43,637 bases of DNA from Gemmatimonadota bacterium (GTDB lineage Bacteria; JBHIER01; G020348925): assembly GCA_020348925.1 (NCBI GenBank), contig CP070758.1, forward strand, positions 1,135,139-1,178,775. The letters run 5' to 3'. The stretch's first letter is position 1. Each line of letters begins with the position of its first letter. Of this stretch, positions 1 through 43,637 are shown one piece after another. Below the pieces are notes generated by a model, which was not told where the DNA came from, ran no database searches, and saw only the letters and a list, made by a program, of their open reading frames with translations. The position numbers and the translations under genes were made by a program.

Positions 1-337
1 CGTCTATGATAAAAGGACCGCTGGCAAAACTGAGTACCCCACTGGTCGTGGAGATATTCACCAGATCGTACTGCTCATAGATCTTCGGGTCCCGAATGAC
101 CCACTCCGGATAGATCCCCACATTCACCAGGGCGAACATCAACTCGTACCCATCATACACCGCATTGGCACTCATGCCCGGGTTGTTCGCCGTGACGTTG
201 CCGCCAAAGGTCAGATCGATGATCAAATCACCCGCACAATAATCCTTCGTCTGGGAATAGCTCATGCCAGTGACCGAGACAGTACAAACTAAAAGAAAAA
301 ATAGCAGGCATCCTATCTTCGCTGATATTTTCATCAT
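1..337 (-). CDS. Secreted protein of unknown function, C-terminal part cut off by the window edge
   Basis: The frame is open from an ATG at 337 down to position 2, giving about 112 residues; the gene continues past the left edge. Tandem ATGs (337 and 334) follow an AGGAGAT ribosome binding site at about 340-346. The N-terminus is a clear signal peptide: a lysine-bearing start, then a run of Leu, Phe and Val, ending near a Ser-Tyr-Ser-Gln region. The mature part begins with a Cys-containing segment (DYCAGD) and is rich in beta-type residues, Gly and Asn. I do not recognise a family in the visible part. It lies just downstream of the large DUF11/cohesin/dockerin gene on the same strand, so another surface or extracellular protein is likely. 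The 16-bp repeat upstream of it also occurs upstream of that gene. Confidence 0.7.
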   Translation of the reverse strand, partial: MMKISAKIGCLLFFLLVCTVSVTGMSYSQTKDYCAGDLIIDLTFGGNVTANNPGMSANAVYDGYELMFALVNVGIYPEWVIRDPKIYEQYDLVNISTTSGVLSFASGPFIID

Positions 338-412
338 ATTATCTCCTCAATTTTCGTAAAGGAAACATGTTCAAAATCGTATTCTTCAAATCACTTGTTT
401 TTTGAGCATCTA

Positions 413-441
413 TTTTTAATGTATGACTATTATTGAGTCAA
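413..441 (-). promoter_or_regulatory. Possible weak sigma70-type promoter for the gene starting at 337
   Basis: On the minus strand a TTGACT box (441-436) is followed after 17 bp by TAAAAA (418-413), about 75 bp before the start codon. The -10 match is poor. The main reason to list it is that the -35 lies inside a 16-bp sequence (436-451) repeated exactly at 3991-4006, where a better -10 follows. Confidence 0.3.
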
Positions 442-470
442 GAAAAATTATAGTATCATCAAAGTGGCAA

Positions 471-3400
471 CTACTTCATGAGTATCATGCGCTTTGTTTC
501 CGACCACCGGTCACTGTCAACGGACAACCTGTAAAGGTAAACCCCGCTGGATACCGGCTGACCGTCACGGTCCCGGCCGTCCCAGGTGACCGTGTAATAT
601 CCCGGCTCCTGTTCTCCATCAACCAGCGTCCTCACCTCCTGCCCCATGATGTTGTATATTTTCAGGGTCATGTGAACGGAAGACCTGCCATCTCCTATCT
701 GATATCCAATATCTGTCTTGGGATTAAAGGGATTCGGATAATTCTCGGAGAGAAGACATGCCTCAGGCAGCAGGTTTTTGAGAATCAGAGAGCCGGACGT
801 GATCCGGACCGGAAGCCGGTGCACACAATCCTCGGCCAACAGGACCTCTTCGAACCACATCAATGGCTCTGTTCGTGATCCTTGCCCATCATGCATTCGA
901 AACGGGATCACGAATACCGGATCCCGGCCGGCAGGAACCGCCCTTCCCTCCGCACTGTACACGAGGATCACCATTTCACCCTGGGCGGCGCGTGATGCGA
1001 TCGTCATTCCCTCCGTTCGATCCGTGGGCTGTGGTTCCGCGAGCATCAGGCAATCACCGTTGTACCCGAGCCGCAGCTCCATTCCCGGAACGTCCGAATC
1101 GGTTCGCAGGGCGATCGGCAAGGCGAAGGTCCGGCCCTCCGCAGGGGACACCTCGGAAAAACCGATTTCCCCAACGGACTGAGCCTTTTTCGGGGTACTG
1201 AAAACAGGCGGACATGTATTGACCATCAGGATGACATTGGCCACACCCAAAATGTCGAGCACGTCGACCACGCCATCGATATTGCAATCGGCGGCCTGGA
1301 GCTGTTCAGGCGTGGGTTCGATCTGCTCCAAAAGAATCATCCTGATGAAGACGACATCCAAAATATCGATGGAACCATCGATATTGGCATCCCCTCTCAA
1401 ACCTGCGTATGTGCCGACAATCAACATGCCGTCACTCGATACACTGGGAATGAGGAACCCTCCCTCATCGGAAAGAACCGCCTTAGAAAAATGAAAATCG
1501 ACAATCTCCCCGAGGCTCGCACCAGGGTCGATCTGAAACGTGATTTGGGCCACAGAGCCGATCGCCGGCGAGATGACTTCGCCGCCGTAATCGGCAACGA
1601 TCAGGGCAAACACCCCGAGTCCGGGTTCGTTCCACTGAAAGAGATCCATACCACTTGTCCTGGGGGTAGAAACCACATTGGTCACTGTCAAAATTCCGGC
1701 ATCGAAGGTGAACCGAACCTCCAGGCCGGCCACAGGCTCGGTCAGTTCGGTGAGGTTATCCACATAGATATCGACAGTCACAAACGATCCGGGCAGACCG
1801 TAGTACGTTCCGGGAAAATAGACGAGAGCAACAGGACCTGGCGTCACTCCATTGCCCTGGACCGAGACCACCGCGATGCCCTCATCAGGATCGTTGCTCA
1901 AAATCGATATGACTCCTGACTTGAGACCCTCTGACGATGGCGTGAACTGAACCGTCACATTCACGAACCCTCCCGGCCCCACTGTCAGGGGAAAAGACGT
2001 CGGTGCGGTGACGATAAAATTGGGATGGCCGGAGAGAATTGAGGAGATGAGGAGCGCGCCCGGACCGACATTTGAGACCGTGAAGGTCCAGGAAACCGAG
2101 CTGCCGACCAACACGTCCCCGTAATCGTGGCTGGAAGCCGAAAGATCAATATCCGGCTCAGGAACGGTGGCAACCACGTTGACGTAGGCCGTGTCCTGCC
2201 GGGTGAGTAAGGTCGCACCACTCCCCTCTATTGCCCCCATCACCTCGGCCGTATCGAGACTCACGCCGCAGGCGTCGATGGCTCGGAGGGAAAGGGAGGC
2301 CGAAGTCTGTTCACCCGCAGTCAACGGTCCCAAGTTGAACCACGTCACGTGGCCGGGCGTATGCGTATCATAAGGCGGATCGGTCTCCACCAGCTCGAAG
2401 CACAAGGAATCATAGGTATCGGCGAGAGGAAGGAGACCGATGATGTTCGGCCCCGTATTCTCCATGAGGATTTCGAAGGTGGTCGTGTCGCCGACTGCCA
2501 TGTACTCGAAAACCGGATCGATCCGGGTCTTCGTCACCGACAGCTTCGACTGAACGATGTTCACCGTTGCCCCATCCGAAAGATCGGGTAGCAGAAAACC
2601 GTATTCATCAAGGGCTCCGACAACAGAAGCGGTATCACTCGCCGGACCGCATACGCTGTCTGCGACAAAGGCCACGAGGACCGTATCCACATCTCCAATT
2701 CCCAACGGTCCCACGTTCGTCCAGCGAAGTTCTCCATCAAAGGCCGCGTCAGCCAAAGGATCTGCCCAGATGGAGTGGACGCAATCAGAGGCATGGTGAT
2801 CGAACAGCGGCAACGTCACGATCTCAGTTGTGCCGGTATTATTGAGCACAATCCGAAATACTGCCGTATCGCTCAGCTCCACGAAACCGCCTGGTGGATC
2901 GATAAGGGTTTTGGTTATCTCCAGCTCAGGCTGCACGAGGTTCACCTCGGCAACATCGACATCTCCGGGGACCTTAAAACCGTATTCATCCGTCACGTCA
3001 AAGGTCTTCACCGTATCAACGGTTATTCCACACGGATGCTCTGCCTGAAACTGAATCGTCACCGTTTTCTGATCCCCGGCCCCTATGGGACCGAGACAGC
3101 ACCACACCAGCAATCCTGACAAGGCCTGATTGGGTGGGGGTGACGCCGAGAGATATCGCAGGCAGGCAGGATCAAAGATGTCGATGAGGGGTACTGTGCT
3201 GACATCGGTTGTACCCGAATTGTCCACGATCACTTGAAACGTAATGACATCACCAACAGCCGCGACTCCTGCGGGCGGATCGATGACGGTCTTGGTGACA
3301 TCCACGTCTGGCTGCACAATGACCAGGCCGGCCACATCATCCTCGGTGGGAACAGGATTCCCGAACGCATCCTTGGCCTCGCAGACCGAGGCGGTATCCA

Positions 3401-3785
3401 GCGCCGTTTCACAGGGGGCAACCGTTTCAAACACGATGAGAATCGTATCTCTGCTCCCGGGCAATAACGGTCCCCGATTTGACCAGTAAATGAATCCCGG
3501 GATGTCTGCGGTCTCCCCCGGATCGGCAAAGAGGAACTCCTGGCAATTCGGGTCGAACGAATCCGTCAGTGGCAGACTGGTGATGGTTGTCGTGCCGGTA
3601 TTGGTGAGCACTATTTCAAAGGTGATCAGATCACCAACCAGGGCGATTCCCCCGGGAGGAAGTATCAACCGCTTTTCAATATCGAGCGAAGGCTGTGCCT
3701 GGATACTCCCTCCAACACCGAGTATCAATCCTCCAAACAAAAGCAGCATGATGCGCAAAAGGTGTTGCGCTCTTTTCATATTCAT
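471..3785 (-). CDS. Large secreted DUF11 / cohesin-like / dockerin protein with FlgD-like C-terminal sorting domain
   Basis: A 1104-residue exported surface protein. ATG 3785 follows AGGA at good spacing and leads directly into a signal peptide (MKRAQHLLRIMLLLFGG...QAQ); an in-frame ATG at 3821 would add 12 non-signal residues. Domains in order, rough residues: four DUF11-type repeats (30-540), each opening with a variant of (I/V)TKTxIDPP and each with two Cys in equivalent places; an ASH/choice-of-anchor-D-like Ig domain (540-645); a cohesin-like beta-sandwich (645-795); a type I dockerin pair with D-x-N-x-D loops (GDANIDGSIDILD and DCNIDGVVDVLD, 797-855); a second beta-rich domain; and a C-terminal FlgD-like/T9SS-type domain with NYPNPFNP and GVYLYRL (from about 1013). 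Such tails typically direct secretion or surface anchoring in FCB-group bacteria. A structural, adhesive or scaffold role is likely; no catalytic motif was seen. Confidence 0.9.
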   Translation of the reverse strand: MNMKRAQHLLRIMLLLFGGLILGVGGSIQAQPSLDIEKRLILPPGGIALVGDLITFEIVLTNTGTTTITSLPLTDSFDPNCQEFLFADPGETADIPGFIYWSNRGPLLPGSRDTILIVFETVAPCETALDTASVCEAKDAFGNPVPTEDDVAGLVIVQPDVDVTKTVIDPPAGVAAVGDVITFQVIVDNSGTTDVSTVPLIDIFDPACLRYLSASPPPNQALSGLLVWCCLGPIGAGDQKTVTIQFQAEHPCGITVDTVKTFDVTDEYGFKVPGDVDVAEVNLVQPELEITKTLIDPPGGFVELSDTAVFRIVLNNTGTTEIVTLPLFDHHASDCVHSIWADPLADAAFDGELRWTNVGPLGIGDVDTVLVAFVADSVCGPASDTASVVGALDEYGFLLPDLSDGATVNIVQSKLSVTKTRIDPVFEYMAVGDTTTFEILMENTGPNIIGLLPLADTYDSLCFELVETDPPYDTHTPGHVTWFNLGPLTAGEQTSASLSLRAIDACGVSLDTAEVMGAIEGSGATLLTRQDTAYVNVVATVPEPDIDLSASSHDYGDVLVGSSVSWTFTVSNVGPGALLISSILSGHPNFIVTAPTSFPLTVGPGGFVNVTVQFTPSSEGLKSGVISILSNDPDEGIAVVSVQGNGVTPGPVALVYFPGTYYGLPGSFVTVDIYVDNLTELTEPVAGLEVRFTFDAGILTVTNVVSTPRTSGMDLFQWNEPGLGVFALIVADYGGEVISPAIGSVAQITFQIDPGASLGEIVDFHFSKAVLSDEGGFLIPSVSSDGMLIVGTYAGLRGDANIDGSIDILDVVFIRMILLEQIEPTPEQLQAADCNIDGVVDVLDILGVANVILMVNTCPPVFSTPKKAQSVGEIGFSEVSPAEGRTFALPIALRTDSDVPGMELRLGYNGDCLMLAEPQPTDRTEGMTIASRAAQGEMVILVYSAEGRAVPAGRDPVFVIPFRMHDGQGSRTEPLMWFEEVLLAEDCVHRLPVRITSGSLILKNLLPEACLLSENYPNPFNPKTDIGYQIGDGRSSVHMTLKIYNIMGQEVRTLVDGEQEPGYYTVTWDGRDRDGQPVSSGVYLYRLSVDSDRWSETKRMILMK

Positions 3786-3967
3786 CGAAATCCTATCACA
3801 CGTTTGGGGAGGAAAGAGCATAGAGCACCTCGGAAGTTTTGATGAACAGAAACGGTCTCGTTCACAAACATCGTGTTGCCTACCACAGATATCTCTTTAG
3901 GTATCTATATCTTTCGGAAAACACTCCGGGCAAGATACGCCCACGCATATTCTCCGAAGTACCACTT

Positions 3968-3996
3968 AAAGTACCATATTTTATAAAGTAAGTCAA
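3968..3996 (-). promoter_or_regulatory. Candidate promoter for the 471-3785 surface protein gene
   Basis: Reading the minus strand, TTGACT (3996-3991) is followed by a 17-bp spacer and TACTTT (3973-3968). Transcription would start near 3961, giving a 5' leader of about 175 nt before ATG 3785. The -35 lies within the 16-bp repeat at 3991-4006. Confidence 0.45.
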
Positions 3997-4006
3997 GAAA
4001 AATTAT
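3991..4006. repeat. 16-bp exact direct repeat AGTCAAGAAAAATTAT (other copy 436-451)
   Basis: AGTCAAGAAAAATTAT occurs at 436-451 and again at 3991-4006. Both copies lie upstream of minus-strand genes for secreted proteins, and on that strand both supply a TTGACT -35-like box preceded by an AT-rich stretch that could act as an UP element. It may be a shared regulator site or a short dispersed repeat. Confidence 0.6.
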
Positions 4007-4086
4007 GAAATTTTTCCCAGGGGGAGACTGGTCTTGAAATCGCAACGATGAGCGGGTACTCAAAAATCTTCGGAACGAAAAAAGAG

Positions 4087-4115
4087 TTGACACAATTCAT
4101 GGTCCAAATTATATT
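4087..4115 (+). promoter_or_regulatory. Consensus sigma70 promoter of the tRNA-Thr gene
   Basis: TTGACA (4087-4092), a 17-bp spacer, then TATATT (4110-4115), placing the start of transcription near 4122, about 45 bp before the tRNA. The -35, spacer length and -10 are identical to those of the promoter in front of ftsK at 5520-5548, which supports both calls. Confidence 0.8.
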
Positions 4116-4165
4116 TGGGATGTTTTTCACAGTATCCGAATCTCTTTGATCAGGGAGAATTTCAT

Positions 4166-4238
4166 GCCACCTTAGCTCAGCTGGTAGAGCAGCTCACTCG
4201 TAATGAGCAGGTCGTCGGTTCGAGTCCGACAGGTGGCT
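4166..4238 (+). tRNA. tRNA-Thr (anticodon CGT)
   Basis: A complete cloverleaf can be folded: acceptor GCCACCT/AGGTGGC, D stem GCTC/GAGC with an AGCTGGTA loop, anticodon stem GCTCA/TGAGC around the loop CTCGTAA, a 5-nt variable loop, and T stem GTCGG/CCGAC around TTCGAGT. The anticodon is CGT, reading ACG threonine codons. Position 73 is T and no 3' CCA is encoded, so CCA must be added after transcription. No clear terminator follows, so readthrough into the secreted protein gene at 4295 is possible. Confidence 0.95.
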
Positions 4239-4294
4239 TTTCTCAATTGTGGGTGCGTCTGCCCTCCCCCAAGCAGTGAGGAATGAAGAAGAGT

Positions 4295-5104
4295 ATGAAA
4301 ACCATGGTGTTTCATTGTATACTGATTCTCTTGATATACGCCCCTTTAACGGCAGGTCCTGATAAAGATCCATTTCTGAACACGACAACCGTTGAAATGA
4401 GAGTCCGGGCGATGTCCGTTTCAACGGGAGATACCTTCTCCGTGGAGGTGACTGTCGGCCGGTTGCTCCCTCTCAAGAGAGTGGATATGAAAATATCCCA
4501 CGATCCGAAACGTCTTGCGTGCCTCTCTATGAACCCCAGGGGAGATCATGATCATTTTCGTAATACAAAAACGAACATCGATTCGAAGGGGGGAACCCTC
4601 GTCTTCGCTGCGACCGCAGGCTCCACAGGAAATGTCTTGGACTCTGGGGGGGGGATCTGCACGCTCAATTTTCTGGCTCTGCAAGCCGGAGAGACCGAGC
4701 TTGTTTGGAGACGTTTCGGGACGGCTTCAGGCAAGGGCAGCGGTCCGATCGCCCCTTTTCGAGTGAAAGCAACGACACTGAGCATCTCCGAGAAACAAGA
4801 ACTCGTCACACAAGCACCCCTCCCCGATTGCTTCGATCTTTCCCAGAACTATCCCAACCCCTTCAATCCTGAGACACATATTTCGTATCAAATTCCCGTC
4901 GCCCGGCACGTCAGGCTGACGGTCTTCAACATCCTCGGTCAAGAGATCCGCACCCTGGTCGACAAAGAACAGACCCCCGGATATTACACCATTTTTTGGG
5001 ACGGAAGGGACAGCAGGGATATCGAGGTCTCCAGTGGCATGTATTTCTACCGTATGGAATCCGGAGACTTCGTTCATACCAGACGAATGACGTTACTCCG
5101 ATAA
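4295..5104 (+). CDS. Small secreted cohesin-like protein with FlgD-like C-terminal sorting domain
   Basis: A 269-residue exported protein. I prefer ATG 4295 over ATG 4283, because the GAGGA at 4278-4282 touches the earlier ATG but lies 12 nt from the later one. A signal peptide (MKTMVFHCILILLIYAPLTAG) is followed by a beta-sandwich resembling a cohesin domain (about 30-170; features such as SVSTGDTFSVEV and GGGICTLNFLAL). A linker leads to a C-terminal domain with NYPNPFNPETHISYQI, LTVFNILGQEIRTLVD, and a final GMYFYRM...RMTLLR. That tail closely parallels the end of the 471-3785 protein, so both probably use the same secretion or anchoring route. There is no dockerin here. The gene stands alone between the tRNA and a strong terminator. 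Confidence 0.85.
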   Translation: MKTMVFHCILILLIYAPLTAGPDKDPFLNTTTVEMRVRAMSVSTGDTFSVEVTVGRLLPLKRVDMKISHDPKRLACLSMNPRGDHDHFRNTKTNIDSKGGTLVFAATAGSTGNVLDSGGGICTLNFLALQAGETELVWRRFGTASGKGSGPIAPFRVKATTLSISEKQELVTQAPLPDCFDLSQNYPNPFNPETHISYQIPVARHVRLTVFNILGQEIRTLVDKEQTPGYYTIFWDGRDSRDIEVSSGMYFYRMESGDFVHTRRMTLLR

Positions 5105-5483
5105 CACCATCTCCCTTCAAAGATCCTTTTTCATTGTGACGAGGAGATTCCGGCATCCCGGGACAGCTTCATTCGATCAATCTCCCCACCGGGCAAGCAC
5201 TCAGACTCTATGAGGCTGCAAACCAGTTCCTCCTTTCGACGGCAATTCCTTGCATCTTCTCTCAGGTTCGGCACTTTCTGGACGGCCCCTCCCCCCCCGC
5301 ACCCCCCGGGAAAACCGCGTCAATGCTCACTTTCCCCGCAATACCGCTCCGCTGGCGCACAGCCGCATGCTCTTGGCACATCATTTGCTTCCTATATGAG
5401 ATCAGGGATAGGGCATGACATGACGTCCGAGTACCATATCATTAAGTCATGCTACCCCTTCAGCATCATTGCCCAACCCTCCC
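5105..5483. other. Intergenic region without a credible gene; contains a C-rich tract
   Basis: About 380 bp between a stop codon and a terminator. Apart from the REP-like half element (5144-5166), the notable item is a C-rich tract at 5286-5307. On the minus strand it reads as runs of six, eight and four G separated by TGC and A, and could fold as a G-quadruplex. An open frame through here (from 5210) runs across the terminator and the ftsK promoter, is Pro/Ser/Arg-rich, and is not a believable gene. Confidence 0.6.
5144..5166. repeat. Half copy of a REP-like palindromic repeat
   Basis: This stretch begins GAGATTCCGGCAT and ends GACAG. The first 13 bases equal the reverse complement of 37224-37236 in the palindromic element at 37207-37295, and the GACAG end matches that element's outer end after a 7-nt deletion. 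It looks like a decayed half of the same repeat family, 40 bp after the stop of the preceding gene. Confidence 0.5.
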
Positions 5484-5518
5484 AAAAAACCTTCTCGACC
5501 CCCTCGAGAAGGTTTTTT
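5484..5518 (+). terminator. Strong palindromic, potentially bidirectional intrinsic terminator
   Basis: A perfect 15-bp inverted repeat: AAAAAACCTTCTCGA (5484-5498), a CCCCC loop, and TCGAGAAGGTTTTTT (5504-5518). The GC-containing core plus six T residues is a textbook rho-independent terminator on either strand. It ends the transcript of the 4295-5104 gene and lies one base before the -35 box of the ftsK promoter. Confidence 0.9.
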
Positions 5519-5519
5519 G

Positions 5520-5548
5520 TTGACAATTCCCTCCCGGTTTGATATATT
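5520..5548 (+). promoter_or_regulatory. Consensus sigma70 promoter for ftsK-lolA
   Basis: TTGACA (5520-5525), a 17-bp spacer, then TATATT (5543-5548), with a predicted start of transcription near 5555 and a leader of about 44 nt before the TTG start of ftsK. It has the same hexamers and spacing as the tRNA promoter at 4087-4115. Confidence 0.8.
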
Positions 5549-5598
5549 TCGTCAGAATTGGCTATAAAATCATGGACTTACCTTCAAAGGAACTGTAA

Positions 5599-7803
5599 TT
5601 GCCAAAAGACACGGATCGACCGATACGGAGGCCCATGCGGGTACTCGGGGTTCTGCTCATCGCCCTCAGCATCTTTTTGACCATAAGCCTTCTGACCTAT
5701 TCTCAAAGCGATTCTCACGATCCTTTCCATACGAAAGGCCTCATCTCCAACTGGGGCGGGCGACTCGGGGCTTTTTTCTCCTATTACTTCTATCACCTCG
5801 TCGGCTATCCCGTCCTCCTCCTTCCCCTCCTTCTCCTTCTGTGGGGGTGGAACCGATTTCGATGCGCCCCGAAGAAGGGGCTTGTCAAACGCACTTTTCT
5901 CCTCTCTCTTCTCGGCCTGACGTTCTGCCTGGCGACAAATGCCATGTCCTTCATCCCCCACAATACGCAATACCGCCTCGGAGGCAGGGTGGGAGCATCT
6001 CTGGCCGGCTTCTTTCTTCGATACATCGGTTACGTAGGAACGTATATTCTTTTGGTATCTCTCCTTCTCATCGTCCTTCTTCTTACCGCCGAGCATCCCC
6101 TGGCCCGCTTCTCAGAATGGTTCGTGAAAAGGAAAGCGCTTTCGGCTATGAGACGAACCGAGAAGAAGGTCCGAAAAGAAGAAAAGCGGGAGCGCAAGGA
6201 AGAGAAGAGAAGGACCAAAAGAAAAAAGGAAAAGGAGGTAAAAAAGGAACCCTCCCAGCCGAAGCCCAAAGTGTTGGAAAGAAAAAAAAGGGACATCCAA
6301 GACAGGGAGAAAAAGGAGATTGTTCCCTCCGAAACGGCCGGCTATCTCTTTCCAACCCTCGACCTGCTTGAGGATCCCCCGGTGCCTGACAAAGGTGTCG
6401 ACAAGGTAGAACTCCAGGCCAATGCCTCAATCCTTGAGACAAAACTGGCCGATTTCGGGGTCGAGGGCAAGGTCGTCCAGGTCAATCCCGGTCCGGTCAT
6501 CACCCGCTACGAACTGGAGCCGGCCCCCGGCGTCAAAGTGAGCCGTATTGCCAGTCTGAGTGACGATCTGGCTCTGGCCATGAAGGCCAAAAGCATCCGT
6601 ATTTTGGCCCCCATACCCGGGAAAGCTGCCGTCGGCATCGAAATGCCCAACCCGCACCCCTCTGTCGTAAGCCTCAAGGAGATTCTGTCCTCACGCGAAT
6701 TCCAGCGATCCACATCCAAACTGACCTTCGCCCTCGGGAAAACCATTTCCGGCGAGCCCTTCTGCACCGATCTGGCCACCATGCCCCACCTCCTCATCGC
6801 AGGGGCCACGGGCTCCGGAAAGAGCGTCTGCATCAATGCCCTGATATGCAGCATTCTGTTGAACCGAACGCACCCGCAGCAGGTCCAGTTCCTCATGATC
6901 GATCCCAAGATGCTGGAACTGCCCCTGTACAACGGCATCCCCCATCTGACGCGGAAGGTCATCACCAACTCCGAAAAAGCATCCGAAACCCTGAAACTCG
7001 TCGTCAACGAGATGGAGAAGCGGTATCGACAGCTGGCCAAGATCGGCGTGCGGGATATTGCCACGTACAATGAGCGGGTGCAGCATCCGGATTTCAGACC
7101 TCCGGAGGACGAGGGGGAATCCCTCACACCACTTCCCTACTACGTCATTATTGTGGATGAGCTGGCCGATCTGATGTTGTCCGCCTTTGCCGACGATATC
7201 GAGAGCGCCCTCACCCGCCTGGCACAGATGGCCCGGGCCGTGGGCATTCACCTGGTGCTGGCCACGCAGCGGCCCTCGGTTGACGTCATCACCGGCCTCA
7301 TCAAGGCCAACTTTCCCACCCGCATCGCCTTCCAGGTCGCCTCGAAAATCGATTCGCGCACCATTCTGGATACAAACGGTGCGGAGAAACTTCTGGGAAC
7401 AGGCGATATGCTCTTTCTCACGCCCCGGCATCGTGAATCGCTCCGGATCCACGGGTCATACATCTCGACAAAAGAGACCGAGGAGATTGTGCAATTCATC
7501 AAGAAACAGCATTTCGCCTTTGAACGGCCCAGGCTCCCGGAGCAATCTCCGGTCGAGAAAGAGACGGCAGATCTCGACGTCCAGGGTTACGACGACCTCT
7601 TTGAGAAAGACAGGGATCTGGTTATTCGCCATCAACAGGGATCCGTTTCGCTGCTCCAGCGTCGTTTAGGTATTGGGTATGCCCGGGCCGGCCGTATCAT
7701 GGACCAGCTGGAAAAGGCCGGCGTCGTCGGACCCTTCGACGGCAGCAAAGCGAGACAGGTCCTCATCGACCGCGACGAAATGGAGGAGTTTCAAGGCCTA
7801 TGA
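5599..7803 (+). CDS. ftsK: DNA translocase FtsK/SpoIIIE
   Basis: A 734-residue membrane-anchored, ATP-driven double-stranded DNA pump that clears and aligns chromosome ends at the division septum. The start is TTG 5599, preceded by AAAGGA with 7-nt spacing; the next in-frame ATG is codon 13. About four transmembrane segments lie within residues 14-160, followed by a highly charged Lys/Glu/Arg linker (about 170-240) that is short compared with the long E. coli linker. The motor has Walker A GATGSGKS at 402-409 and Walker B VIIVDELADL near 516-525. The C-terminal gamma winged helix (about 670-734, with RRLGIGYARAGRIMDQLE) is the domain that reads KOPS-type polar sequences and activates XerCD. 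The stop overlaps the start of lolA by 4 bp (ATGA), a common ftsK-lolA arrangement. Confidence 0.98.
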   Translation: MPKDTDRPIRRPMRVLGVLLIALSIFLTISLLTYSQSDSHDPFHTKGLISNWGGRLGAFFSYYFYHLVGYPVLLLPLLLLLWGWNRFRCAPKKGLVKRTFLLSLLGLTFCLATNAMSFIPHNTQYRLGGRVGASLAGFFLRYIGYVGTYILLVSLLLIVLLLTAEHPLARFSEWFVKRKALSAMRRTEKKVRKEEKRERKEEKRRTKRKKEKEVKKEPSQPKPKVLERKKRDIQDREKKEIVPSETAGYLFPTLDLLEDPPVPDKGVDKVELQANASILETKLADFGVEGKVVQVNPGPVITRYELEPAPGVKVSRIASLSDDLALAMKAKSIRILAPIPGKAAVGIEMPNPHPSVVSLKEILSSREFQRSTSKLTFALGKTISGEPFCTDLATMPHLLIAGATGSGKSVCINALICSILLNRTHPQQVQFLMIDPKMLELPLYNGIPHLTRKVITNSEKASETLKLVVNEMEKRYRQLAKIGVRDIATYNERVQHPDFRPPEDEGESLTPLPYYVIIVDELADLMLSAFADDIESALTRLAQMARAVGIHLVLATQRPSVDVITGLIKANFPTRIAFQVASKIDSRTILDTNGAEKLLGTGDMLFLTPRHRESLRIHGSYISTKETEEIVQFIKKQHFAFERPRLPEQSPVEKETADLDVQGYDDLFEKDRDLVIRHQQGSVSLLQRRLGIGYARAGRIMDQLEKAGVVGPFDGSKARQVLIDRDEMEEFQGL

Positions 7804-8483
7804 TGAAATCCAAAAATCAAATGACAAAATCCAGAAATGAGTGGTCAGCATTCAAAATCAGTGCAATTGCAATTTCAGCCCTCCTGATAACAGGCACATG
7901 TGCTTTCGGCCAATCTGTCACTGAGATCGTTAAGCAGGTGGAGAAAAGGTATCACTCCTTGAAAACATTCTCGGCCGAATTTGACGAAACCTTCACCTGG
8001 ACTTTGGCCAAAGAATCCCGCACGACCCACGGTCGGTTCTTCATTAAAAAACCCGACCGATTCCGTCTCGAAACTGAAAAACAGATCATCTCCTCTGACG
8101 GAACGACGGTCTGGCGCTATGCTATTCAGGACTCACAGGTCTTTGTCACCGATGCCGAAAGCGATCCCGAATTTCCACCTCTGAAGAATTTACTCTTCGA
8201 TTACGTAGAGAATTACTCCCACGTCTCTTTGGGCGAAGAGGTGGTGGACGACAGACCATGCTATCAATTGAAACTCATCCCTAAAATCGAGGAGAGTTAT
8301 ATCACTGAAATGAGGGTCTGGATCGACAAAAAGGAGAAGATGACGAAGAAGGTTGCATACACGGATATCCAGAATAATGTGACGACGTACGTTCTTGATA
8401 ACATCGAGACCAATGAAAAGATCAAGGACGACATCTTTGTCTTCGACATCCCGGCAGGTGTTGAAGTGATCGACACCCGTTAA
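7800..8483 (+). CDS. lolA: LolA-like outer-membrane lipoprotein carrier protein
   Basis: A 227-residue periplasmic chaperone that would carry lipoproteins from LolCDE to the outer membrane. Its start overlaps the ftsK stop (ATGA), so translation is probably coupled. An unusually long polar N-region (about 17 residues containing KSKNQMTKSRNEW) precedes a hydrophobic signal core (ISAIAISALLITGTCAFG). The body has LolA hallmarks: a helix with VEKRYHSLKTFSAEFDETFTW, then GRFFIKKPDRFRLE, DGTTVWRYAIQDSQV, a CYQLKLIPK strand, and a C-terminal strand ending in a VFDIPAGVEVID-type motif. Its presence supports a diderm cell that traffics lipoproteins, consistent with the many lipobox proteins in this window. 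The DNA coding the odd N-region (7803-7841) has a repetitive AAATCC-type composition and may be an inserted repeat. Confidence 0.9.
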   Translation: MMKSKNQMTKSRNEWSAFKISAIAISALLITGTCAFGQSVTEIVKQVEKRYHSLKTFSAEFDETFTWTLAKESRTTHGRFFIKKPDRFRLETEKQIISSDGTTVWRYAIQDSQVFVTDAESDPEFPPLKNLLFDYVENYSHVSLGEEVVDDRPCYQLKLIPKIEESYITEMRVWIDKKEKMTKKVAYTDIQNNVTTYVLDNIETNEKIKDDIFVFDIPAGVEVIDTR

Positions 8484-8810
8484 GACAGTATCAGAAAAAA
8501 ATCCTCAATCACCGCTCTACCCAGCCCTATTTTTCAATCCGAAGGTGCAACCTTTTTTCCACGGTCCAAAGCTGCTTCCAGACACATTCCTGCCCTCTCT
8601 ATTGCGGACCTGCTCCAAACACTCTCATCTTTCATAAAGGAACCGGTAAGGCAGATCTTCCCTCAACAGTGATTGGTTGAGCTTTGACGAAAAATCACGA
8701 TTTTTCAGGGATAGACTTTATTTTCAATCTTTTGAGATAAGAGAATGTTCCTACCAAAAGTTTCAGAAATCACCACCAACATCCGGCAACTAAAGACACT
8801 CATCGAACTC
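8484..8810. other. Convergent intergenic region with an AT-rich hairpin
   Basis: About 330 bp between the end of lolA (plus) and the end of the dockerin ORF (minus). I see no gene. A GAAAAATC/GATTTTTC inverted repeat with a tiny loop lies at 8689-8706 and could weakly terminate transcription from either side. It lacks a GC-rich stem and a following T tract, so this is tentative. Confidence 0.5.
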
Positions 8811-9188
8811 CTAAATTAAATCGATAATTTTGATGGCATCCAGAACATCAGTCGTTCCATCACCGCTACAATCCCCAGGCGGTCCGTTGCAGTCTAACAC
8901 CCAGAGCCAACGGCAATCCGGATAAGCCCATAGATAAAGGCCTAATCCGTGATTGATACATAAAACAGCATCCCTCACATCGATTGTACTATCATCATTA
9001 ACATCACCTTTTTTACATGTATCACAACGGAAAAAATGGATATTGTTATCCGCTTCATTTGTACCAACTTCCCACGAGGTAATTGGACTTAATATCCATC
9101 GAATCTTGATTATGCTATGAGCACAAACCAATCTCAATTTCTGTGAGCCTTGGTTAAATACTTCAATAAAATTACTACGTTTTCTCAT
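8811..9188 (-). CDS. Short protein with two dockerin-type calcium loops, possibly a remnant
   Basis: 125 residues. Two EF-hand-like dockerin loops are visible: KGDVNDDSTIDVRDA (about 60-75) and GDCSGDGTTDVLDA (about 106-119), each with acidic or oxygen ligands at loop positions 1, 3, 5, 9 and 12 and each followed by a hydrophobic helix. A Cys-rich, Trp-rich segment separates them. There is no signal peptide; the N-terminus looks like the inside of a larger beta-rich extracellular protein. Its ATG overlaps the stop of the GNAT gene (ATGA). Either it is a real translationally coupled protein or the surviving 3' end of a larger dockerin-bearing surface protein that lost its front part. Dockerins elsewhere bind cohesin domains, and cohesin-like domains exist in two other proteins of this window. 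Confidence 0.6.
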   Translation of the reverse strand: MRKRSNFIEVFNQGSQKLRLVCAHSIIKIRWILSPITSWEVGTNEADNNIHFFRCDTCKKGDVNDDSTIDVRDAVLCINHGLGLYLWAYPDCRWLWVLDCNGPPGDCSGDGTTDVLDAIKIIDLI

Positions 9189-9994
9189 GCTTTCTTGCCA
9201 TCATGATCAGGATACCAGTGATACACTTCGAGGCTGCAGACCTCGATGAAGCCAATTTTTTCTAAAATTGCGGCCGATGTTGTACGCACAGCTTGAATAA
9301 CGGCTGCCTCCGCACCCTCCTTTCGGGCTTTCTCAAGCCGATGTGCCACCAGACGTGTGTAGATTCCCCTGCCACGGAATTCCTCAAGCGTAGCAGCACC
9401 ACCCAGCATGACGACCGGTTCATCCGGGAAAAAGAAACTGGTGCCTATTGCGACCGGGCTTTCAGACTCCTTTACAAACGCCAGGTACACTCTGACATCT
9501 GCCTCACCGGGCTTTCGTTCCTGCAGCACAGATCGGCTTAAAATTCTGGCCCACTGTGTGGGTGTCGGGTACCCATGTTCTATTATATTTTTTACCGCCT
9601 CGATATCCTGAGGCTCCGGCTCACGGATGTCGACAGGAGGACTGGCAGGAACAGAGACATTCAGGTTTGTGAGAGCCATTCCTGCGAGGATTTGCTGTGG
9701 GACCAAACCTGCTACTATCAGACGTTGGTCCAAATCTTTTGGAGTCGAGTTTGGACCAACACGCCAACTGAAACTTGTATTGTTTTGGGCGAAGAGGTTC
9801 CGTACCCGCCGAATAGTCGTATCAGCGTTGTTCGCACTCAACGTGGCTGCGCCGACAACATTTATCATCGGGTGGGATATTGATGTCACTCGACCCTGAA
9901 CAGAGGAAAACGAAAGGTAGGTCAATTCTGGTGGAACTTCCGGCAACAAGAACGGACCGGTTTCGATCGCTTTGGTGAGACGCAGTGCTCCCAT
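9185..9994 (-). CDS. GNAT-family N-acetyltransferase
   Basis: 269 residues, ATG 9994 preceded by GAGGA with 6-nt spacing. The C-terminal half (about 125-265) is a GNAT domain: VDIREPEPQDIEAVKNI opens the fold, VVMLGGAATLEEFRGRGIY is strand beta4 plus the pyrophosphate-binding loop of motif A, and AAILEKIGFIEVCSLEVY is the terminal helix-strand pair. The N-terminal half (1-120) looks like a degenerate, non-catalytic GNAT-like or substrate domain, as in two-domain GNATs. It would transfer an acetyl group from acetyl-CoA to an amine that cannot be identified from sequence. It is cytosolic and followed by the overlapping dockerin ORF. Confidence 0.85.
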   Translation of the reverse strand: MGALRLTKAIETGPFLLPEVPPELTYLSFSSVQGRVTSISHPMINVVGAATLSANNADTTIRRVRNLFAQNNTSFSWRVGPNSTPKDLDQRLIVAGLVPQQILAGMALTNLNVSVPASPPVDIREPEPQDIEAVKNIIEHGYPTPTQWARILSRSVLQERKPGEADVRVYLAFVKESESPVAIGTSFFFPDEPVVMLGGAATLEEFRGRGIYTRLVAHRLEKARKEGAEAAVIQAVRTTSAAILEKIGFIEVCSLEVYHWYPDHDGKKA

Positions 9995-10082
9995 CGCAGA
10001 TCCTCGTCATTCTTCATGAACCAATTCGCAACAGTATGAAAATATGTATGATGATCCTTCGTTACGTTGAGAATCTACCCTC

Positions 10083-11063
10083 TCAATGCAACAGCCCAAT
10101 CGTAAAGACGATCGCTTCATCGTCGTAATCGTTCAGGGTAAAGGCGTAATCGAAGTTCAGAAGAACTTGAAAGTTGTACGTGCGAAAGGCCCTGATGCCC
10201 GTGTTGATGATGAATTCGAAGCCATCGCTTTTCAAGTTATCGCCATCATTATCAGAATCCTCGTCATGGGAGACCCAGTGAAAACCGAAGGCACCACCAA
10301 TATACGGACAGAAGTCGGTTTTCGTTATCAGGTACGATGTATAAATGTTGAGAGCTATCCCTTTCCGTATGGCAAACTGCGCCCCCACTGCTATACGTTC
10401 CATTTCATAACCTCGGCGGTAATCGAGGGCAAAGGATCTGTCGTCGTTGTCATATCCATGCTGGGGATAGAGATAGCCGAAGGAGACGCCGTTGATTCCG
10501 AGGGCACTCCGGCGTCGTGGCACTCCTATCTCCCTTTCTGTAATGGCTCCGACCTCGGCGGTCTGTCCCATAGGCTTCCTGTTTACGATACTCAAAGCGA
10601 CACGCTTCATGACGGCTTCAAGATCTTCGACGGTCTCGGAAGCCGTATTATCAACGATCACCTTTTTTTTGGATGCGACGTCAGCCAAACCGTATTGAAC
10701 AACAATCTTCTCACCCAGCCTGCTCAAACTGCAGAAGACAACCTCATCCGCACCCAGCTGTTCTCCAATTTCGGCAGCGCAGGCGACGTCCGTGCAAGGT
10801 ACATCGCCAGCCATTTGCCGGGTTTCATTTTCAGAAATTATCTCCGCTGCGGTCAATTTCCCGATTTCCTGACGGAGCAAGAGTTCTGCCGTCTGAATGG
10901 AAACATAATCGATTCCCAGGGAATGAAACGGGAGTATTGCCATTTTCCCTTGAGCCTGTGCCACGGTGTCAACTACAGCAAATCGTCCAATTTGCCCGAA
11001 TAAAAAACCGACCGGTACCATCAAACACAAAACCGTTACCGCTAAAAAATAGAACATTTTCAT
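10083..11063 (-). CDS. Exported CsgG/TolB-N-like domain plus C-terminal beta-barrel protein
   Basis: 326 residues. ATG 11063 follows AGGAG with 8-nt spacing. The signal peptide (MKMFYFLAVTVLCLMVPVGFLFG) ends at about 23. Residues 35-160 resemble the alpha/beta domain found in CsgG, TolB-N and related lipoproteins: MAILPFHSLGID, a helix with LLRQEIGKL, the Cys pair VPCTDVACAAEIGEQLGADEVVFCSL, then helix EDLEAVMKRVALSIV. From about 190 to 326 alternating hydrophobic/aromatic strands (YRRGYEMERIAVGAQFAI, PYIGGAFGFHW, ALLNFDYAF-type) suggest a small outer-membrane beta-barrel ending in GLLH. An acidic D/N-rich loop (DEDSDNDGDN) could bind calcium. The role is unknown; an envelope assembly or monitoring function is an inference. 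Confidence 0.75.
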   Translation of the reverse strand: MKMFYFLAVTVLCLMVPVGFLFGQIGRFAVVDTVAQAQGKMAILPFHSLGIDYVSIQTAELLLRQEIGKLTAAEIISENETRQMAGDVPCTDVACAAEIGEQLGADEVVFCSLSRLGEKIVVQYGLADVASKKKVIVDNTASETVEDLEAVMKRVALSIVNRKPMGQTAEVGAITEREIGVPRRRSALGINGVSFGYLYPQHGYDNDDRSFALDYRRGYEMERIAVGAQFAIRKGIALNIYTSYLITKTDFCPYIGGAFGFHWVSHDEDSDNDGDNLKSDGFEFIINTGIRAFRTYNFQVLLNFDYAFTLNDYDDEAIVFTIGLLH

Positions 11064-11124
11064 AGTTCCGTCTCCTGTACAACTGGTGAGTCACTGTGGA
11101 ATTTCTCAACCCGAAAGCCACACC

Positions 11125-12342
11125 CTAATCATTTCTGCCCGGTAATAACATGTCCTTTTCCAGGATCACGTCTCTTTCGGTTCCTTCAGATTTTACAACG
11201 AGCTCTATTTTATGTATCCCATCATCGCGCAGCATCTCATGTATTTCTTCCATCGAAAAATCCTCGGTATCCTGCGAATTGATTTCGAGAATTTCATCTC
11301 CCACCCGGATATTCGCCCTGTCAGCGGGCGAGCCTGCCCACAACCCTCGGACCACTATCCTATCATCCTCACCCTTCTTCACAGCCAAACCTGTCGAGTA
11401 CACGTTATCATGAAAATGCGCGTCTCCGTGTGGCGAAAGTATGAGTTCGCTTTCAGGGAAATTCAGTGTGATCGCAAATTGCGACAGAATCTCCTTCCCC
11501 AACAATGGATACGAAACAGTGGCCGGCAGTTCTGCGAAGATCACGGGAATATTTCGAAGCTCCAGCGTACCCAGCGTGAAAAGTTCAAGGCGCGAAAGAT
11601 AGTTGGTCTCCGACGAAGTGAACGGCCATTGTGCGATCACTCCTTTGGATCTTATTTTCTCAGGACCATCAAAGTGCCCGGCAAAAGAAAGAGGCAAAAC
11701 CAGGCCAAATGGCGAGCCCGTATCGATCATCCCTTTTGTTGTTATTTCCTTACCGAGTGTACACGCAACCATGGGTGCACCGATCATGATATGTCTTTCT
11801 AAGGGCATACGATAACCCTCATGCAACGAATCGGGTATTGAACTCTTCGCATAATGAATGATGGTTTTGGTCCTGTAATCGATCGTCAGTCGAAACAGCC
11901 TGAGAAAATCGGAACCTACAAATCCATCCATTTTTGAAGAAGCACTGAAAAAGGATTTCGTATCCATGATCGGAATGGTCATATTCTCCACTACCATGTC
12001 ACCCACGGAGAGTTTCTTCAGCGTCGTGAGATAGGTTTTCACGGACGGATCCAAAGTGGGCATTTCGGCACCCTTTTCCAATCGGAGTTCTGCCGCAACC
12101 TCTTCATCGATCATCGTCAGCGCGCCTGTATCCAAGACGAATTTGTATTCCTCAGGATTGTTATTGAGCGTGACGTTCACACAGATTTTGTGGCCGTCCA
12201 ATTCAAAGGGAATGACACTTATCAATTCCTGCGTTTCCGGTAGGTTTTGACCAACGCTTTCACTCCTCCGGGAAATCAAACACACGCACAACAATACAAT
12301 CAGAAGAGCCAATGCATTTCGCCTGTCCATCCACATTCTCAT
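11125..12342 (-). CDS. Exported retropepsin-like aspartyl protease with C-terminal PDZ domain
   Basis: 405 residues from ATG 12342 (GGA about 7 nt upstream); a TTG at 12381 that overlaps the previous gene has no ribosome binding site. A membrane or signal segment (NALALLIVLLCVCLIS) is followed by two aspartyl protease lobes. The first has YKFVLDTGALTMID (near 85-95) and a GSDFLRLF motif; the second has GMIDTGSPFGLVLP (near 225-238) and LGKEILSQF. Both catalytic DTG triads are intact, so an active single-chain enzyme is plausible. The C-terminal 90 residues form a PDZ domain (IVVRGLWAGSPADRANIRVGDEILEIN). It probably cuts or senses peptides in the periplasm. Two relatives occur at 29695 and 30977. 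It lies 35 bp downstream of the esterase gene. Confidence 0.88.
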   Translation of the reverse strand: MRMWMDRRNALALLIVLLCVCLISRRSESVGQNLPETQELISVIPFELDGHKICVNVTLNNNPEEYKFVLDTGALTMIDEEVAAELRLEKGAEMPTLDPSVKTYLTTLKKLSVGDMVVENMTIPIMDTKSFFSASSKMDGFVGSDFLRLFRLTIDYRTKTIIHYAKSSIPDSLHEGYRMPLERHIMIGAPMVACTLGKEITTKGMIDTGSPFGLVLPLSFAGHFDGPEKIRSKGVIAQWPFTSSETNYLSRLELFTLGTLELRNIPVIFAELPATVSYPLLGKEILSQFAITLNFPESELILSPHGDAHFHDNVYSTGLAVKKGEDDRIVVRGLWAGSPADRANIRVGDEILEINSQDTEDFSMEEIHEMLRDDGIHKIELVVKSEGTERDVILEKDMLLPGRND

Positions 12343-12377
12343 AGGGAGTTCCACTGAAAATGATACAACAGTAAAAA

Positions 12378-13310
12378 TCAATTCTCGAAAAAGGATGAAT
12401 CACTGCTCCCGAAAAAAAACGTCAGAGGAATATGCACCCGCTGTCTCCAGGCCCTTTCAGAATGCTCGTGCCCTGGAAATTTCTTGGTGATCCAATTTTC
12501 CCCACGAGTATAGCCCGCCTTTTGCATAACCGTGTCGACCTTCATCTGATACGGCTCATATGCGGCATCAACCGTCTCCGTGCCGTAATCAAAGTAGATT
12601 TTATGGGTATTGGGATCCGGCAACGTTTTTTTCAGATATTCTATCACCACGCCGTCACCGGCCGGCCAATGGGTCGACACACACCCGGCCCCGCCGAAGA
12701 TATCCGGATATTCGCACACAGCGTATACGGAAATAAGCCCACCCATACTGGATCCCATGATGAACGTCTGCGCTCTTTCAGGTAACGTTCGGTAGGTCGC
12801 ATCGATGAACGGTTTCAATTCGGAGACAATGAACCTGAGGTAGCGATCGGACAGCGGTTCGCCCTGCTCGCTGATACATTCGGCTTTTTTCTCCGAGGAC
12901 AACATGGTCTCAACCGGCTTCTGCGGCATGTATTCCTGAATTCGCTGGGGCGCATTCCCTATGCCGACGACAATCGCTTCTCTGATCCTCCTTTCCTCGA
13001 TGAGACGGGTCATGGTTTCGTCGATCCCCCAATCCACACCGATGAAAGACGTCACGGGATCGAAGAGATTCTGTCCGTCATGCATATACAGGACGGGGTA
13101 TCGCTGCTCATGGGATTCCGCATACCCGGGTGGGAGCCAGACGTCGACAGTGCGGGGCTCCACGAAATTGGTGGGAAACGTCCCGTGGTGGACGACATTT
13201 CCAATCACGCCTGGCAAGGGTTCCTCCTCTTTCGTATCTTCCCTTGAACAGGAGAGGAAGCCATGCCATACAACGAAAACAAGCAAAAGAAGTGTTTTAA
13301 AATCTTTCAT
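12378..13310 (-). CDS. Putative lipoprotein esterase (esterase D/Fes-like alpha/beta hydrolase)
   Basis: 310 residues. ATG 13310 places a lipoprotein signal at the N-terminus (MKDFKTLLLLVFVVWHGFLSC, lipobox FLSC); an upstream GTG at 13346 would bury it. The domain resembles PF00756 esterases: VDVWLPPGY, YPVLYMHDGQNLFDP with the oxyanion-side His-Asp-Gly, the nucleophile elbow GSSMGG (Ser near 186), and the catalytic-His candidate FPGHEHSERAW near 277. Relatives include siderophore esterases, feruloyl esterases and acetyl xylan esterases, so the substrate is open. It would be lipid-anchored on the periplasmic side or at the outer membrane. The aspartyl protease gene follows immediately. Confidence 0.88.
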   Translation of the reverse strand: MKDFKTLLLLVFVVWHGFLSCSREDTKEEEPLPGVIGNVVHHGTFPTNFVEPRTVDVWLPPGYAESHEQRYPVLYMHDGQNLFDPVTSFIGVDWGIDETMTRLIEERRIREAIVVGIGNAPQRIQEYMPQKPVETMLSSEKKAECISEQGEPLSDRYLRFIVSELKPFIDATYRTLPERAQTFIMGSSMGGLISVYAVCEYPDIFGGAGCVSTHWPAGDGVVIEYLKKTLPDPNTHKIYFDYGTETVDAAYEPYQMKVDTVMQKAGYTRGENWITKKFPGHEHSERAWRQRVHIPLTFFFGSSDSSFFEN

Positions 13311-13478
13311 CTTCTGCTCTCTATTCAGAGGATACGGAACATGCACAATTACTCTTTATCTCATCAGAACTGAAAAGAATTTACGATTAATATGGATGGG
13401 TCATTTCGTAAAGTCAAGCTTTTTGGGAAAGAATTTCGGGCTCAAAAATCGTAGTCTCTCCTTCTGACACGAAACCAT

Positions 13479-14579
13479 TCACTCCACCCGTTTTAACACA
13501 ACAAGGGAGAGATCGTCACTCGCGCGGGCTTTGCCGATGAAACCCTCGACCTTCTCAAGTAACCGAGAACCCAATTCCTCCGCCGAAGCTCCCACTTCAC
13601 TCTCCAGGAAGGTTTTGAGTCTTTCGTCACCAAAGAAGGCGCCATCCTCGTCCAAAGCTTCGGTCAATCCGTCCGAATAGACGAGAAACACATCGTTTTT
13701 TTCTAATGCAACGTACTGCTCTGCATATATCTCATCAGAGACGATACCCAACGCCGACCCGCCCTGTTTCATCTCCTCAATCGAAGTCCCCCGAATCAGA
13801 ATTGGTGGAAAGTGCCCGGCATTGACGAAACGGACCTTGGCAGAATCGGAACATATCTCCAAATAGACCAGAGAAGCGAAGTGGCTGGGAAGACCATCCC
13901 GGAGAAAAATTTCATTCATTCGTGCGCTCAATTCGGCCAGGGAGCTGAAACTCGGGGCAAGGGCTCGGATTGTAGCCTGAAGCTTTGACATCAACAGGGC
14001 TGCCCCCAATCCTTTTCCCACCACGTCGCCCAGGGCAATACCCAATCGACCTGAAGGCAGTTCCAAATAGTCAACGAGATCCCCTCCGACCTCATTGGCA
14101 GGACGGGTATACAGATAGATCTCCCAGCCGGCCATTTTAGGATTTTCACTGGGAATCAATGCCGATTGGACGGCCCGCCCGGTTTCCAGCTCATCCCTGG
14201 CCAGCAATTTATCCTTCAGCTCGAACATCAGGACGAGCAGAAGAACGATGAAAGCGAGTAACGGCAGAGCGCTGCCCTGGTCGTTGCGGCTGATAATGAT
14301 TGCCGCGATGCAGAGAACAAGGAGAACACGTCGAACGGGAGAAAGCTTGAGTATCATACTCTTGAGGAGCCACAACACGACAGTCAGCCAGCGCCGGAGA
14401 CGCCCCATTGTCGCCAGCCGCCCTCGCGTCTCCTTGTCCAGGTAGAAATAATAGATATCCCGCATCTCCTCGCGAAAGGTGCGTTTTAAATCACCGCGGC
14501 GAAGATCGTTCAGGATGGTCTTGTGAAACTTTTTGTCACTCGATGATGTGCTGGTATGCTTTGAATTATGGGCGTTCAT
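13479..14579 (-). CDS. Membrane-anchored SpoIIE/PP2C-type serine phosphatase
   Basis: 366 residues. The N-terminal 60 residues are hydrophilic; hydrophobic segments lie near 64-98 and 105-119, and the catalytic domain follows on the cytosolic side. The PP2C-type core is complete: GGDLVD (165-170), GDVVGKGLGAALLM (184-197), FVNAGHFPP, VYSDGLTEA, and the terminal metal-binding ASDDLSLVVLK. These RsbU/SpoIIE-like enzymes dephosphorylate anti-anti-sigma factors in partner-switching circuits; no STAS or HATPase partner is encoded in this window. The start is uncertain because AAAGGA lies about 13 nt upstream. A second phosphatase with the same catalytic core, but a zinc finger instead of membrane segments, is at 41705-42691. 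Confidence 0.92.
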   Translation of the reverse strand: MNAHNSKHTSTSSSDKKFHKTILNDLRRGDLKRTFREEMRDIYYFYLDKETRGRLATMGRLRRWLTVVLWLLKSMILKLSPVRRVLLVLCIAAIIISRNDQGSALPLLAFIVLLLVLMFELKDKLLARDELETGRAVQSALIPSENPKMAGWEIYLYTRPANEVGGDLVDYLELPSGRLGIALGDVVGKGLGAALLMSKLQATIRALAPSFSSLAELSARMNEIFLRDGLPSHFASLVYLEICSDSAKVRFVNAGHFPPILIRGTSIEEMKQGGSALGIVSDEIYAEQYVALEKNDVFLVYSDGLTEALDEDGAFFGDERLKTFLESEVGASAEELGSRLLEKVEGFIGKARASDDLSLVVLKRVE

Positions 14580-14649
14580 ACGAGCAAAAAGTCCTTTGCT
14601 GAGTTACGTTTTACAGAGCCGACTGATCGAACAGAGGAAGACGGGAGGT

Positions 14650-15111
14650 TCATGCAGCTGACTCGACAACAACAGCAGTCCCGTAGCATAAAACTTCCGT
14701 GACCCCATCCATGACTTCCGTCGCATCGTACCGGATGCCGATCACGCCATTCGCCCCGATTTCTCTGGCATGGTCGACCATCATCTCAAAAGCTTCCCTT
14801 CGGGTTTTTTCACACAGTTCGGTGAATAAGGTAATATTGCCACCAACCAGAGTCTGGAGGGAACCGCCGATGGTCCCGAACAACGAGCGCGATCGAACCG
14901 TAATCCCCCGAACAACACCGAGGTACTTTTGAATTCGATAGCCGTCAAGGGTAAAGGTCGTGGTCAATCGGGAAGGGTCCAACGCCAATTTCGGCTGATG
15001 GGCCGTTTGCTTCTCCTCAGGGGTCAGTTTTTCATAACACTCATTGCAGACGGTTTCCGTTCTAAAATAATACTCGGACGGATACTCTTTCCCGCACTGT
15101 TCACACTTCAT
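14650..15111 (-). CDS. YbjQ/UPF0145-family protein with N-terminal zinc ribbon
   Basis: 153 residues. ATG 15111 is preceded by GGAG with 6-nt spacing. Residues 1-27 carry CEQCGKEYPSEYY...CNECYEKL, a CxxC...CxxC zinc-ribbon knuckle. After a linker, residues 48-150 match the YbjQ/UPF0145 (DUF74) fold: YRIQKYLGVVRGITVRS, a GGNITLFTELCEKTRREAFEMM helix, and AREIGANGVIGIRYDAT followed by VLCYGTAVVV. The family forms ring-shaped oligomers of unknown function; the zinc-ribbon fusion suggests a regulatory or recruiting role. The DNA 28-43 bp upstream holds a 7-bp inverted repeat. Confidence 0.88.
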   Translation of the reverse strand: MKCEQCGKEYPSEYYFRTETVCNECYEKLTPEEKQTAHQPKLALDPSRLTTTFTLDGYRIQKYLGVVRGITVRSRSLFGTIGGSLQTLVGGNITLFTELCEKTRREAFEMMVDHAREIGANGVIGIRYDATEVMDGVTEVLCYGTAVVVESAA

Positions 15112-15138
15112 ATTGTTCTCCTATAAATTCCTGACCGT

Positions 15139-15154
15139 TCGTCAAACTTGACGA
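15139..15154. promoter_or_regulatory. Inverted repeat TCGTCAA-AC-TTGACGA upstream of the YbjQ-like gene
   Basis: Two perfect 7-bp arms with a 2-bp centre lie 28 bp upstream of the ATG at 15111. The size and position suit an operator for a dimeric repressor. On the minus strand the second arm contains TTGACG, a possible -35 box, but no well-placed -10 was found. Confidence 0.4.
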
Positions 15155-15747
15155 CTCTGGACTCTGAAGCGAGCCCCTCTGCTGGTTGCGAACCGCGCCA
15201 TTTCTATTCTAATTGACAACATTTTCTTATCATATGTTTCGAGCCTCTGAAAGAATGTACTGTCTTGAGAACGCTTTCTCACACCTTCTTCGACGGTCAA
15301 TCAGGATTTCATGGTCCCCTATTTTCAAACCGGTTTCCTTGAATTCTGTCCCCTTCTTCTTGTTCTTTGCAGAATAAGTGCAGCCTAGATTGCTCTTCAC
15401 TTCAGGATGTATCATCTTTACAAACAAAAAGTTATTCCATGAGATATGCAAGGAGCAATACAAATCAGGCGTCTGGTTAAGTCTCCCCGATCGAGGGGAG
15501 CGTGAGAGGGATTCGGGAAAGGAAATTTCAAATTTTTAATTCTGAAGGGCCGACCCTCTTCGAGGGATCCTTATCCATGGGCGCAATTCATGGGATCTCT
15601 GTCCCGTATACACGATGGGCTATGAAGCCCGATAGCAGGAAACCTCGCAAGATACCGGAGGCGATCATATTCGGCTCGCAAAGATCCTCGCCCTTCCCTT
15701 TTCCAGAATTGTTGGGAAGGGTGAGACGCTCTCGAGTCGTAGTCATT
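15155..15747. other. Long intergenic region without a convincing gene; two hairpins
   Basis: Nearly 600 bp between the end of the DUF5916 gene and the YbjQ-like gene, both on the minus strand. Two inverted repeats could fold in RNA: CTCCCC/GGGGAG at 15483-15500, and CCCTTCCC/GGGAAGGG at 15691-15721, the latter 27 bp after the stop of the DUF5916 gene. Neither has a T tract on the relevant side, so their role as terminators is uncertain. A 77-codon minus frame at 15230-15463 is very rich in Lys/Arg, has no ribosome binding site and no recognisable domain. A small RNA or degraded gene cannot be excluded. Confidence 0.5.
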
Positions 15748-18393
15748 TCAGAGCGAAAACCACCTGTTCAATTTGATCAAAAAAACGTTGTGCGGATGGA
15801 CGGCGAAGAGACCGTCCATGTCCCGCCGGAACTTAAAATCACCCATTGACAGATAATCGGTCCGAGACTGGGACCAGACCACATAGAGCACGGAACCCGG
15901 GCTGTACTCCCAGCGGATAACGAGGTTCGAATTGAAATCGCGGAAATTGAAATCCGGCAGGTCGAAACCGTAGTCGTCCGTACCGTCCCCATCCTCATCG
16001 ATATTGTAGTATTCGTCGTCGGAGTCGTAGTCAATCCGATCATCGGGGTAAAGGTCAAACCGATCCCGGTACGTGTCGGCCATGGGATCCGTTATCCGTT
16101 TGAACTCGGAATATTCTCCGGCGGAGATGAAGGGTGAGCCGTAATACTGGATCGTCAGATTGGGCTTGATGCAGTAATCCAGACGGAAGGTGAAGGACAC
16201 CGTCTTCTGATCGAGACTGCCGAAGATGTATCGCTCCTCAGCTCCCAAAGACTCGGTCGTGACGTACTGCATCTCCGTGTCGTACCACCACATGGAAGGA
16301 CTCAGGGTCAAACGCATGGCATTGCTGGGCCTGTAATAGAGGTTCAGCCAGCTCTCCTTATAATCCGAATACCCTTCACCTGCTATCTGCCGGTACGCTC
16401 CCGTATTAAGATAGTATTTCTTGCGGCTATCCGAAGACAGGCTCATGCTGTACTCCCAGGCTCCGGGCCACTTTGAGGCCGGGCCGCCGCGAAGCTCGGT
16501 ATTGGAGACGACTTCGCCCAAGCGGGTGACACTGGCATGAAGGTAATAGTTGTTTCGAAACGTTATACTGGTGTTCGTGTTGGCCATCGCATAGAGGAAA
16601 TTACCGCCGAAATCCCAATTGAGCCATTGATTCCCATTGACCGATAAACGGTTGAAGATGCTGAAGGGATTTCTGAGATAGTAGCCGACCCAGGTGAACT
16701 GGTTCACCTCATCAGCCCGGCGCATGTAGCCCAGATCATTGATCTCAAAACCCGGCGATCGCCAGGCCACTCCCGTCTGGCCGACGAACTTGTTGTTACT
16801 CGTTCTTTGAAGGCGAATCGAGCCGGCATATCCGCCCAAGGCTGTTCGGGTGGAATCGATGGATCGGTGATCATTATCCGGCCGTTGATAGTACCGGGCC
16901 GACGACATCTGAGCATCCAAAATAGCCTCCGCACTCCCCCGTATCGTGCTGGCCAGAACACTCCCTTCGAGCAGGTAATCCCTGTTATGAAAATAGTGCA
17001 GGTAATCGACACCACCGGCATAAGCCTGACTCCTCATAAAATCGAGATAGTCATCCTCAATTTTACGGTGCACTGCCGTCACCATGGCGCCGATCTGCGT
17101 GTTCCCGGCCCGGAAATCCTGTTTGAGGCGGCCGACGAAATAATTACTCACAGGTTCAACAGTCTCCTCCCGTCGCTGCCCGCTGTTATCGATCTCCGCT
17201 TTCTCCTTCTTGGTGACACTCTCCAACAGACCTATGGATAAACCGCTCCGTGTCTTGCCCGAGAGTTTGAAGGCTCCTAAGATATGGGTATTATCCGGTT
17301 GATCCGAATACTCCTCGTCAGCCAGGTCCGGTCCATAGACAGGACGACGTCCGATGCGGCGTGAGTAGAAGAGTTTATCGCTGGTAAAGTGACCACCCGT
17401 AATGGCCGGGGCCAACCGCAGATCGAGGATGTTGTTGCCTTCGATAAAAAAGGGCCGCTTCTCGCTGAAAAAAGTCTCAAATTCCGAGAGATTTACCTCT
17501 GAAGGGTCGGCCTCCACCTGGCCGAAGTCCGGATTGACGGTGAAGTCCAGGGTCAGGTCGGTCGTGACACCAATTTTCCCGTCCAAGCCCATATCCCCCA
17601 AGGTTCGGCTGCCATCGAGAAAGGGGTTGCCCTCGACCCTCTTGAAGTGTTCCGTTTTTCCCATAGTATAGGGCAGCAGTTCGACGCGCCGGCTCGGTTT
17701 GATGTCCCGGATCCCGCGCAGCTCACCGAATTTACTCACCCACCCCGTAACATCCTTCGGAATGCACTGCCACGTCGAACGTTCTTCCTCACGGAAGATG
17801 CGGCGCTGGACCTGGAGTCCCCAGGTCTGTTCCTTTTCACCGCTGAAGCGAAGCTGGCTCAGGGGAATCTTCATCTCGGCCGTCCAGCCCGCGTGGTCAA
17901 TCTGCGTGGCACCCTCCCAGATGGGATCCCAATTGCCGTCCCAATTGTTACCGTCGAGCGAAATGAATTCGTCACCGCGCGTGCCTGAAAGACTGAGCGT
18001 AAACGAAAAGGCAGTGCGGTTGTCATCATGGCTGTCGATATTCACCTCGACCCAATCTCCGGGGAACCAGTCCCGCCGGGCCAGCATGCTCGTCACGAGC
18101 GCCGGATCGTCGTGCGCCCGGAAGGCGAAATAGAGGGCATCATCGTCGTACAGGACCTTAAATTCCGTCTGTTGTGTCGGCGGCTCGCCGTCGGCCGGAT
18201 CACGCTGAATGAAGTCACCCGACCACTCCACCGCCTCCCAGGCCGGATCATCCAGGCGACCGTCGATAGACGGTGTATTGCCGTTGACCCGCCTCGTCTC
18301 ATACACCCGGGTCTCAATGGCCTCGTCGAACCGGGCAAACGACGAGCTGATCAGACCCAGCAGCACCACAAGAATGAGGGCAAGAGATTTCAT
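15748..18393 (-). CDS. DUF5916 protein: CBM9-like domain plus outer-membrane beta-barrel
   Basis: 881 residues. ATG 18393 follows GGAGGAGGAG with good spacing and opens a signal peptide (MKSLALILVVLLGLISSSFA); the TTG at 18411 is inside the ribosome binding region. Residues 40-210 form a CBM9-like beta-sandwich (PSIDGRLDDPAWEAVEW, DDDALYFAFRAHDDP, GDWVEVNIDSHDD). The signature of the DUF5916 family follows (VNPDFGQVEADPSEVNL and SEKRPFFIEGNNIL, near 285-325). The remaining 500 residues are alternating aromatic strands ending in RWFSL, as expected of a large outer-membrane barrel with a terminal aromatic. A D-rich stretch (DRIDYDSDDEYYNIDEDGD) may bind calcium. The family is common in envelope loci of FCB-group bacteria and Acidobacteria; its substrate is unknown. 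A paralogue is at 32266-34515. It is probably the last gene of the long minus-strand array. Confidence 0.92.
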   Translation of the reverse strand: MKSLALILVVLLGLISSSFARFDEAIETRVYETRRVNGNTPSIDGRLDDPAWEAVEWSGDFIQRDPADGEPPTQQTEFKVLYDDDALYFAFRAHDDPALVTSMLARRDWFPGDWVEVNIDSHDDNRTAFSFTLSLSGTRGDEFISLDGNNWDGNWDPIWEGATQIDHAGWTAEMKIPLSQLRFSGEKEQTWGLQVQRRIFREEERSTWQCIPKDVTGWVSKFGELRGIRDIKPSRRVELLPYTMGKTEHFKRVEGNPFLDGSRTLGDMGLDGKIGVTTDLTLDFTVNPDFGQVEADPSEVNLSEFETFFSEKRPFFIEGNNILDLRLAPAITGGHFTSDKLFYSRRIGRRPVYGPDLADEEYSDQPDNTHILGAFKLSGKTRSGLSIGLLESVTKKEKAEIDNSGQRREETVEPVSNYFVGRLKQDFRAGNTQIGAMVTAVHRKIEDDYLDFMRSQAYAGGVDYLHYFHNRDYLLEGSVLASTIRGSAEAILDAQMSSARYYQRPDNDHRSIDSTRTALGGYAGSIRLQRTSNNKFVGQTGVAWRSPGFEINDLGYMRRADEVNQFTWVGYYLRNPFSIFNRLSVNGNQWLNWDFGGNFLYAMANTNTSITFRNNYYLHASVTRLGEVVSNTELRGGPASKWPGAWEYSMSLSSDSRKKYYLNTGAYRQIAGEGYSDYKESWLNLYYRPSNAMRLTLSPSMWWYDTEMQYVTTESLGAEERYIFGSLDQKTVSFTFRLDYCIKPNLTIQYYGSPFISAGEYSEFKRITDPMADTYRDRFDLYPDDRIDYDSDDEYYNIDEDGDGTDDYGFDLPDFNFRDFNSNLVIRWEYSPGSVLYVVWSQSRTDYLSMGDFKFRRDMDGLFAVHPHNVFLIKLNRWFSL

Positions 18394-18420
18394 GACACGC
18401 TCCTCCTCCAAAAAGTCAAC

Positions 18421-18439
18421 TTTTTCAACTGTTGAAAAA
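18421..18439. promoter_or_regulatory. 9-bp inverted repeat in the leader of the DUF5916 gene
   Basis: TTTTTCAAC and GTTGAAAAA flank a single T, about 28 bp before ATG 18393 and just before the GGAGGAGGAG ribosome binding site. It could be an operator, or a hairpin affecting translation or transcription between the ankyrin-MBL gene and this one. Confidence 0.4.
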
Positions 18440-18498
18440 AACGCGCTGATGCGACGTATGCATTCTCAAAAAAAGTGTTCCTCCTTTCTTTTCGATGC

Positions 18499-20190
18499 TT
18501 AATCAACCTCTCCATTTCGGTAGTGAAATCTATCACCCCTATTCTCTGCGCATACGAACGTCGTGTTTGGAAATTCCTGGGCCGCTTTTTCGGCGTACTG
18601 CTTGTAGATGCTTTCATTGTTCCGGGCATGCATGGGAAACATGACGCGCGGTCGAAGTTTCTCAATCGTAGAGTTACAGATATGTCTAAAGCCGGATTCG
18701 ATGAAGGCAAGGTCGATGACCCCGTATTTTTCTGCGAGAGAGGCGATGTTCCCACTGTCCTTTTCCCGGAAATAATAGTCTCCGCCATGGTAGATGGTCA
18801 CCCCATCCACTTTTACCAGAAAGGCGCTCTCGTTTTCGAGCTCGGAGGCAATCCGTACGATCTCGATCCCGTCAACGGTTCGAATTTCCCTCTCCCCATC
18901 CATGAGCACATACGATCCGTCTTCGAAGGCCCTCCACCCGAAAACATATTGAATCCGATCCAAGTGTGATTCCCAGGTTAAAATAATATCGTCGAAATGA
19001 TCTTCATGGGCGTGGGAAGCAAATACGGTGACATCAAGGCCTTGGATCTCAGGAGGATGAATGCGGCCGTTGGCGAGGACAGGTTCGTCCGGTATTCTGC
19101 CGTATTCATAATAATCAAAAACAAGCAATTTGCTTTGCGTCTTCAAAGCCCAGCCGGAGTGACCCAGATACCAGATGATCACTTCTCCACTGCTCAGATC
19201 ATCCCTTAACAGAGATGCATAGCCGCAGTTCTCCTCTGGCTCACCGGTCGTACCGCCGTTGACCTTGAGAAGATCGGCAATACCGCAATGGCCATATTTC
19301 CCGGCATAATAGAGCGGGGTTCTGCCCGCATCATCTCTCGCGTTCACATCGACTCCTCTTTCGAGAAGACATTCCGTCACATCCTTGTATCCATCGATCG
19401 ATGCCCTGTGCAATGGGGTCATCCCATAATGAAGATCTTTCTCGGATACATCATCCACCTGTGAGAGAAGAAGGGTAACCGCGTCGATATCTCCACTCTC
19501 CACCGCCAATCGAAAAGCCGATCTCCCATCATGCATTCTCAAGTTTACATCCGCATTTTCTGAAAGGAGCAGCTCGACGGCCTTCACGTTTCCGCTCCCG
19601 GCAGCAAGGTGCAGGGGTGTCGCACCCCCTCTGTCATCCTGGACATTGAGGGCCGCACCCTTTTGAATCAACATCCGTGCCGTGTCTGTGTGTCCTGAAC
19701 GGACGGCCATGTGCAGGGGTGTCCTGCCACGAAACTGATTGGCATTGACGTCGACGCCCTTTTGGATGAGGATCTTCACGATTTCCGAGTGGCCCTGCGC
19801 CGCCGCCGAATGCAACGGCGTAACACCTCTTGGCGTTGCATCTTTTTTGACCAAGGCTCCCTCTTCAATGAGAAGGTTGACGATATCGATAAGTCCCCAA
19901 TATGATGCATAATTCAAAAGACTCGCCCCGTGAATATCCTTGGCATTGACATCCGCACCTTGTTCGATACAAAATCTTGCCACATCACCCCGGTTTCCCC
20001 GGATGGCACAATGCAGCGGGTATCTCCCTTCGGCGCCGGAGTTGTCATGCAACAAACTCGGATCTTCGCTCAACAGGGCCTTGACCGTTTCGAGATCTCC
20101 CCGCTCCGCCGCCTCGTGAATTTCGTGAGAGAATAACGCGGTTGTCAGAACACCCACAAGAAAACAGGCGGTTATTGTTCCTCTGATCAC
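18499..20190 (-). CDS. Exported ankyrin-repeat protein fused to an UlaG-like metallo-beta-lactamase-fold hydrolase
   Basis: 563 residues from a GTG at 20190, with AAGAGGAG 4 nt upstream. The signal peptide (MIRGTITACFLVGVLTTALFS) precedes about nine ankyrin repeats (about 22-325), many with TPLHxAA and GADVNA motifs. The C-terminal 230 residues form a metallo-beta-lactamase fold of the UlaG/metal-dependent hydrolase type: VIIWYLGHSGWALK, the metal motif SHAHEDHF (near 392-399), VTIYHGGDYYF (second His/Asp set) and MFPMHARN (terminal His). The likely chemistry is hydrolysis of a lactone, phosphodiester or similar bond on a ligand docked through the ankyrin stack, in the periplasm. It follows the PD40 propeller gene by 22 bp. 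Ankyrin-MBL fusion is unusual. A parallel ankyrin fusion to a serine hydrolase lies at 37464-39155. Confidence 0.9.
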   Translation of the reverse strand: MIRGTITACFLVGVLTTALFSHEIHEAAERGDLETVKALLSEDPSLLHDNSGAEGRYPLHCAIRGNRGDVARFCIEQGADVNAKDIHGASLLNYASYWGLIDIVNLLIEEGALVKKDATPRGVTPLHSAAAQGHSEIVKILIQKGVDVNANQFRGRTPLHMAVRSGHTDTARMLIQKGAALNVQDDRGGATPLHLAAGSGNVKAVELLLSENADVNLRMHDGRSAFRLAVESGDIDAVTLLLSQVDDVSEKDLHYGMTPLHRASIDGYKDVTECLLERGVDVNARDDAGRTPLYYAGKYGHCGIADLLKVNGGTTGEPEENCGYASLLRDDLSSGEVIIWYLGHSGWALKTQSKLLVFDYYEYGRIPDEPVLANGRIHPPEIQGLDVTVFASHAHEDHFDDIILTWESHLDRIQYVFGWRAFEDGSYVLMDGEREIRTVDGIEIVRIASELENESAFLVKVDGVTIYHGGDYYFREKDSGNIASLAEKYGVIDLAFIESGFRHICNSTIEKLRPRVMFPMHARNNESIYKQYAEKAAQEFPNTTFVCAENRGDRFHYRNGEVD

Positions 20191-20212
20191 AGTTCTCCTC
20201 TTGGCTTCGGTA

Positions 20213-21142
20213 TTACTGATCCGGTCTCAGTTCTTCGAGAATCTTCGAACCGACCCAGTAGAGATCCGTCGTATCATCAACCTCTGCCTCGAAGAACAGG
20301 TATTTCTTATCGTGGGACAGGCTCGGAAACCGGGATTCTTTGAACATGTCATAGATCTCCCCCATATTCTGCGCCTCCGTCCACGTGCCGTCTTCCGTGC
20401 GAAAGCTGACAAAGATACTCACGCCCCGGGGCTTTTCGACATACCTGGTAAAAAGGAGCCAACTCTCGTCGGGTGCGATACAGGGGCTGTATTCGGAATG
20501 TTCGGTATTGATCCCCTCTCCGAGATGATCCACAGCCCTGTACTTTCCATCGACGAGGGACGATCGATATATGTCACCCTTACCTTTGCCCCCCTCTCGT
20601 CTTGACGTGAAGTAGAGTGTCCCGCTCTCTGAAAATGAAACCCCTGTTCCCGGATTGACCGGGGGACTCATTTTCTGGGGCTCACCCCAACCGTTATGAA
20701 ATTTTTGTACAAACCACAGGTTGACCTCGTCAAATCCCTCTTTCGGCCGCCCCGAGTGAAAATAGAGTCTTTTCCCATCGTGGGAAAAAGCCGGACTATC
20801 GTCCCAAAACTTCCCGGAAAACGGAACGACTCGGGGTTCTGTCCAGCGTTTGTCCACGTATTGAGAAACCATTATTGTCGCTTTCCTTTTCGTCCATTCG
20901 TGTCGGGTGAAATAGAATTCGTTTCCATCAGGCGAGAAGGCAACGCTGCCGTGTTCCTTATGAGTAGAGACGACGCCCGGGGCGAATATTTCGGGCGTTG
21001 TTCCGGGATGTCTTTGGCCTAAATATTTATTTCGCAGAACAGGAAATTGATCTGTCTCCTCGGATGTTTTGTCCGAACAGGAGAGAAAAGAAAATACGAG
21101 GACAAAGGACAAAAGGACTGTGGCACGTTCTGTTGACATCAT
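20213..21142 (-). CDS. PD40/TolB-like beta-propeller lipoprotein, paralogue 1
   Basis: 309 residues. ATG 21142 with GAGGA 7 nt upstream gives a lipoprotein signal (MMSTERATVLLSFVLVFSFLSC, lipobox FLSC); the frame stays open further upstream but without signal character. Just after the lipid-anchored Cys comes the family motif FPVLRNKYLGQRHPG...IFAPGVVST, followed by propeller blades with SPDGNEFYFTR, FSHDGKRLYF, FSESGTLYFTS, IAPDESWLLFT and LSHDKKYLFF. The C-terminus (DLYWVGSKILEELRP) matches the end motif of the four other paralogues at 24437, 27274, 28296 and 34547. Probably a periplasmic binding or scaffolding propeller. The ankyrin-MBL gene follows 22 bp downstream, suggesting paired function. 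Confidence 0.9.
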   Translation of the reverse strand: MMSTERATVLLSFVLVFSFLSCSDKTSEETDQFPVLRNKYLGQRHPGTTPEIFAPGVVSTHKEHGSVAFSPDGNEFYFTRHEWTKRKATIMVSQYVDKRWTEPRVVPFSGKFWDDSPAFSHDGKRLYFHSGRPKEGFDEVNLWFVQKFHNGWGEPQKMSPPVNPGTGVSFSESGTLYFTSRREGGKGKGDIYRSSLVDGKYRAVDHLGEGINTEHSEYSPCIAPDESWLLFTRYVEKPRGVSIFVSFRTEDGTWTEAQNMGEIYDMFKESRFPSLSHDKKYLFFEAEVDDTTDLYWVGSKILEELRPDQ

Positions 21143-21251
21143 AATTGAATCCTCATGCATTGGAAAACACTTGATGAAACTTGAAAACACAGCCCATCCA
21201 ACAGGCCGTATTAAATGAGCAAACAAATACCTCGACTCGGAAGATCTTTCA

Positions 21252-23144
21252 TCACCACTCCATTTGAATTTTGTACGTCATGAGCCTGTTGTCGTACATC
21301 GTGGGAATGATGAGCATATTTTCATCACGTATAAATTCAAGATCCGCACAATACTGTTTTGGGCCGGTAATATTGAGCAGTTCCATCTTTTGGCCGTCCA
21401 ACGAGACGAGGAAGACCCTGCCATTGAAGTCCGAAATGACATATTTCCCACTCGCATACATCTTCACTCCATCCATGACGGAACCGTTTCCCAAACTCAC
21501 CACGGTTCGAATGCTTTTGTCTGACAGGTCAACCGCCTTCAGGCAGCCATCACCCGTATTGCCCACGAGCAACACATTATTATCGATGCACAGACCGTTT
21601 GGGCTCTGAATTTCATCGTGCTGCAGCCAGAGTTCGAATTCGCCCCCTGCAAATTTGTAGATGACATTCTTCTGCACATCCGAGATGTACGCGTTCCCCG
21701 AATCATCGAATGCCACATCGTTTATGAATACGGGTTCAGGAACCGCATAGCGATGTACGATATGCCCCCTATCGATATCGATCTCAACCAGATTGCCTCT
21801 TTCGACCGCGTACAGTTTATCCTCATACAGACACAATCCTGTGGGACGGTCCAAGCCTGTGATCCATCGCAAGTCTTTCATTTCCCCACTCAAAGTGACC
21901 TTGGAAAGAAACTCGTCCCCATCATTGAAGTAGTTTGAAACATAAAGCACATCCCTTTTCTCGTCATATACGGCCGACTCCGGATACTTCAGCCCTTTTT
22001 TATACTCCCACAAGCTCGTGATCCCCTCGTGTTGGAAAATGGCATCCGCATCCCGAAACATGAAGCCCCATCCCCCGAACGACTCCCAAATCATAAGAAG
22101 CAGCTCATTGTCGCCCTTTCTGAGAGGCAGGTACACACCGTCGTTCAATCCTACGATTCCCAAAAATGATGGGTCTCTGGATGTATAGGCACTGTTCCCG
22201 GAAAATATGAGCTTTTTGTTAAGAAAAATAACAATAACATCACTGTATCCGAACTGATACTCCCGAATTTCATCTTTGTCGGAATGAATAGTCGTTCTTG
22301 CCCAGACGCAATCGGGTGCCCTGCCACTTCTTCCAACATAACGAGCGACATTAACCAGACCCGAAGGCTCGCATCGTACTCTCTGCCAGGTTAGATCCCT
22401 GAAACCTTGATCCTCCGGCGGACGTTCGAGATCAACTTCACTGGCCTTGAACCCTTGAGAAAGCTCCCATTCCGTGATCATACCCAAAGGCGTATGTTCC
22501 TCAAGTGGTGGATCAAAATGGAGCTCGTTGTCGATGGTGTACTTAAAATTGGAGAAATATGCATTACCGCCTCTCTGACCCATCAGACCGAGTGTGCCTT
22601 TGCTCGCTCCATGTTTGAGACGTGATATGACGAGCGAAGGTTGTTCTGCATTATCAAGAAATATCCGGGCCTGCGTTCCGGAGATCTCCATCTTCACGTG
22701 AACCCATTGTTGCGCAGGTAAGTCTGCATTCGCCGTATACCCATCCCCGTTGTATAACTGCCAGCATTCGACGCCATTGAAAACCGGCATGTACTGAAGC
22801 GCATCCGGATAGAGAGAGGCTCGGTGAGGACGAATATAGAACCGCTCATAATTCCCCGGTGATTGCATTCGAAAAATGATGCCGGGATATCCACGAACCT
22901 TATTGTCTTTTACGGCAATATCGACCTCGATGACACCGTTTTCGAAGACCACATCTTTTAAAACGACATATCCCGACAGACACGTTCTGTCCAGATATTC
23001 CACGATCTCACCGTTCTTCAAATCCCAACGATCGGACCCGAAATCGACGATGTCATTCTGCGATGAGACACTCAATATGAACGTCAATAGAGAGAGGACA
23101 GACAAGACAATCGTCTTCACAGGAATCGGCCTTTTGACGCTCAT
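21252..23144 (-). CDS. Exported LamG/DUF1080-like lectin plus SMP-30/NHL beta-propeller protein
   Basis: 630 residues. ATG 23144 with AGGAG 6 nt upstream precedes a signal peptide (VKTIVLSVLSLLTFILSVSSQ). Residues 40-205 form a concanavalin A/LamG-like sandwich resembling DUF1080 (GVIEVDIAVKDNKVRGYPGIIFRMQ, WVHVKMEISGTQARIFLDN, LGLMGQRGGNAYFSNFKY). A middle beta-domain (about 215-365) resembles a galactose-binding or sandwich module. Residues 380-630 are a six-bladed SMP-30/gluconolactonase or NHL-like propeller (YPESAVYDEKRDVLYVSNY, DRPTGLCLYEDKLYAVE, INDVAFDDSGNAYISD, SPNGLCIDNNVLLVGN). The combination suggests carbohydrate binding with either sugar-lactone hydrolysis or pure binding; catalytic metal ligands are not certain by eye. 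It lies between an acyl-CoA dehydrogenase gene and PD40 paralogue 1. Confidence 0.82.
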   Translation of the reverse strand: MSVKRPIPVKTIVLSVLSLLTFILSVSSQNDIVDFGSDRWDLKNGEIVEYLDRTCLSGYVVLKDVVFENGVIEVDIAVKDNKVRGYPGIIFRMQSPGNYERFYIRPHRASLYPDALQYMPVFNGVECWQLYNGDGYTANADLPAQQWVHVKMEISGTQARIFLDNAEQPSLVISRLKHGASKGTLGLMGQRGGNAYFSNFKYTIDNELHFDPPLEEHTPLGMITEWELSQGFKASEVDLERPPEDQGFRDLTWQRVRCEPSGLVNVARYVGRSGRAPDCVWARTTIHSDKDEIREYQFGYSDVIVIFLNKKLIFSGNSAYTSRDPSFLGIVGLNDGVYLPLRKGDNELLLMIWESFGGWGFMFRDADAIFQHEGITSLWEYKKGLKYPESAVYDEKRDVLYVSNYFNDGDEFLSKVTLSGEMKDLRWITGLDRPTGLCLYEDKLYAVERGNLVEIDIDRGHIVHRYAVPEPVFINDVAFDDSGNAYISDVQKNVIYKFAGGEFELWLQHDEIQSPNGLCIDNNVLLVGNTGDGCLKAVDLSDKSIRTVVSLGNGSVMDGVKMYASGKYVISDFNGRVFLVSLDGQKMELLNITGPKQYCADLEFIRDENMLIIPTMYDNRLMTYKIQMEW

Positions 23145-23213
23145 AGTATTCTCCTTTCCTATACCTCTAAAATCATTATACGGACACATGTTTCAAATTT
23201 CACGTATCAACAC

Positions 23214-24419
23214 TTAATACGATCGGGGCAGCTTCAGAACATATTCGGCGATTTGATTGAGAATCAAGGCATCACTGATCGGTGCCGTTTTGAGGAGACG
23301 GGCGGCCTCCCACAGATGGATAATGCCCTTCTCTTCGTCAAAACCTTTACCTCCAAAGGTATTGATCGCAGCATCTACCGCTTGAACAGCCAATCCGGCA
23401 GCAAGATATTTGGCTGCATTGGCGGATGATGCCACATCATTCGGATCCACATCAGTATCAAAACACCACGCCGACCGATGGATCATCAGGCGGACCGCTT
23501 CCTGCCGGATGGCAAGGTCGGCCAAGGGGTGTTGAATAGACTGGTATGTTCCAATGGGTGTCTCCTGGAAAACCTTGCGGTTTCTGGCATGTTCGCAGGC
23601 GAGATCCAGACAGTAGCGGCTCATTCCCAGACCCATGGCGGCGGCCAGCGTGCGCTCCGGGTTGAACATCCGGAACATCACTCTGGCACCATGATCCTCA
23701 TCACCAAGAATGTGTCCGATCGGAACGGACACGTCCTTCAACTTCAGAGAAAATTGGGTGAGCACGCCTTCGCCGTGTGAAGGCAGCGGGGTCCGTTCAA
23801 TCCCTTCGGACTGAGGATCAACAAGCAGCACCGAGATGCCGGCCGTCTTCGATAATCCCCGGCGATCGCACTCCTCGCGCGTCATTGTCCGGGCTATAAC
23901 CAGGATAGAGTCAGCAACATCGATCCCCGATATATAAATCTTCGAACCATTGACGATGAAACGATCACGAGATCTTTCGGCATATGTTTTCACGTTGAAT
24001 ACGTTGAAACCGGCCTCAGTTTCGGTCGAGGCTATGGCAAATTTCAGCTCGCCTCTGGCCAGGGGCGGCAGGATATCGCGCTTCACCGTCTCCGCCCCAA
24101 ATCGGGCAATTCCTGCCGCGGCCATGCTGTTCAATACAGGACCGAAACTCTGCAATCCTTGTGCGGCCAGCTCCTCCATGATTACAGTTGACGTAAGAAG
24201 GCCTCTGTTTGTGCCTCCGTACTCTTCCGGTATAAGACAGCCAAAAAAGCCGACATTTGCTAAAGCGGCCTGTATCTCTTCAAAAGCAGCTTTTGGAATT
24301 TCATTGGCCCGTAACGAAGCGTACCGATGGCGTATGTCCGCAAATGCTTCGCTAACTCTTTGCTTGAGGTTCACCAGGTCCTTGTTTTGAAATACATCAA
24401 ATACCATTGTCTTCTTCAC
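23214..24419 (-). CDS. Acyl-CoA dehydrogenase family protein
   Basis: 401 residues; start GTG 24419 with AGGTG 5 nt upstream (ATG 24407 is the alternative). The order is that of the family: N-terminal helices with GFFGCLIPEEYGGT (58-70), the beta-domain with the FAIASTETEAGFN substrate/FAD loop (127-139) and RFIVNGSKIYISG (153-165), then the C-terminal helices with NRKVFQETPIGTYQSIQHPLADL and INTFGGKGFDEEKG. The oxidised product would be an enoyl-CoA, with electrons passed to ETF. The usual MCAD-type Glu site near the end of the protein appears to be Ile (SDALILNQIAE), but Glu255 in FNPERT aligns with the catalytic Glu position of isovaleryl-CoA and long-chain dehydrogenases. It is cytosolic and oddly placed, alone among genes for exported proteins. 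Confidence 0.95.
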   Translation of the reverse strand: MKKTMVFDVFQNKDLVNLKQRVSEAFADIRHRYASLRANEIPKAAFEEIQAALANVGFFGCLIPEEYGGTNRGLLTSTVIMEELAAQGLQSFGPVLNSMAAAGIARFGAETVKRDILPPLARGELKFAIASTETEAGFNVFNVKTYAERSRDRFIVNGSKIYISGIDVADSILVIARTMTREECDRRGLSKTAGISVLLVDPQSEGIERTPLPSHGEGVLTQFSLKLKDVSVPIGHILGDEDHGARVMFRMFNPERTLAAAMGLGMSRYCLDLACEHARNRKVFQETPIGTYQSIQHPLADLAIRQEAVRLMIHRSAWCFDTDVDPNDVASSANAAKYLAAGLAVQAVDAAINTFGGKGFDEEKGIIHLWEAARLLKTAPISDALILNQIAEYVLKLPRSY

Positions 24420-24436
24420 TCTTTCACCTGTTTTTT

Positions 24437-25705
24437 CTACCGCAATGTTTCCTGCTTCACATTCTCAATAATGCCGGCATCGACCCAGTATATATCCATA
24501 TTCATCGTGAAGAATACGTATCTACCGTCCGGTGAAAGCGTGGGGATTATATCGTTTCCCGCTGTACACATACCATCTATGCGCACGGCTTCACTCCAGG
24601 TATCGTCAGCCCGCCGGAAGGAGACGTAGAAATCGGCCCACCCTTTCCCACCGGGCCGCGTCGAATCAAACACGAGAAAACTTTCGTCCGGTGCGATGGA
24701 GGGATGCATTTCGGCGTAAGGGGTATTGATGTTCGCGCTTAACAATTCGGATTCGACGTAGCGACCGTTTACCCACGGCGCATGGTATATACTACCACCG
24801 TCCCCTTCCGGAAAACCGGTCACATAAAAGTTTCGGTTGACTGAGGTTGTGGCGAACATGCCCTGACAGTGATATTGGGGTTTCTCCCACCCTTTCTTCG
24901 ATCTCCCCGCAGTCCAAATCTCAGGGCCGTTCTCACCCGGTCGTACATAGAAGAGCCGATCTCCCTTCGGCGTAAGAACGGCTTCGTGACCGGGATGGGT
25001 TTTGGCAAAAGGAGCGATCTCAGGTGCACGCCAGCCGTCCTTTCCCAATCGACACACAAAGATATCCCGACTCCTCGTAAAGTAAATTTCTTCGCCGTCG
25101 GGTGAAATTGACACAGAGGTTTCAAAATTGCCCACAGTCGATACGATGCCGGGGGCGAACACCTTCGGTTCAAGGCCGGGCGGCTCCTGACCCAAATACG
25201 GTCCGTGCAGGTTCATTGGCTCACCAGGTGCAAAGCGCACCGTATCTTTCGTCTCCGCACGCATACAATCCCCCAGACCCTTCATTCTTTTGAGAGCAAT
25301 CGTACCCTGGGGATCGCCCGGATGTAATTCCAAAGCCTTCGTAAAGCTGTTCATCGCCTCCTGGAACAAACCTCCCCTTGCCTGATATGCTTCACCAAGA
25401 TCCTGGTGCGCTCTCCACGAAGTTGGATGCGCATCGACGTTAAGTTTGAAGATCTCAATGGCCTCATTCAATCTGACTTCACTGAGCAACCTGAAACCAA
25501 GAGCTTCGAACTCGTCTTCAACAAAGGAATACTCATTTGGACTGTTCGTCTTGAGCTCATAATATGTATCCACGGCTGCTCTAATTCCTGATATCTCAAG
25601 CTTTTGCTCCAATATGGGTATAATCGGTTGCCGCTCCTGGGCCAGAATGACAGGAGATACGGTCATGACAACAAGCACCACCACACAAATCAAATGTGAC
25701 TTCAT
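24437..25705 (-). CDS. Exported TPR + PD40 beta-propeller protein, paralogue 2
   Basis: 422 residues from ATG 25705 (GGAG 6 nt upstream). A signal peptide (MKSHLICVVVLVVMTVSPVILA) is followed by a helical TPR module (about 25-145): YSFVEDEFEALGFRLL, LNEAIEIFKLNVDAHP, AHQDLGEAYQA, FTKALELHPGDPQ. This TPR type is often found at the C-terminus of beta-lactamase-like serine hydrolases in Bacteroidetes and Acidobacteria. It is followed by the propeller with the family motif GPYLGQEPPG...VFAPGIVST (about 170-190), blades containing SPDGEEIYFTR, LTPKGDRLFYV, IAPDESFLVFDS and LSPDGRYVFFT, and the family end DIYWVDAGIIE. Its sister with the same TPR-propeller architecture is at 28296-29576. It lies 52 bp downstream of the serine hydrolase gene. 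Confidence 0.9.
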   Translation of the reverse strand: MKSHLICVVVLVVMTVSPVILAQERQPIIPILEQKLEISGIRAAVDTYYELKTNSPNEYSFVEDEFEALGFRLLSEVRLNEAIEIFKLNVDAHPTSWRAHQDLGEAYQARGGLFQEAMNSFTKALELHPGDPQGTIALKRMKGLGDCMRAETKDTVRFAPGEPMNLHGPYLGQEPPGLEPKVFAPGIVSTVGNFETSVSISPDGEEIYFTRSRDIFVCRLGKDGWRAPEIAPFAKTHPGHEAVLTPKGDRLFYVRPGENGPEIWTAGRSKKGWEKPQYHCQGMFATTSVNRNFYVTGFPEGDGGSIYHAPWVNGRYVESELLSANINTPYAEMHPSIAPDESFLVFDSTRPGGKGWADFYVSFRRADDTWSEAVRIDGMCTAGNDIIPTLSPDGRYVFFTMNMDIYWVDAGIIENVKQETLR

Positions 25706-25760
25706 CAATCGCTCCGCAGCGTGTCACTCCTAAAAAAGTCGAATGAAAGAACCATACAAC

Positions 25761-27263
25761 CTAATCGCTCTTTTCGATTCTGGTAAACACGACTTCTTTC
25801 AGACCGGGCTCAACTTCAACATCGAACGAATTGATCTCACCCTTCACGTTCGTATTGAAGATCACCTTCCAGCTCATCTTTTTTATGTTGTGATAGAGAT
25901 CAAATATATCATAATGGTAATGGTTCAAAGGGTATGTATCGGTTGACATCTCAGCTCTCAAGGAATCGCCTTCTTGGATGACGGTTATACTGCCATAACC
26001 ATCACTCTGAAATGTCCCGGTATAATCCTCAAGCGGATGCGAAGGGTGAGTACCTTTTTTCTTATTCGGATCCCCCATCTCCTCCATCTTTTTGTAGTAT
26101 TCCCGAACTTTCTCGTAGTAATCCAGGTATCGCTGGTTCCAATCCGCCGGCTCAAGTCCGAGCAATCGGTCGTAGACATACCCCTCGAGAATCGTCGTGA
26201 GCGGCGTAAAGTTCAGATTGGCCAGGATAACCAGGCCGAACCCCTCATTGGGCAGAAATGAGACCAGGGAGCTGAATCCGTACAGCACCCCGCCGTGATG
26301 GATATGGACATATCCGCGATAATTATCGACGAACCACCCCAGGCCGTAACTCTGATAGAACTTCTCCTCATATCTCATGGGGCGTTGTATCGGGATGTGA
26401 GGTATCTGGGTCACCGCAAGGGTTTGCGAGTTGACCAGTTGCTTTTCCTCGTGCGTACCCTTATTCATATGAAAGAGGACCCATCGTGTCAGATCCTCAA
26501 CGTTCGAGACGATAGAACCCGCCGGCCCCCGAATATCAGAGTTATGAAATTCCATCTCTTCAGGATCCTCCTCATAAATAATATGGGGTTTTGCGTAATC
26601 AGAGGACTGCTGCATGGTTGTGACGGAGAAAAGACTGTTTTCCATTCCCAAGGGATCGAAGATTTTCTCCTGTATCAGTCTCTCCCAATTCATGCCTGCC
26701 AGTTGCGCGAGCATGTAACCTGCAGCGGTGTAACACCAGTTGGAATACCGCATGGCGGACCGAAAATCAGCACCCGGTTCAAAATACCGGAGGGATGTCA
26801 TAACAGCTTTCCGGTCGGAGGGCACATTGAGCTCGTAGAACTCATGCCGCCCCACGCCGGTGCGATGACACAACAGATCTCGAAATGTCGCTTTCTCCGA
26901 CGCCATGGTATCGTACAACCGAAATTCTGGGAAATAGTCTCTTAGGGGTGTGTCCCAATCGATGATGCCCTCATCGACCAGCATGGCGGCTGCGGTCGTC
27001 GTGAAGGATTTCGTCACCGAGGCAATTGAAAAAAGTGTTTTCGTCGTTACCTCGTCTTTCGATTCGAGATCCTTGTAACCATAACCCTTTGAATGGATGA
27101 CTTCTCCGTCTTTGATAACGGAAACGGCCAGGCCCGGAACTTTCCACTCCTCCATGGCTTGATTGATGAAACCATCAAGCGCATTCAACGTTTCAAATGG
27201 CTGACTGAAAAGTGGGGAAGCAGCAATAATGACGACAGTCGTTAGCACGATAAGTCGTTTCAT
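25761..27263 (-). CDS. Beta-lactamase class C-like serine hydrolase, exported
   Basis: 500 residues. ATG 27263 is preceded by AAGGAG with 6-nt spacing. Signal peptide MKRLIVLTTVVIIAASPLFS. The serine beta-lactamase/DD-peptidase fold covers about 25-365: SxxK in SIASVTKSFT (nucleophile near 81), the YxN motif as YSN near 172 (YSNWCYTAAGYM), and the third motif as HHGG near 320, as commonly seen in esterase-type class C homologues. The last 110 residues form a lipocalin-like/DUF3471-type beta-domain (YTGTFQSDGYGSITVIQEGDSLRAEM). Likely an esterase, D-amino-acid peptidase or peptidoglycan-related hydrolase in the periplasm; antibiotic hydrolysis is not implied. It starts 10 bp after PD40 paralogue 3, and paralogue 2 follows. 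Confidence 0.92.
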   Translation of the reverse strand: MKRLIVLTTVVIIAASPLFSQPFETLNALDGFINQAMEEWKVPGLAVSVIKDGEVIHSKGYGYKDLESKDEVTTKTLFSIASVTKSFTTTAAAMLVDEGIIDWDTPLRDYFPEFRLYDTMASEKATFRDLLCHRTGVGRHEFYELNVPSDRKAVMTSLRYFEPGADFRSAMRYSNWCYTAAGYMLAQLAGMNWERLIQEKIFDPLGMENSLFSVTTMQQSSDYAKPHIIYEEDPEEMEFHNSDIRGPAGSIVSNVEDLTRWVLFHMNKGTHEEKQLVNSQTLAVTQIPHIPIQRPMRYEEKFYQSYGLGWFVDNYRGYVHIHHGGVLYGFSSLVSFLPNEGFGLVILANLNFTPLTTILEGYVYDRLLGLEPADWNQRYLDYYEKVREYYKKMEEMGDPNKKKGTHPSHPLEDYTGTFQSDGYGSITVIQEGDSLRAEMSTDTYPLNHYHYDIFDLYHNIKKMSWKVIFNTNVKGEINSFDVEVEPGLKEVVFTRIEKSD

Positions 27264-27273
27264 TTCTTCTCCT

Positions 27274-28284
27274 TTATCTCGGTGATTCGGACTTCAGTCC
27301 ATCAATGATTTTCGCATCGATCCAATAGATATCGCCAAAACCGTTCTGCGGCGTCGCCCACGCCCTCCGAATGAAGTCGTAGGTCAGTGGAGGATCACTC
27401 GGAAGGGCTTTATACTGTCTGCTGGTATAGAAGAGGTATCTACCGCACGGGGACAGAATCTGACAGTTCTCACCGCCACTGGAATTAACCTGCTCGCCCA
27501 TATTCTGCAACGGTGACCAGGTCCCGTCCTCATTACGGAAGCTGATGTACAGATCGGAACGGCCGATGTTCTCCTCCTCTCTCCAGGTGGATACGATCAG
27601 GTACCCCTCATCCGGAGCGATGAAGGCGTCACCTTCGGAGCCGGGACTATTAATCTGTGCGGGCAAGAGCTCCGCATTCCGATATCGGCCGTCGACCAGT
27701 CCGGCCCGGTAGATGTCACTGTCTCCAAAGCCACCCTCCCGGCGTGACTGGAAGTACATCGTGCCGTCTCTGGTCAGCGAGGGATAGAACTCGTGGGCCT
27801 CGCTGTTGATCGGAGGTCCCATATTGACCGGCTCCGACCAGCCATCCGACGTTCTCTCAACAGACCAGATATCGTAGTCCTCCTCCGGTTTGTTCCCCCC
27901 CGACCGTGGTCTGTTCGAGCAGAAATAGACCGTTTTTCCGTCAAAGGAGACGAAGGGATCGACACCGCCGTATTCTCCAGAAAAGGGAGCCACTTCCGGT
28001 TTGCTCCACCGTCCGTTTTCCTCTCTCATCATCAGCATGGCCCATTTCATATCCCCCACGTGTATCGAATAGATAACTTCCTTACCACCCGGAAAGAAGA
28101 CCGAGTTCAGCTCGGGCAACGAGGTGGACATGACACCCGGAGCGAACAATTCACCTTTCAATCCTGGAGGCTTTTGTCCCAAATATTCACCACTCAAGAC
28201 AGGAAACGTATCCTGTTGTGCACAACCACCCAAAAACAAGAGAACCATACATACTAACTTGAGGACAGCGAATTTCGAGTTCAT
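27274..28284 (-). CDS. PD40/TolB-like beta-propeller lipoprotein, paralogue 3
   Basis: 336 residues. The lipoprotein signal MNSKFAVLKLVCMVLLFLGGC has lipobox LGGC. The family entry motif FPVLSGEYLGQKPPG...LFAPGVMST follows directly. Blades are marked by FPGGKEVIYS, VSFDGKTVYFCSNRPRSGG, TRDGTMYFQSRREGGFGDSDIY, IAPDEGYLIVS and LSPCGRYLFYTS. A roughly 25-residue insertion (LTYDFIRRAWATPQNGFG) precedes the end motif DIYWIDAKIIDGLK; a similar insertion with PQNGHG occurs in paralogue 5 at 34547. It lies 11 bp after paralogue 4 and 10 bp before the serine hydrolase, so the three are almost certainly co-transcribed. Confidence 0.92.
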   Translation of the reverse strand: MNSKFAVLKLVCMVLLFLGGCAQQDTFPVLSGEYLGQKPPGLKGELFAPGVMSTSLPELNSVFFPGGKEVIYSIHVGDMKWAMLMMREENGRWSKPEVAPFSGEYGGVDPFVSFDGKTVYFCSNRPRSGGNKPEEDYDIWSVERTSDGWSEPVNMGPPINSEAHEFYPSLTRDGTMYFQSRREGGFGDSDIYRAGLVDGRYRNAELLPAQINSPGSEGDAFIAPDEGYLIVSTWREEENIGRSDLYISFRNEDGTWSPLQNMGEQVNSSGGENCQILSPCGRYLFYTSRQYKALPSDPPLTYDFIRRAWATPQNGFGDIYWIDAKIIDGLKSESPR

Positions 28285-28295
28285 GACAAACTTCC

Positions 28296-29576
28296 CTATT
28301 TCAAGTCTTCGGGTTTGAGTGCTTCAATGATCCTGGCATCCACCCAGTAGATATCCCGGTTCCTGAGGTAAAAGAGGTATTTTCCATCGGGTGAAAGCGA
28401 AGCACAGATGTTACCTCCCGGCGTATTGATCCGCTGGCCCATATTGATCGTTTCACTCCAACGCCCGTCGGATCTTCGATAACAGATGAAAAGATCCGTG
28501 TGTTCCTCTCCCTCCGTGTCTCCGAGGATCAAGGAATCGAAAATGATGAAGCTCTCGTCCGGGGCTATGCATGGGTGGGCGCTGCCGACGGCCCGGTTCA
28601 CACCACCCCCGACTCTTTCAGGTTCACTGTATGATCCATTGCGATACGAAGACCTTACTATCCTGCCGTATTCAACGGACGGATCAAGCTGCGTCATATA
28701 AATCGTTCTATCCAGCGTGGTCGTAACATACATGCCGGGTCCGTGCCGTATCGCCTCCCCCCATATGTCTTCTTCTCTATCCATAAACCAGATCTCCGGC
28801 CCTCGCCCGAAGAACATCCTTTTGCCATCATAGGTGATGTGGGGTTCAAAAGCCCTGGGATATTTTTTACAGAAGGGTGCCACCTCCGGAGCCGTCCAGC
28901 CATCCTTCTCCCAACGGCTGACCAGAACTCCTTCCCCTCGGCGATTGAAGTACAACTCCTTACCGTCAGGGGACCAGGTGCAACAGAATTCGAAGCCGCC
29001 GCGTGTCGAGACAATGCCCGGGGCGAAAACTTTCGGAACGAAACCTGGAGGTCTTTGCCCCAAATATGCGCCATCCAGTCCGGTATTCTCTCCGGGGCGG
29101 TATTTCAAAATCTCCCTGGTCTCATTCCGGGCATCCTGAACAAACCCGTTCATCCTTTTCAGATTCATATCCGCATTCCAGTTCTCAGGATTCAACTCTA
29201 GAGCTTTCCGGTAATAGACCACGGCGCTGTCTTTGTCCCCGTTGAGCATGTACCCTTCACCGAGGCTGTCATACACATTCGCAGAATCTGGAAACAGCGC
29301 AACATTCATCTTAAAAACTTCGATGGCCTCTGAAACCTTGCCAGCCGATATAAACTTGTAACCTAAAGTATTAAACTCATTCTCGTCAAAAGAATACTCA
29401 GTCTGATTGTTTGAGCAAAGCTCGTCGAATGTTTTGATGGCGGCTTCCAGGCCCTCACGTTCGATGACGCACTCGATCAAATGTGCGGCCGATTGTATCG
29501 ACTCGTTTCCCTTCTGGGCAAAGATCGTTGCGACGAAAAGTATAGTACAAATCGAGATAATATTGAAAACGCTCAT
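28296..29576 (-). CDS. Exported TPR + PD40 beta-propeller protein, paralogue 4
   Basis: 426 residues from ATG 29576, chosen because it opens a signal peptide (MSVFNIISICTILFVATIFAQ); the frame reaches 29684 but adds a charged non-signal stretch. The ribosome binding site is weak. The TPR module (about 25-145) parallels that of paralogue 2: YSFDENEFNTLGYKFI, EAIEVFKMNVALFPDS, YDSLGEGYMLNGD, YYRKALELNPENWNAD. Then the family motif GAYLGQRPPG...VFAPGIVST, blades with WSPDGKELYFNR, ITYDGKRMFFG, IAPDESFIIFDS and LSPDGKYLFYL, and the end DIYWVDARIIEALKP. The two TPR-propeller proteins flank the 27274/25761 lipoprotein-hydrolase pair, consistent with duplication of a multi-gene unit. Confidence 0.9.
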   Translation of the reverse strand: MSVFNIISICTILFVATIFAQKGNESIQSAAHLIECVIEREGLEAAIKTFDELCSNNQTEYSFDENEFNTLGYKFISAGKVSEAIEVFKMNVALFPDSANVYDSLGEGYMLNGDKDSAVVYYRKALELNPENWNADMNLKRMNGFVQDARNETREILKYRPGENTGLDGAYLGQRPPGFVPKVFAPGIVSTRGGFEFCCTWSPDGKELYFNRRGEGVLVSRWEKDGWTAPEVAPFCKKYPRAFEPHITYDGKRMFFGRGPEIWFMDREEDIWGEAIRHGPGMYVTTTLDRTIYMTQLDPSVEYGRIVRSSYRNGSYSEPERVGGGVNRAVGSAHPCIAPDESFIIFDSLILGDTEGEEHTDLFICYRRSDGRWSETINMGQRINTPGGNICASLSPDGKYLFYLRNRDIYWVDARIIEALKPEDLK

Positions 29577-29694
29577 GACACATCCAGAATACCCAAATTC
29601 CCTCCTCCAACGTCCGAAAGAGCTCTTGCACTCGGTTCGTACTTTCCCTTTCACGTTCTCACACTTCTTCTGAAAGATCAACATACTGTGTTCA

Positions 29695-30933
29695 TCATAT
29701 CAAACGGCGCAGGGTGATGGTCACATGCATCATTGTGCCGTCGCGGGAGATGGTCAGGTGCAACCGCTCTCCCTCCTGCTGCAGCAGTTCGGTCACTTCA
29801 TCCCTATTATACTGGGTTGGGGAACGTCCGTTGATCTCGACGACGACATCACCCTTCTCCAATCCGGCTTCACTCCCAGGCGAATCGGGGACGATACGGT
29901 CGATGCGAAACGTACCATCGCCCATCCGTCTCAGAGCGAGGCCGGACATGTTGAACTCGAAGGGTTCGTTGAAACGGCTGTTGGGCTCCAGGATCATACG
30001 TCGCCGCCCATAATCAAAAATGACCAGAAACCGCTGAAGGGCGACACAACCGAGATTTCCTTCCCCTTCAATCTGAACGAGGTGCTCACTATCACTGAAG
30101 GCAGTGATAACATGATCAAGAGTATATTTCCCCAGGTGCAATGCCTGAACTCGACCGATATACCCCAACTCCTCGCCCAAAATACCCATGCCCAGGGAAT
30201 ATTCGATCCTTTTTTCGGGCAGAGTAATATCCTCGTGTCCCTTCACATTGAGGGAAAGAGCATGAGAAGCACCCAGATCGACCACAAGTTGGAGGGAAAC
30301 AGCTTTGCCTTCGGGTAAATCCGCAGTGGCCGAGATCGTGGGGGCGCCGTCGTGAAGCCAACCGGCTGGCAGTATCTCTCCACTTCCCGAAGAGTCGAAT
30401 TTTTCCGGCTCTGTAACCGTCAGAGTCATCTTGTCATAATCAAGTGTCACCACAAAATTGTTGAACAGCGATCCCCCGATGTATCCGTCCTCTCCCTCAA
30501 AGGCAACAGCTCGGATTGAGTCGTAAGGCATGACGATACAAGTTTGGTTCGTCAATTCGAGACCGGGAAATATCACCCCAACGCCGACGGCCAGGTCCGC
30601 CGGTACCGGCTCACTTCCACCGGCACCACCCACTCCAATTTTACTCATGTACTCCAAATCCATGTCGTCGATATGCGGACCGCCGTGGAGTATGACTCCT
30701 TCTGCTGTGAAACCGGTATCAACGCAGAGCCGCAACAACTTTCCCCCTATTTCGGCTTGGACAATGACGTGATGTCGATACAGTTCAAAGGGGACGGTCG
30801 CTTCGCCCTGCGCCTTCAACATGCTGTATCCACCGGGCGACGGAGCCTGAATAGCCCGATCTTGAGAGTTTACCGACACAAGACTCATCAGGAGTACTAC
30901 TGTTACCCAAAGGAATATTTTCTTCGATTTCAT
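29695..30933 (-). CDS. Exported retropepsin-like aspartyl protease homologue with PDZ domain, second site altered
   Basis: About 412 residues from ATG 30933 (AAGAGG only 3 nt upstream; ATG 30945 is an alternative), followed by a signal segment (SKKIFLWVTVVLLMSLVSV). The first lobe carries LLRLCVDTGFTAEGVIL, and the second carries LQLVVDLGASHALSL, where the expected DTG is DLG. The C-terminal PDZ domain is clear (FRIDRIVPDSPGSEAGLEKGDVVVEING). With one DTG intact and the other changed from Thr to Leu, activity may be reduced or the protein may bind peptides without cutting. A glycine-rich loop (GVGGAGGSEP) occupies the first lobe. It lies 43 bp downstream of a related protease gene at 30977. 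Confidence 0.85.
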   Translation of the reverse strand: MKSKKIFLWVTVVLLMSLVSVNSQDRAIQAPSPGGYSMLKAQGEATVPFELYRHHVIVQAEIGGKLLRLCVDTGFTAEGVILHGGPHIDDMDLEYMSKIGVGGAGGSEPVPADLAVGVGVIFPGLELTNQTCIVMPYDSIRAVAFEGEDGYIGGSLFNNFVVTLDYDKMTLTVTEPEKFDSSGSGEILPAGWLHDGAPTISATADLPEGKAVSLQLVVDLGASHALSLNVKGHEDITLPEKRIEYSLGMGILGEELGYIGRVQALHLGKYTLDHVITAFSDSEHLVQIEGEGNLGCVALQRFLVIFDYGRRRMILEPNSRFNEPFEFNMSGLALRRMGDGTFRIDRIVPDSPGSEAGLEKGDVVVEINGRSPTQYNRDEVTELLQQEGERLHLTISRDGTMMHVTITLRRLI

Positions 30934-30976
30934 GAACCTCTTCATTCCCAGTTTTTGTGATACTGGCTTATATACA

Positions 30977-32191
30977 TCACTTATCCTTTGGCACAAACTC
31001 CTCACTCCCATCATCATGCACAAAAGTCAATCCGATAACTATACCCTGGTCGTCTCTTTCGAATCGAATTCTGGGAAGCTTATTCATGGGCACCATTCCC
31101 CCGGTTAATTCAGGACGATAGAGATGATCATCATTTTCAACAAGCTTCATTTTTATGGTTCCATCTCTCTGAATATACAATGCACCATTCTCGAAGGTGA
31201 CGCTTCTCACTCCCCCGTATCGTCCACAGAATTGATGATCCTCAGTTCTCCGCTTTCCTTCCTTCGACGCCTTTTCCACGGGATGACTTTTCTCAAGTTT
31301 GATCAAGCTGTTTTTTTGATCAACGGTTATTGATAACTCTTTGAGTACGGGATACCCAATGGTTATGAAGTCTCCAGGTCTGTCTTCCAAGACGATGTCA
31401 GGGGATTCGAAAATGATGTCGGCCACCCGGATCTGGCCATCCAGTTGGGCCTTCCAGATCTTGAAGGAGGCCCCGATCATTCCCGCGCGGCCCATTTCTG
31501 TCGGCGGTGTCTTCAACTTTAACGTATTTTGGTGAGCAAGCGGGAAGGCAAAGGACGCCGGGCATCCTGTGTCGAGATGTGCCACTTTTTCGGTTCCGCC
31601 GATGTCGATGTGCACGCTCATCATTGAACCGAACGGAATCACATTTTCTGAATTGTGTTGAAGGTGCCCTCTATCAAATACAATCTTCTCCCCGGGATAG
31701 TCAATGGTTACGAGATAGTCTGAAAAAGGCTGCAGGCCCAGTATCCCGTCGACGGACAGCATGTCACCAAAGTCCAGCTTCACCATGGCTATATACGAAA
31801 GGTGAATGTCACCCAGAGAAACGCTCGGAACATTGACAATACTCGCCATGATGGGCTCTGTGCTTGCCGGACTGCTGACGCTCGTTTCTCCGATAACCTC
31901 GAGACCCAATATGGCTGCATATTGTGCGCTGATAGTACTCATCCCCGCACCCGTGTCAAAATCGAACCGATAAGGACCCTCGCCATTAATCTTTAACTCG
32001 ACGTTTGGCACCATCGTGCTGAGATCCATGGGGACGGTTGTTGTCTCATTCATCTTCTGGAGGGCAAAACAGTTCAATGAGAAGAGAAGAAGAATCCACG
32101 AAACAATACATATCGAATGACCTTTGGGAAAAATACTTCTCCCGTCTTTTTCGCTTCTCTTTTTCGTGATTGCAGATACAAGTTTTTCCAT
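30977..32191 (-). CDS. Exported retropepsin-like aspartyl protease with C-terminal beta-domain
   Basis: 404 residues. ATG 32191 has GGAG about 8 nt upstream; longer starts overlap the previous gene and weaken the signal. A charged N-region (about 28 residues) precedes a hydrophobic segment (ICIVSWILLLFSLNCFA). Two aspartyl protease lobes with intact triads follow: YRFDFDTGAGMSTIS (about 75) and VAHLDTGCPASFAFP (about 200). Between them is DGILGLQPFSDYLVTIDY. Instead of a PDZ domain the C-terminus (about 315-404) has a small beta-domain (FCGRYGGVRSVTFENGALYIQRDG, IVIGLTFVHDDGSEEF) like the DUF3471-type tail of serine hydrolases. Its partner at 29695 follows. Together with the barrel upstream, these look like an envelope proteolysis pair. 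Confidence 0.85.
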   Translation of the reverse strand: MEKLVSAITKKRSEKDGRSIFPKGHSICIVSWILLLFSLNCFALQKMNETTTVPMDLSTMVPNVELKINGEGPYRFDFDTGAGMSTISAQYAAILGLEVIGETSVSSPASTEPIMASIVNVPSVSLGDIHLSYIAMVKLDFGDMLSVDGILGLQPFSDYLVTIDYPGEKIVFDRGHLQHNSENVIPFGSMMSVHIDIGGTEKVAHLDTGCPASFAFPLAHQNTLKLKTPPTEMGRAGMIGASFKIWKAQLDGQIRVADIIFESPDIVLEDRPGDFITIGYPVLKELSITVDQKNSLIKLEKSHPVEKASKEGKRRTEDHQFCGRYGGVRSVTFENGALYIQRDGTIKMKLVENDDHLYRPELTGGMVPMNKLPRIRFERDDQGIVIGLTFVHDDGSEEFVPKDK

Positions 32192-32265
32192 GTTGATCTC
32201 TCCATAAAATTTGAATGCGTCTCTCATCCACCATCCTCTCGTATCATCTTCACATCGCAGCTCCA

Positions 32266-34515
32266 TCACATCACCCAGGCATAACTGAGTTTCATGAAGA
32301 ATGTCCTGTCGTTCTGAGTCAAATCGTACTCCTGACGTCCGTAATAATTGTCACTGTAGCCGACAAAGAAAACCGTAAACGGGTTTATTTTGTATGAGAA
32401 TAAAAACTGAGAGAAAAAGTGTTTGTATCTCGAATCAAGCTCAAAAGTATAGTTACCCACATTGTAATCGTAGTCGACATACTGGAGTATGGAACGAAAA
32501 AATGTACGCGTATTCACATGAAAGACGGCCGTGACCTGACTGATGTTGGCGGTATAGAGACGTCCCGAGTCAACAGACATGTGCTCGAAGGTGTGATCGA
32601 AATCGAGTCTGCAGTGGCGCCCCAGGTTCAGATACAGCGATGGGACCAGATTGATCCTACTGCCCCGGCGGGTATTGGCATAATCGATGCGATCACCGAA
32701 ATAGTACGCAATATGAAACCAGATGTTACTTTCAGGCCTGAATCCGAGGCATCCGTAGTACTCCACGAGATCGAACGCACGCCCACCATAGGCTTCCTGA
32801 AACATCCTGCCGCCAAAAGACCCGTGGGATTGCTTGATCCCTGCGAACTGCGCCCACAGCGCACCGTTCTTGAGAAGCAGGTCACTATTTGCTTTTTCAT
32901 AATAATTGAGTTCATTCCCCACCACGAAGCTGGACCACCAGCTGCCGGGCTCGCCGATCCAGGTATAATGCACACCCCCTTCAACGTTCCGAAATCCGAC
33001 CATGGGTATGAACCCCAGATCCGCACGAAAATCGGGGCCGACGTCATCGTAATCCAACCACCACCCCCAGTTTCGAGCCCTGTGATCGTACTCAAAGGCA
33101 AAAAAATGGTCCTTCAATTTCCCACTTCCCTGATCGAATTCAACAGCCGTTTCATCGGGGTACTGGGTATTCGATCCCAAAGCCTGAATCTGAACACGAT
33201 CACAATTTGTGAGGCGAATGTCCCCGTCAATTCCCACCAGACGGTTGTAATAATCACTCCCCTCACGATCGGTCGCCATCAGACCGAGGGTGTACTTTCT
33301 CCCCATGTCCCGTTTGTACCGGAACACACCTGACGTGTTTTTCTGGTCCAGGGAGGTCGATGATGATGATTGGCTGCCGGGAAAGATAAAATTGGTCACA
33401 TCATCCCGCACCAGGTAGGCACCGATGGTGTGCACGCCCTCCTTTCCGGTCAATTTCATGCCCCAATCCGGATCCCGCATCGTCCGGGTATATACAGCTC
33501 TCTTGAGGGTTGAGAAATAATCGGCACCCTCTGTGAAAAAAGGTCGCTTCTCCGGAAAGCTCAGGGCAAAGGGCTCGTTGATATCGAGCTGCATGGCATC
33601 GGCCTCGACTTGAGAGAAGTCCGGATTGATGGTACCATTGAGCGTCATGTTCGTTGTGACGCCCCACCGGCCCGAGAAACCTCCTTCGACGTCCTCATTC
33701 ATCGTCTCAAAGTTACCATGGGGCAATTCGGATCGTTCATCCGTTCGTCCACCAATGAGTGTCGGTACCAATTCGATATTCCGACCCGGGGTCACACCTT
33801 CGAATCCCTCTATTTTATAAGCCTGACACAGGGAGCAATCGTTACTGCGGTCATCCGGATTATTATTAATCCAATAGTCGTGAGCACGGGGGTACAAACG
33901 AGCGGCAACAAATCCCCACGTCTGCGGTCCCTCAATTCTCTGAAAGCGAATAGAGTTGAATGGGACCGATATTTCAGCGACCCATCCCCAATCGGTGATC
34001 TTACCGGCCGAGTTCCAGATGGCGTCCCAGCCGGTGTCGTCGATCTCAAATGCTCGGATGTAATCCATCTGCACCCCAAAGGGATTCACGCAAAAGTTGT
34101 AGGCCCTTCGCTCATCATTAAACGTATCGAATATGGCCACAACCCGGTCATCATCCCAGGCCCTGTCACGATCATTGATACGGGCCCGAATGCAGGACGG
34201 TTCGGGATCAAAACAGCGGAAGGCAATATACAGGTTTTTTTCTCCATACGTCAGGAGGACCTCCGTGCGAACCGGTGGAAGTACGTTCTCTCCCGGAGAG
34301 ACCTCATATTTCAGTTCCTGTACAAGAGCATTCGCCCAAGCTTGCTCGTCGAGCACGGCGTCAATCTTCATGCCAGACTCGGTCCTTGGAACTATAAAGG
34401 GATCTTCTGAAGTGCCCGCGTCAGAATATCCTAACTCACAAATCATGAAAATGAATAAAAATGCCATCGGAAGTATTATTTTTCTTGAAATGCAGATTCG
34501 TCCTCTGTCTCTCAT
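32266..34515 (-). CDS. DUF5916 protein: CBM9-like domain plus outer-membrane beta-barrel, paralogue
   Basis: 749 residues. ATG 34515 with AGGAG 5 nt upstream; signal sequence KIILPMAFLFIFMICELGYS after a basic N-region. CBM9-like domain about 35-215 (MKIDAVLDEQAWANAL, GEKNLYIAFRCFDPEP, DDRVVAIFDTFNDERRAYNF), then the DUF5916 signature (INPDFSQVEADAMQLDINEPF with FPEKRPFFTEGADYF, near 290-325), then a barrel of alternating strands ending in FMKLSYAWVM. Compared with the 15748 paralogue the barrel is shorter and sequence divergence is high, so they are not a recent duplication. It may act as a channel or anchor for a surface complex; that is an inference. It starts 31 bp after PD40 paralogue 5. 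Confidence 0.92.
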   Translation of the reverse strand: MRDRGRICISRKIILPMAFLFIFMICELGYSDAGTSEDPFIVPRTESGMKIDAVLDEQAWANALVQELKYEVSPGENVLPPVRTEVLLTYGEKNLYIAFRCFDPEPSCIRARINDRDRAWDDDRVVAIFDTFNDERRAYNFCVNPFGVQMDYIRAFEIDDTGWDAIWNSAGKITDWGWVAEISVPFNSIRFQRIEGPQTWGFVAARLYPRAHDYWINNNPDDRSNDCSLCQAYKIEGFEGVTPGRNIELVPTLIGGRTDERSELPHGNFETMNEDVEGGFSGRWGVTTNMTLNGTINPDFSQVEADAMQLDINEPFALSFPEKRPFFTEGADYFSTLKRAVYTRTMRDPDWGMKLTGKEGVHTIGAYLVRDDVTNFIFPGSQSSSSTSLDQKNTSGVFRYKRDMGRKYTLGLMATDREGSDYYNRLVGIDGDIRLTNCDRVQIQALGSNTQYPDETAVEFDQGSGKLKDHFFAFEYDHRARNWGWWLDYDDVGPDFRADLGFIPMVGFRNVEGGVHYTWIGEPGSWWSSFVVGNELNYYEKANSDLLLKNGALWAQFAGIKQSHGSFGGRMFQEAYGGRAFDLVEYYGCLGFRPESNIWFHIAYYFGDRIDYANTRRGSRINLVPSLYLNLGRHCRLDFDHTFEHMSVDSGRLYTANISQVTAVFHVNTRTFFRSILQYVDYDYNVGNYTFELDSRYKHFFSQFLFSYKINPFTVFFVGYSDNYYGRQEYDLTQNDRTFFMKLSYAWVM

Positions 34516-34546
34516 GTGTTCTCCTTTCTTAGAATATTGATCATTC

Positions 34547-35572
34547 CTATTTGTCATCAAGCCTGTTTTTCAAAACTTCAATAATTCCGGCGTCCACCCA
34601 AAACAAGGTTCCGTGACCATTTTGGGGGTGCCTATATAATTTCAAAAGCTCTCCGTATGTCTTATTTTGAAACAGACTCGATTCAAGAGGTCTGCCACTT
34701 GAGAAAAAAATATATGCACCGTCCGGAGAGATTCTGGGGCCAAAATCATGCGAGGCCGAATTCACAGACTCTCCCATATTGATCGGTTCGCTCCACAGTC
34801 CGTCATCCCCTTTGAAACTCGCATAGAGATCATTCCCACCGTACCCCCCCGGGCGGGTCGATTGAAACAGTAAACAACTCTCATCCGGTGCAATACACGG
34901 GCTGCTTTCATGACCCGTATTGATACCATTATTCAAACGTACGGGAACCGAATATGTCTTATCTTTGAATCGAGAAACATACAAAGTATCATTTACCTCA
35001 AAGTACATCGAGCCGTGGGACGACACGGAGACATCCCAGACATCACGCCTGTCGTTGATTGCATGGCCGAGGTTCACCGGTTCAGTCCACGAGCGACCGC
35101 TTTTCTCCACGTACCAGATATCAAAATCTTCCCGTGATTCGGTTCTATCCCTTACAGGTCTTTTGGAACAAAAATAGAGCCTTTTCCCATCAGGAGAAAA
35201 AGAGGGGGATGTATCCTGATACTTTCCTGAGAATGGAGCAACCTCCGGTTCTGACCAGATACCATGATCCCTCTTGAGACGGATTATCGTATAGTACCAT
35301 CTCTTATCCGAGGTGACGTAAAACATCTCATTGCCGTCGGGAGAAATTGTGAGTCTCAATTCATGAAATCCATGGGAAATGATACCAGGTCCAAACACTT
35401 CAGGTATCGGTCCCGGTGGCTTCTGTCCCAAATAATCGCCCTTGAGGAGGGGCCAATCTGTTGAACCGCAATGATTACTACCACCGAAGAAGAGGAACAT
35501 CGAGATCACTACTAAGATGAAACGTGACCACACACAACGCTTGAATGACATGACAACTTTAAACATCTTCAT
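34547..35572 (-). CDS. PD40/TolB-like beta-propeller exported protein, paralogue 5
   Basis: 341 residues from ATG 35572; this start overlaps the PAS gene by 14 bp, while ATG 35551 (MSFKRCVWSRF) would also give a good signal peptide. The hydrophobic segment FILVVISMFLFFGGSNHC may end in a Cys, but the lipobox is atypical. The entry motif WPLLKGDYLGQKPPG...VFGPGIIS has Gly for the usual Ala. Blades show ISPDGNEMFYVTS, FSPDGKRLYFCSKRPV, VSSHGSMYFE, IAPDESCLLFQSTRPGGYGGNDLY and ISPDGAYIFFSS. The inserted segment with RHPQNGHG precedes the end LFWVDAGIIEVLK, grouping it with paralogue 3. The DUF5916 barrel gene follows. Confidence 0.9.
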   Translation of the reverse strand: MKMFKVVMSFKRCVWSRFILVVISMFLFFGGSNHCGSTDWPLLKGDYLGQKPPGPIPEVFGPGIISHGFHELRLTISPDGNEMFYVTSDKRWYYTIIRLKRDHGIWSEPEVAPFSGKYQDTSPSFSPDGKRLYFCSKRPVRDRTESREDFDIWYVEKSGRSWTEPVNLGHAINDRRDVWDVSVSSHGSMYFEVNDTLYVSRFKDKTYSVPVRLNNGINTGHESSPCIAPDESCLLFQSTRPGGYGGNDLYASFKGDDGLWSEPINMGESVNSASHDFGPRISPDGAYIFFSSGRPLESSLFQNKTYGELLKLYRHPQNGHGTLFWVDAGIIEVLKNRLDDK

Positions 35573-35915
35573 CCAACGGAGTATTCTTCACCGACGGTTC
35601 ATACCGCTCATAATAGCCGACCAGGTGACCGTTGGCATCCCGGATGGCCCGCATGAAGATGCGATGCTTCTCATTGTCGGTAATGAGCCGTTCCTCTTCC
35701 CCTCTGTGAAAAGCATCGAAGACCTCGTGGATTGTTTGCCTGGACTGTTCATTGTGACAATGAAAAATTGAACGACCGATCAAGGCGACCCCTTCCTCGT
35801 AGTGACGCTGAGCGGCCTTATTCATGTATCGAATTATGTGATCCGTGTCGACGAAGACCAGGGGATCCTTGAGACTGTCCAGAATGGCGGCCATGAGATG
35901 TACATGAATTGTCAT
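35559..35915 (-). CDS. Single-domain PAS protein
   Basis: 118 residues, ATG 35915 with AAAGGG about 6 nt upstream. A whole PAS fold is visible: ILDSLKDPLVFVDTDHIIRYMNKAA at the start, GRSIFHCHNEQSRQTIHEVFDAF in the middle, and ERLITDNEKHRIFMRAIRDANGHLVGYYERYEP as the core beta-sheet. The HCHNEQS element resembles the PAS domain associated with DUF438. No output domain (kinase, DNA binding, cyclase) is attached, so it would act as a small cytosolic sensor or interact with a partner. It overlaps PD40 paralogue 5 and is the first gene of the long minus-strand array, making it a possible regulator of that array. Confidence 0.88.
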   Translation of the reverse strand: MTIHVHLMAAILDSLKDPLVFVDTDHIIRYMNKAAQRHYEEGVALIGRSIFHCHNEQSRQTIHEVFDAFHRGEEERLITDNEKHRIFMRAIRDANGHLVGYYERYEPSVKNTPLDEDV

Positions 35916-36100
35916 ACGGAGCCCTTTCTATAACTCTCCCATTTGCGGTAAGCAGATAACCTACACTTGCTTTAGATACAATATTCCGTTCGATTGTTTC
36001 AGGGGATAGTCAAAAGAATAGACTGTGGGTGACACAGCGTTCGGCTTTTCAAAGAAAAAACCTTATGGGACAGGACTTAAAACGGGATCTCGGCCGTCGG

Positions 36101-37135
36101 TTATGAGATTAAGACTCTTAAATTTCTGGTAAAAATTGGGAAATATTTCTCTTCACATGCAGGGTAGAATTTTCTAAGCTTTTGACCGAGGGAATCCAGC
36201 AAGTGTTCATCCGGTTCTCCCTTCAGAATCTTCCGTGTTTCCTCTTCCGTGACATCCTCCAACCTTCCAGCCATTCTCAGAAATTTCTCGTTCTCAGGGC
36301 ATCCAACCTGACACTTCATGCAACCCATGAGGGCATTATGCATGCTCGGAAGAAGAAATCTCGGAAACGTGCCCTCAACCTCATTGTAAAGCGTAACACA
36401 CTTGCCCACATCAATCACGAAATGCTCTTCCGTTATACAGTTTGTCGGACAGATCCCATAACAGATCCTACAGTTTTTGCACAGATCCAACATTTTCAGC
36501 TCATGCCAATGGTTCTCCTCAAACTTAAAATCGGTTAAAAAAGCGTACAATGTGAGAAAATTTCCCATTCCATCGACAAAGCAAAGGTTATTTCTGCCAT
36601 ACGTACCGAGGCCGCTTCTGACGGCCAGGAGTTTTAAATGAACCTTGTCCGCCTTTTCAATTCTGTATCCGGGTTCTTGAATAATGTCTTTCAGTATGAG
36701 GCCCTTCAAATCATCAATTGAAATACCGTCATCGTAATATTGAGGTGGGAGCATGATGTCGTACTTTTTTCCACCGAGGTGAAAATTGACGTACATCATT
36801 CTGGTAAAAGTCGCTAACACAATGATCGATTGTGCATCGGGGAAATTTTCAGGAATCTCAAACCTCATATCGTCGATATAACTTCGAAACGTCTTATTCC
36901 TACTGAGTTTGCCTTTACGTTTCAATATGTCGATATCTTCTTGAAGCTCTTTGAAATGACCGAGAGACAGAGTTCTGTGCTGATACACAATATCAGGGGG
37001 CGAACCGTATCCTTCTCTTGTGCCTGACAGTGCAAGGAGATCTTCGGGTTTCAGATGGAGCAATGAGCAGAAGAACACCAGATTCTTCATAAAATCTCTG
37101 CGGGATTGTGAAGCAGAATCTGTTAAATATTCCAT
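36101..37135 (-). CDS. QueG/RdhA-like iron-sulfur protein with a Tat-type N-terminus
   Basis: 344 residues from ATG 37135 (AAGGGG 7 nt upstream); the open frame begins at 37213, inside a REP-like repeat, so the later start is preferred. SRRDFMK (11-17) matches the twin-arginine consensus, followed by a short hydrophobic stretch (NLVFFCSLLHL) without a clear cleavage site. The middle resembles the cobalamin-binding core of QueG/reductive dehalogenase proteins (LLAVRSGLGTYGRNNLCFVDGMGNFLTLYAFLT, about 168-200). Two 4Fe-4S motifs follow: CKNCRICYGICP (Cys 219, 222, 225, 229) and Cys246 with CMKCQVGCP (272, 275, 279). Canonical QueG reduces epoxyqueuosine in tRNA in the cytosol; a Tat motif instead suggests an exported, dehalogenase-like or other reductase. 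No membrane anchor partner (RdhB-like) is adjacent. Confidence 0.85.
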   Translation of the reverse strand: MEYLTDSASQSRRDFMKNLVFFCSLLHLKPEDLLALSGTREGYGSPPDIVYQHRTLSLGHFKELQEDIDILKRKGKLSRNKTFRSYIDDMRFEIPENFPDAQSIIVLATFTRMMYVNFHLGGKKYDIMLPPQYYDDGISIDDLKGLILKDIIQEPGYRIEKADKVHLKLLAVRSGLGTYGRNNLCFVDGMGNFLTLYAFLTDFKFEENHWHELKMLDLCKNCRICYGICPTNCITEEHFVIDVGKCVTLYNEVEGTFPRFLLPSMHNALMGCMKCQVGCPENEKFLRMAGRLEDVTEEETRKILKGEPDEHLLDSLGQKLRKFYPACEEKYFPIFTRNLRVLIS

Positions 37136-37206
37136 CCCTCTGCCCCTTTTTGTATTCAGAAGTTTCATCCTTCTCTCTTGATTCTCTAACCTGGTTTTTT
37201 CATGAG

Positions 37207-37295
37207 CTGTCATTCCGGCTGGAATGCCGGAATCTCTTCGATTGATGCAACGGATTCTCTATTCAGGAGATTCCGGGATAAACCCGTCATGACAG
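37207..37295. repeat. REP/MITE-like palindromic element
   Basis: An 89-bp element with inverted ends CTGTCAT (37207-37213) and ATGACAG (37289-37295) and an inner inverted pair CCGGAATCTC (37227-37236) and GAGATTCCGG (37267-37276). The left arm itself contains the imperfect palindrome ATTCCGGCTGGAATGCCGGAAT. Similar TCATTCCGG...GGAATCTC elements are widespread intergenic repeats in bacterial genomes. It lies just upstream of the QueG-like gene and downstream of the ankyrin-beta-lactamase gene. A half copy lies at 5144-5166. Confidence 0.75.
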
Positions 37296-37463
37296 AGTAT
37301 ACAATTGTGGGCGATACTACCGAACAAAGCTCAACACCAGTATTCATTACAATTCCATAAATATATTCTTGTTACGTTGCGTTTGCAGTGGTTTTATGAA
37401 TTGTCCAGGCTAAAAAGTATTGCGGTCTGACACGTATCCAAACTCAATAGATCAATCACAGTT

Positions 37464-39155
37464 TCATCGATCTTCGCATGCTGCCGCTTCATCCATCGTA
37501 CTGCCATCTCCATTCTCCAATACCTCGAGCAAACGGAAAGATAACGCATCCAGATGGAACGTACTGGGGTCTTTGGCACTGGCAAGGATAGAAATACTCA
37601 TCATCTTTCGCGGCTTGATCATGAGATGCGCCTGAGGTTTCCCGTTTGAACCTCCGTGTAGAATGGTCAGATAATCGTCGTTCAAATTCTGGATCCCCCA
37701 TCCTATCCCTGTGGGTCCATTGTGATATTGAATCATCTCATCGAAAAACAGCTCTTCTGGAACATAGACATGATGCATCACACCGATAGAGAATAAGGCC
37801 ATGTCATGAATGTTTGAGTAAACCCTGGCACCGGGCGCCCGAAAATCCTCGCCTGCTCTGAATGATTTGGCCCCTGCAGGAGAACCGATGTAAGTTTTCA
37901 CGGACTGGCTGTACGACATCCCCGTCACATCCTCGATCACATGCCCCAAAATACCGTAACCGGGTGTTGAGTAGTGATTCCTGGTTCCGGGTGCGAATTT
38001 CAGATTCAGTTTTCCGTTGACCCAGGTCGGCTCATCGTTATGGGGAACACCGCTGGTATGAGTCAGCAAATGGCGGATCGTCAGGACCGATTCCTGATAG
38101 AGATCGGGCATACCATTGCGATATCGAGGAGAATACGTCCAAATGGGATCATCGATGCTCTCGATGATCCTCTGCGAGACGAGATGCATGACGAGCATGG
38201 CCGTCACCGGCTTGGATACCGAGCCCCAGGCACAGGAATATAGGAGACTTCGCTCTCCATAGGTCTTGGTCAGGACAATTTCGCCGTCGACAACGACTCC
38301 GACGTTGACGTAATGATACCTGTTGAGCATCGCGTACACTTCATGGTCAATCCCCTCCAAGACGGACGTCTCCAGTACCTCGACGCCTGTCCGGGCGGAT
38401 CTCGATCCAGCGCCATAGTCTGAAGGTATTAACCCACACGCATCTTCCACCTTGGGATCAGCTCCTTTTTCAATGAGAACCTGGACCGCTTCTTGCTGAT
38501 CATAGCGCTCCGCCACATGGAGAGCCGTCCGACCCAATCCATCTCTGGCAAATAAGAGGTTCGGGTGAAGATCGATAAGGGAGGTCAGGCTCGATACGTC
38601 TCCCACTTGAGATGCCCAGTGCAAAGGATAAAGCCGACGTGCCACTCTCCAGTGACCCATCTCCTCGGCCGATTGGGCCGGTTTTCGCCCATCGGTGTCC
38701 TCGGCATAAACGTCGGCTCCATGATCGATTAACATCCGCACTGTCGATTCATGTCCCCGCTCTGCCGCCCAGTGAAGGGCCGTATAACCGCAGTGCGTCG
38801 TCGCTTCAAGCGCGGCACCGCTGTCAAGGAGACACCGGACCATATCCTCTCGACCCCGCTGGGCGGCGTAGTGCAGCGGTGTAAATCCGTACCGGTCAGC
38901 AGCATTGACATCGCCATTTTTCGAGAGGAGAAGTTCAACAATCTCCGGTCGGTTTTTGAGAACAGCGTTGTGTAAACGCGTCCTGCCATCGTCGTATCTG
39001 CTTTGAAGATAGTGAGGCCGGAGCGCGAGAATGGCTTTGGCTCTCATCATGTTTCCATCTCTCAACGCGTCGTCAAGTTGCGATTCTCCGCAATGTACAA
39101 AAAGGGACAGCATGAGAAAGCATAATACCATGTCACAGCTGTTATATCTTATCAT
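37464..39155 (-). CDS. Exported ankyrin-repeat protein fused to a class C beta-lactamase-like serine hydrolase
   Basis: 563 residues from ATG 39155, which overlaps the previous gene by 14 bp, so translation is likely coupled; GGAAG lies 6 nt upstream. The signal peptide is of lipoprotein type (MIRYNSCDMVLCFLMLSLFVHC, lipobox FVHC). Ankyrin repeats span about 27-255 (TPLHYAAQRG, TALHWAAERGHE, GADVYAEDTDG, TALHVAERYDQ). The hydrolase (about 265-550) has SxxK as WGSVSKPVTAML (Ser near 313), YST in YSTPGYGILG (near 394, in place of YxN) and HGGSNG near 498. Likely an esterase or peptidase on a periplasmic ligand presented by the ankyrin stack. It pairs with a propeller gene upstream, and its modular logic mirrors the ankyrin-MBL fusion at 18499. 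Confidence 0.9.
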   Translation of the reverse strand: MIRYNSCDMVLCFLMLSLFVHCGESQLDDALRDGNMMRAKAILALRPHYLQSRYDDGRTRLHNAVLKNRPEIVELLLSKNGDVNAADRYGFTPLHYAAQRGREDMVRCLLDSGAALEATTHCGYTALHWAAERGHESTVRMLIDHGADVYAEDTDGRKPAQSAEEMGHWRVARRLYPLHWASQVGDVSSLTSLIDLHPNLLFARDGLGRTALHVAERYDQQEAVQVLIEKGADPKVEDACGLIPSDYGAGSRSARTGVEVLETSVLEGIDHEVYAMLNRYHYVNVGVVVDGEIVLTKTYGERSLLYSCAWGSVSKPVTAMLVMHLVSQRIIESIDDPIWTYSPRYRNGMPDLYQESVLTIRHLLTHTSGVPHNDEPTWVNGKLNLKFAPGTRNHYSTPGYGILGHVIEDVTGMSYSQSVKTYIGSPAGAKSFRAGEDFRAPGARVYSNIHDMALFSIGVMHHVYVPEELFFDEMIQYHNGPTGIGWGIQNLNDDYLTILHGGSNGKPQAHLMIKPRKMMSISILASAKDPSTFHLDALSFRLLEVLENGDGSTMDEAAACEDR

Positions 39156-40209
39156 CGTCTCTTCCGATCTTTGTCCCAAGATCCGCGCTGTGTAACTCCC
39201 ATTCTTCACAATCATTTTTCTGCAGATAATAATACGTGTTCTTTCGAATGGTCTTGATGTCCGCTATCGGCACATACACCGTCCGCTCAAGATCTCCTGT
39301 AAGATCCAAGACTCTGACTTCCTGTTTGTCATCGATCTCCCTGAACGTATAGACATAAATTTTCGCATCTGTGACAGGAAAATTCTGAAAAGCGGGAAAA
39401 TGGGCTCTTTCGTCCACCGCCACAAAGTCTCCCTGTCGTCTATAAAAAGGGCGCTCACTGATCCCCTTCATTCTTTTTCTGCGGTAGGCATCAGTGAGCT
39501 CAAGCTGTTCATAGTCCTTAAGAATATCATACAGTTTTTCACCCTCAGTATCATACACTTCAAAGGAGAATCCCTTTGAGGTATCCCCCACATAGACCCT
39601 GTCATCAAACACGCTGAATCCATAATAATCTGGAACCACATCGACGTGGATTTTCCTGTCCGGCCCACCGAACCCTCTGGCACTCCCGCTGCCCAAAAAA
39701 CCCTCGGTTATCTTTTTCTCAAATTCCAGGTTTTCGTCGAAGATGAGTATGTGCTTGGCCGACTTCCCCGTTCCCACATGGATATAATAGAAGGAACCGA
39801 TATACATCTCTCCCATGGGAGCAACAAAATCGACCTGGGGATAGGGACTCATGGACGATATGAACGTTCCGTCTTTCGAGAATAGTGAAACCCGCTCATG
39901 ACTGTTTACAACGATGCGCTCGGACTGTACATCAACAAAAAGCTTCACATCCCCTCCCGGTCTGCTTCTGAAGGCATCCGGCTCCTCCCCCACTTTTCCG
40001 AACTTCTTGAGCAGGCGAAAATCATCCAAGGCATACACGTTAATTCTGTGGCCATCGACAATGTAGAGTTGATTCGCATCAACATGCATGGAGGAAGGAT
40101 CGAGGATATCGGGAAGTGCCACCAACTTTTCTGCTCTCGATGCGGTCGTTCCCAGGACGATAGCTTGGAGCGCAACGACCACGGTGAGAAAACACATCAA
40201 CCGTCTCAA
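39142..40209 (-). CDS. Exported NHL/6-bladed beta-propeller protein
   Basis: 355 residues. TTG 40209 is preceded by GAGGG with 6-nt spacing; ATG 40197 is a shorter alternative with a poor ribosome binding site. Signal peptide (LMCFLTVVVALQAIVLGTTASRA). The body has the repeating pattern of a six-bladed propeller: LPDILDPSSMHVDANQLYIVDGHRINVYALDDFRLLKKFG, GGDVKLFVDVQSERIVVNSHERVSLFSKDGTFIS, PMGEMYIGSFYY, HILIFDENLEFEKKI, GFSVFDDRVYVGDT. The wording resembles 6-bladed BF2222/BF4221-like and NHL propellers, distinct from the PD40 family here. No catalytic residues were identified. The downstream ankyrin-serine hydrolase gene overlaps its end. Confidence 0.82.
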   Translation of the reverse strand: MRRLMCFLTVVVALQAIVLGTTASRAEKLVALPDILDPSSMHVDANQLYIVDGHRINVYALDDFRLLKKFGKVGEEPDAFRSRPGGDVKLFVDVQSERIVVNSHERVSLFSKDGTFISSMSPYPQVDFVAPMGEMYIGSFYYIHVGTGKSAKHILIFDENLEFEKKITEGFLGSGSARGFGGPDRKIHVDVVPDYYGFSVFDDRVYVGDTSKGFSFEVYDTEGEKLYDILKDYEQLELTDAYRRKRMKGISERPFYRRQGDFVAVDERAHFPAFQNFPVTDAKIYVYTFREIDDKQEVRVLDLTGDLERTVYVPIADIKTIRKNTYYYLQKNDCEEWELHSADLGTKIGRDDDKI

Positions 40210-40502
40210 AACGAACCCTCATTTCGATTGCTTTTCTTCAGATTCACGGAAATATGCTCCCAAGAATTGTATCTGTTGTCACTCATATGAAATGCTCCCT
40301 TTAAAATTTCATGACCGTTCTCCATTCGAACAGGAGCACTCATTTTCACTTCCCATGTTTGATTCACGATTTTCTTTTATTGTTTCAGGGGATTACAAGG
40401 GAAGGTCTCATCTTTCGGGATTGATATTGGAGAGTATTCCCACATTTGTATATTCATGCGGCCATCCACCCGCTTCCCAAACAGGAGTTCAGGAGCCACA
40501 TT
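40210..40502. other. Intergenic region without a recognised gene
   Basis: Together with the hairpin at 40503-40526 and the adjacent bases, this makes a 361-bp gap between two minus-strand genes. I see no credible reading frame with a ribosome binding site. It should contain the promoter of the 39142 propeller gene, but no good -35/-10 pair stands out. Confidence 0.5.
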
Positions 40503-40526
40503 GAAGGGGAACCTCGGTTCCCCTTC
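40503..40526 (-). terminator. Strong GC-rich hairpin after the alpha/beta hydrolase gene
   Basis: GAAGGGGAACC (40503-40513) and GGTTCCCCTTC (40516-40526) form a perfect 11-bp inverted repeat with a minimal loop, 44 bp after the stop at 40571. The stem is strong enough for termination, but no T tract follows on either strand. It could instead be an RNA-stabilising 3' hairpin. Confidence 0.5.
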
Positions 40527-40570
40527 ACCGTCTCATTCCGGACAGAACCTGGCAATACGGAGAAGTGCTC

Positions 40571-41467
40571 TTACTCCGATGGTTCCCCTGCAACGAGGTT
40601 GTCAACAGCGCTCAAGAGCAACCGGTTGAAGTTCTCAGGGTCCTCCATGTGGATGAAATGGCCGACCGCCGCGACATACACCACCTCATAGGAGAGGGCA
40701 TGTTTCCGATTTGCCTCGACGGTTGTGGGGTACTGGAGGGAGTTTATGCAGCGAATGGGAATTCGGACCTCTTTGAGTGTTTCTATATAATCATATTTAA
40801 ATAAATCCTCCATCAACGGGATCCCAACATCAGGAGGTGCGGAAGCCATGTCAGTCGTAACTCGCTTGACAAGGGCTGAGTCGGCGTTCACAGGAAACAT
40901 GGTTTTTATGAAACCTGTGGTCGCCTCCTTGAAATTTTGCCGGAACCGGCTCAGGAAGGCGTCAATCTGATCCTGCTCGAATTGTATTTCAAAATTGAGA
41001 AACGTATCAATGCCTATTATGCCGAGAACCTGTTCCGGCATCCGCCGTGCGGCTTCCAAAACCACAGGCCCTCCCATCGAATGCCCGATTAGTATAACGC
41101 TGTCGAGCCGGAGTTTCGTGGCAACCGCCTTCACATCTTCGCCCAAAGAAGCAATGGTCCATTTCTTGCGGTTGCGTCCGGACTCACCGTGACCGGCGAG
41201 ATCGATGGTCACCACTTTAAAGTGTTCTGCAAAAGTATCCACCTGTGCGTCCCAGTAGTGCCGATCGCAGCACCAGCAGTGGACGAAAACGAGCGCCGGT
41301 TCACCGCTTCCATGAACCTCGTAGGCAATCGCCACTCCGTCAGACGAGGCCACAGTATTCACACCCGAGACAATCGCAGCATCATCGGACTTTTGCTGGC
41401 AGGAAAAGAAAATGAACGACGTACATAATACAATAATTAATAGAAAACTGTGTATGAACCTATTCAT
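40571..41467 (-). CDS. Alpha/beta hydrolase lipoprotein
   Basis: 298 residues. ATG 41467 has GAGGAG with 7-nt spacing. Lipoprotein signal MNRFIHSFLLIIVLCTSFIFFSC (lipobox FFSC). The alpha/beta hydrolase fold runs from about 35: VASSDGVAIAYEVHGSG, PALVFVHCWCCDRHYWD (oxyanion region), VVTIDLAGHGESG, the nucleophile elbow GHSMGG (Ser near 129) and a catalytic-His candidate in AVGHFIHMEDPENF (near 269). The usual catalytic Asp after strand 7 is not evident (CINSLQYPTT); Asp in IIGIDTF after the strand-6 region is a possible alternative. The substrate is unknown: esterase, lipase or C-C hydrolase. A 14-bp palindrome lies 35 bp upstream of the start codon. Confidence 0.9.
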   Translation of the reverse strand: MNRFIHSFLLIIVLCTSFIFFSCQQKSDDAAIVSGVNTVASSDGVAIAYEVHGSGEPALVFVHCWCCDRHYWDAQVDTFAEHFKVVTIDLAGHGESGRNRKKWTIASLGEDVKAVATKLRLDSVILIGHSMGGPVVLEAARRMPEQVLGIIGIDTFLNFEIQFEQDQIDAFLSRFRQNFKEATTGFIKTMFPVNADSALVKRVTTDMASAPPDVGIPLMEDLFKYDYIETLKEVRIPIRCINSLQYPTTVEANRKHALSYEVVYVAAVGHFIHMEDPENFNRLLLSAVDNLVAGEPSE

Positions 41468-41501
41468 TTCGATTCTCCTCTCATATATTCATGTTATAAA
41501 A

Positions 41502-41515
41502 TGAGGATATCCTCA
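41502..41515. promoter_or_regulatory. 14-bp perfect palindrome TGAGGATATCCTCA, candidate operator
   Basis: The palindrome is 34 bp upstream of the alpha/beta hydrolase start. On the minus strand it fills the space between a weak -35-like TTTTTG and a -10-like TATAAC (41498-41493). An extra half site ATCCTCA is at 41536-41542. This layout suits repression by a dimeric regulator; no such regulator is encoded in this window. Confidence 0.45.
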
Positions 41516-41704
41516 CAAAAATTTAACTTTAAATAATCCTCATCTGAAAAATGTTACATTCCAATTCCCTCAGCAAACCAGGATTGTCTGGCTCTATCCG
41601 GAGTCGTAACTGGAGCGTTCGATCAGCAGAGCAGGATCTCTATGGCTCATCGACTCCATACAATGCTCCATGTATTTGTCCGGCTTTCACTCGGTAGTAA
41701 CCGC

Positions 41705-42691
41705 TCAAGGGTTTCGACTCAATCTTTTAATCACCATAAGTGTCAGATCGTCGGTCTTGGGGCCACCAGATCGAAAGGTCTCCAGGTCCGCCACGCAGAG
41801 GGAGATGAGGTTCTCAGGTGCCAGCGAGCGGTGCGTCCTCACACATTCGAAAAGTCTCTCTGTACCGTACTCCACCCCGGATGTATTCTGCGCCTCAGAA
41901 AGACCGTCCGTATAAAGAAGAAGAGTATCGCCCGGAGCCAATCGCAGTGTGTTCGCCGAAAATTGCTCATCGCAGAACATGCCGAGAGGGAGTCCTGTCG
42001 CATGTATCTCTTCTATCGATGTCCCTTGTATCAGAAGAGGTGGATTGTGTCCGGCATTGCAGATTTCAACTTCCCCCGAACTATCGGCCTTACCACACAC
42101 TAAAGTCGCGAAGTGAGACGAGAGCGTGCTTTGACAGAACATGCTGCTTGCCCGCTGCATTACTTGATCGAGAGGTAGCTCAAGAGATACGAGCGTGCGG
42201 AACGTGGCATGCAGGTGCGCCATGAGCATCGATGCTGCCACGCCTTTGCCCGAAACATCTCCAACCGTGAAGTAGAGATCGTCTCCGTGGCTCAGAAGGT
42301 CGCAGTAATCCCCACTGACCGGTCCCGCTCCTTCATAATAGTACGCCGTCTCCCACCCTGCAACCTGAAAGCCATGCTTCGGCAGCAACTCATTCTGAAT
42401 TTGAGACGCCATCTTCAGATCCAGCTCAAGCGCCCGTTGTTGATCCGGGCTCATATGATCGAGGCAGAAATGAACGAGAGGATCGGCGATGAGGCGCTCC
42501 GGCTCAATCGCCTCCTTACAGGCTTCGCACAAGCCGAATGTTCCCTCGTTGACACGGGCAACGGCAGCATCCACTTCGTCGAGAAGCCGCAAAAGCTGCG
42601 AATCCTTCGGATATGAAACGAGAGCATCTTCGAGCTTGGATCGCCGATCAAGCAATTGATCTCGAATCTGGGAATTCGAAATATCAGCCAT
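41705..42691 (-). CDS. DksA/TraR-type zinc finger fused to a SpoIIE/PP2C-type phosphatase
   Basis: 328 residues. ATG 42691 has AAGGGG about 7 nt upstream. Residues 1-80 resemble the DksA/TraR C-terminal region: a helical part (LEDALVSYPKDSQLLRLLDEVDAAVARVNEGTFGLC) and a zinc knuckle with Cys55, Cys58, Cys76 and, in place of the fourth Cys, His79 (GLCEACKEAIEPERL...HFCLDH). After a short coiled helix (LELDLKMASQIQNELLP, typical of RsbU-like linkers) comes the full PP2C core: VSGDYCDLL (125-133), VGDVSGKGVAASML (143-156), CNAGHNPPLL, LYTDGLSEA and TDDLTLMVIK. It is soluble and cytosolic. The fusion suggests a phosphatase steered by redox, zinc or RNA polymerase binding. It lies 25 bp downstream of the TPR gene. 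Confidence 0.92.
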   Translation of the reverse strand: MADISNSQIRDQLLDRRSKLEDALVSYPKDSQLLRLLDEVDAAVARVNEGTFGLCEACKEAIEPERLIADPLVHFCLDHMSPDQQRALELDLKMASQIQNELLPKHGFQVAGWETAYYYEGAGPVSGDYCDLLSHGDDLYFTVGDVSGKGVAASMLMAHLHATFRTLVSLELPLDQVMQRASSMFCQSTLSSHFATLVCGKADSSGEVEICNAGHNPPLLIQGTSIEEIHATGLPLGMFCDEQFSANTLRLAPGDTLLLYTDGLSEAQNTSGVEYGTERLFECVRTHRSLAPENLISLCVADLETFRSGGPKTDDLTLMVIKRLSRNP

Positions 42692-42716
42692 CTCATTTCC
42701 CCTTATATTCCAACAT

Positions 42717-43637
42717 TCACCCCCCCAACTCTCTCAGCCGCTCCTGCGCCGCCTGGCCCCATTGGGAGTCGACGCCGTAGCGCTCGACCATGCGGCGGTA
42801 CAATCGTCTGGCCTCGTCAATTCTACCCAAGGCCTCGTACGCCTGACCGGCCTTGAACTCCGCTGTGAGGGCCCACAGCCCCCCGGCCTGACCCAGGTAG
42901 GCCACTTTCAGATACTCGAGCAGGGCTTGATCGTATTTGCCGGAATCATAATAGGACTCCCCGATCCAGTACCGGACCTCGGACTCTTCCTCAGCATCGA
43001 CATCGGGCAGAACCTCTTCGAGCGCTGTAACAGCCTCGGTGTAATGTCCAAGCTCGGCGTGCAGATATCCGATCTTGATGCGAACACGACGAGCATCCTC
43101 ATAATCGGGGAACCGCCGGATAAGCTCCTGTGCCCAATGGAGGGCCTGATCCTGTCGGTTGGCCGCCTCATGGGTTCGAATCAGATTGAAGAGAGCCGCG
43201 GGGACAAGATCTCCAGCGCCCTCATCATCGATCACCCTTTTGTATGCAAAAGCAGCATCCTCAAAATTCATCTGGAGGTGATAAATATTTCCCAATTTCA
43301 GATAAACGGAGGGCACAAGATCGCTATCAGGACTTTCCTGAACCAGGGTGCGAAAGGCTTCGACGGCCTTTTCGTAATCTCCGGCTTCCGCGAAGGCCGA
43401 CCCGATGCCATACCGTGCATTATCCACAAACCGGCTCTCAGGATACTCATCGATCACATTTTGAAAAGCGAGAAGAGCATCCTGACCATTGTTGACCGAC
43501 AAATAATAGATACCCTTTTCAAGGTCGAATTGAGCTGCATAGTCCTCCTGCTGCGGTTGTTCCTTGCGAAACGATTTCGCCCTCGTCTCCGCCGTCACCA
43601 TATCCCCCAATCGATACGAGGCCAAAATAGCCTTCGC
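42717..43637 (-). CDS. TPR-repeat protein, 5' end beyond the window
   Basis: The frame is open to the right edge (codons GCG AAG GCT ATT TTG ...), so the start lies outside; 306 residues are visible. Tandem tetratricopeptide repeats of the BamD/YbgF/Tol-Pal type fill the sequence: YYLSVNNGQDALLAFQNVIDEYPESRFVDNARYGIGSAF, DYEKAVEAFRTLVQESPDSDLVPSVYLKLGNIY, and later GKYDQALLEYLKVAYLG and EARRLYRRMVERYG. The product ends in QERLRELGG. Such proteins are usually periplasmic or outer-membrane scaffolds. The downstream zinc-finger/PP2C gene, 25 bp away, is probably in the same transcript. Confidence 0.85.
   Translation of the reverse strand, partial: AKAILASYRLGDMVTAETRAKSFRKEQPQQEDYAAQFDLEKGIYYLSVNNGQDALLAFQNVIDEYPESRFVDNARYGIGSAFAEAGDYEKAVEAFRTLVQESPDSDLVPSVYLKLGNIYHLQMNFEDAAFAYKRVIDDEGAGDLVPAALFNLIRTHEAANRQDQALHWAQELIRRFPDYEDARRVRIKIGYLHAELGHYTEAVTALEEVLPDVDAEEESEVRYWIGESYYDSGKYDQALLEYLKVAYLGQAGGLWALTAEFKAGQAYEALGRIDEARRLYRRMVERYGVDSQWGQAAQERLRELGG

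What the first reader, a model, noticed from the sequence alone, without database searches (positions are those of the whole stretch)
15748..35915. A 20-kb colinear array of genes for exported proteins: propellers, aspartyl proteases, serine and metallo-hydrolases, DUF5916 barrels
Fourteen consecutive minus-strand genes with mostly 10-120 bp gaps; only the PAS protein and an acyl-CoA dehydrogenase appear cytosolic. The mix (five PD40 propellers, two outer-membrane barrels, two aspartyl proteases, a class C serine hydrolase, an ankyrin-MBL) does not match any named operon I know and reads as an envelope processing or sensing module. Seen: order, motifs, signals. Inferred: a joint function.
Basis: partly seen in the sequence, partly recalled or inferred. 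Interest (0 to 1): 0.8.

Follow-up and report, generated by a model that had tools for sequence, protein, structure and literature searches.

The report
Exported propeller, hydrolase and barrel array
A real run of 14 genes read in one direction makes mostly exported proteins; it is a local version of propeller-gene arrays scattered across several bacterial phyla, in which propellers, hydrolases and ankyrin or TPR adaptor domains are shuffled and fused, which hints at a shared cell-envelope job that nobody has tested.

Summary
Fourteen consecutive minus-strand genes (15748-35915) have gaps of 87 bp or less, four of them overlaps, and 11-12 of 14 look exported. The domain calls are right: five PD40 propellers, two CBM9-DUF5916 barrels, two retropepsin-like proteases, a class C serine hydrolase, an ankyrin-MBL, an SGL propeller, an acyl-CoA dehydrogenase and a PAS protein. 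It is the longest operon-like run in 524 kb of this genome inspected; the second longest is another DUF5916 + PD40 array.

The joint-function reading is partly supported. The gene order is not conserved elsewhere. In ten complete genomes of other phyla, loci of the same propeller family ('YLGQxPPG') are enriched for exported ankyrin domains, class C hydrolases and a TPR module, but not for DUF5916, aspartyl proteases, the dehydrogenase or the SGL protein. The parts are also fused to one another in many combinations. I read it as an envelope set in which non-catalytic propellers and Ank/TPR adaptors dock or restrain exported hydrolases, with DUF5916 as outer-membrane barrel. Co-transcription, binding and substrates are inferred, not shown. 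A limited literature search found no named operon that it matches.

The parts
35559..35915 (-). Single PAS domain protein (PAS_10), 118 aa, cytosolic; first gene of the run
   Evidence: Pfam PF13596 3.9e-11; no homologue found near PD40 genes in the 80 related loci
34547..35572 (-). YLGQxPPG-type PD40 propeller, 341 aa, exported
   Evidence: Pfam PD40 1.5e-21; AlphaFold pLDDT 92.6, fifteen main strands read as 5 blades of 3
32266..34560 (-). CBM9-like domain + DUF5916 outer-membrane barrel (short type), 764 aa; overlaps the propeller gene by 14 bp
   Evidence: PF19313 1.1e-14, PF06452; model with many long strands, pLDDT 61; 60% paralogue in second array
30977..32269 (-). Exported retropepsin-like aspartyl protease, single chain with two DTG motifs (residues 105, 233)
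   Evidence: PF13650 1.3e-17; motifs
29695..31023 (-). Exported retropepsin-like protease + PDZ; first motif DTG (102), second DLG (249)
   Evidence: PF13650 8.4e-6, PDZ_6 1.2e-11; motifs
28296..29684 (-). TPR module + YLGQ PD40 propeller
   Evidence: PF07676, TPR_2; sister of 24437
27274..28284 (-). YLGQ PD40 propeller with lipobox-like signal (LGGC)
   Evidence: PF07676 7.8e-14
25761..27263 (-). Exported class C beta-lactamase-fold serine hydrolase + DUF3471; SVTK, YSN, HHGG motifs present
   Evidence: PF00144 6.7e-61, PF11954; motifs
24437..25708 (-). TPR module + YLGQ PD40 propeller
   Evidence: PF07676 8.6e-15; alignment A1
23214..24419 (-). Acyl-CoA dehydrogenase, cytosolic
   Evidence: PF00441 6.2e-29; no NCBIfam equivalog cut-off reached
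21252..23189 (-). Exported protein with 3-keto-disaccharide hydrolase-like domain (below cut-off) + SGL/NHL propeller
   Evidence: PF08450 1e-7, PF06439 9e-5; relatives in two Aminicenantes YLGQ loci, L041 and L061
20213..21226 (-). YLGQ PD40 propeller, probable lipoprotein (FLSC)
   Evidence: PF07676 8.3e-18
18499..20190 (-). Exported ankyrin-repeat domain + metallo-beta-lactamase fold (HAHEDH)
   Evidence: Ank 1.6e-60, Lactamase_B_3 1.2e-9; motif
15748..18411 (-). CBM9-like + DUF5916 outer-membrane barrel (long type), 887 aa; last gene of the run
   Evidence: PF19313 2e-75
37464..39215 (-). Outside the run, related: exported ankyrin + class C serine hydrolase fusion
   Evidence: Ank 1.3e-37, PF00144 4.3e-30
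11125..12381 (-). Outside the run, related: third exported retropepsin-like protease + PDZ (two DTG)
   Evidence: PF13650 1.5e-14, PDZ 3.2e-11; motifs

Best explanation
The block is one long transcription unit, or a few, for a cell-envelope set. The five 'YLGQ' propellers are non-catalytic interaction modules, some lipid-anchored, that with swap-in ankyrin and TPR adaptor domains dock and regulate exported hydrolases of the class C (DD-peptidase-like), metallo-beta-lactamase, esterase and retropepsin types. The DUF5916 proteins supply an outer-membrane barrel with a sugar-binding-like front domain. The likely net effect is controlled hydrolysis of wall, peptide or ester material at the envelope. 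Shown here: anatomy, export signals (heuristic), catalytic motifs, propeller fold (predicted), paralogy, neighbourhood enrichment, domain fusions. Inferred: co-transcription, physical docking, barrel role, substrate.
For: Operon-like spacing with overlaps and 11-12 of 14 export-like; longest such run seen in 524 kb of the genome, second longest being the other DUF5916+PD40 array. 11 YLGQ propellers in the 5.04 Mb genome, 5 in this run and 3 in the second array. In ten complete genomes of other phyla, 35 YLGQ loci versus 38 random loci: exported ankyrin 12 v 0 (p 4.5e-5), class C hydrolase 9 v 1 (p 0.005), TPR module 9 v 2 (p 0.016), MacB-type permease 12 v 5 (p 0.03) (not corrected for 20 classes). 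Fusions: 16 ANK-PD40, 1 PD40-ANK, 1 PD40-MBL, ANK-MBL in three other genomes, 1 class C-ANK, 5 esterase-TPR, 3 class C-TPR, TPR-PD40 in L041 besides the two in the window, 1 PD40-TPR. Propeller model pLDDT 92.6. The closest named families are outer-membrane or periplasmic proteins (PorE, CHU_0125, TolB), and CHU_0125 is needed for outer-membrane integrity (PMC5891637). Precedent for an exported ankyrin binding and inhibiting wall peptidases: Bd3460 (PMC4686830).
Against: Gene order is not conserved; DUF5916, aspartyl protease, SGL and acyl-CoA dehydrogenase are not enriched near YLGQ propellers in other phyla, and the DUF5916-PD40 proximity is not significant in the ten genomes without the window's own (1 seen, 0.35 expected within 3 kb). 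Much of the ankyrin enrichment is the ANK-PD40 fusion itself, so it is not an independent neighbour. Two cytosolic genes sit in the run. No expression data; no binding evidence. Ank and TPR are promiscuous domains, so their fusions are weak evidence of shared function.
Confidence: 0.4

Rival explanations
1. No joint function: a lineage-specific accumulation of exported paralogues and unrelated exported genes behind one promoter, in a genome rich in exported proteins; only the sub-pairs (propeller with ankyrin, class C hydrolase or TPR) mean anything.
For: No conservation of the whole order; several members not enriched elsewhere; other regions of the genome are 35% export-like; YLGQ genes occur in tandem clusters in general (13 of 44 successive pairs within 5 kb against 0.4 expected), so clustering can arise by duplication.
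Against: The propellers of the run are not recent tandem copies (about 2-2.8 changes per column apart, except the TPR pair 24437/28296 at 1.5) and the nearest relatives of most are in other genomes and phyla, so diverged genes have been kept together; a second array repeats DUF5916 + propellers.
Confidence: 0.33
2. A nutrient-acquisition locus: DUF5916 barrels with CBM9-like fronts take the place of a SusC-type importer, and the hydrolases and propellers bind and trim an oligosaccharide or peptide for uptake, the acyl-CoA dehydrogenase handling a product.
For: CBM9-like domain on both barrels; a putative carbohydrate-binding protein, 4jpq, is among the fold matches of the barrel model (TM 0.59 by target); the propeller has weak fold similarity to GH43 and sialidase (TM about 0.5 or less); a related same-strand group in the genome (L213) holds a TonB-dependent receptor with M28 peptidases.
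Against: No glycoside hydrolase or polysaccharide lyase family above its cut-off in the run and no TonB-dependent receptor; conserved propeller residues look structural rather than catalytic.
Confidence: 0.15
3. A self-protection or wall-remodelling set like Bdellovibrio Bd3460/Bd3459: the ankyrin parts sterically inhibit class C-type wall peptidases until needed.
For: Bd3460 is an exported ankyrin protein that binds and inhibits two DD-endopeptidases (PMC4686830); ankyrin is fused to class C hydrolases at 37464 and in L053.
Against: Bd3460 is a separate subunit, here the ankyrin is fused in cis; class C family members need not act on peptidoglycan; ankyrin is more often fused to the propeller.
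Confidence: 0.08

Closest known systems
CHU_0125 / PorE-type outer-membrane lipoproteins (TPR-PD40-OmpA)
   Same: PD40 propeller, in two window genes preceded by a TPR module; exported; best NCBIfam matches
   Different: No OmpA/peptidoglycan-binding domain; scores far below the curated cut-offs (106 v 620; 103 v 600 bits)
TolB of the Tol-Pal system
   Same: Exported PD40 propeller; top Foldseek matches
   Different: Score 23-34 against a cut-off of 343 bits; TM 0.47 or less; main strands suggest five blades; no Tol-Pal genes in the run
Bd3460/Bd3459 ankyrin-endopeptidase pair of Bdellovibrio (PMC4686830)
   Same: Exported ankyrin repeat together with an exported hydrolase of the penicillin-recognising kind
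   Different: Here in one chain, or fused to MBL or propellers; inhibition untested
Polysaccharide utilisation (Sus-type) loci
   Same: Outer-membrane barrels with exported binding proteins and hydrolases in one operon
   Different: No SusC/SusD, no glycoside hydrolases or lyases; DUF5916 is a different barrel family

Membership tests
PorE / CHU_0125 family | OmpA_C-like domain after TPR and PD40 | tested here: not met
   No OmpA match in any of the 14 proteins
PorE / CHU_0125 family | NCBIfam curated score (600-620 bits) | tested here: not met
   62-115 bits for 20213 and 34547
TolB | NCBIfam TIGR02800 cut-off (343 bits) | tested here: not met
   23-34 bits
DUF5916 barrel family (PF19313) | Pfam gathering score and CBM9-like N-terminal domain | tested here: met
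   255 and 54.5 bits v 22.6; PF06452 in both
Class C beta-lactamase-fold serine hydrolases (PF00144) | SxxK, YxN and HxG-type motifs | tested here: met
   SVTK, YSN, HHGG in 25761; score 207 bits
True class C beta-lactamase (AmpC) | NCBIfam class C cut-off | tested here: not met
   122 bits v 415
Retropepsin-like aspartyl protease (PF13650) | Two catalytic Asp-Thr/Ser-Gly motifs | tested here: inconclusive
   30977 has DTG twice; 29695 has DTG and DLG
Sus-type polysaccharide utilisation locus | SusC/SusD pair and carbohydrate-active enzymes | tested here: not met
   None above cut-off among the 14 Pfam annotations
Bd3460-type ankyrin inhibitor | Binding and inhibition of a cognate wall peptidase | not testable with these tools
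   Needs biochemistry
Single operon | Co-transcription | not testable with these tools
   Spacing and overlaps only; promoter and terminator scans gave little more than shuffles

The most novel reading that the evidence does not exclude
YLGQ-propeller arrays are an undescribed, widespread class of envelope regulators found in Aminicenantes, Acidobacteriota, Gemmatimonadota, Zixibacteria, Bacteroidota and others: diversified propellers with interchangeable ankyrin/TPR adaptors, each paired with an exported hydrolase, working as a combinatorial system that targets or restrains hydrolases at the envelope, with DUF5916 as outer-membrane partner.
Probability: 0.22. Interest if true: 0.75.

Novelty: new variant of a known kind. 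Interest (0 to 1): 0.42.

Why it matters
PD40 propellers and DUF5916 barrels are abundant in uncultured phyla but almost uncharacterised; no paper in the held library names DUF5916. A recurring link between these propellers, exported ankyrins and class C hydrolases, with fusions, gives testable pairs for binding experiments and a way to annotate many 'WD40-like' genes. If the docking idea holds, it would describe a modular way of controlling envelope hydrolases.

Tried and rejected
LytTR/LytS two-component systems sit directly before propeller arrays in MAG PL23a_bin.125 and Bacteroidota loci, but the link is not general: in ten complete genomes the response-regulator class is not enriched (4/35 v 7/38) and the kinase is 2 v 0. 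Conserved DUF5916-PD40 proximity: significant with the window's genome included (3 of 65 within 3 kb, 0.43 expected, p 0.009), not without it, though direct neighbours do occur in Gemmatimonadota (L050/L137, one locus), Bacteroidota (L084, L106) and three times in G064. Recent tandem duplication of the propellers: rejected except possibly for 24437/28296. The propellers as glycoside hydrolases: only weak fold similarity, conserved residues look structural. A DUF5916 structural homologue: model confidence 61, all matches generic barrels; the weak sequence match to 6r2q chain B (E 0.012) was not followed. PAS and acyl-CoA dehydrogenase as conserved members: no homologue near propellers in the 80 loci.

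Full report
Observation. The window holds 14 consecutive minus-strand ORFs from 35915 down to 15748. Junction gaps run from -47 to +87 bp. The run is bounded by a 185-bp gap upstream (to a 4Fe-4S protein at 36101) and 636 bp downstream (to YbjQ, ending at 15111). With the same gene caller it is the longest co-directional run (gaps up to 100 bp) in the window plus 480 kb of other stretches of this genome; the next, 10 genes and cut by the end of the stretch, is another DUF5916+PD40 array at 2.887-2.902 Mb. Those stretches were mostly chosen for holding family members, so this is not a random sample.

Content. Catalytic motifs of the class C enzyme (SVTK, YSN, HHGG), the MBL (HAHEDH) and the first protease (DTG twice) are intact; the second protease reads DTG and DLG. 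A simple hydrophobicity rule finds export-like N-termini in 11 of 14 against 35% in other regions of this genome (binomial p about 1e-3, my arithmetic); with 28296 accepted by eye it is 12 of 14 (p 1.5e-4).

The propellers are one family. All five share a 'YLGQxPPG..P..FAPGI.S' stretch before the propeller and a 'YWVDA..I' stretch near the end. AlphaFold gives a confident model (pLDDT 92.6) whose fifteen main strands I read as five blades of three; solved folds match only loosely (TolB, S9 peptidase propellers, GH43, sialidase, TM about 0.5 or less). The nearest named families are PorE and CHU_0125, far below their cut-offs. The genome has 11 of them and they are old: the window copies lie 2-2.8 changes per column apart, except the TPR pair at 1.5, and the nearest relatives of the three I could list besides that pair are in Aminicenantes, Acidobacteria, Zixibacteria and MAG PL23a_bin.125.

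Elsewhere. The genome is the only one of its phylum held, so close synteny cannot be tested. A scan found YLGQ propellers in Aminicenantes, Acidobacteriota, Gemmatimonadota, Zixibacteria, Latescibacterota, Bacteroidota and others. They occur in tandem clusters: 13 of 44 successive pairs within 5 kb against 0.4 expected in eleven complete genomes, the window's included; MAG PL23a_bin.125 has 14 in about 18 kb with one DUF5916 and one esterase. No locus repeats the window's order. Some echo it: an Aminicenantes locus (L041) has propellers, a class C hydrolase, the SGL protein (44%), a propeller-MBL fusion and esterase-TPR; L061 has propellers, the SGL protein and DUF5916.

Test against chance. 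In ten complete genomes of other phyla I compared 35 stretches around YLGQ propellers with 38 random stretches. Ankyrin (12 v 0), class C hydrolase (9 v 1), TPR module (9 v 2) and MacB-type permease (12 v 5) are enriched; DUF5916, aspartyl protease, SGL, acyl-CoA dehydrogenase and LytTR are not. The p-values are not corrected for the 20 classes, under which only ankyrin clearly survives and the others are suggestive; the ankyrin signal is mostly ankyrin-propeller fusions. DUF5916 lies within 3 kb of a propeller more than expected only if the window's genome is counted.

Fusions. Across non-redundant ORFs of the fetched loci: ANK-PD40 16, PD40-ANK 1, PD40-MBL 1, ANK-MBL in three other genomes plus the window, class C-ANK 1 (and ANK-class C in the window), TPR-PD40 in L041 plus the two window genes, PD40-TPR 1, esterase-TPR 5, class C-TPR 3. 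Two adaptor types are thus traded between propellers and hydrolases. Ank and TPR are promiscuous, so this is suggestive, not proof of function.

Mechanism. I think the propellers and adaptors dock and control exported hydrolases at the envelope, with DUF5916 as outer-membrane barrel (confidence 0.4). Precedents: Bd3460, an exported ankyrin that inhibits DD-endopeptidases (PMC4686830), and CHU_0125, a TPR-PD40-OmpA lipoprotein needed for outer-membrane integrity (PMC5891637). The chief rival is that the run has no joint function beyond a shared promoter (0.33). An uptake locus is possible but lacks glycan enzymes and a TonB receptor.

Verdict. Observation confirmed; interpretation partly supported. 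The parts belong to known families, the arrangement and the propeller-centred mosaic appear undescribed within the limits of the literature held, and the function is open.

Noticed in passing
L125:6924-L126:4505 (G064 contig 159, MAG PL23a_bin.125): Fourteen YLGQ-PD40 genes, one DUF5916 and one esterase in about 18 kb, behind a LytTR response regulator and a PF06580 histidine kinase; the genome has 46 copies of the family.
   Followed up: partly
window 37464-39215; L053:3346-5019: Exported ankyrin repeats fused to a class C serine hydrolase, with the two domains reported in opposite order in the two genomes.
   Followed up: partly
L041:9995-11797: YLGQ-PD40 propeller fused to a metallo-beta-lactamase fold domain in an Aminicenantes MAG.
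   Followed up: no
L024:4641-20000 (2.887-2.902 Mb of the window's genome): Second array: DUF5916 (60% identical to 32266), three YLGQ propellers, FG-GAP proteins with dockerin-like ends and an S9 peptidase, next to divergent PAS histidine kinase genes.
   Followed up: yes
L213:1-17984 (612-630 kb of the window's genome): Another same-strand group: propeller, TonB-dependent receptor, M28 peptidases, class C hydrolase, retropepsin-PDZ 47% identical to 29695, MacB permease and ABC ATPase.
   Followed up: partly
window 29695-31023: Second catalytic motif of this retropepsin-like protein reads DLG instead of DTG.
   Followed up: no
window 13479-14579 and 41705-42691: Two SpoIIE-type phosphatases flank the region on either side of the run.
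   Followed up: no
L030:3032-18045 (upstream of the window): Four genes starting with near-identical Ser/Thr kinase sequence (IGxxISHYxILxKLGEGGMGVVYKA), three of them consecutive.
   Followed up: no
L094 (CP070751.1): Record titled 'Thermoplasmata archaeon', 5.16 Mb, carries 14 YLGQ propellers and DUF5916 genes like the bacterial genomes; the label may be wrong.
   Followed up: no
L125:2748-5675, L128:886-3818, L039:13797-17359: PadR regulator + MacB/FtsX-type permease pairs repeatedly close to YLGQ propeller clusters.
   Followed up: partly
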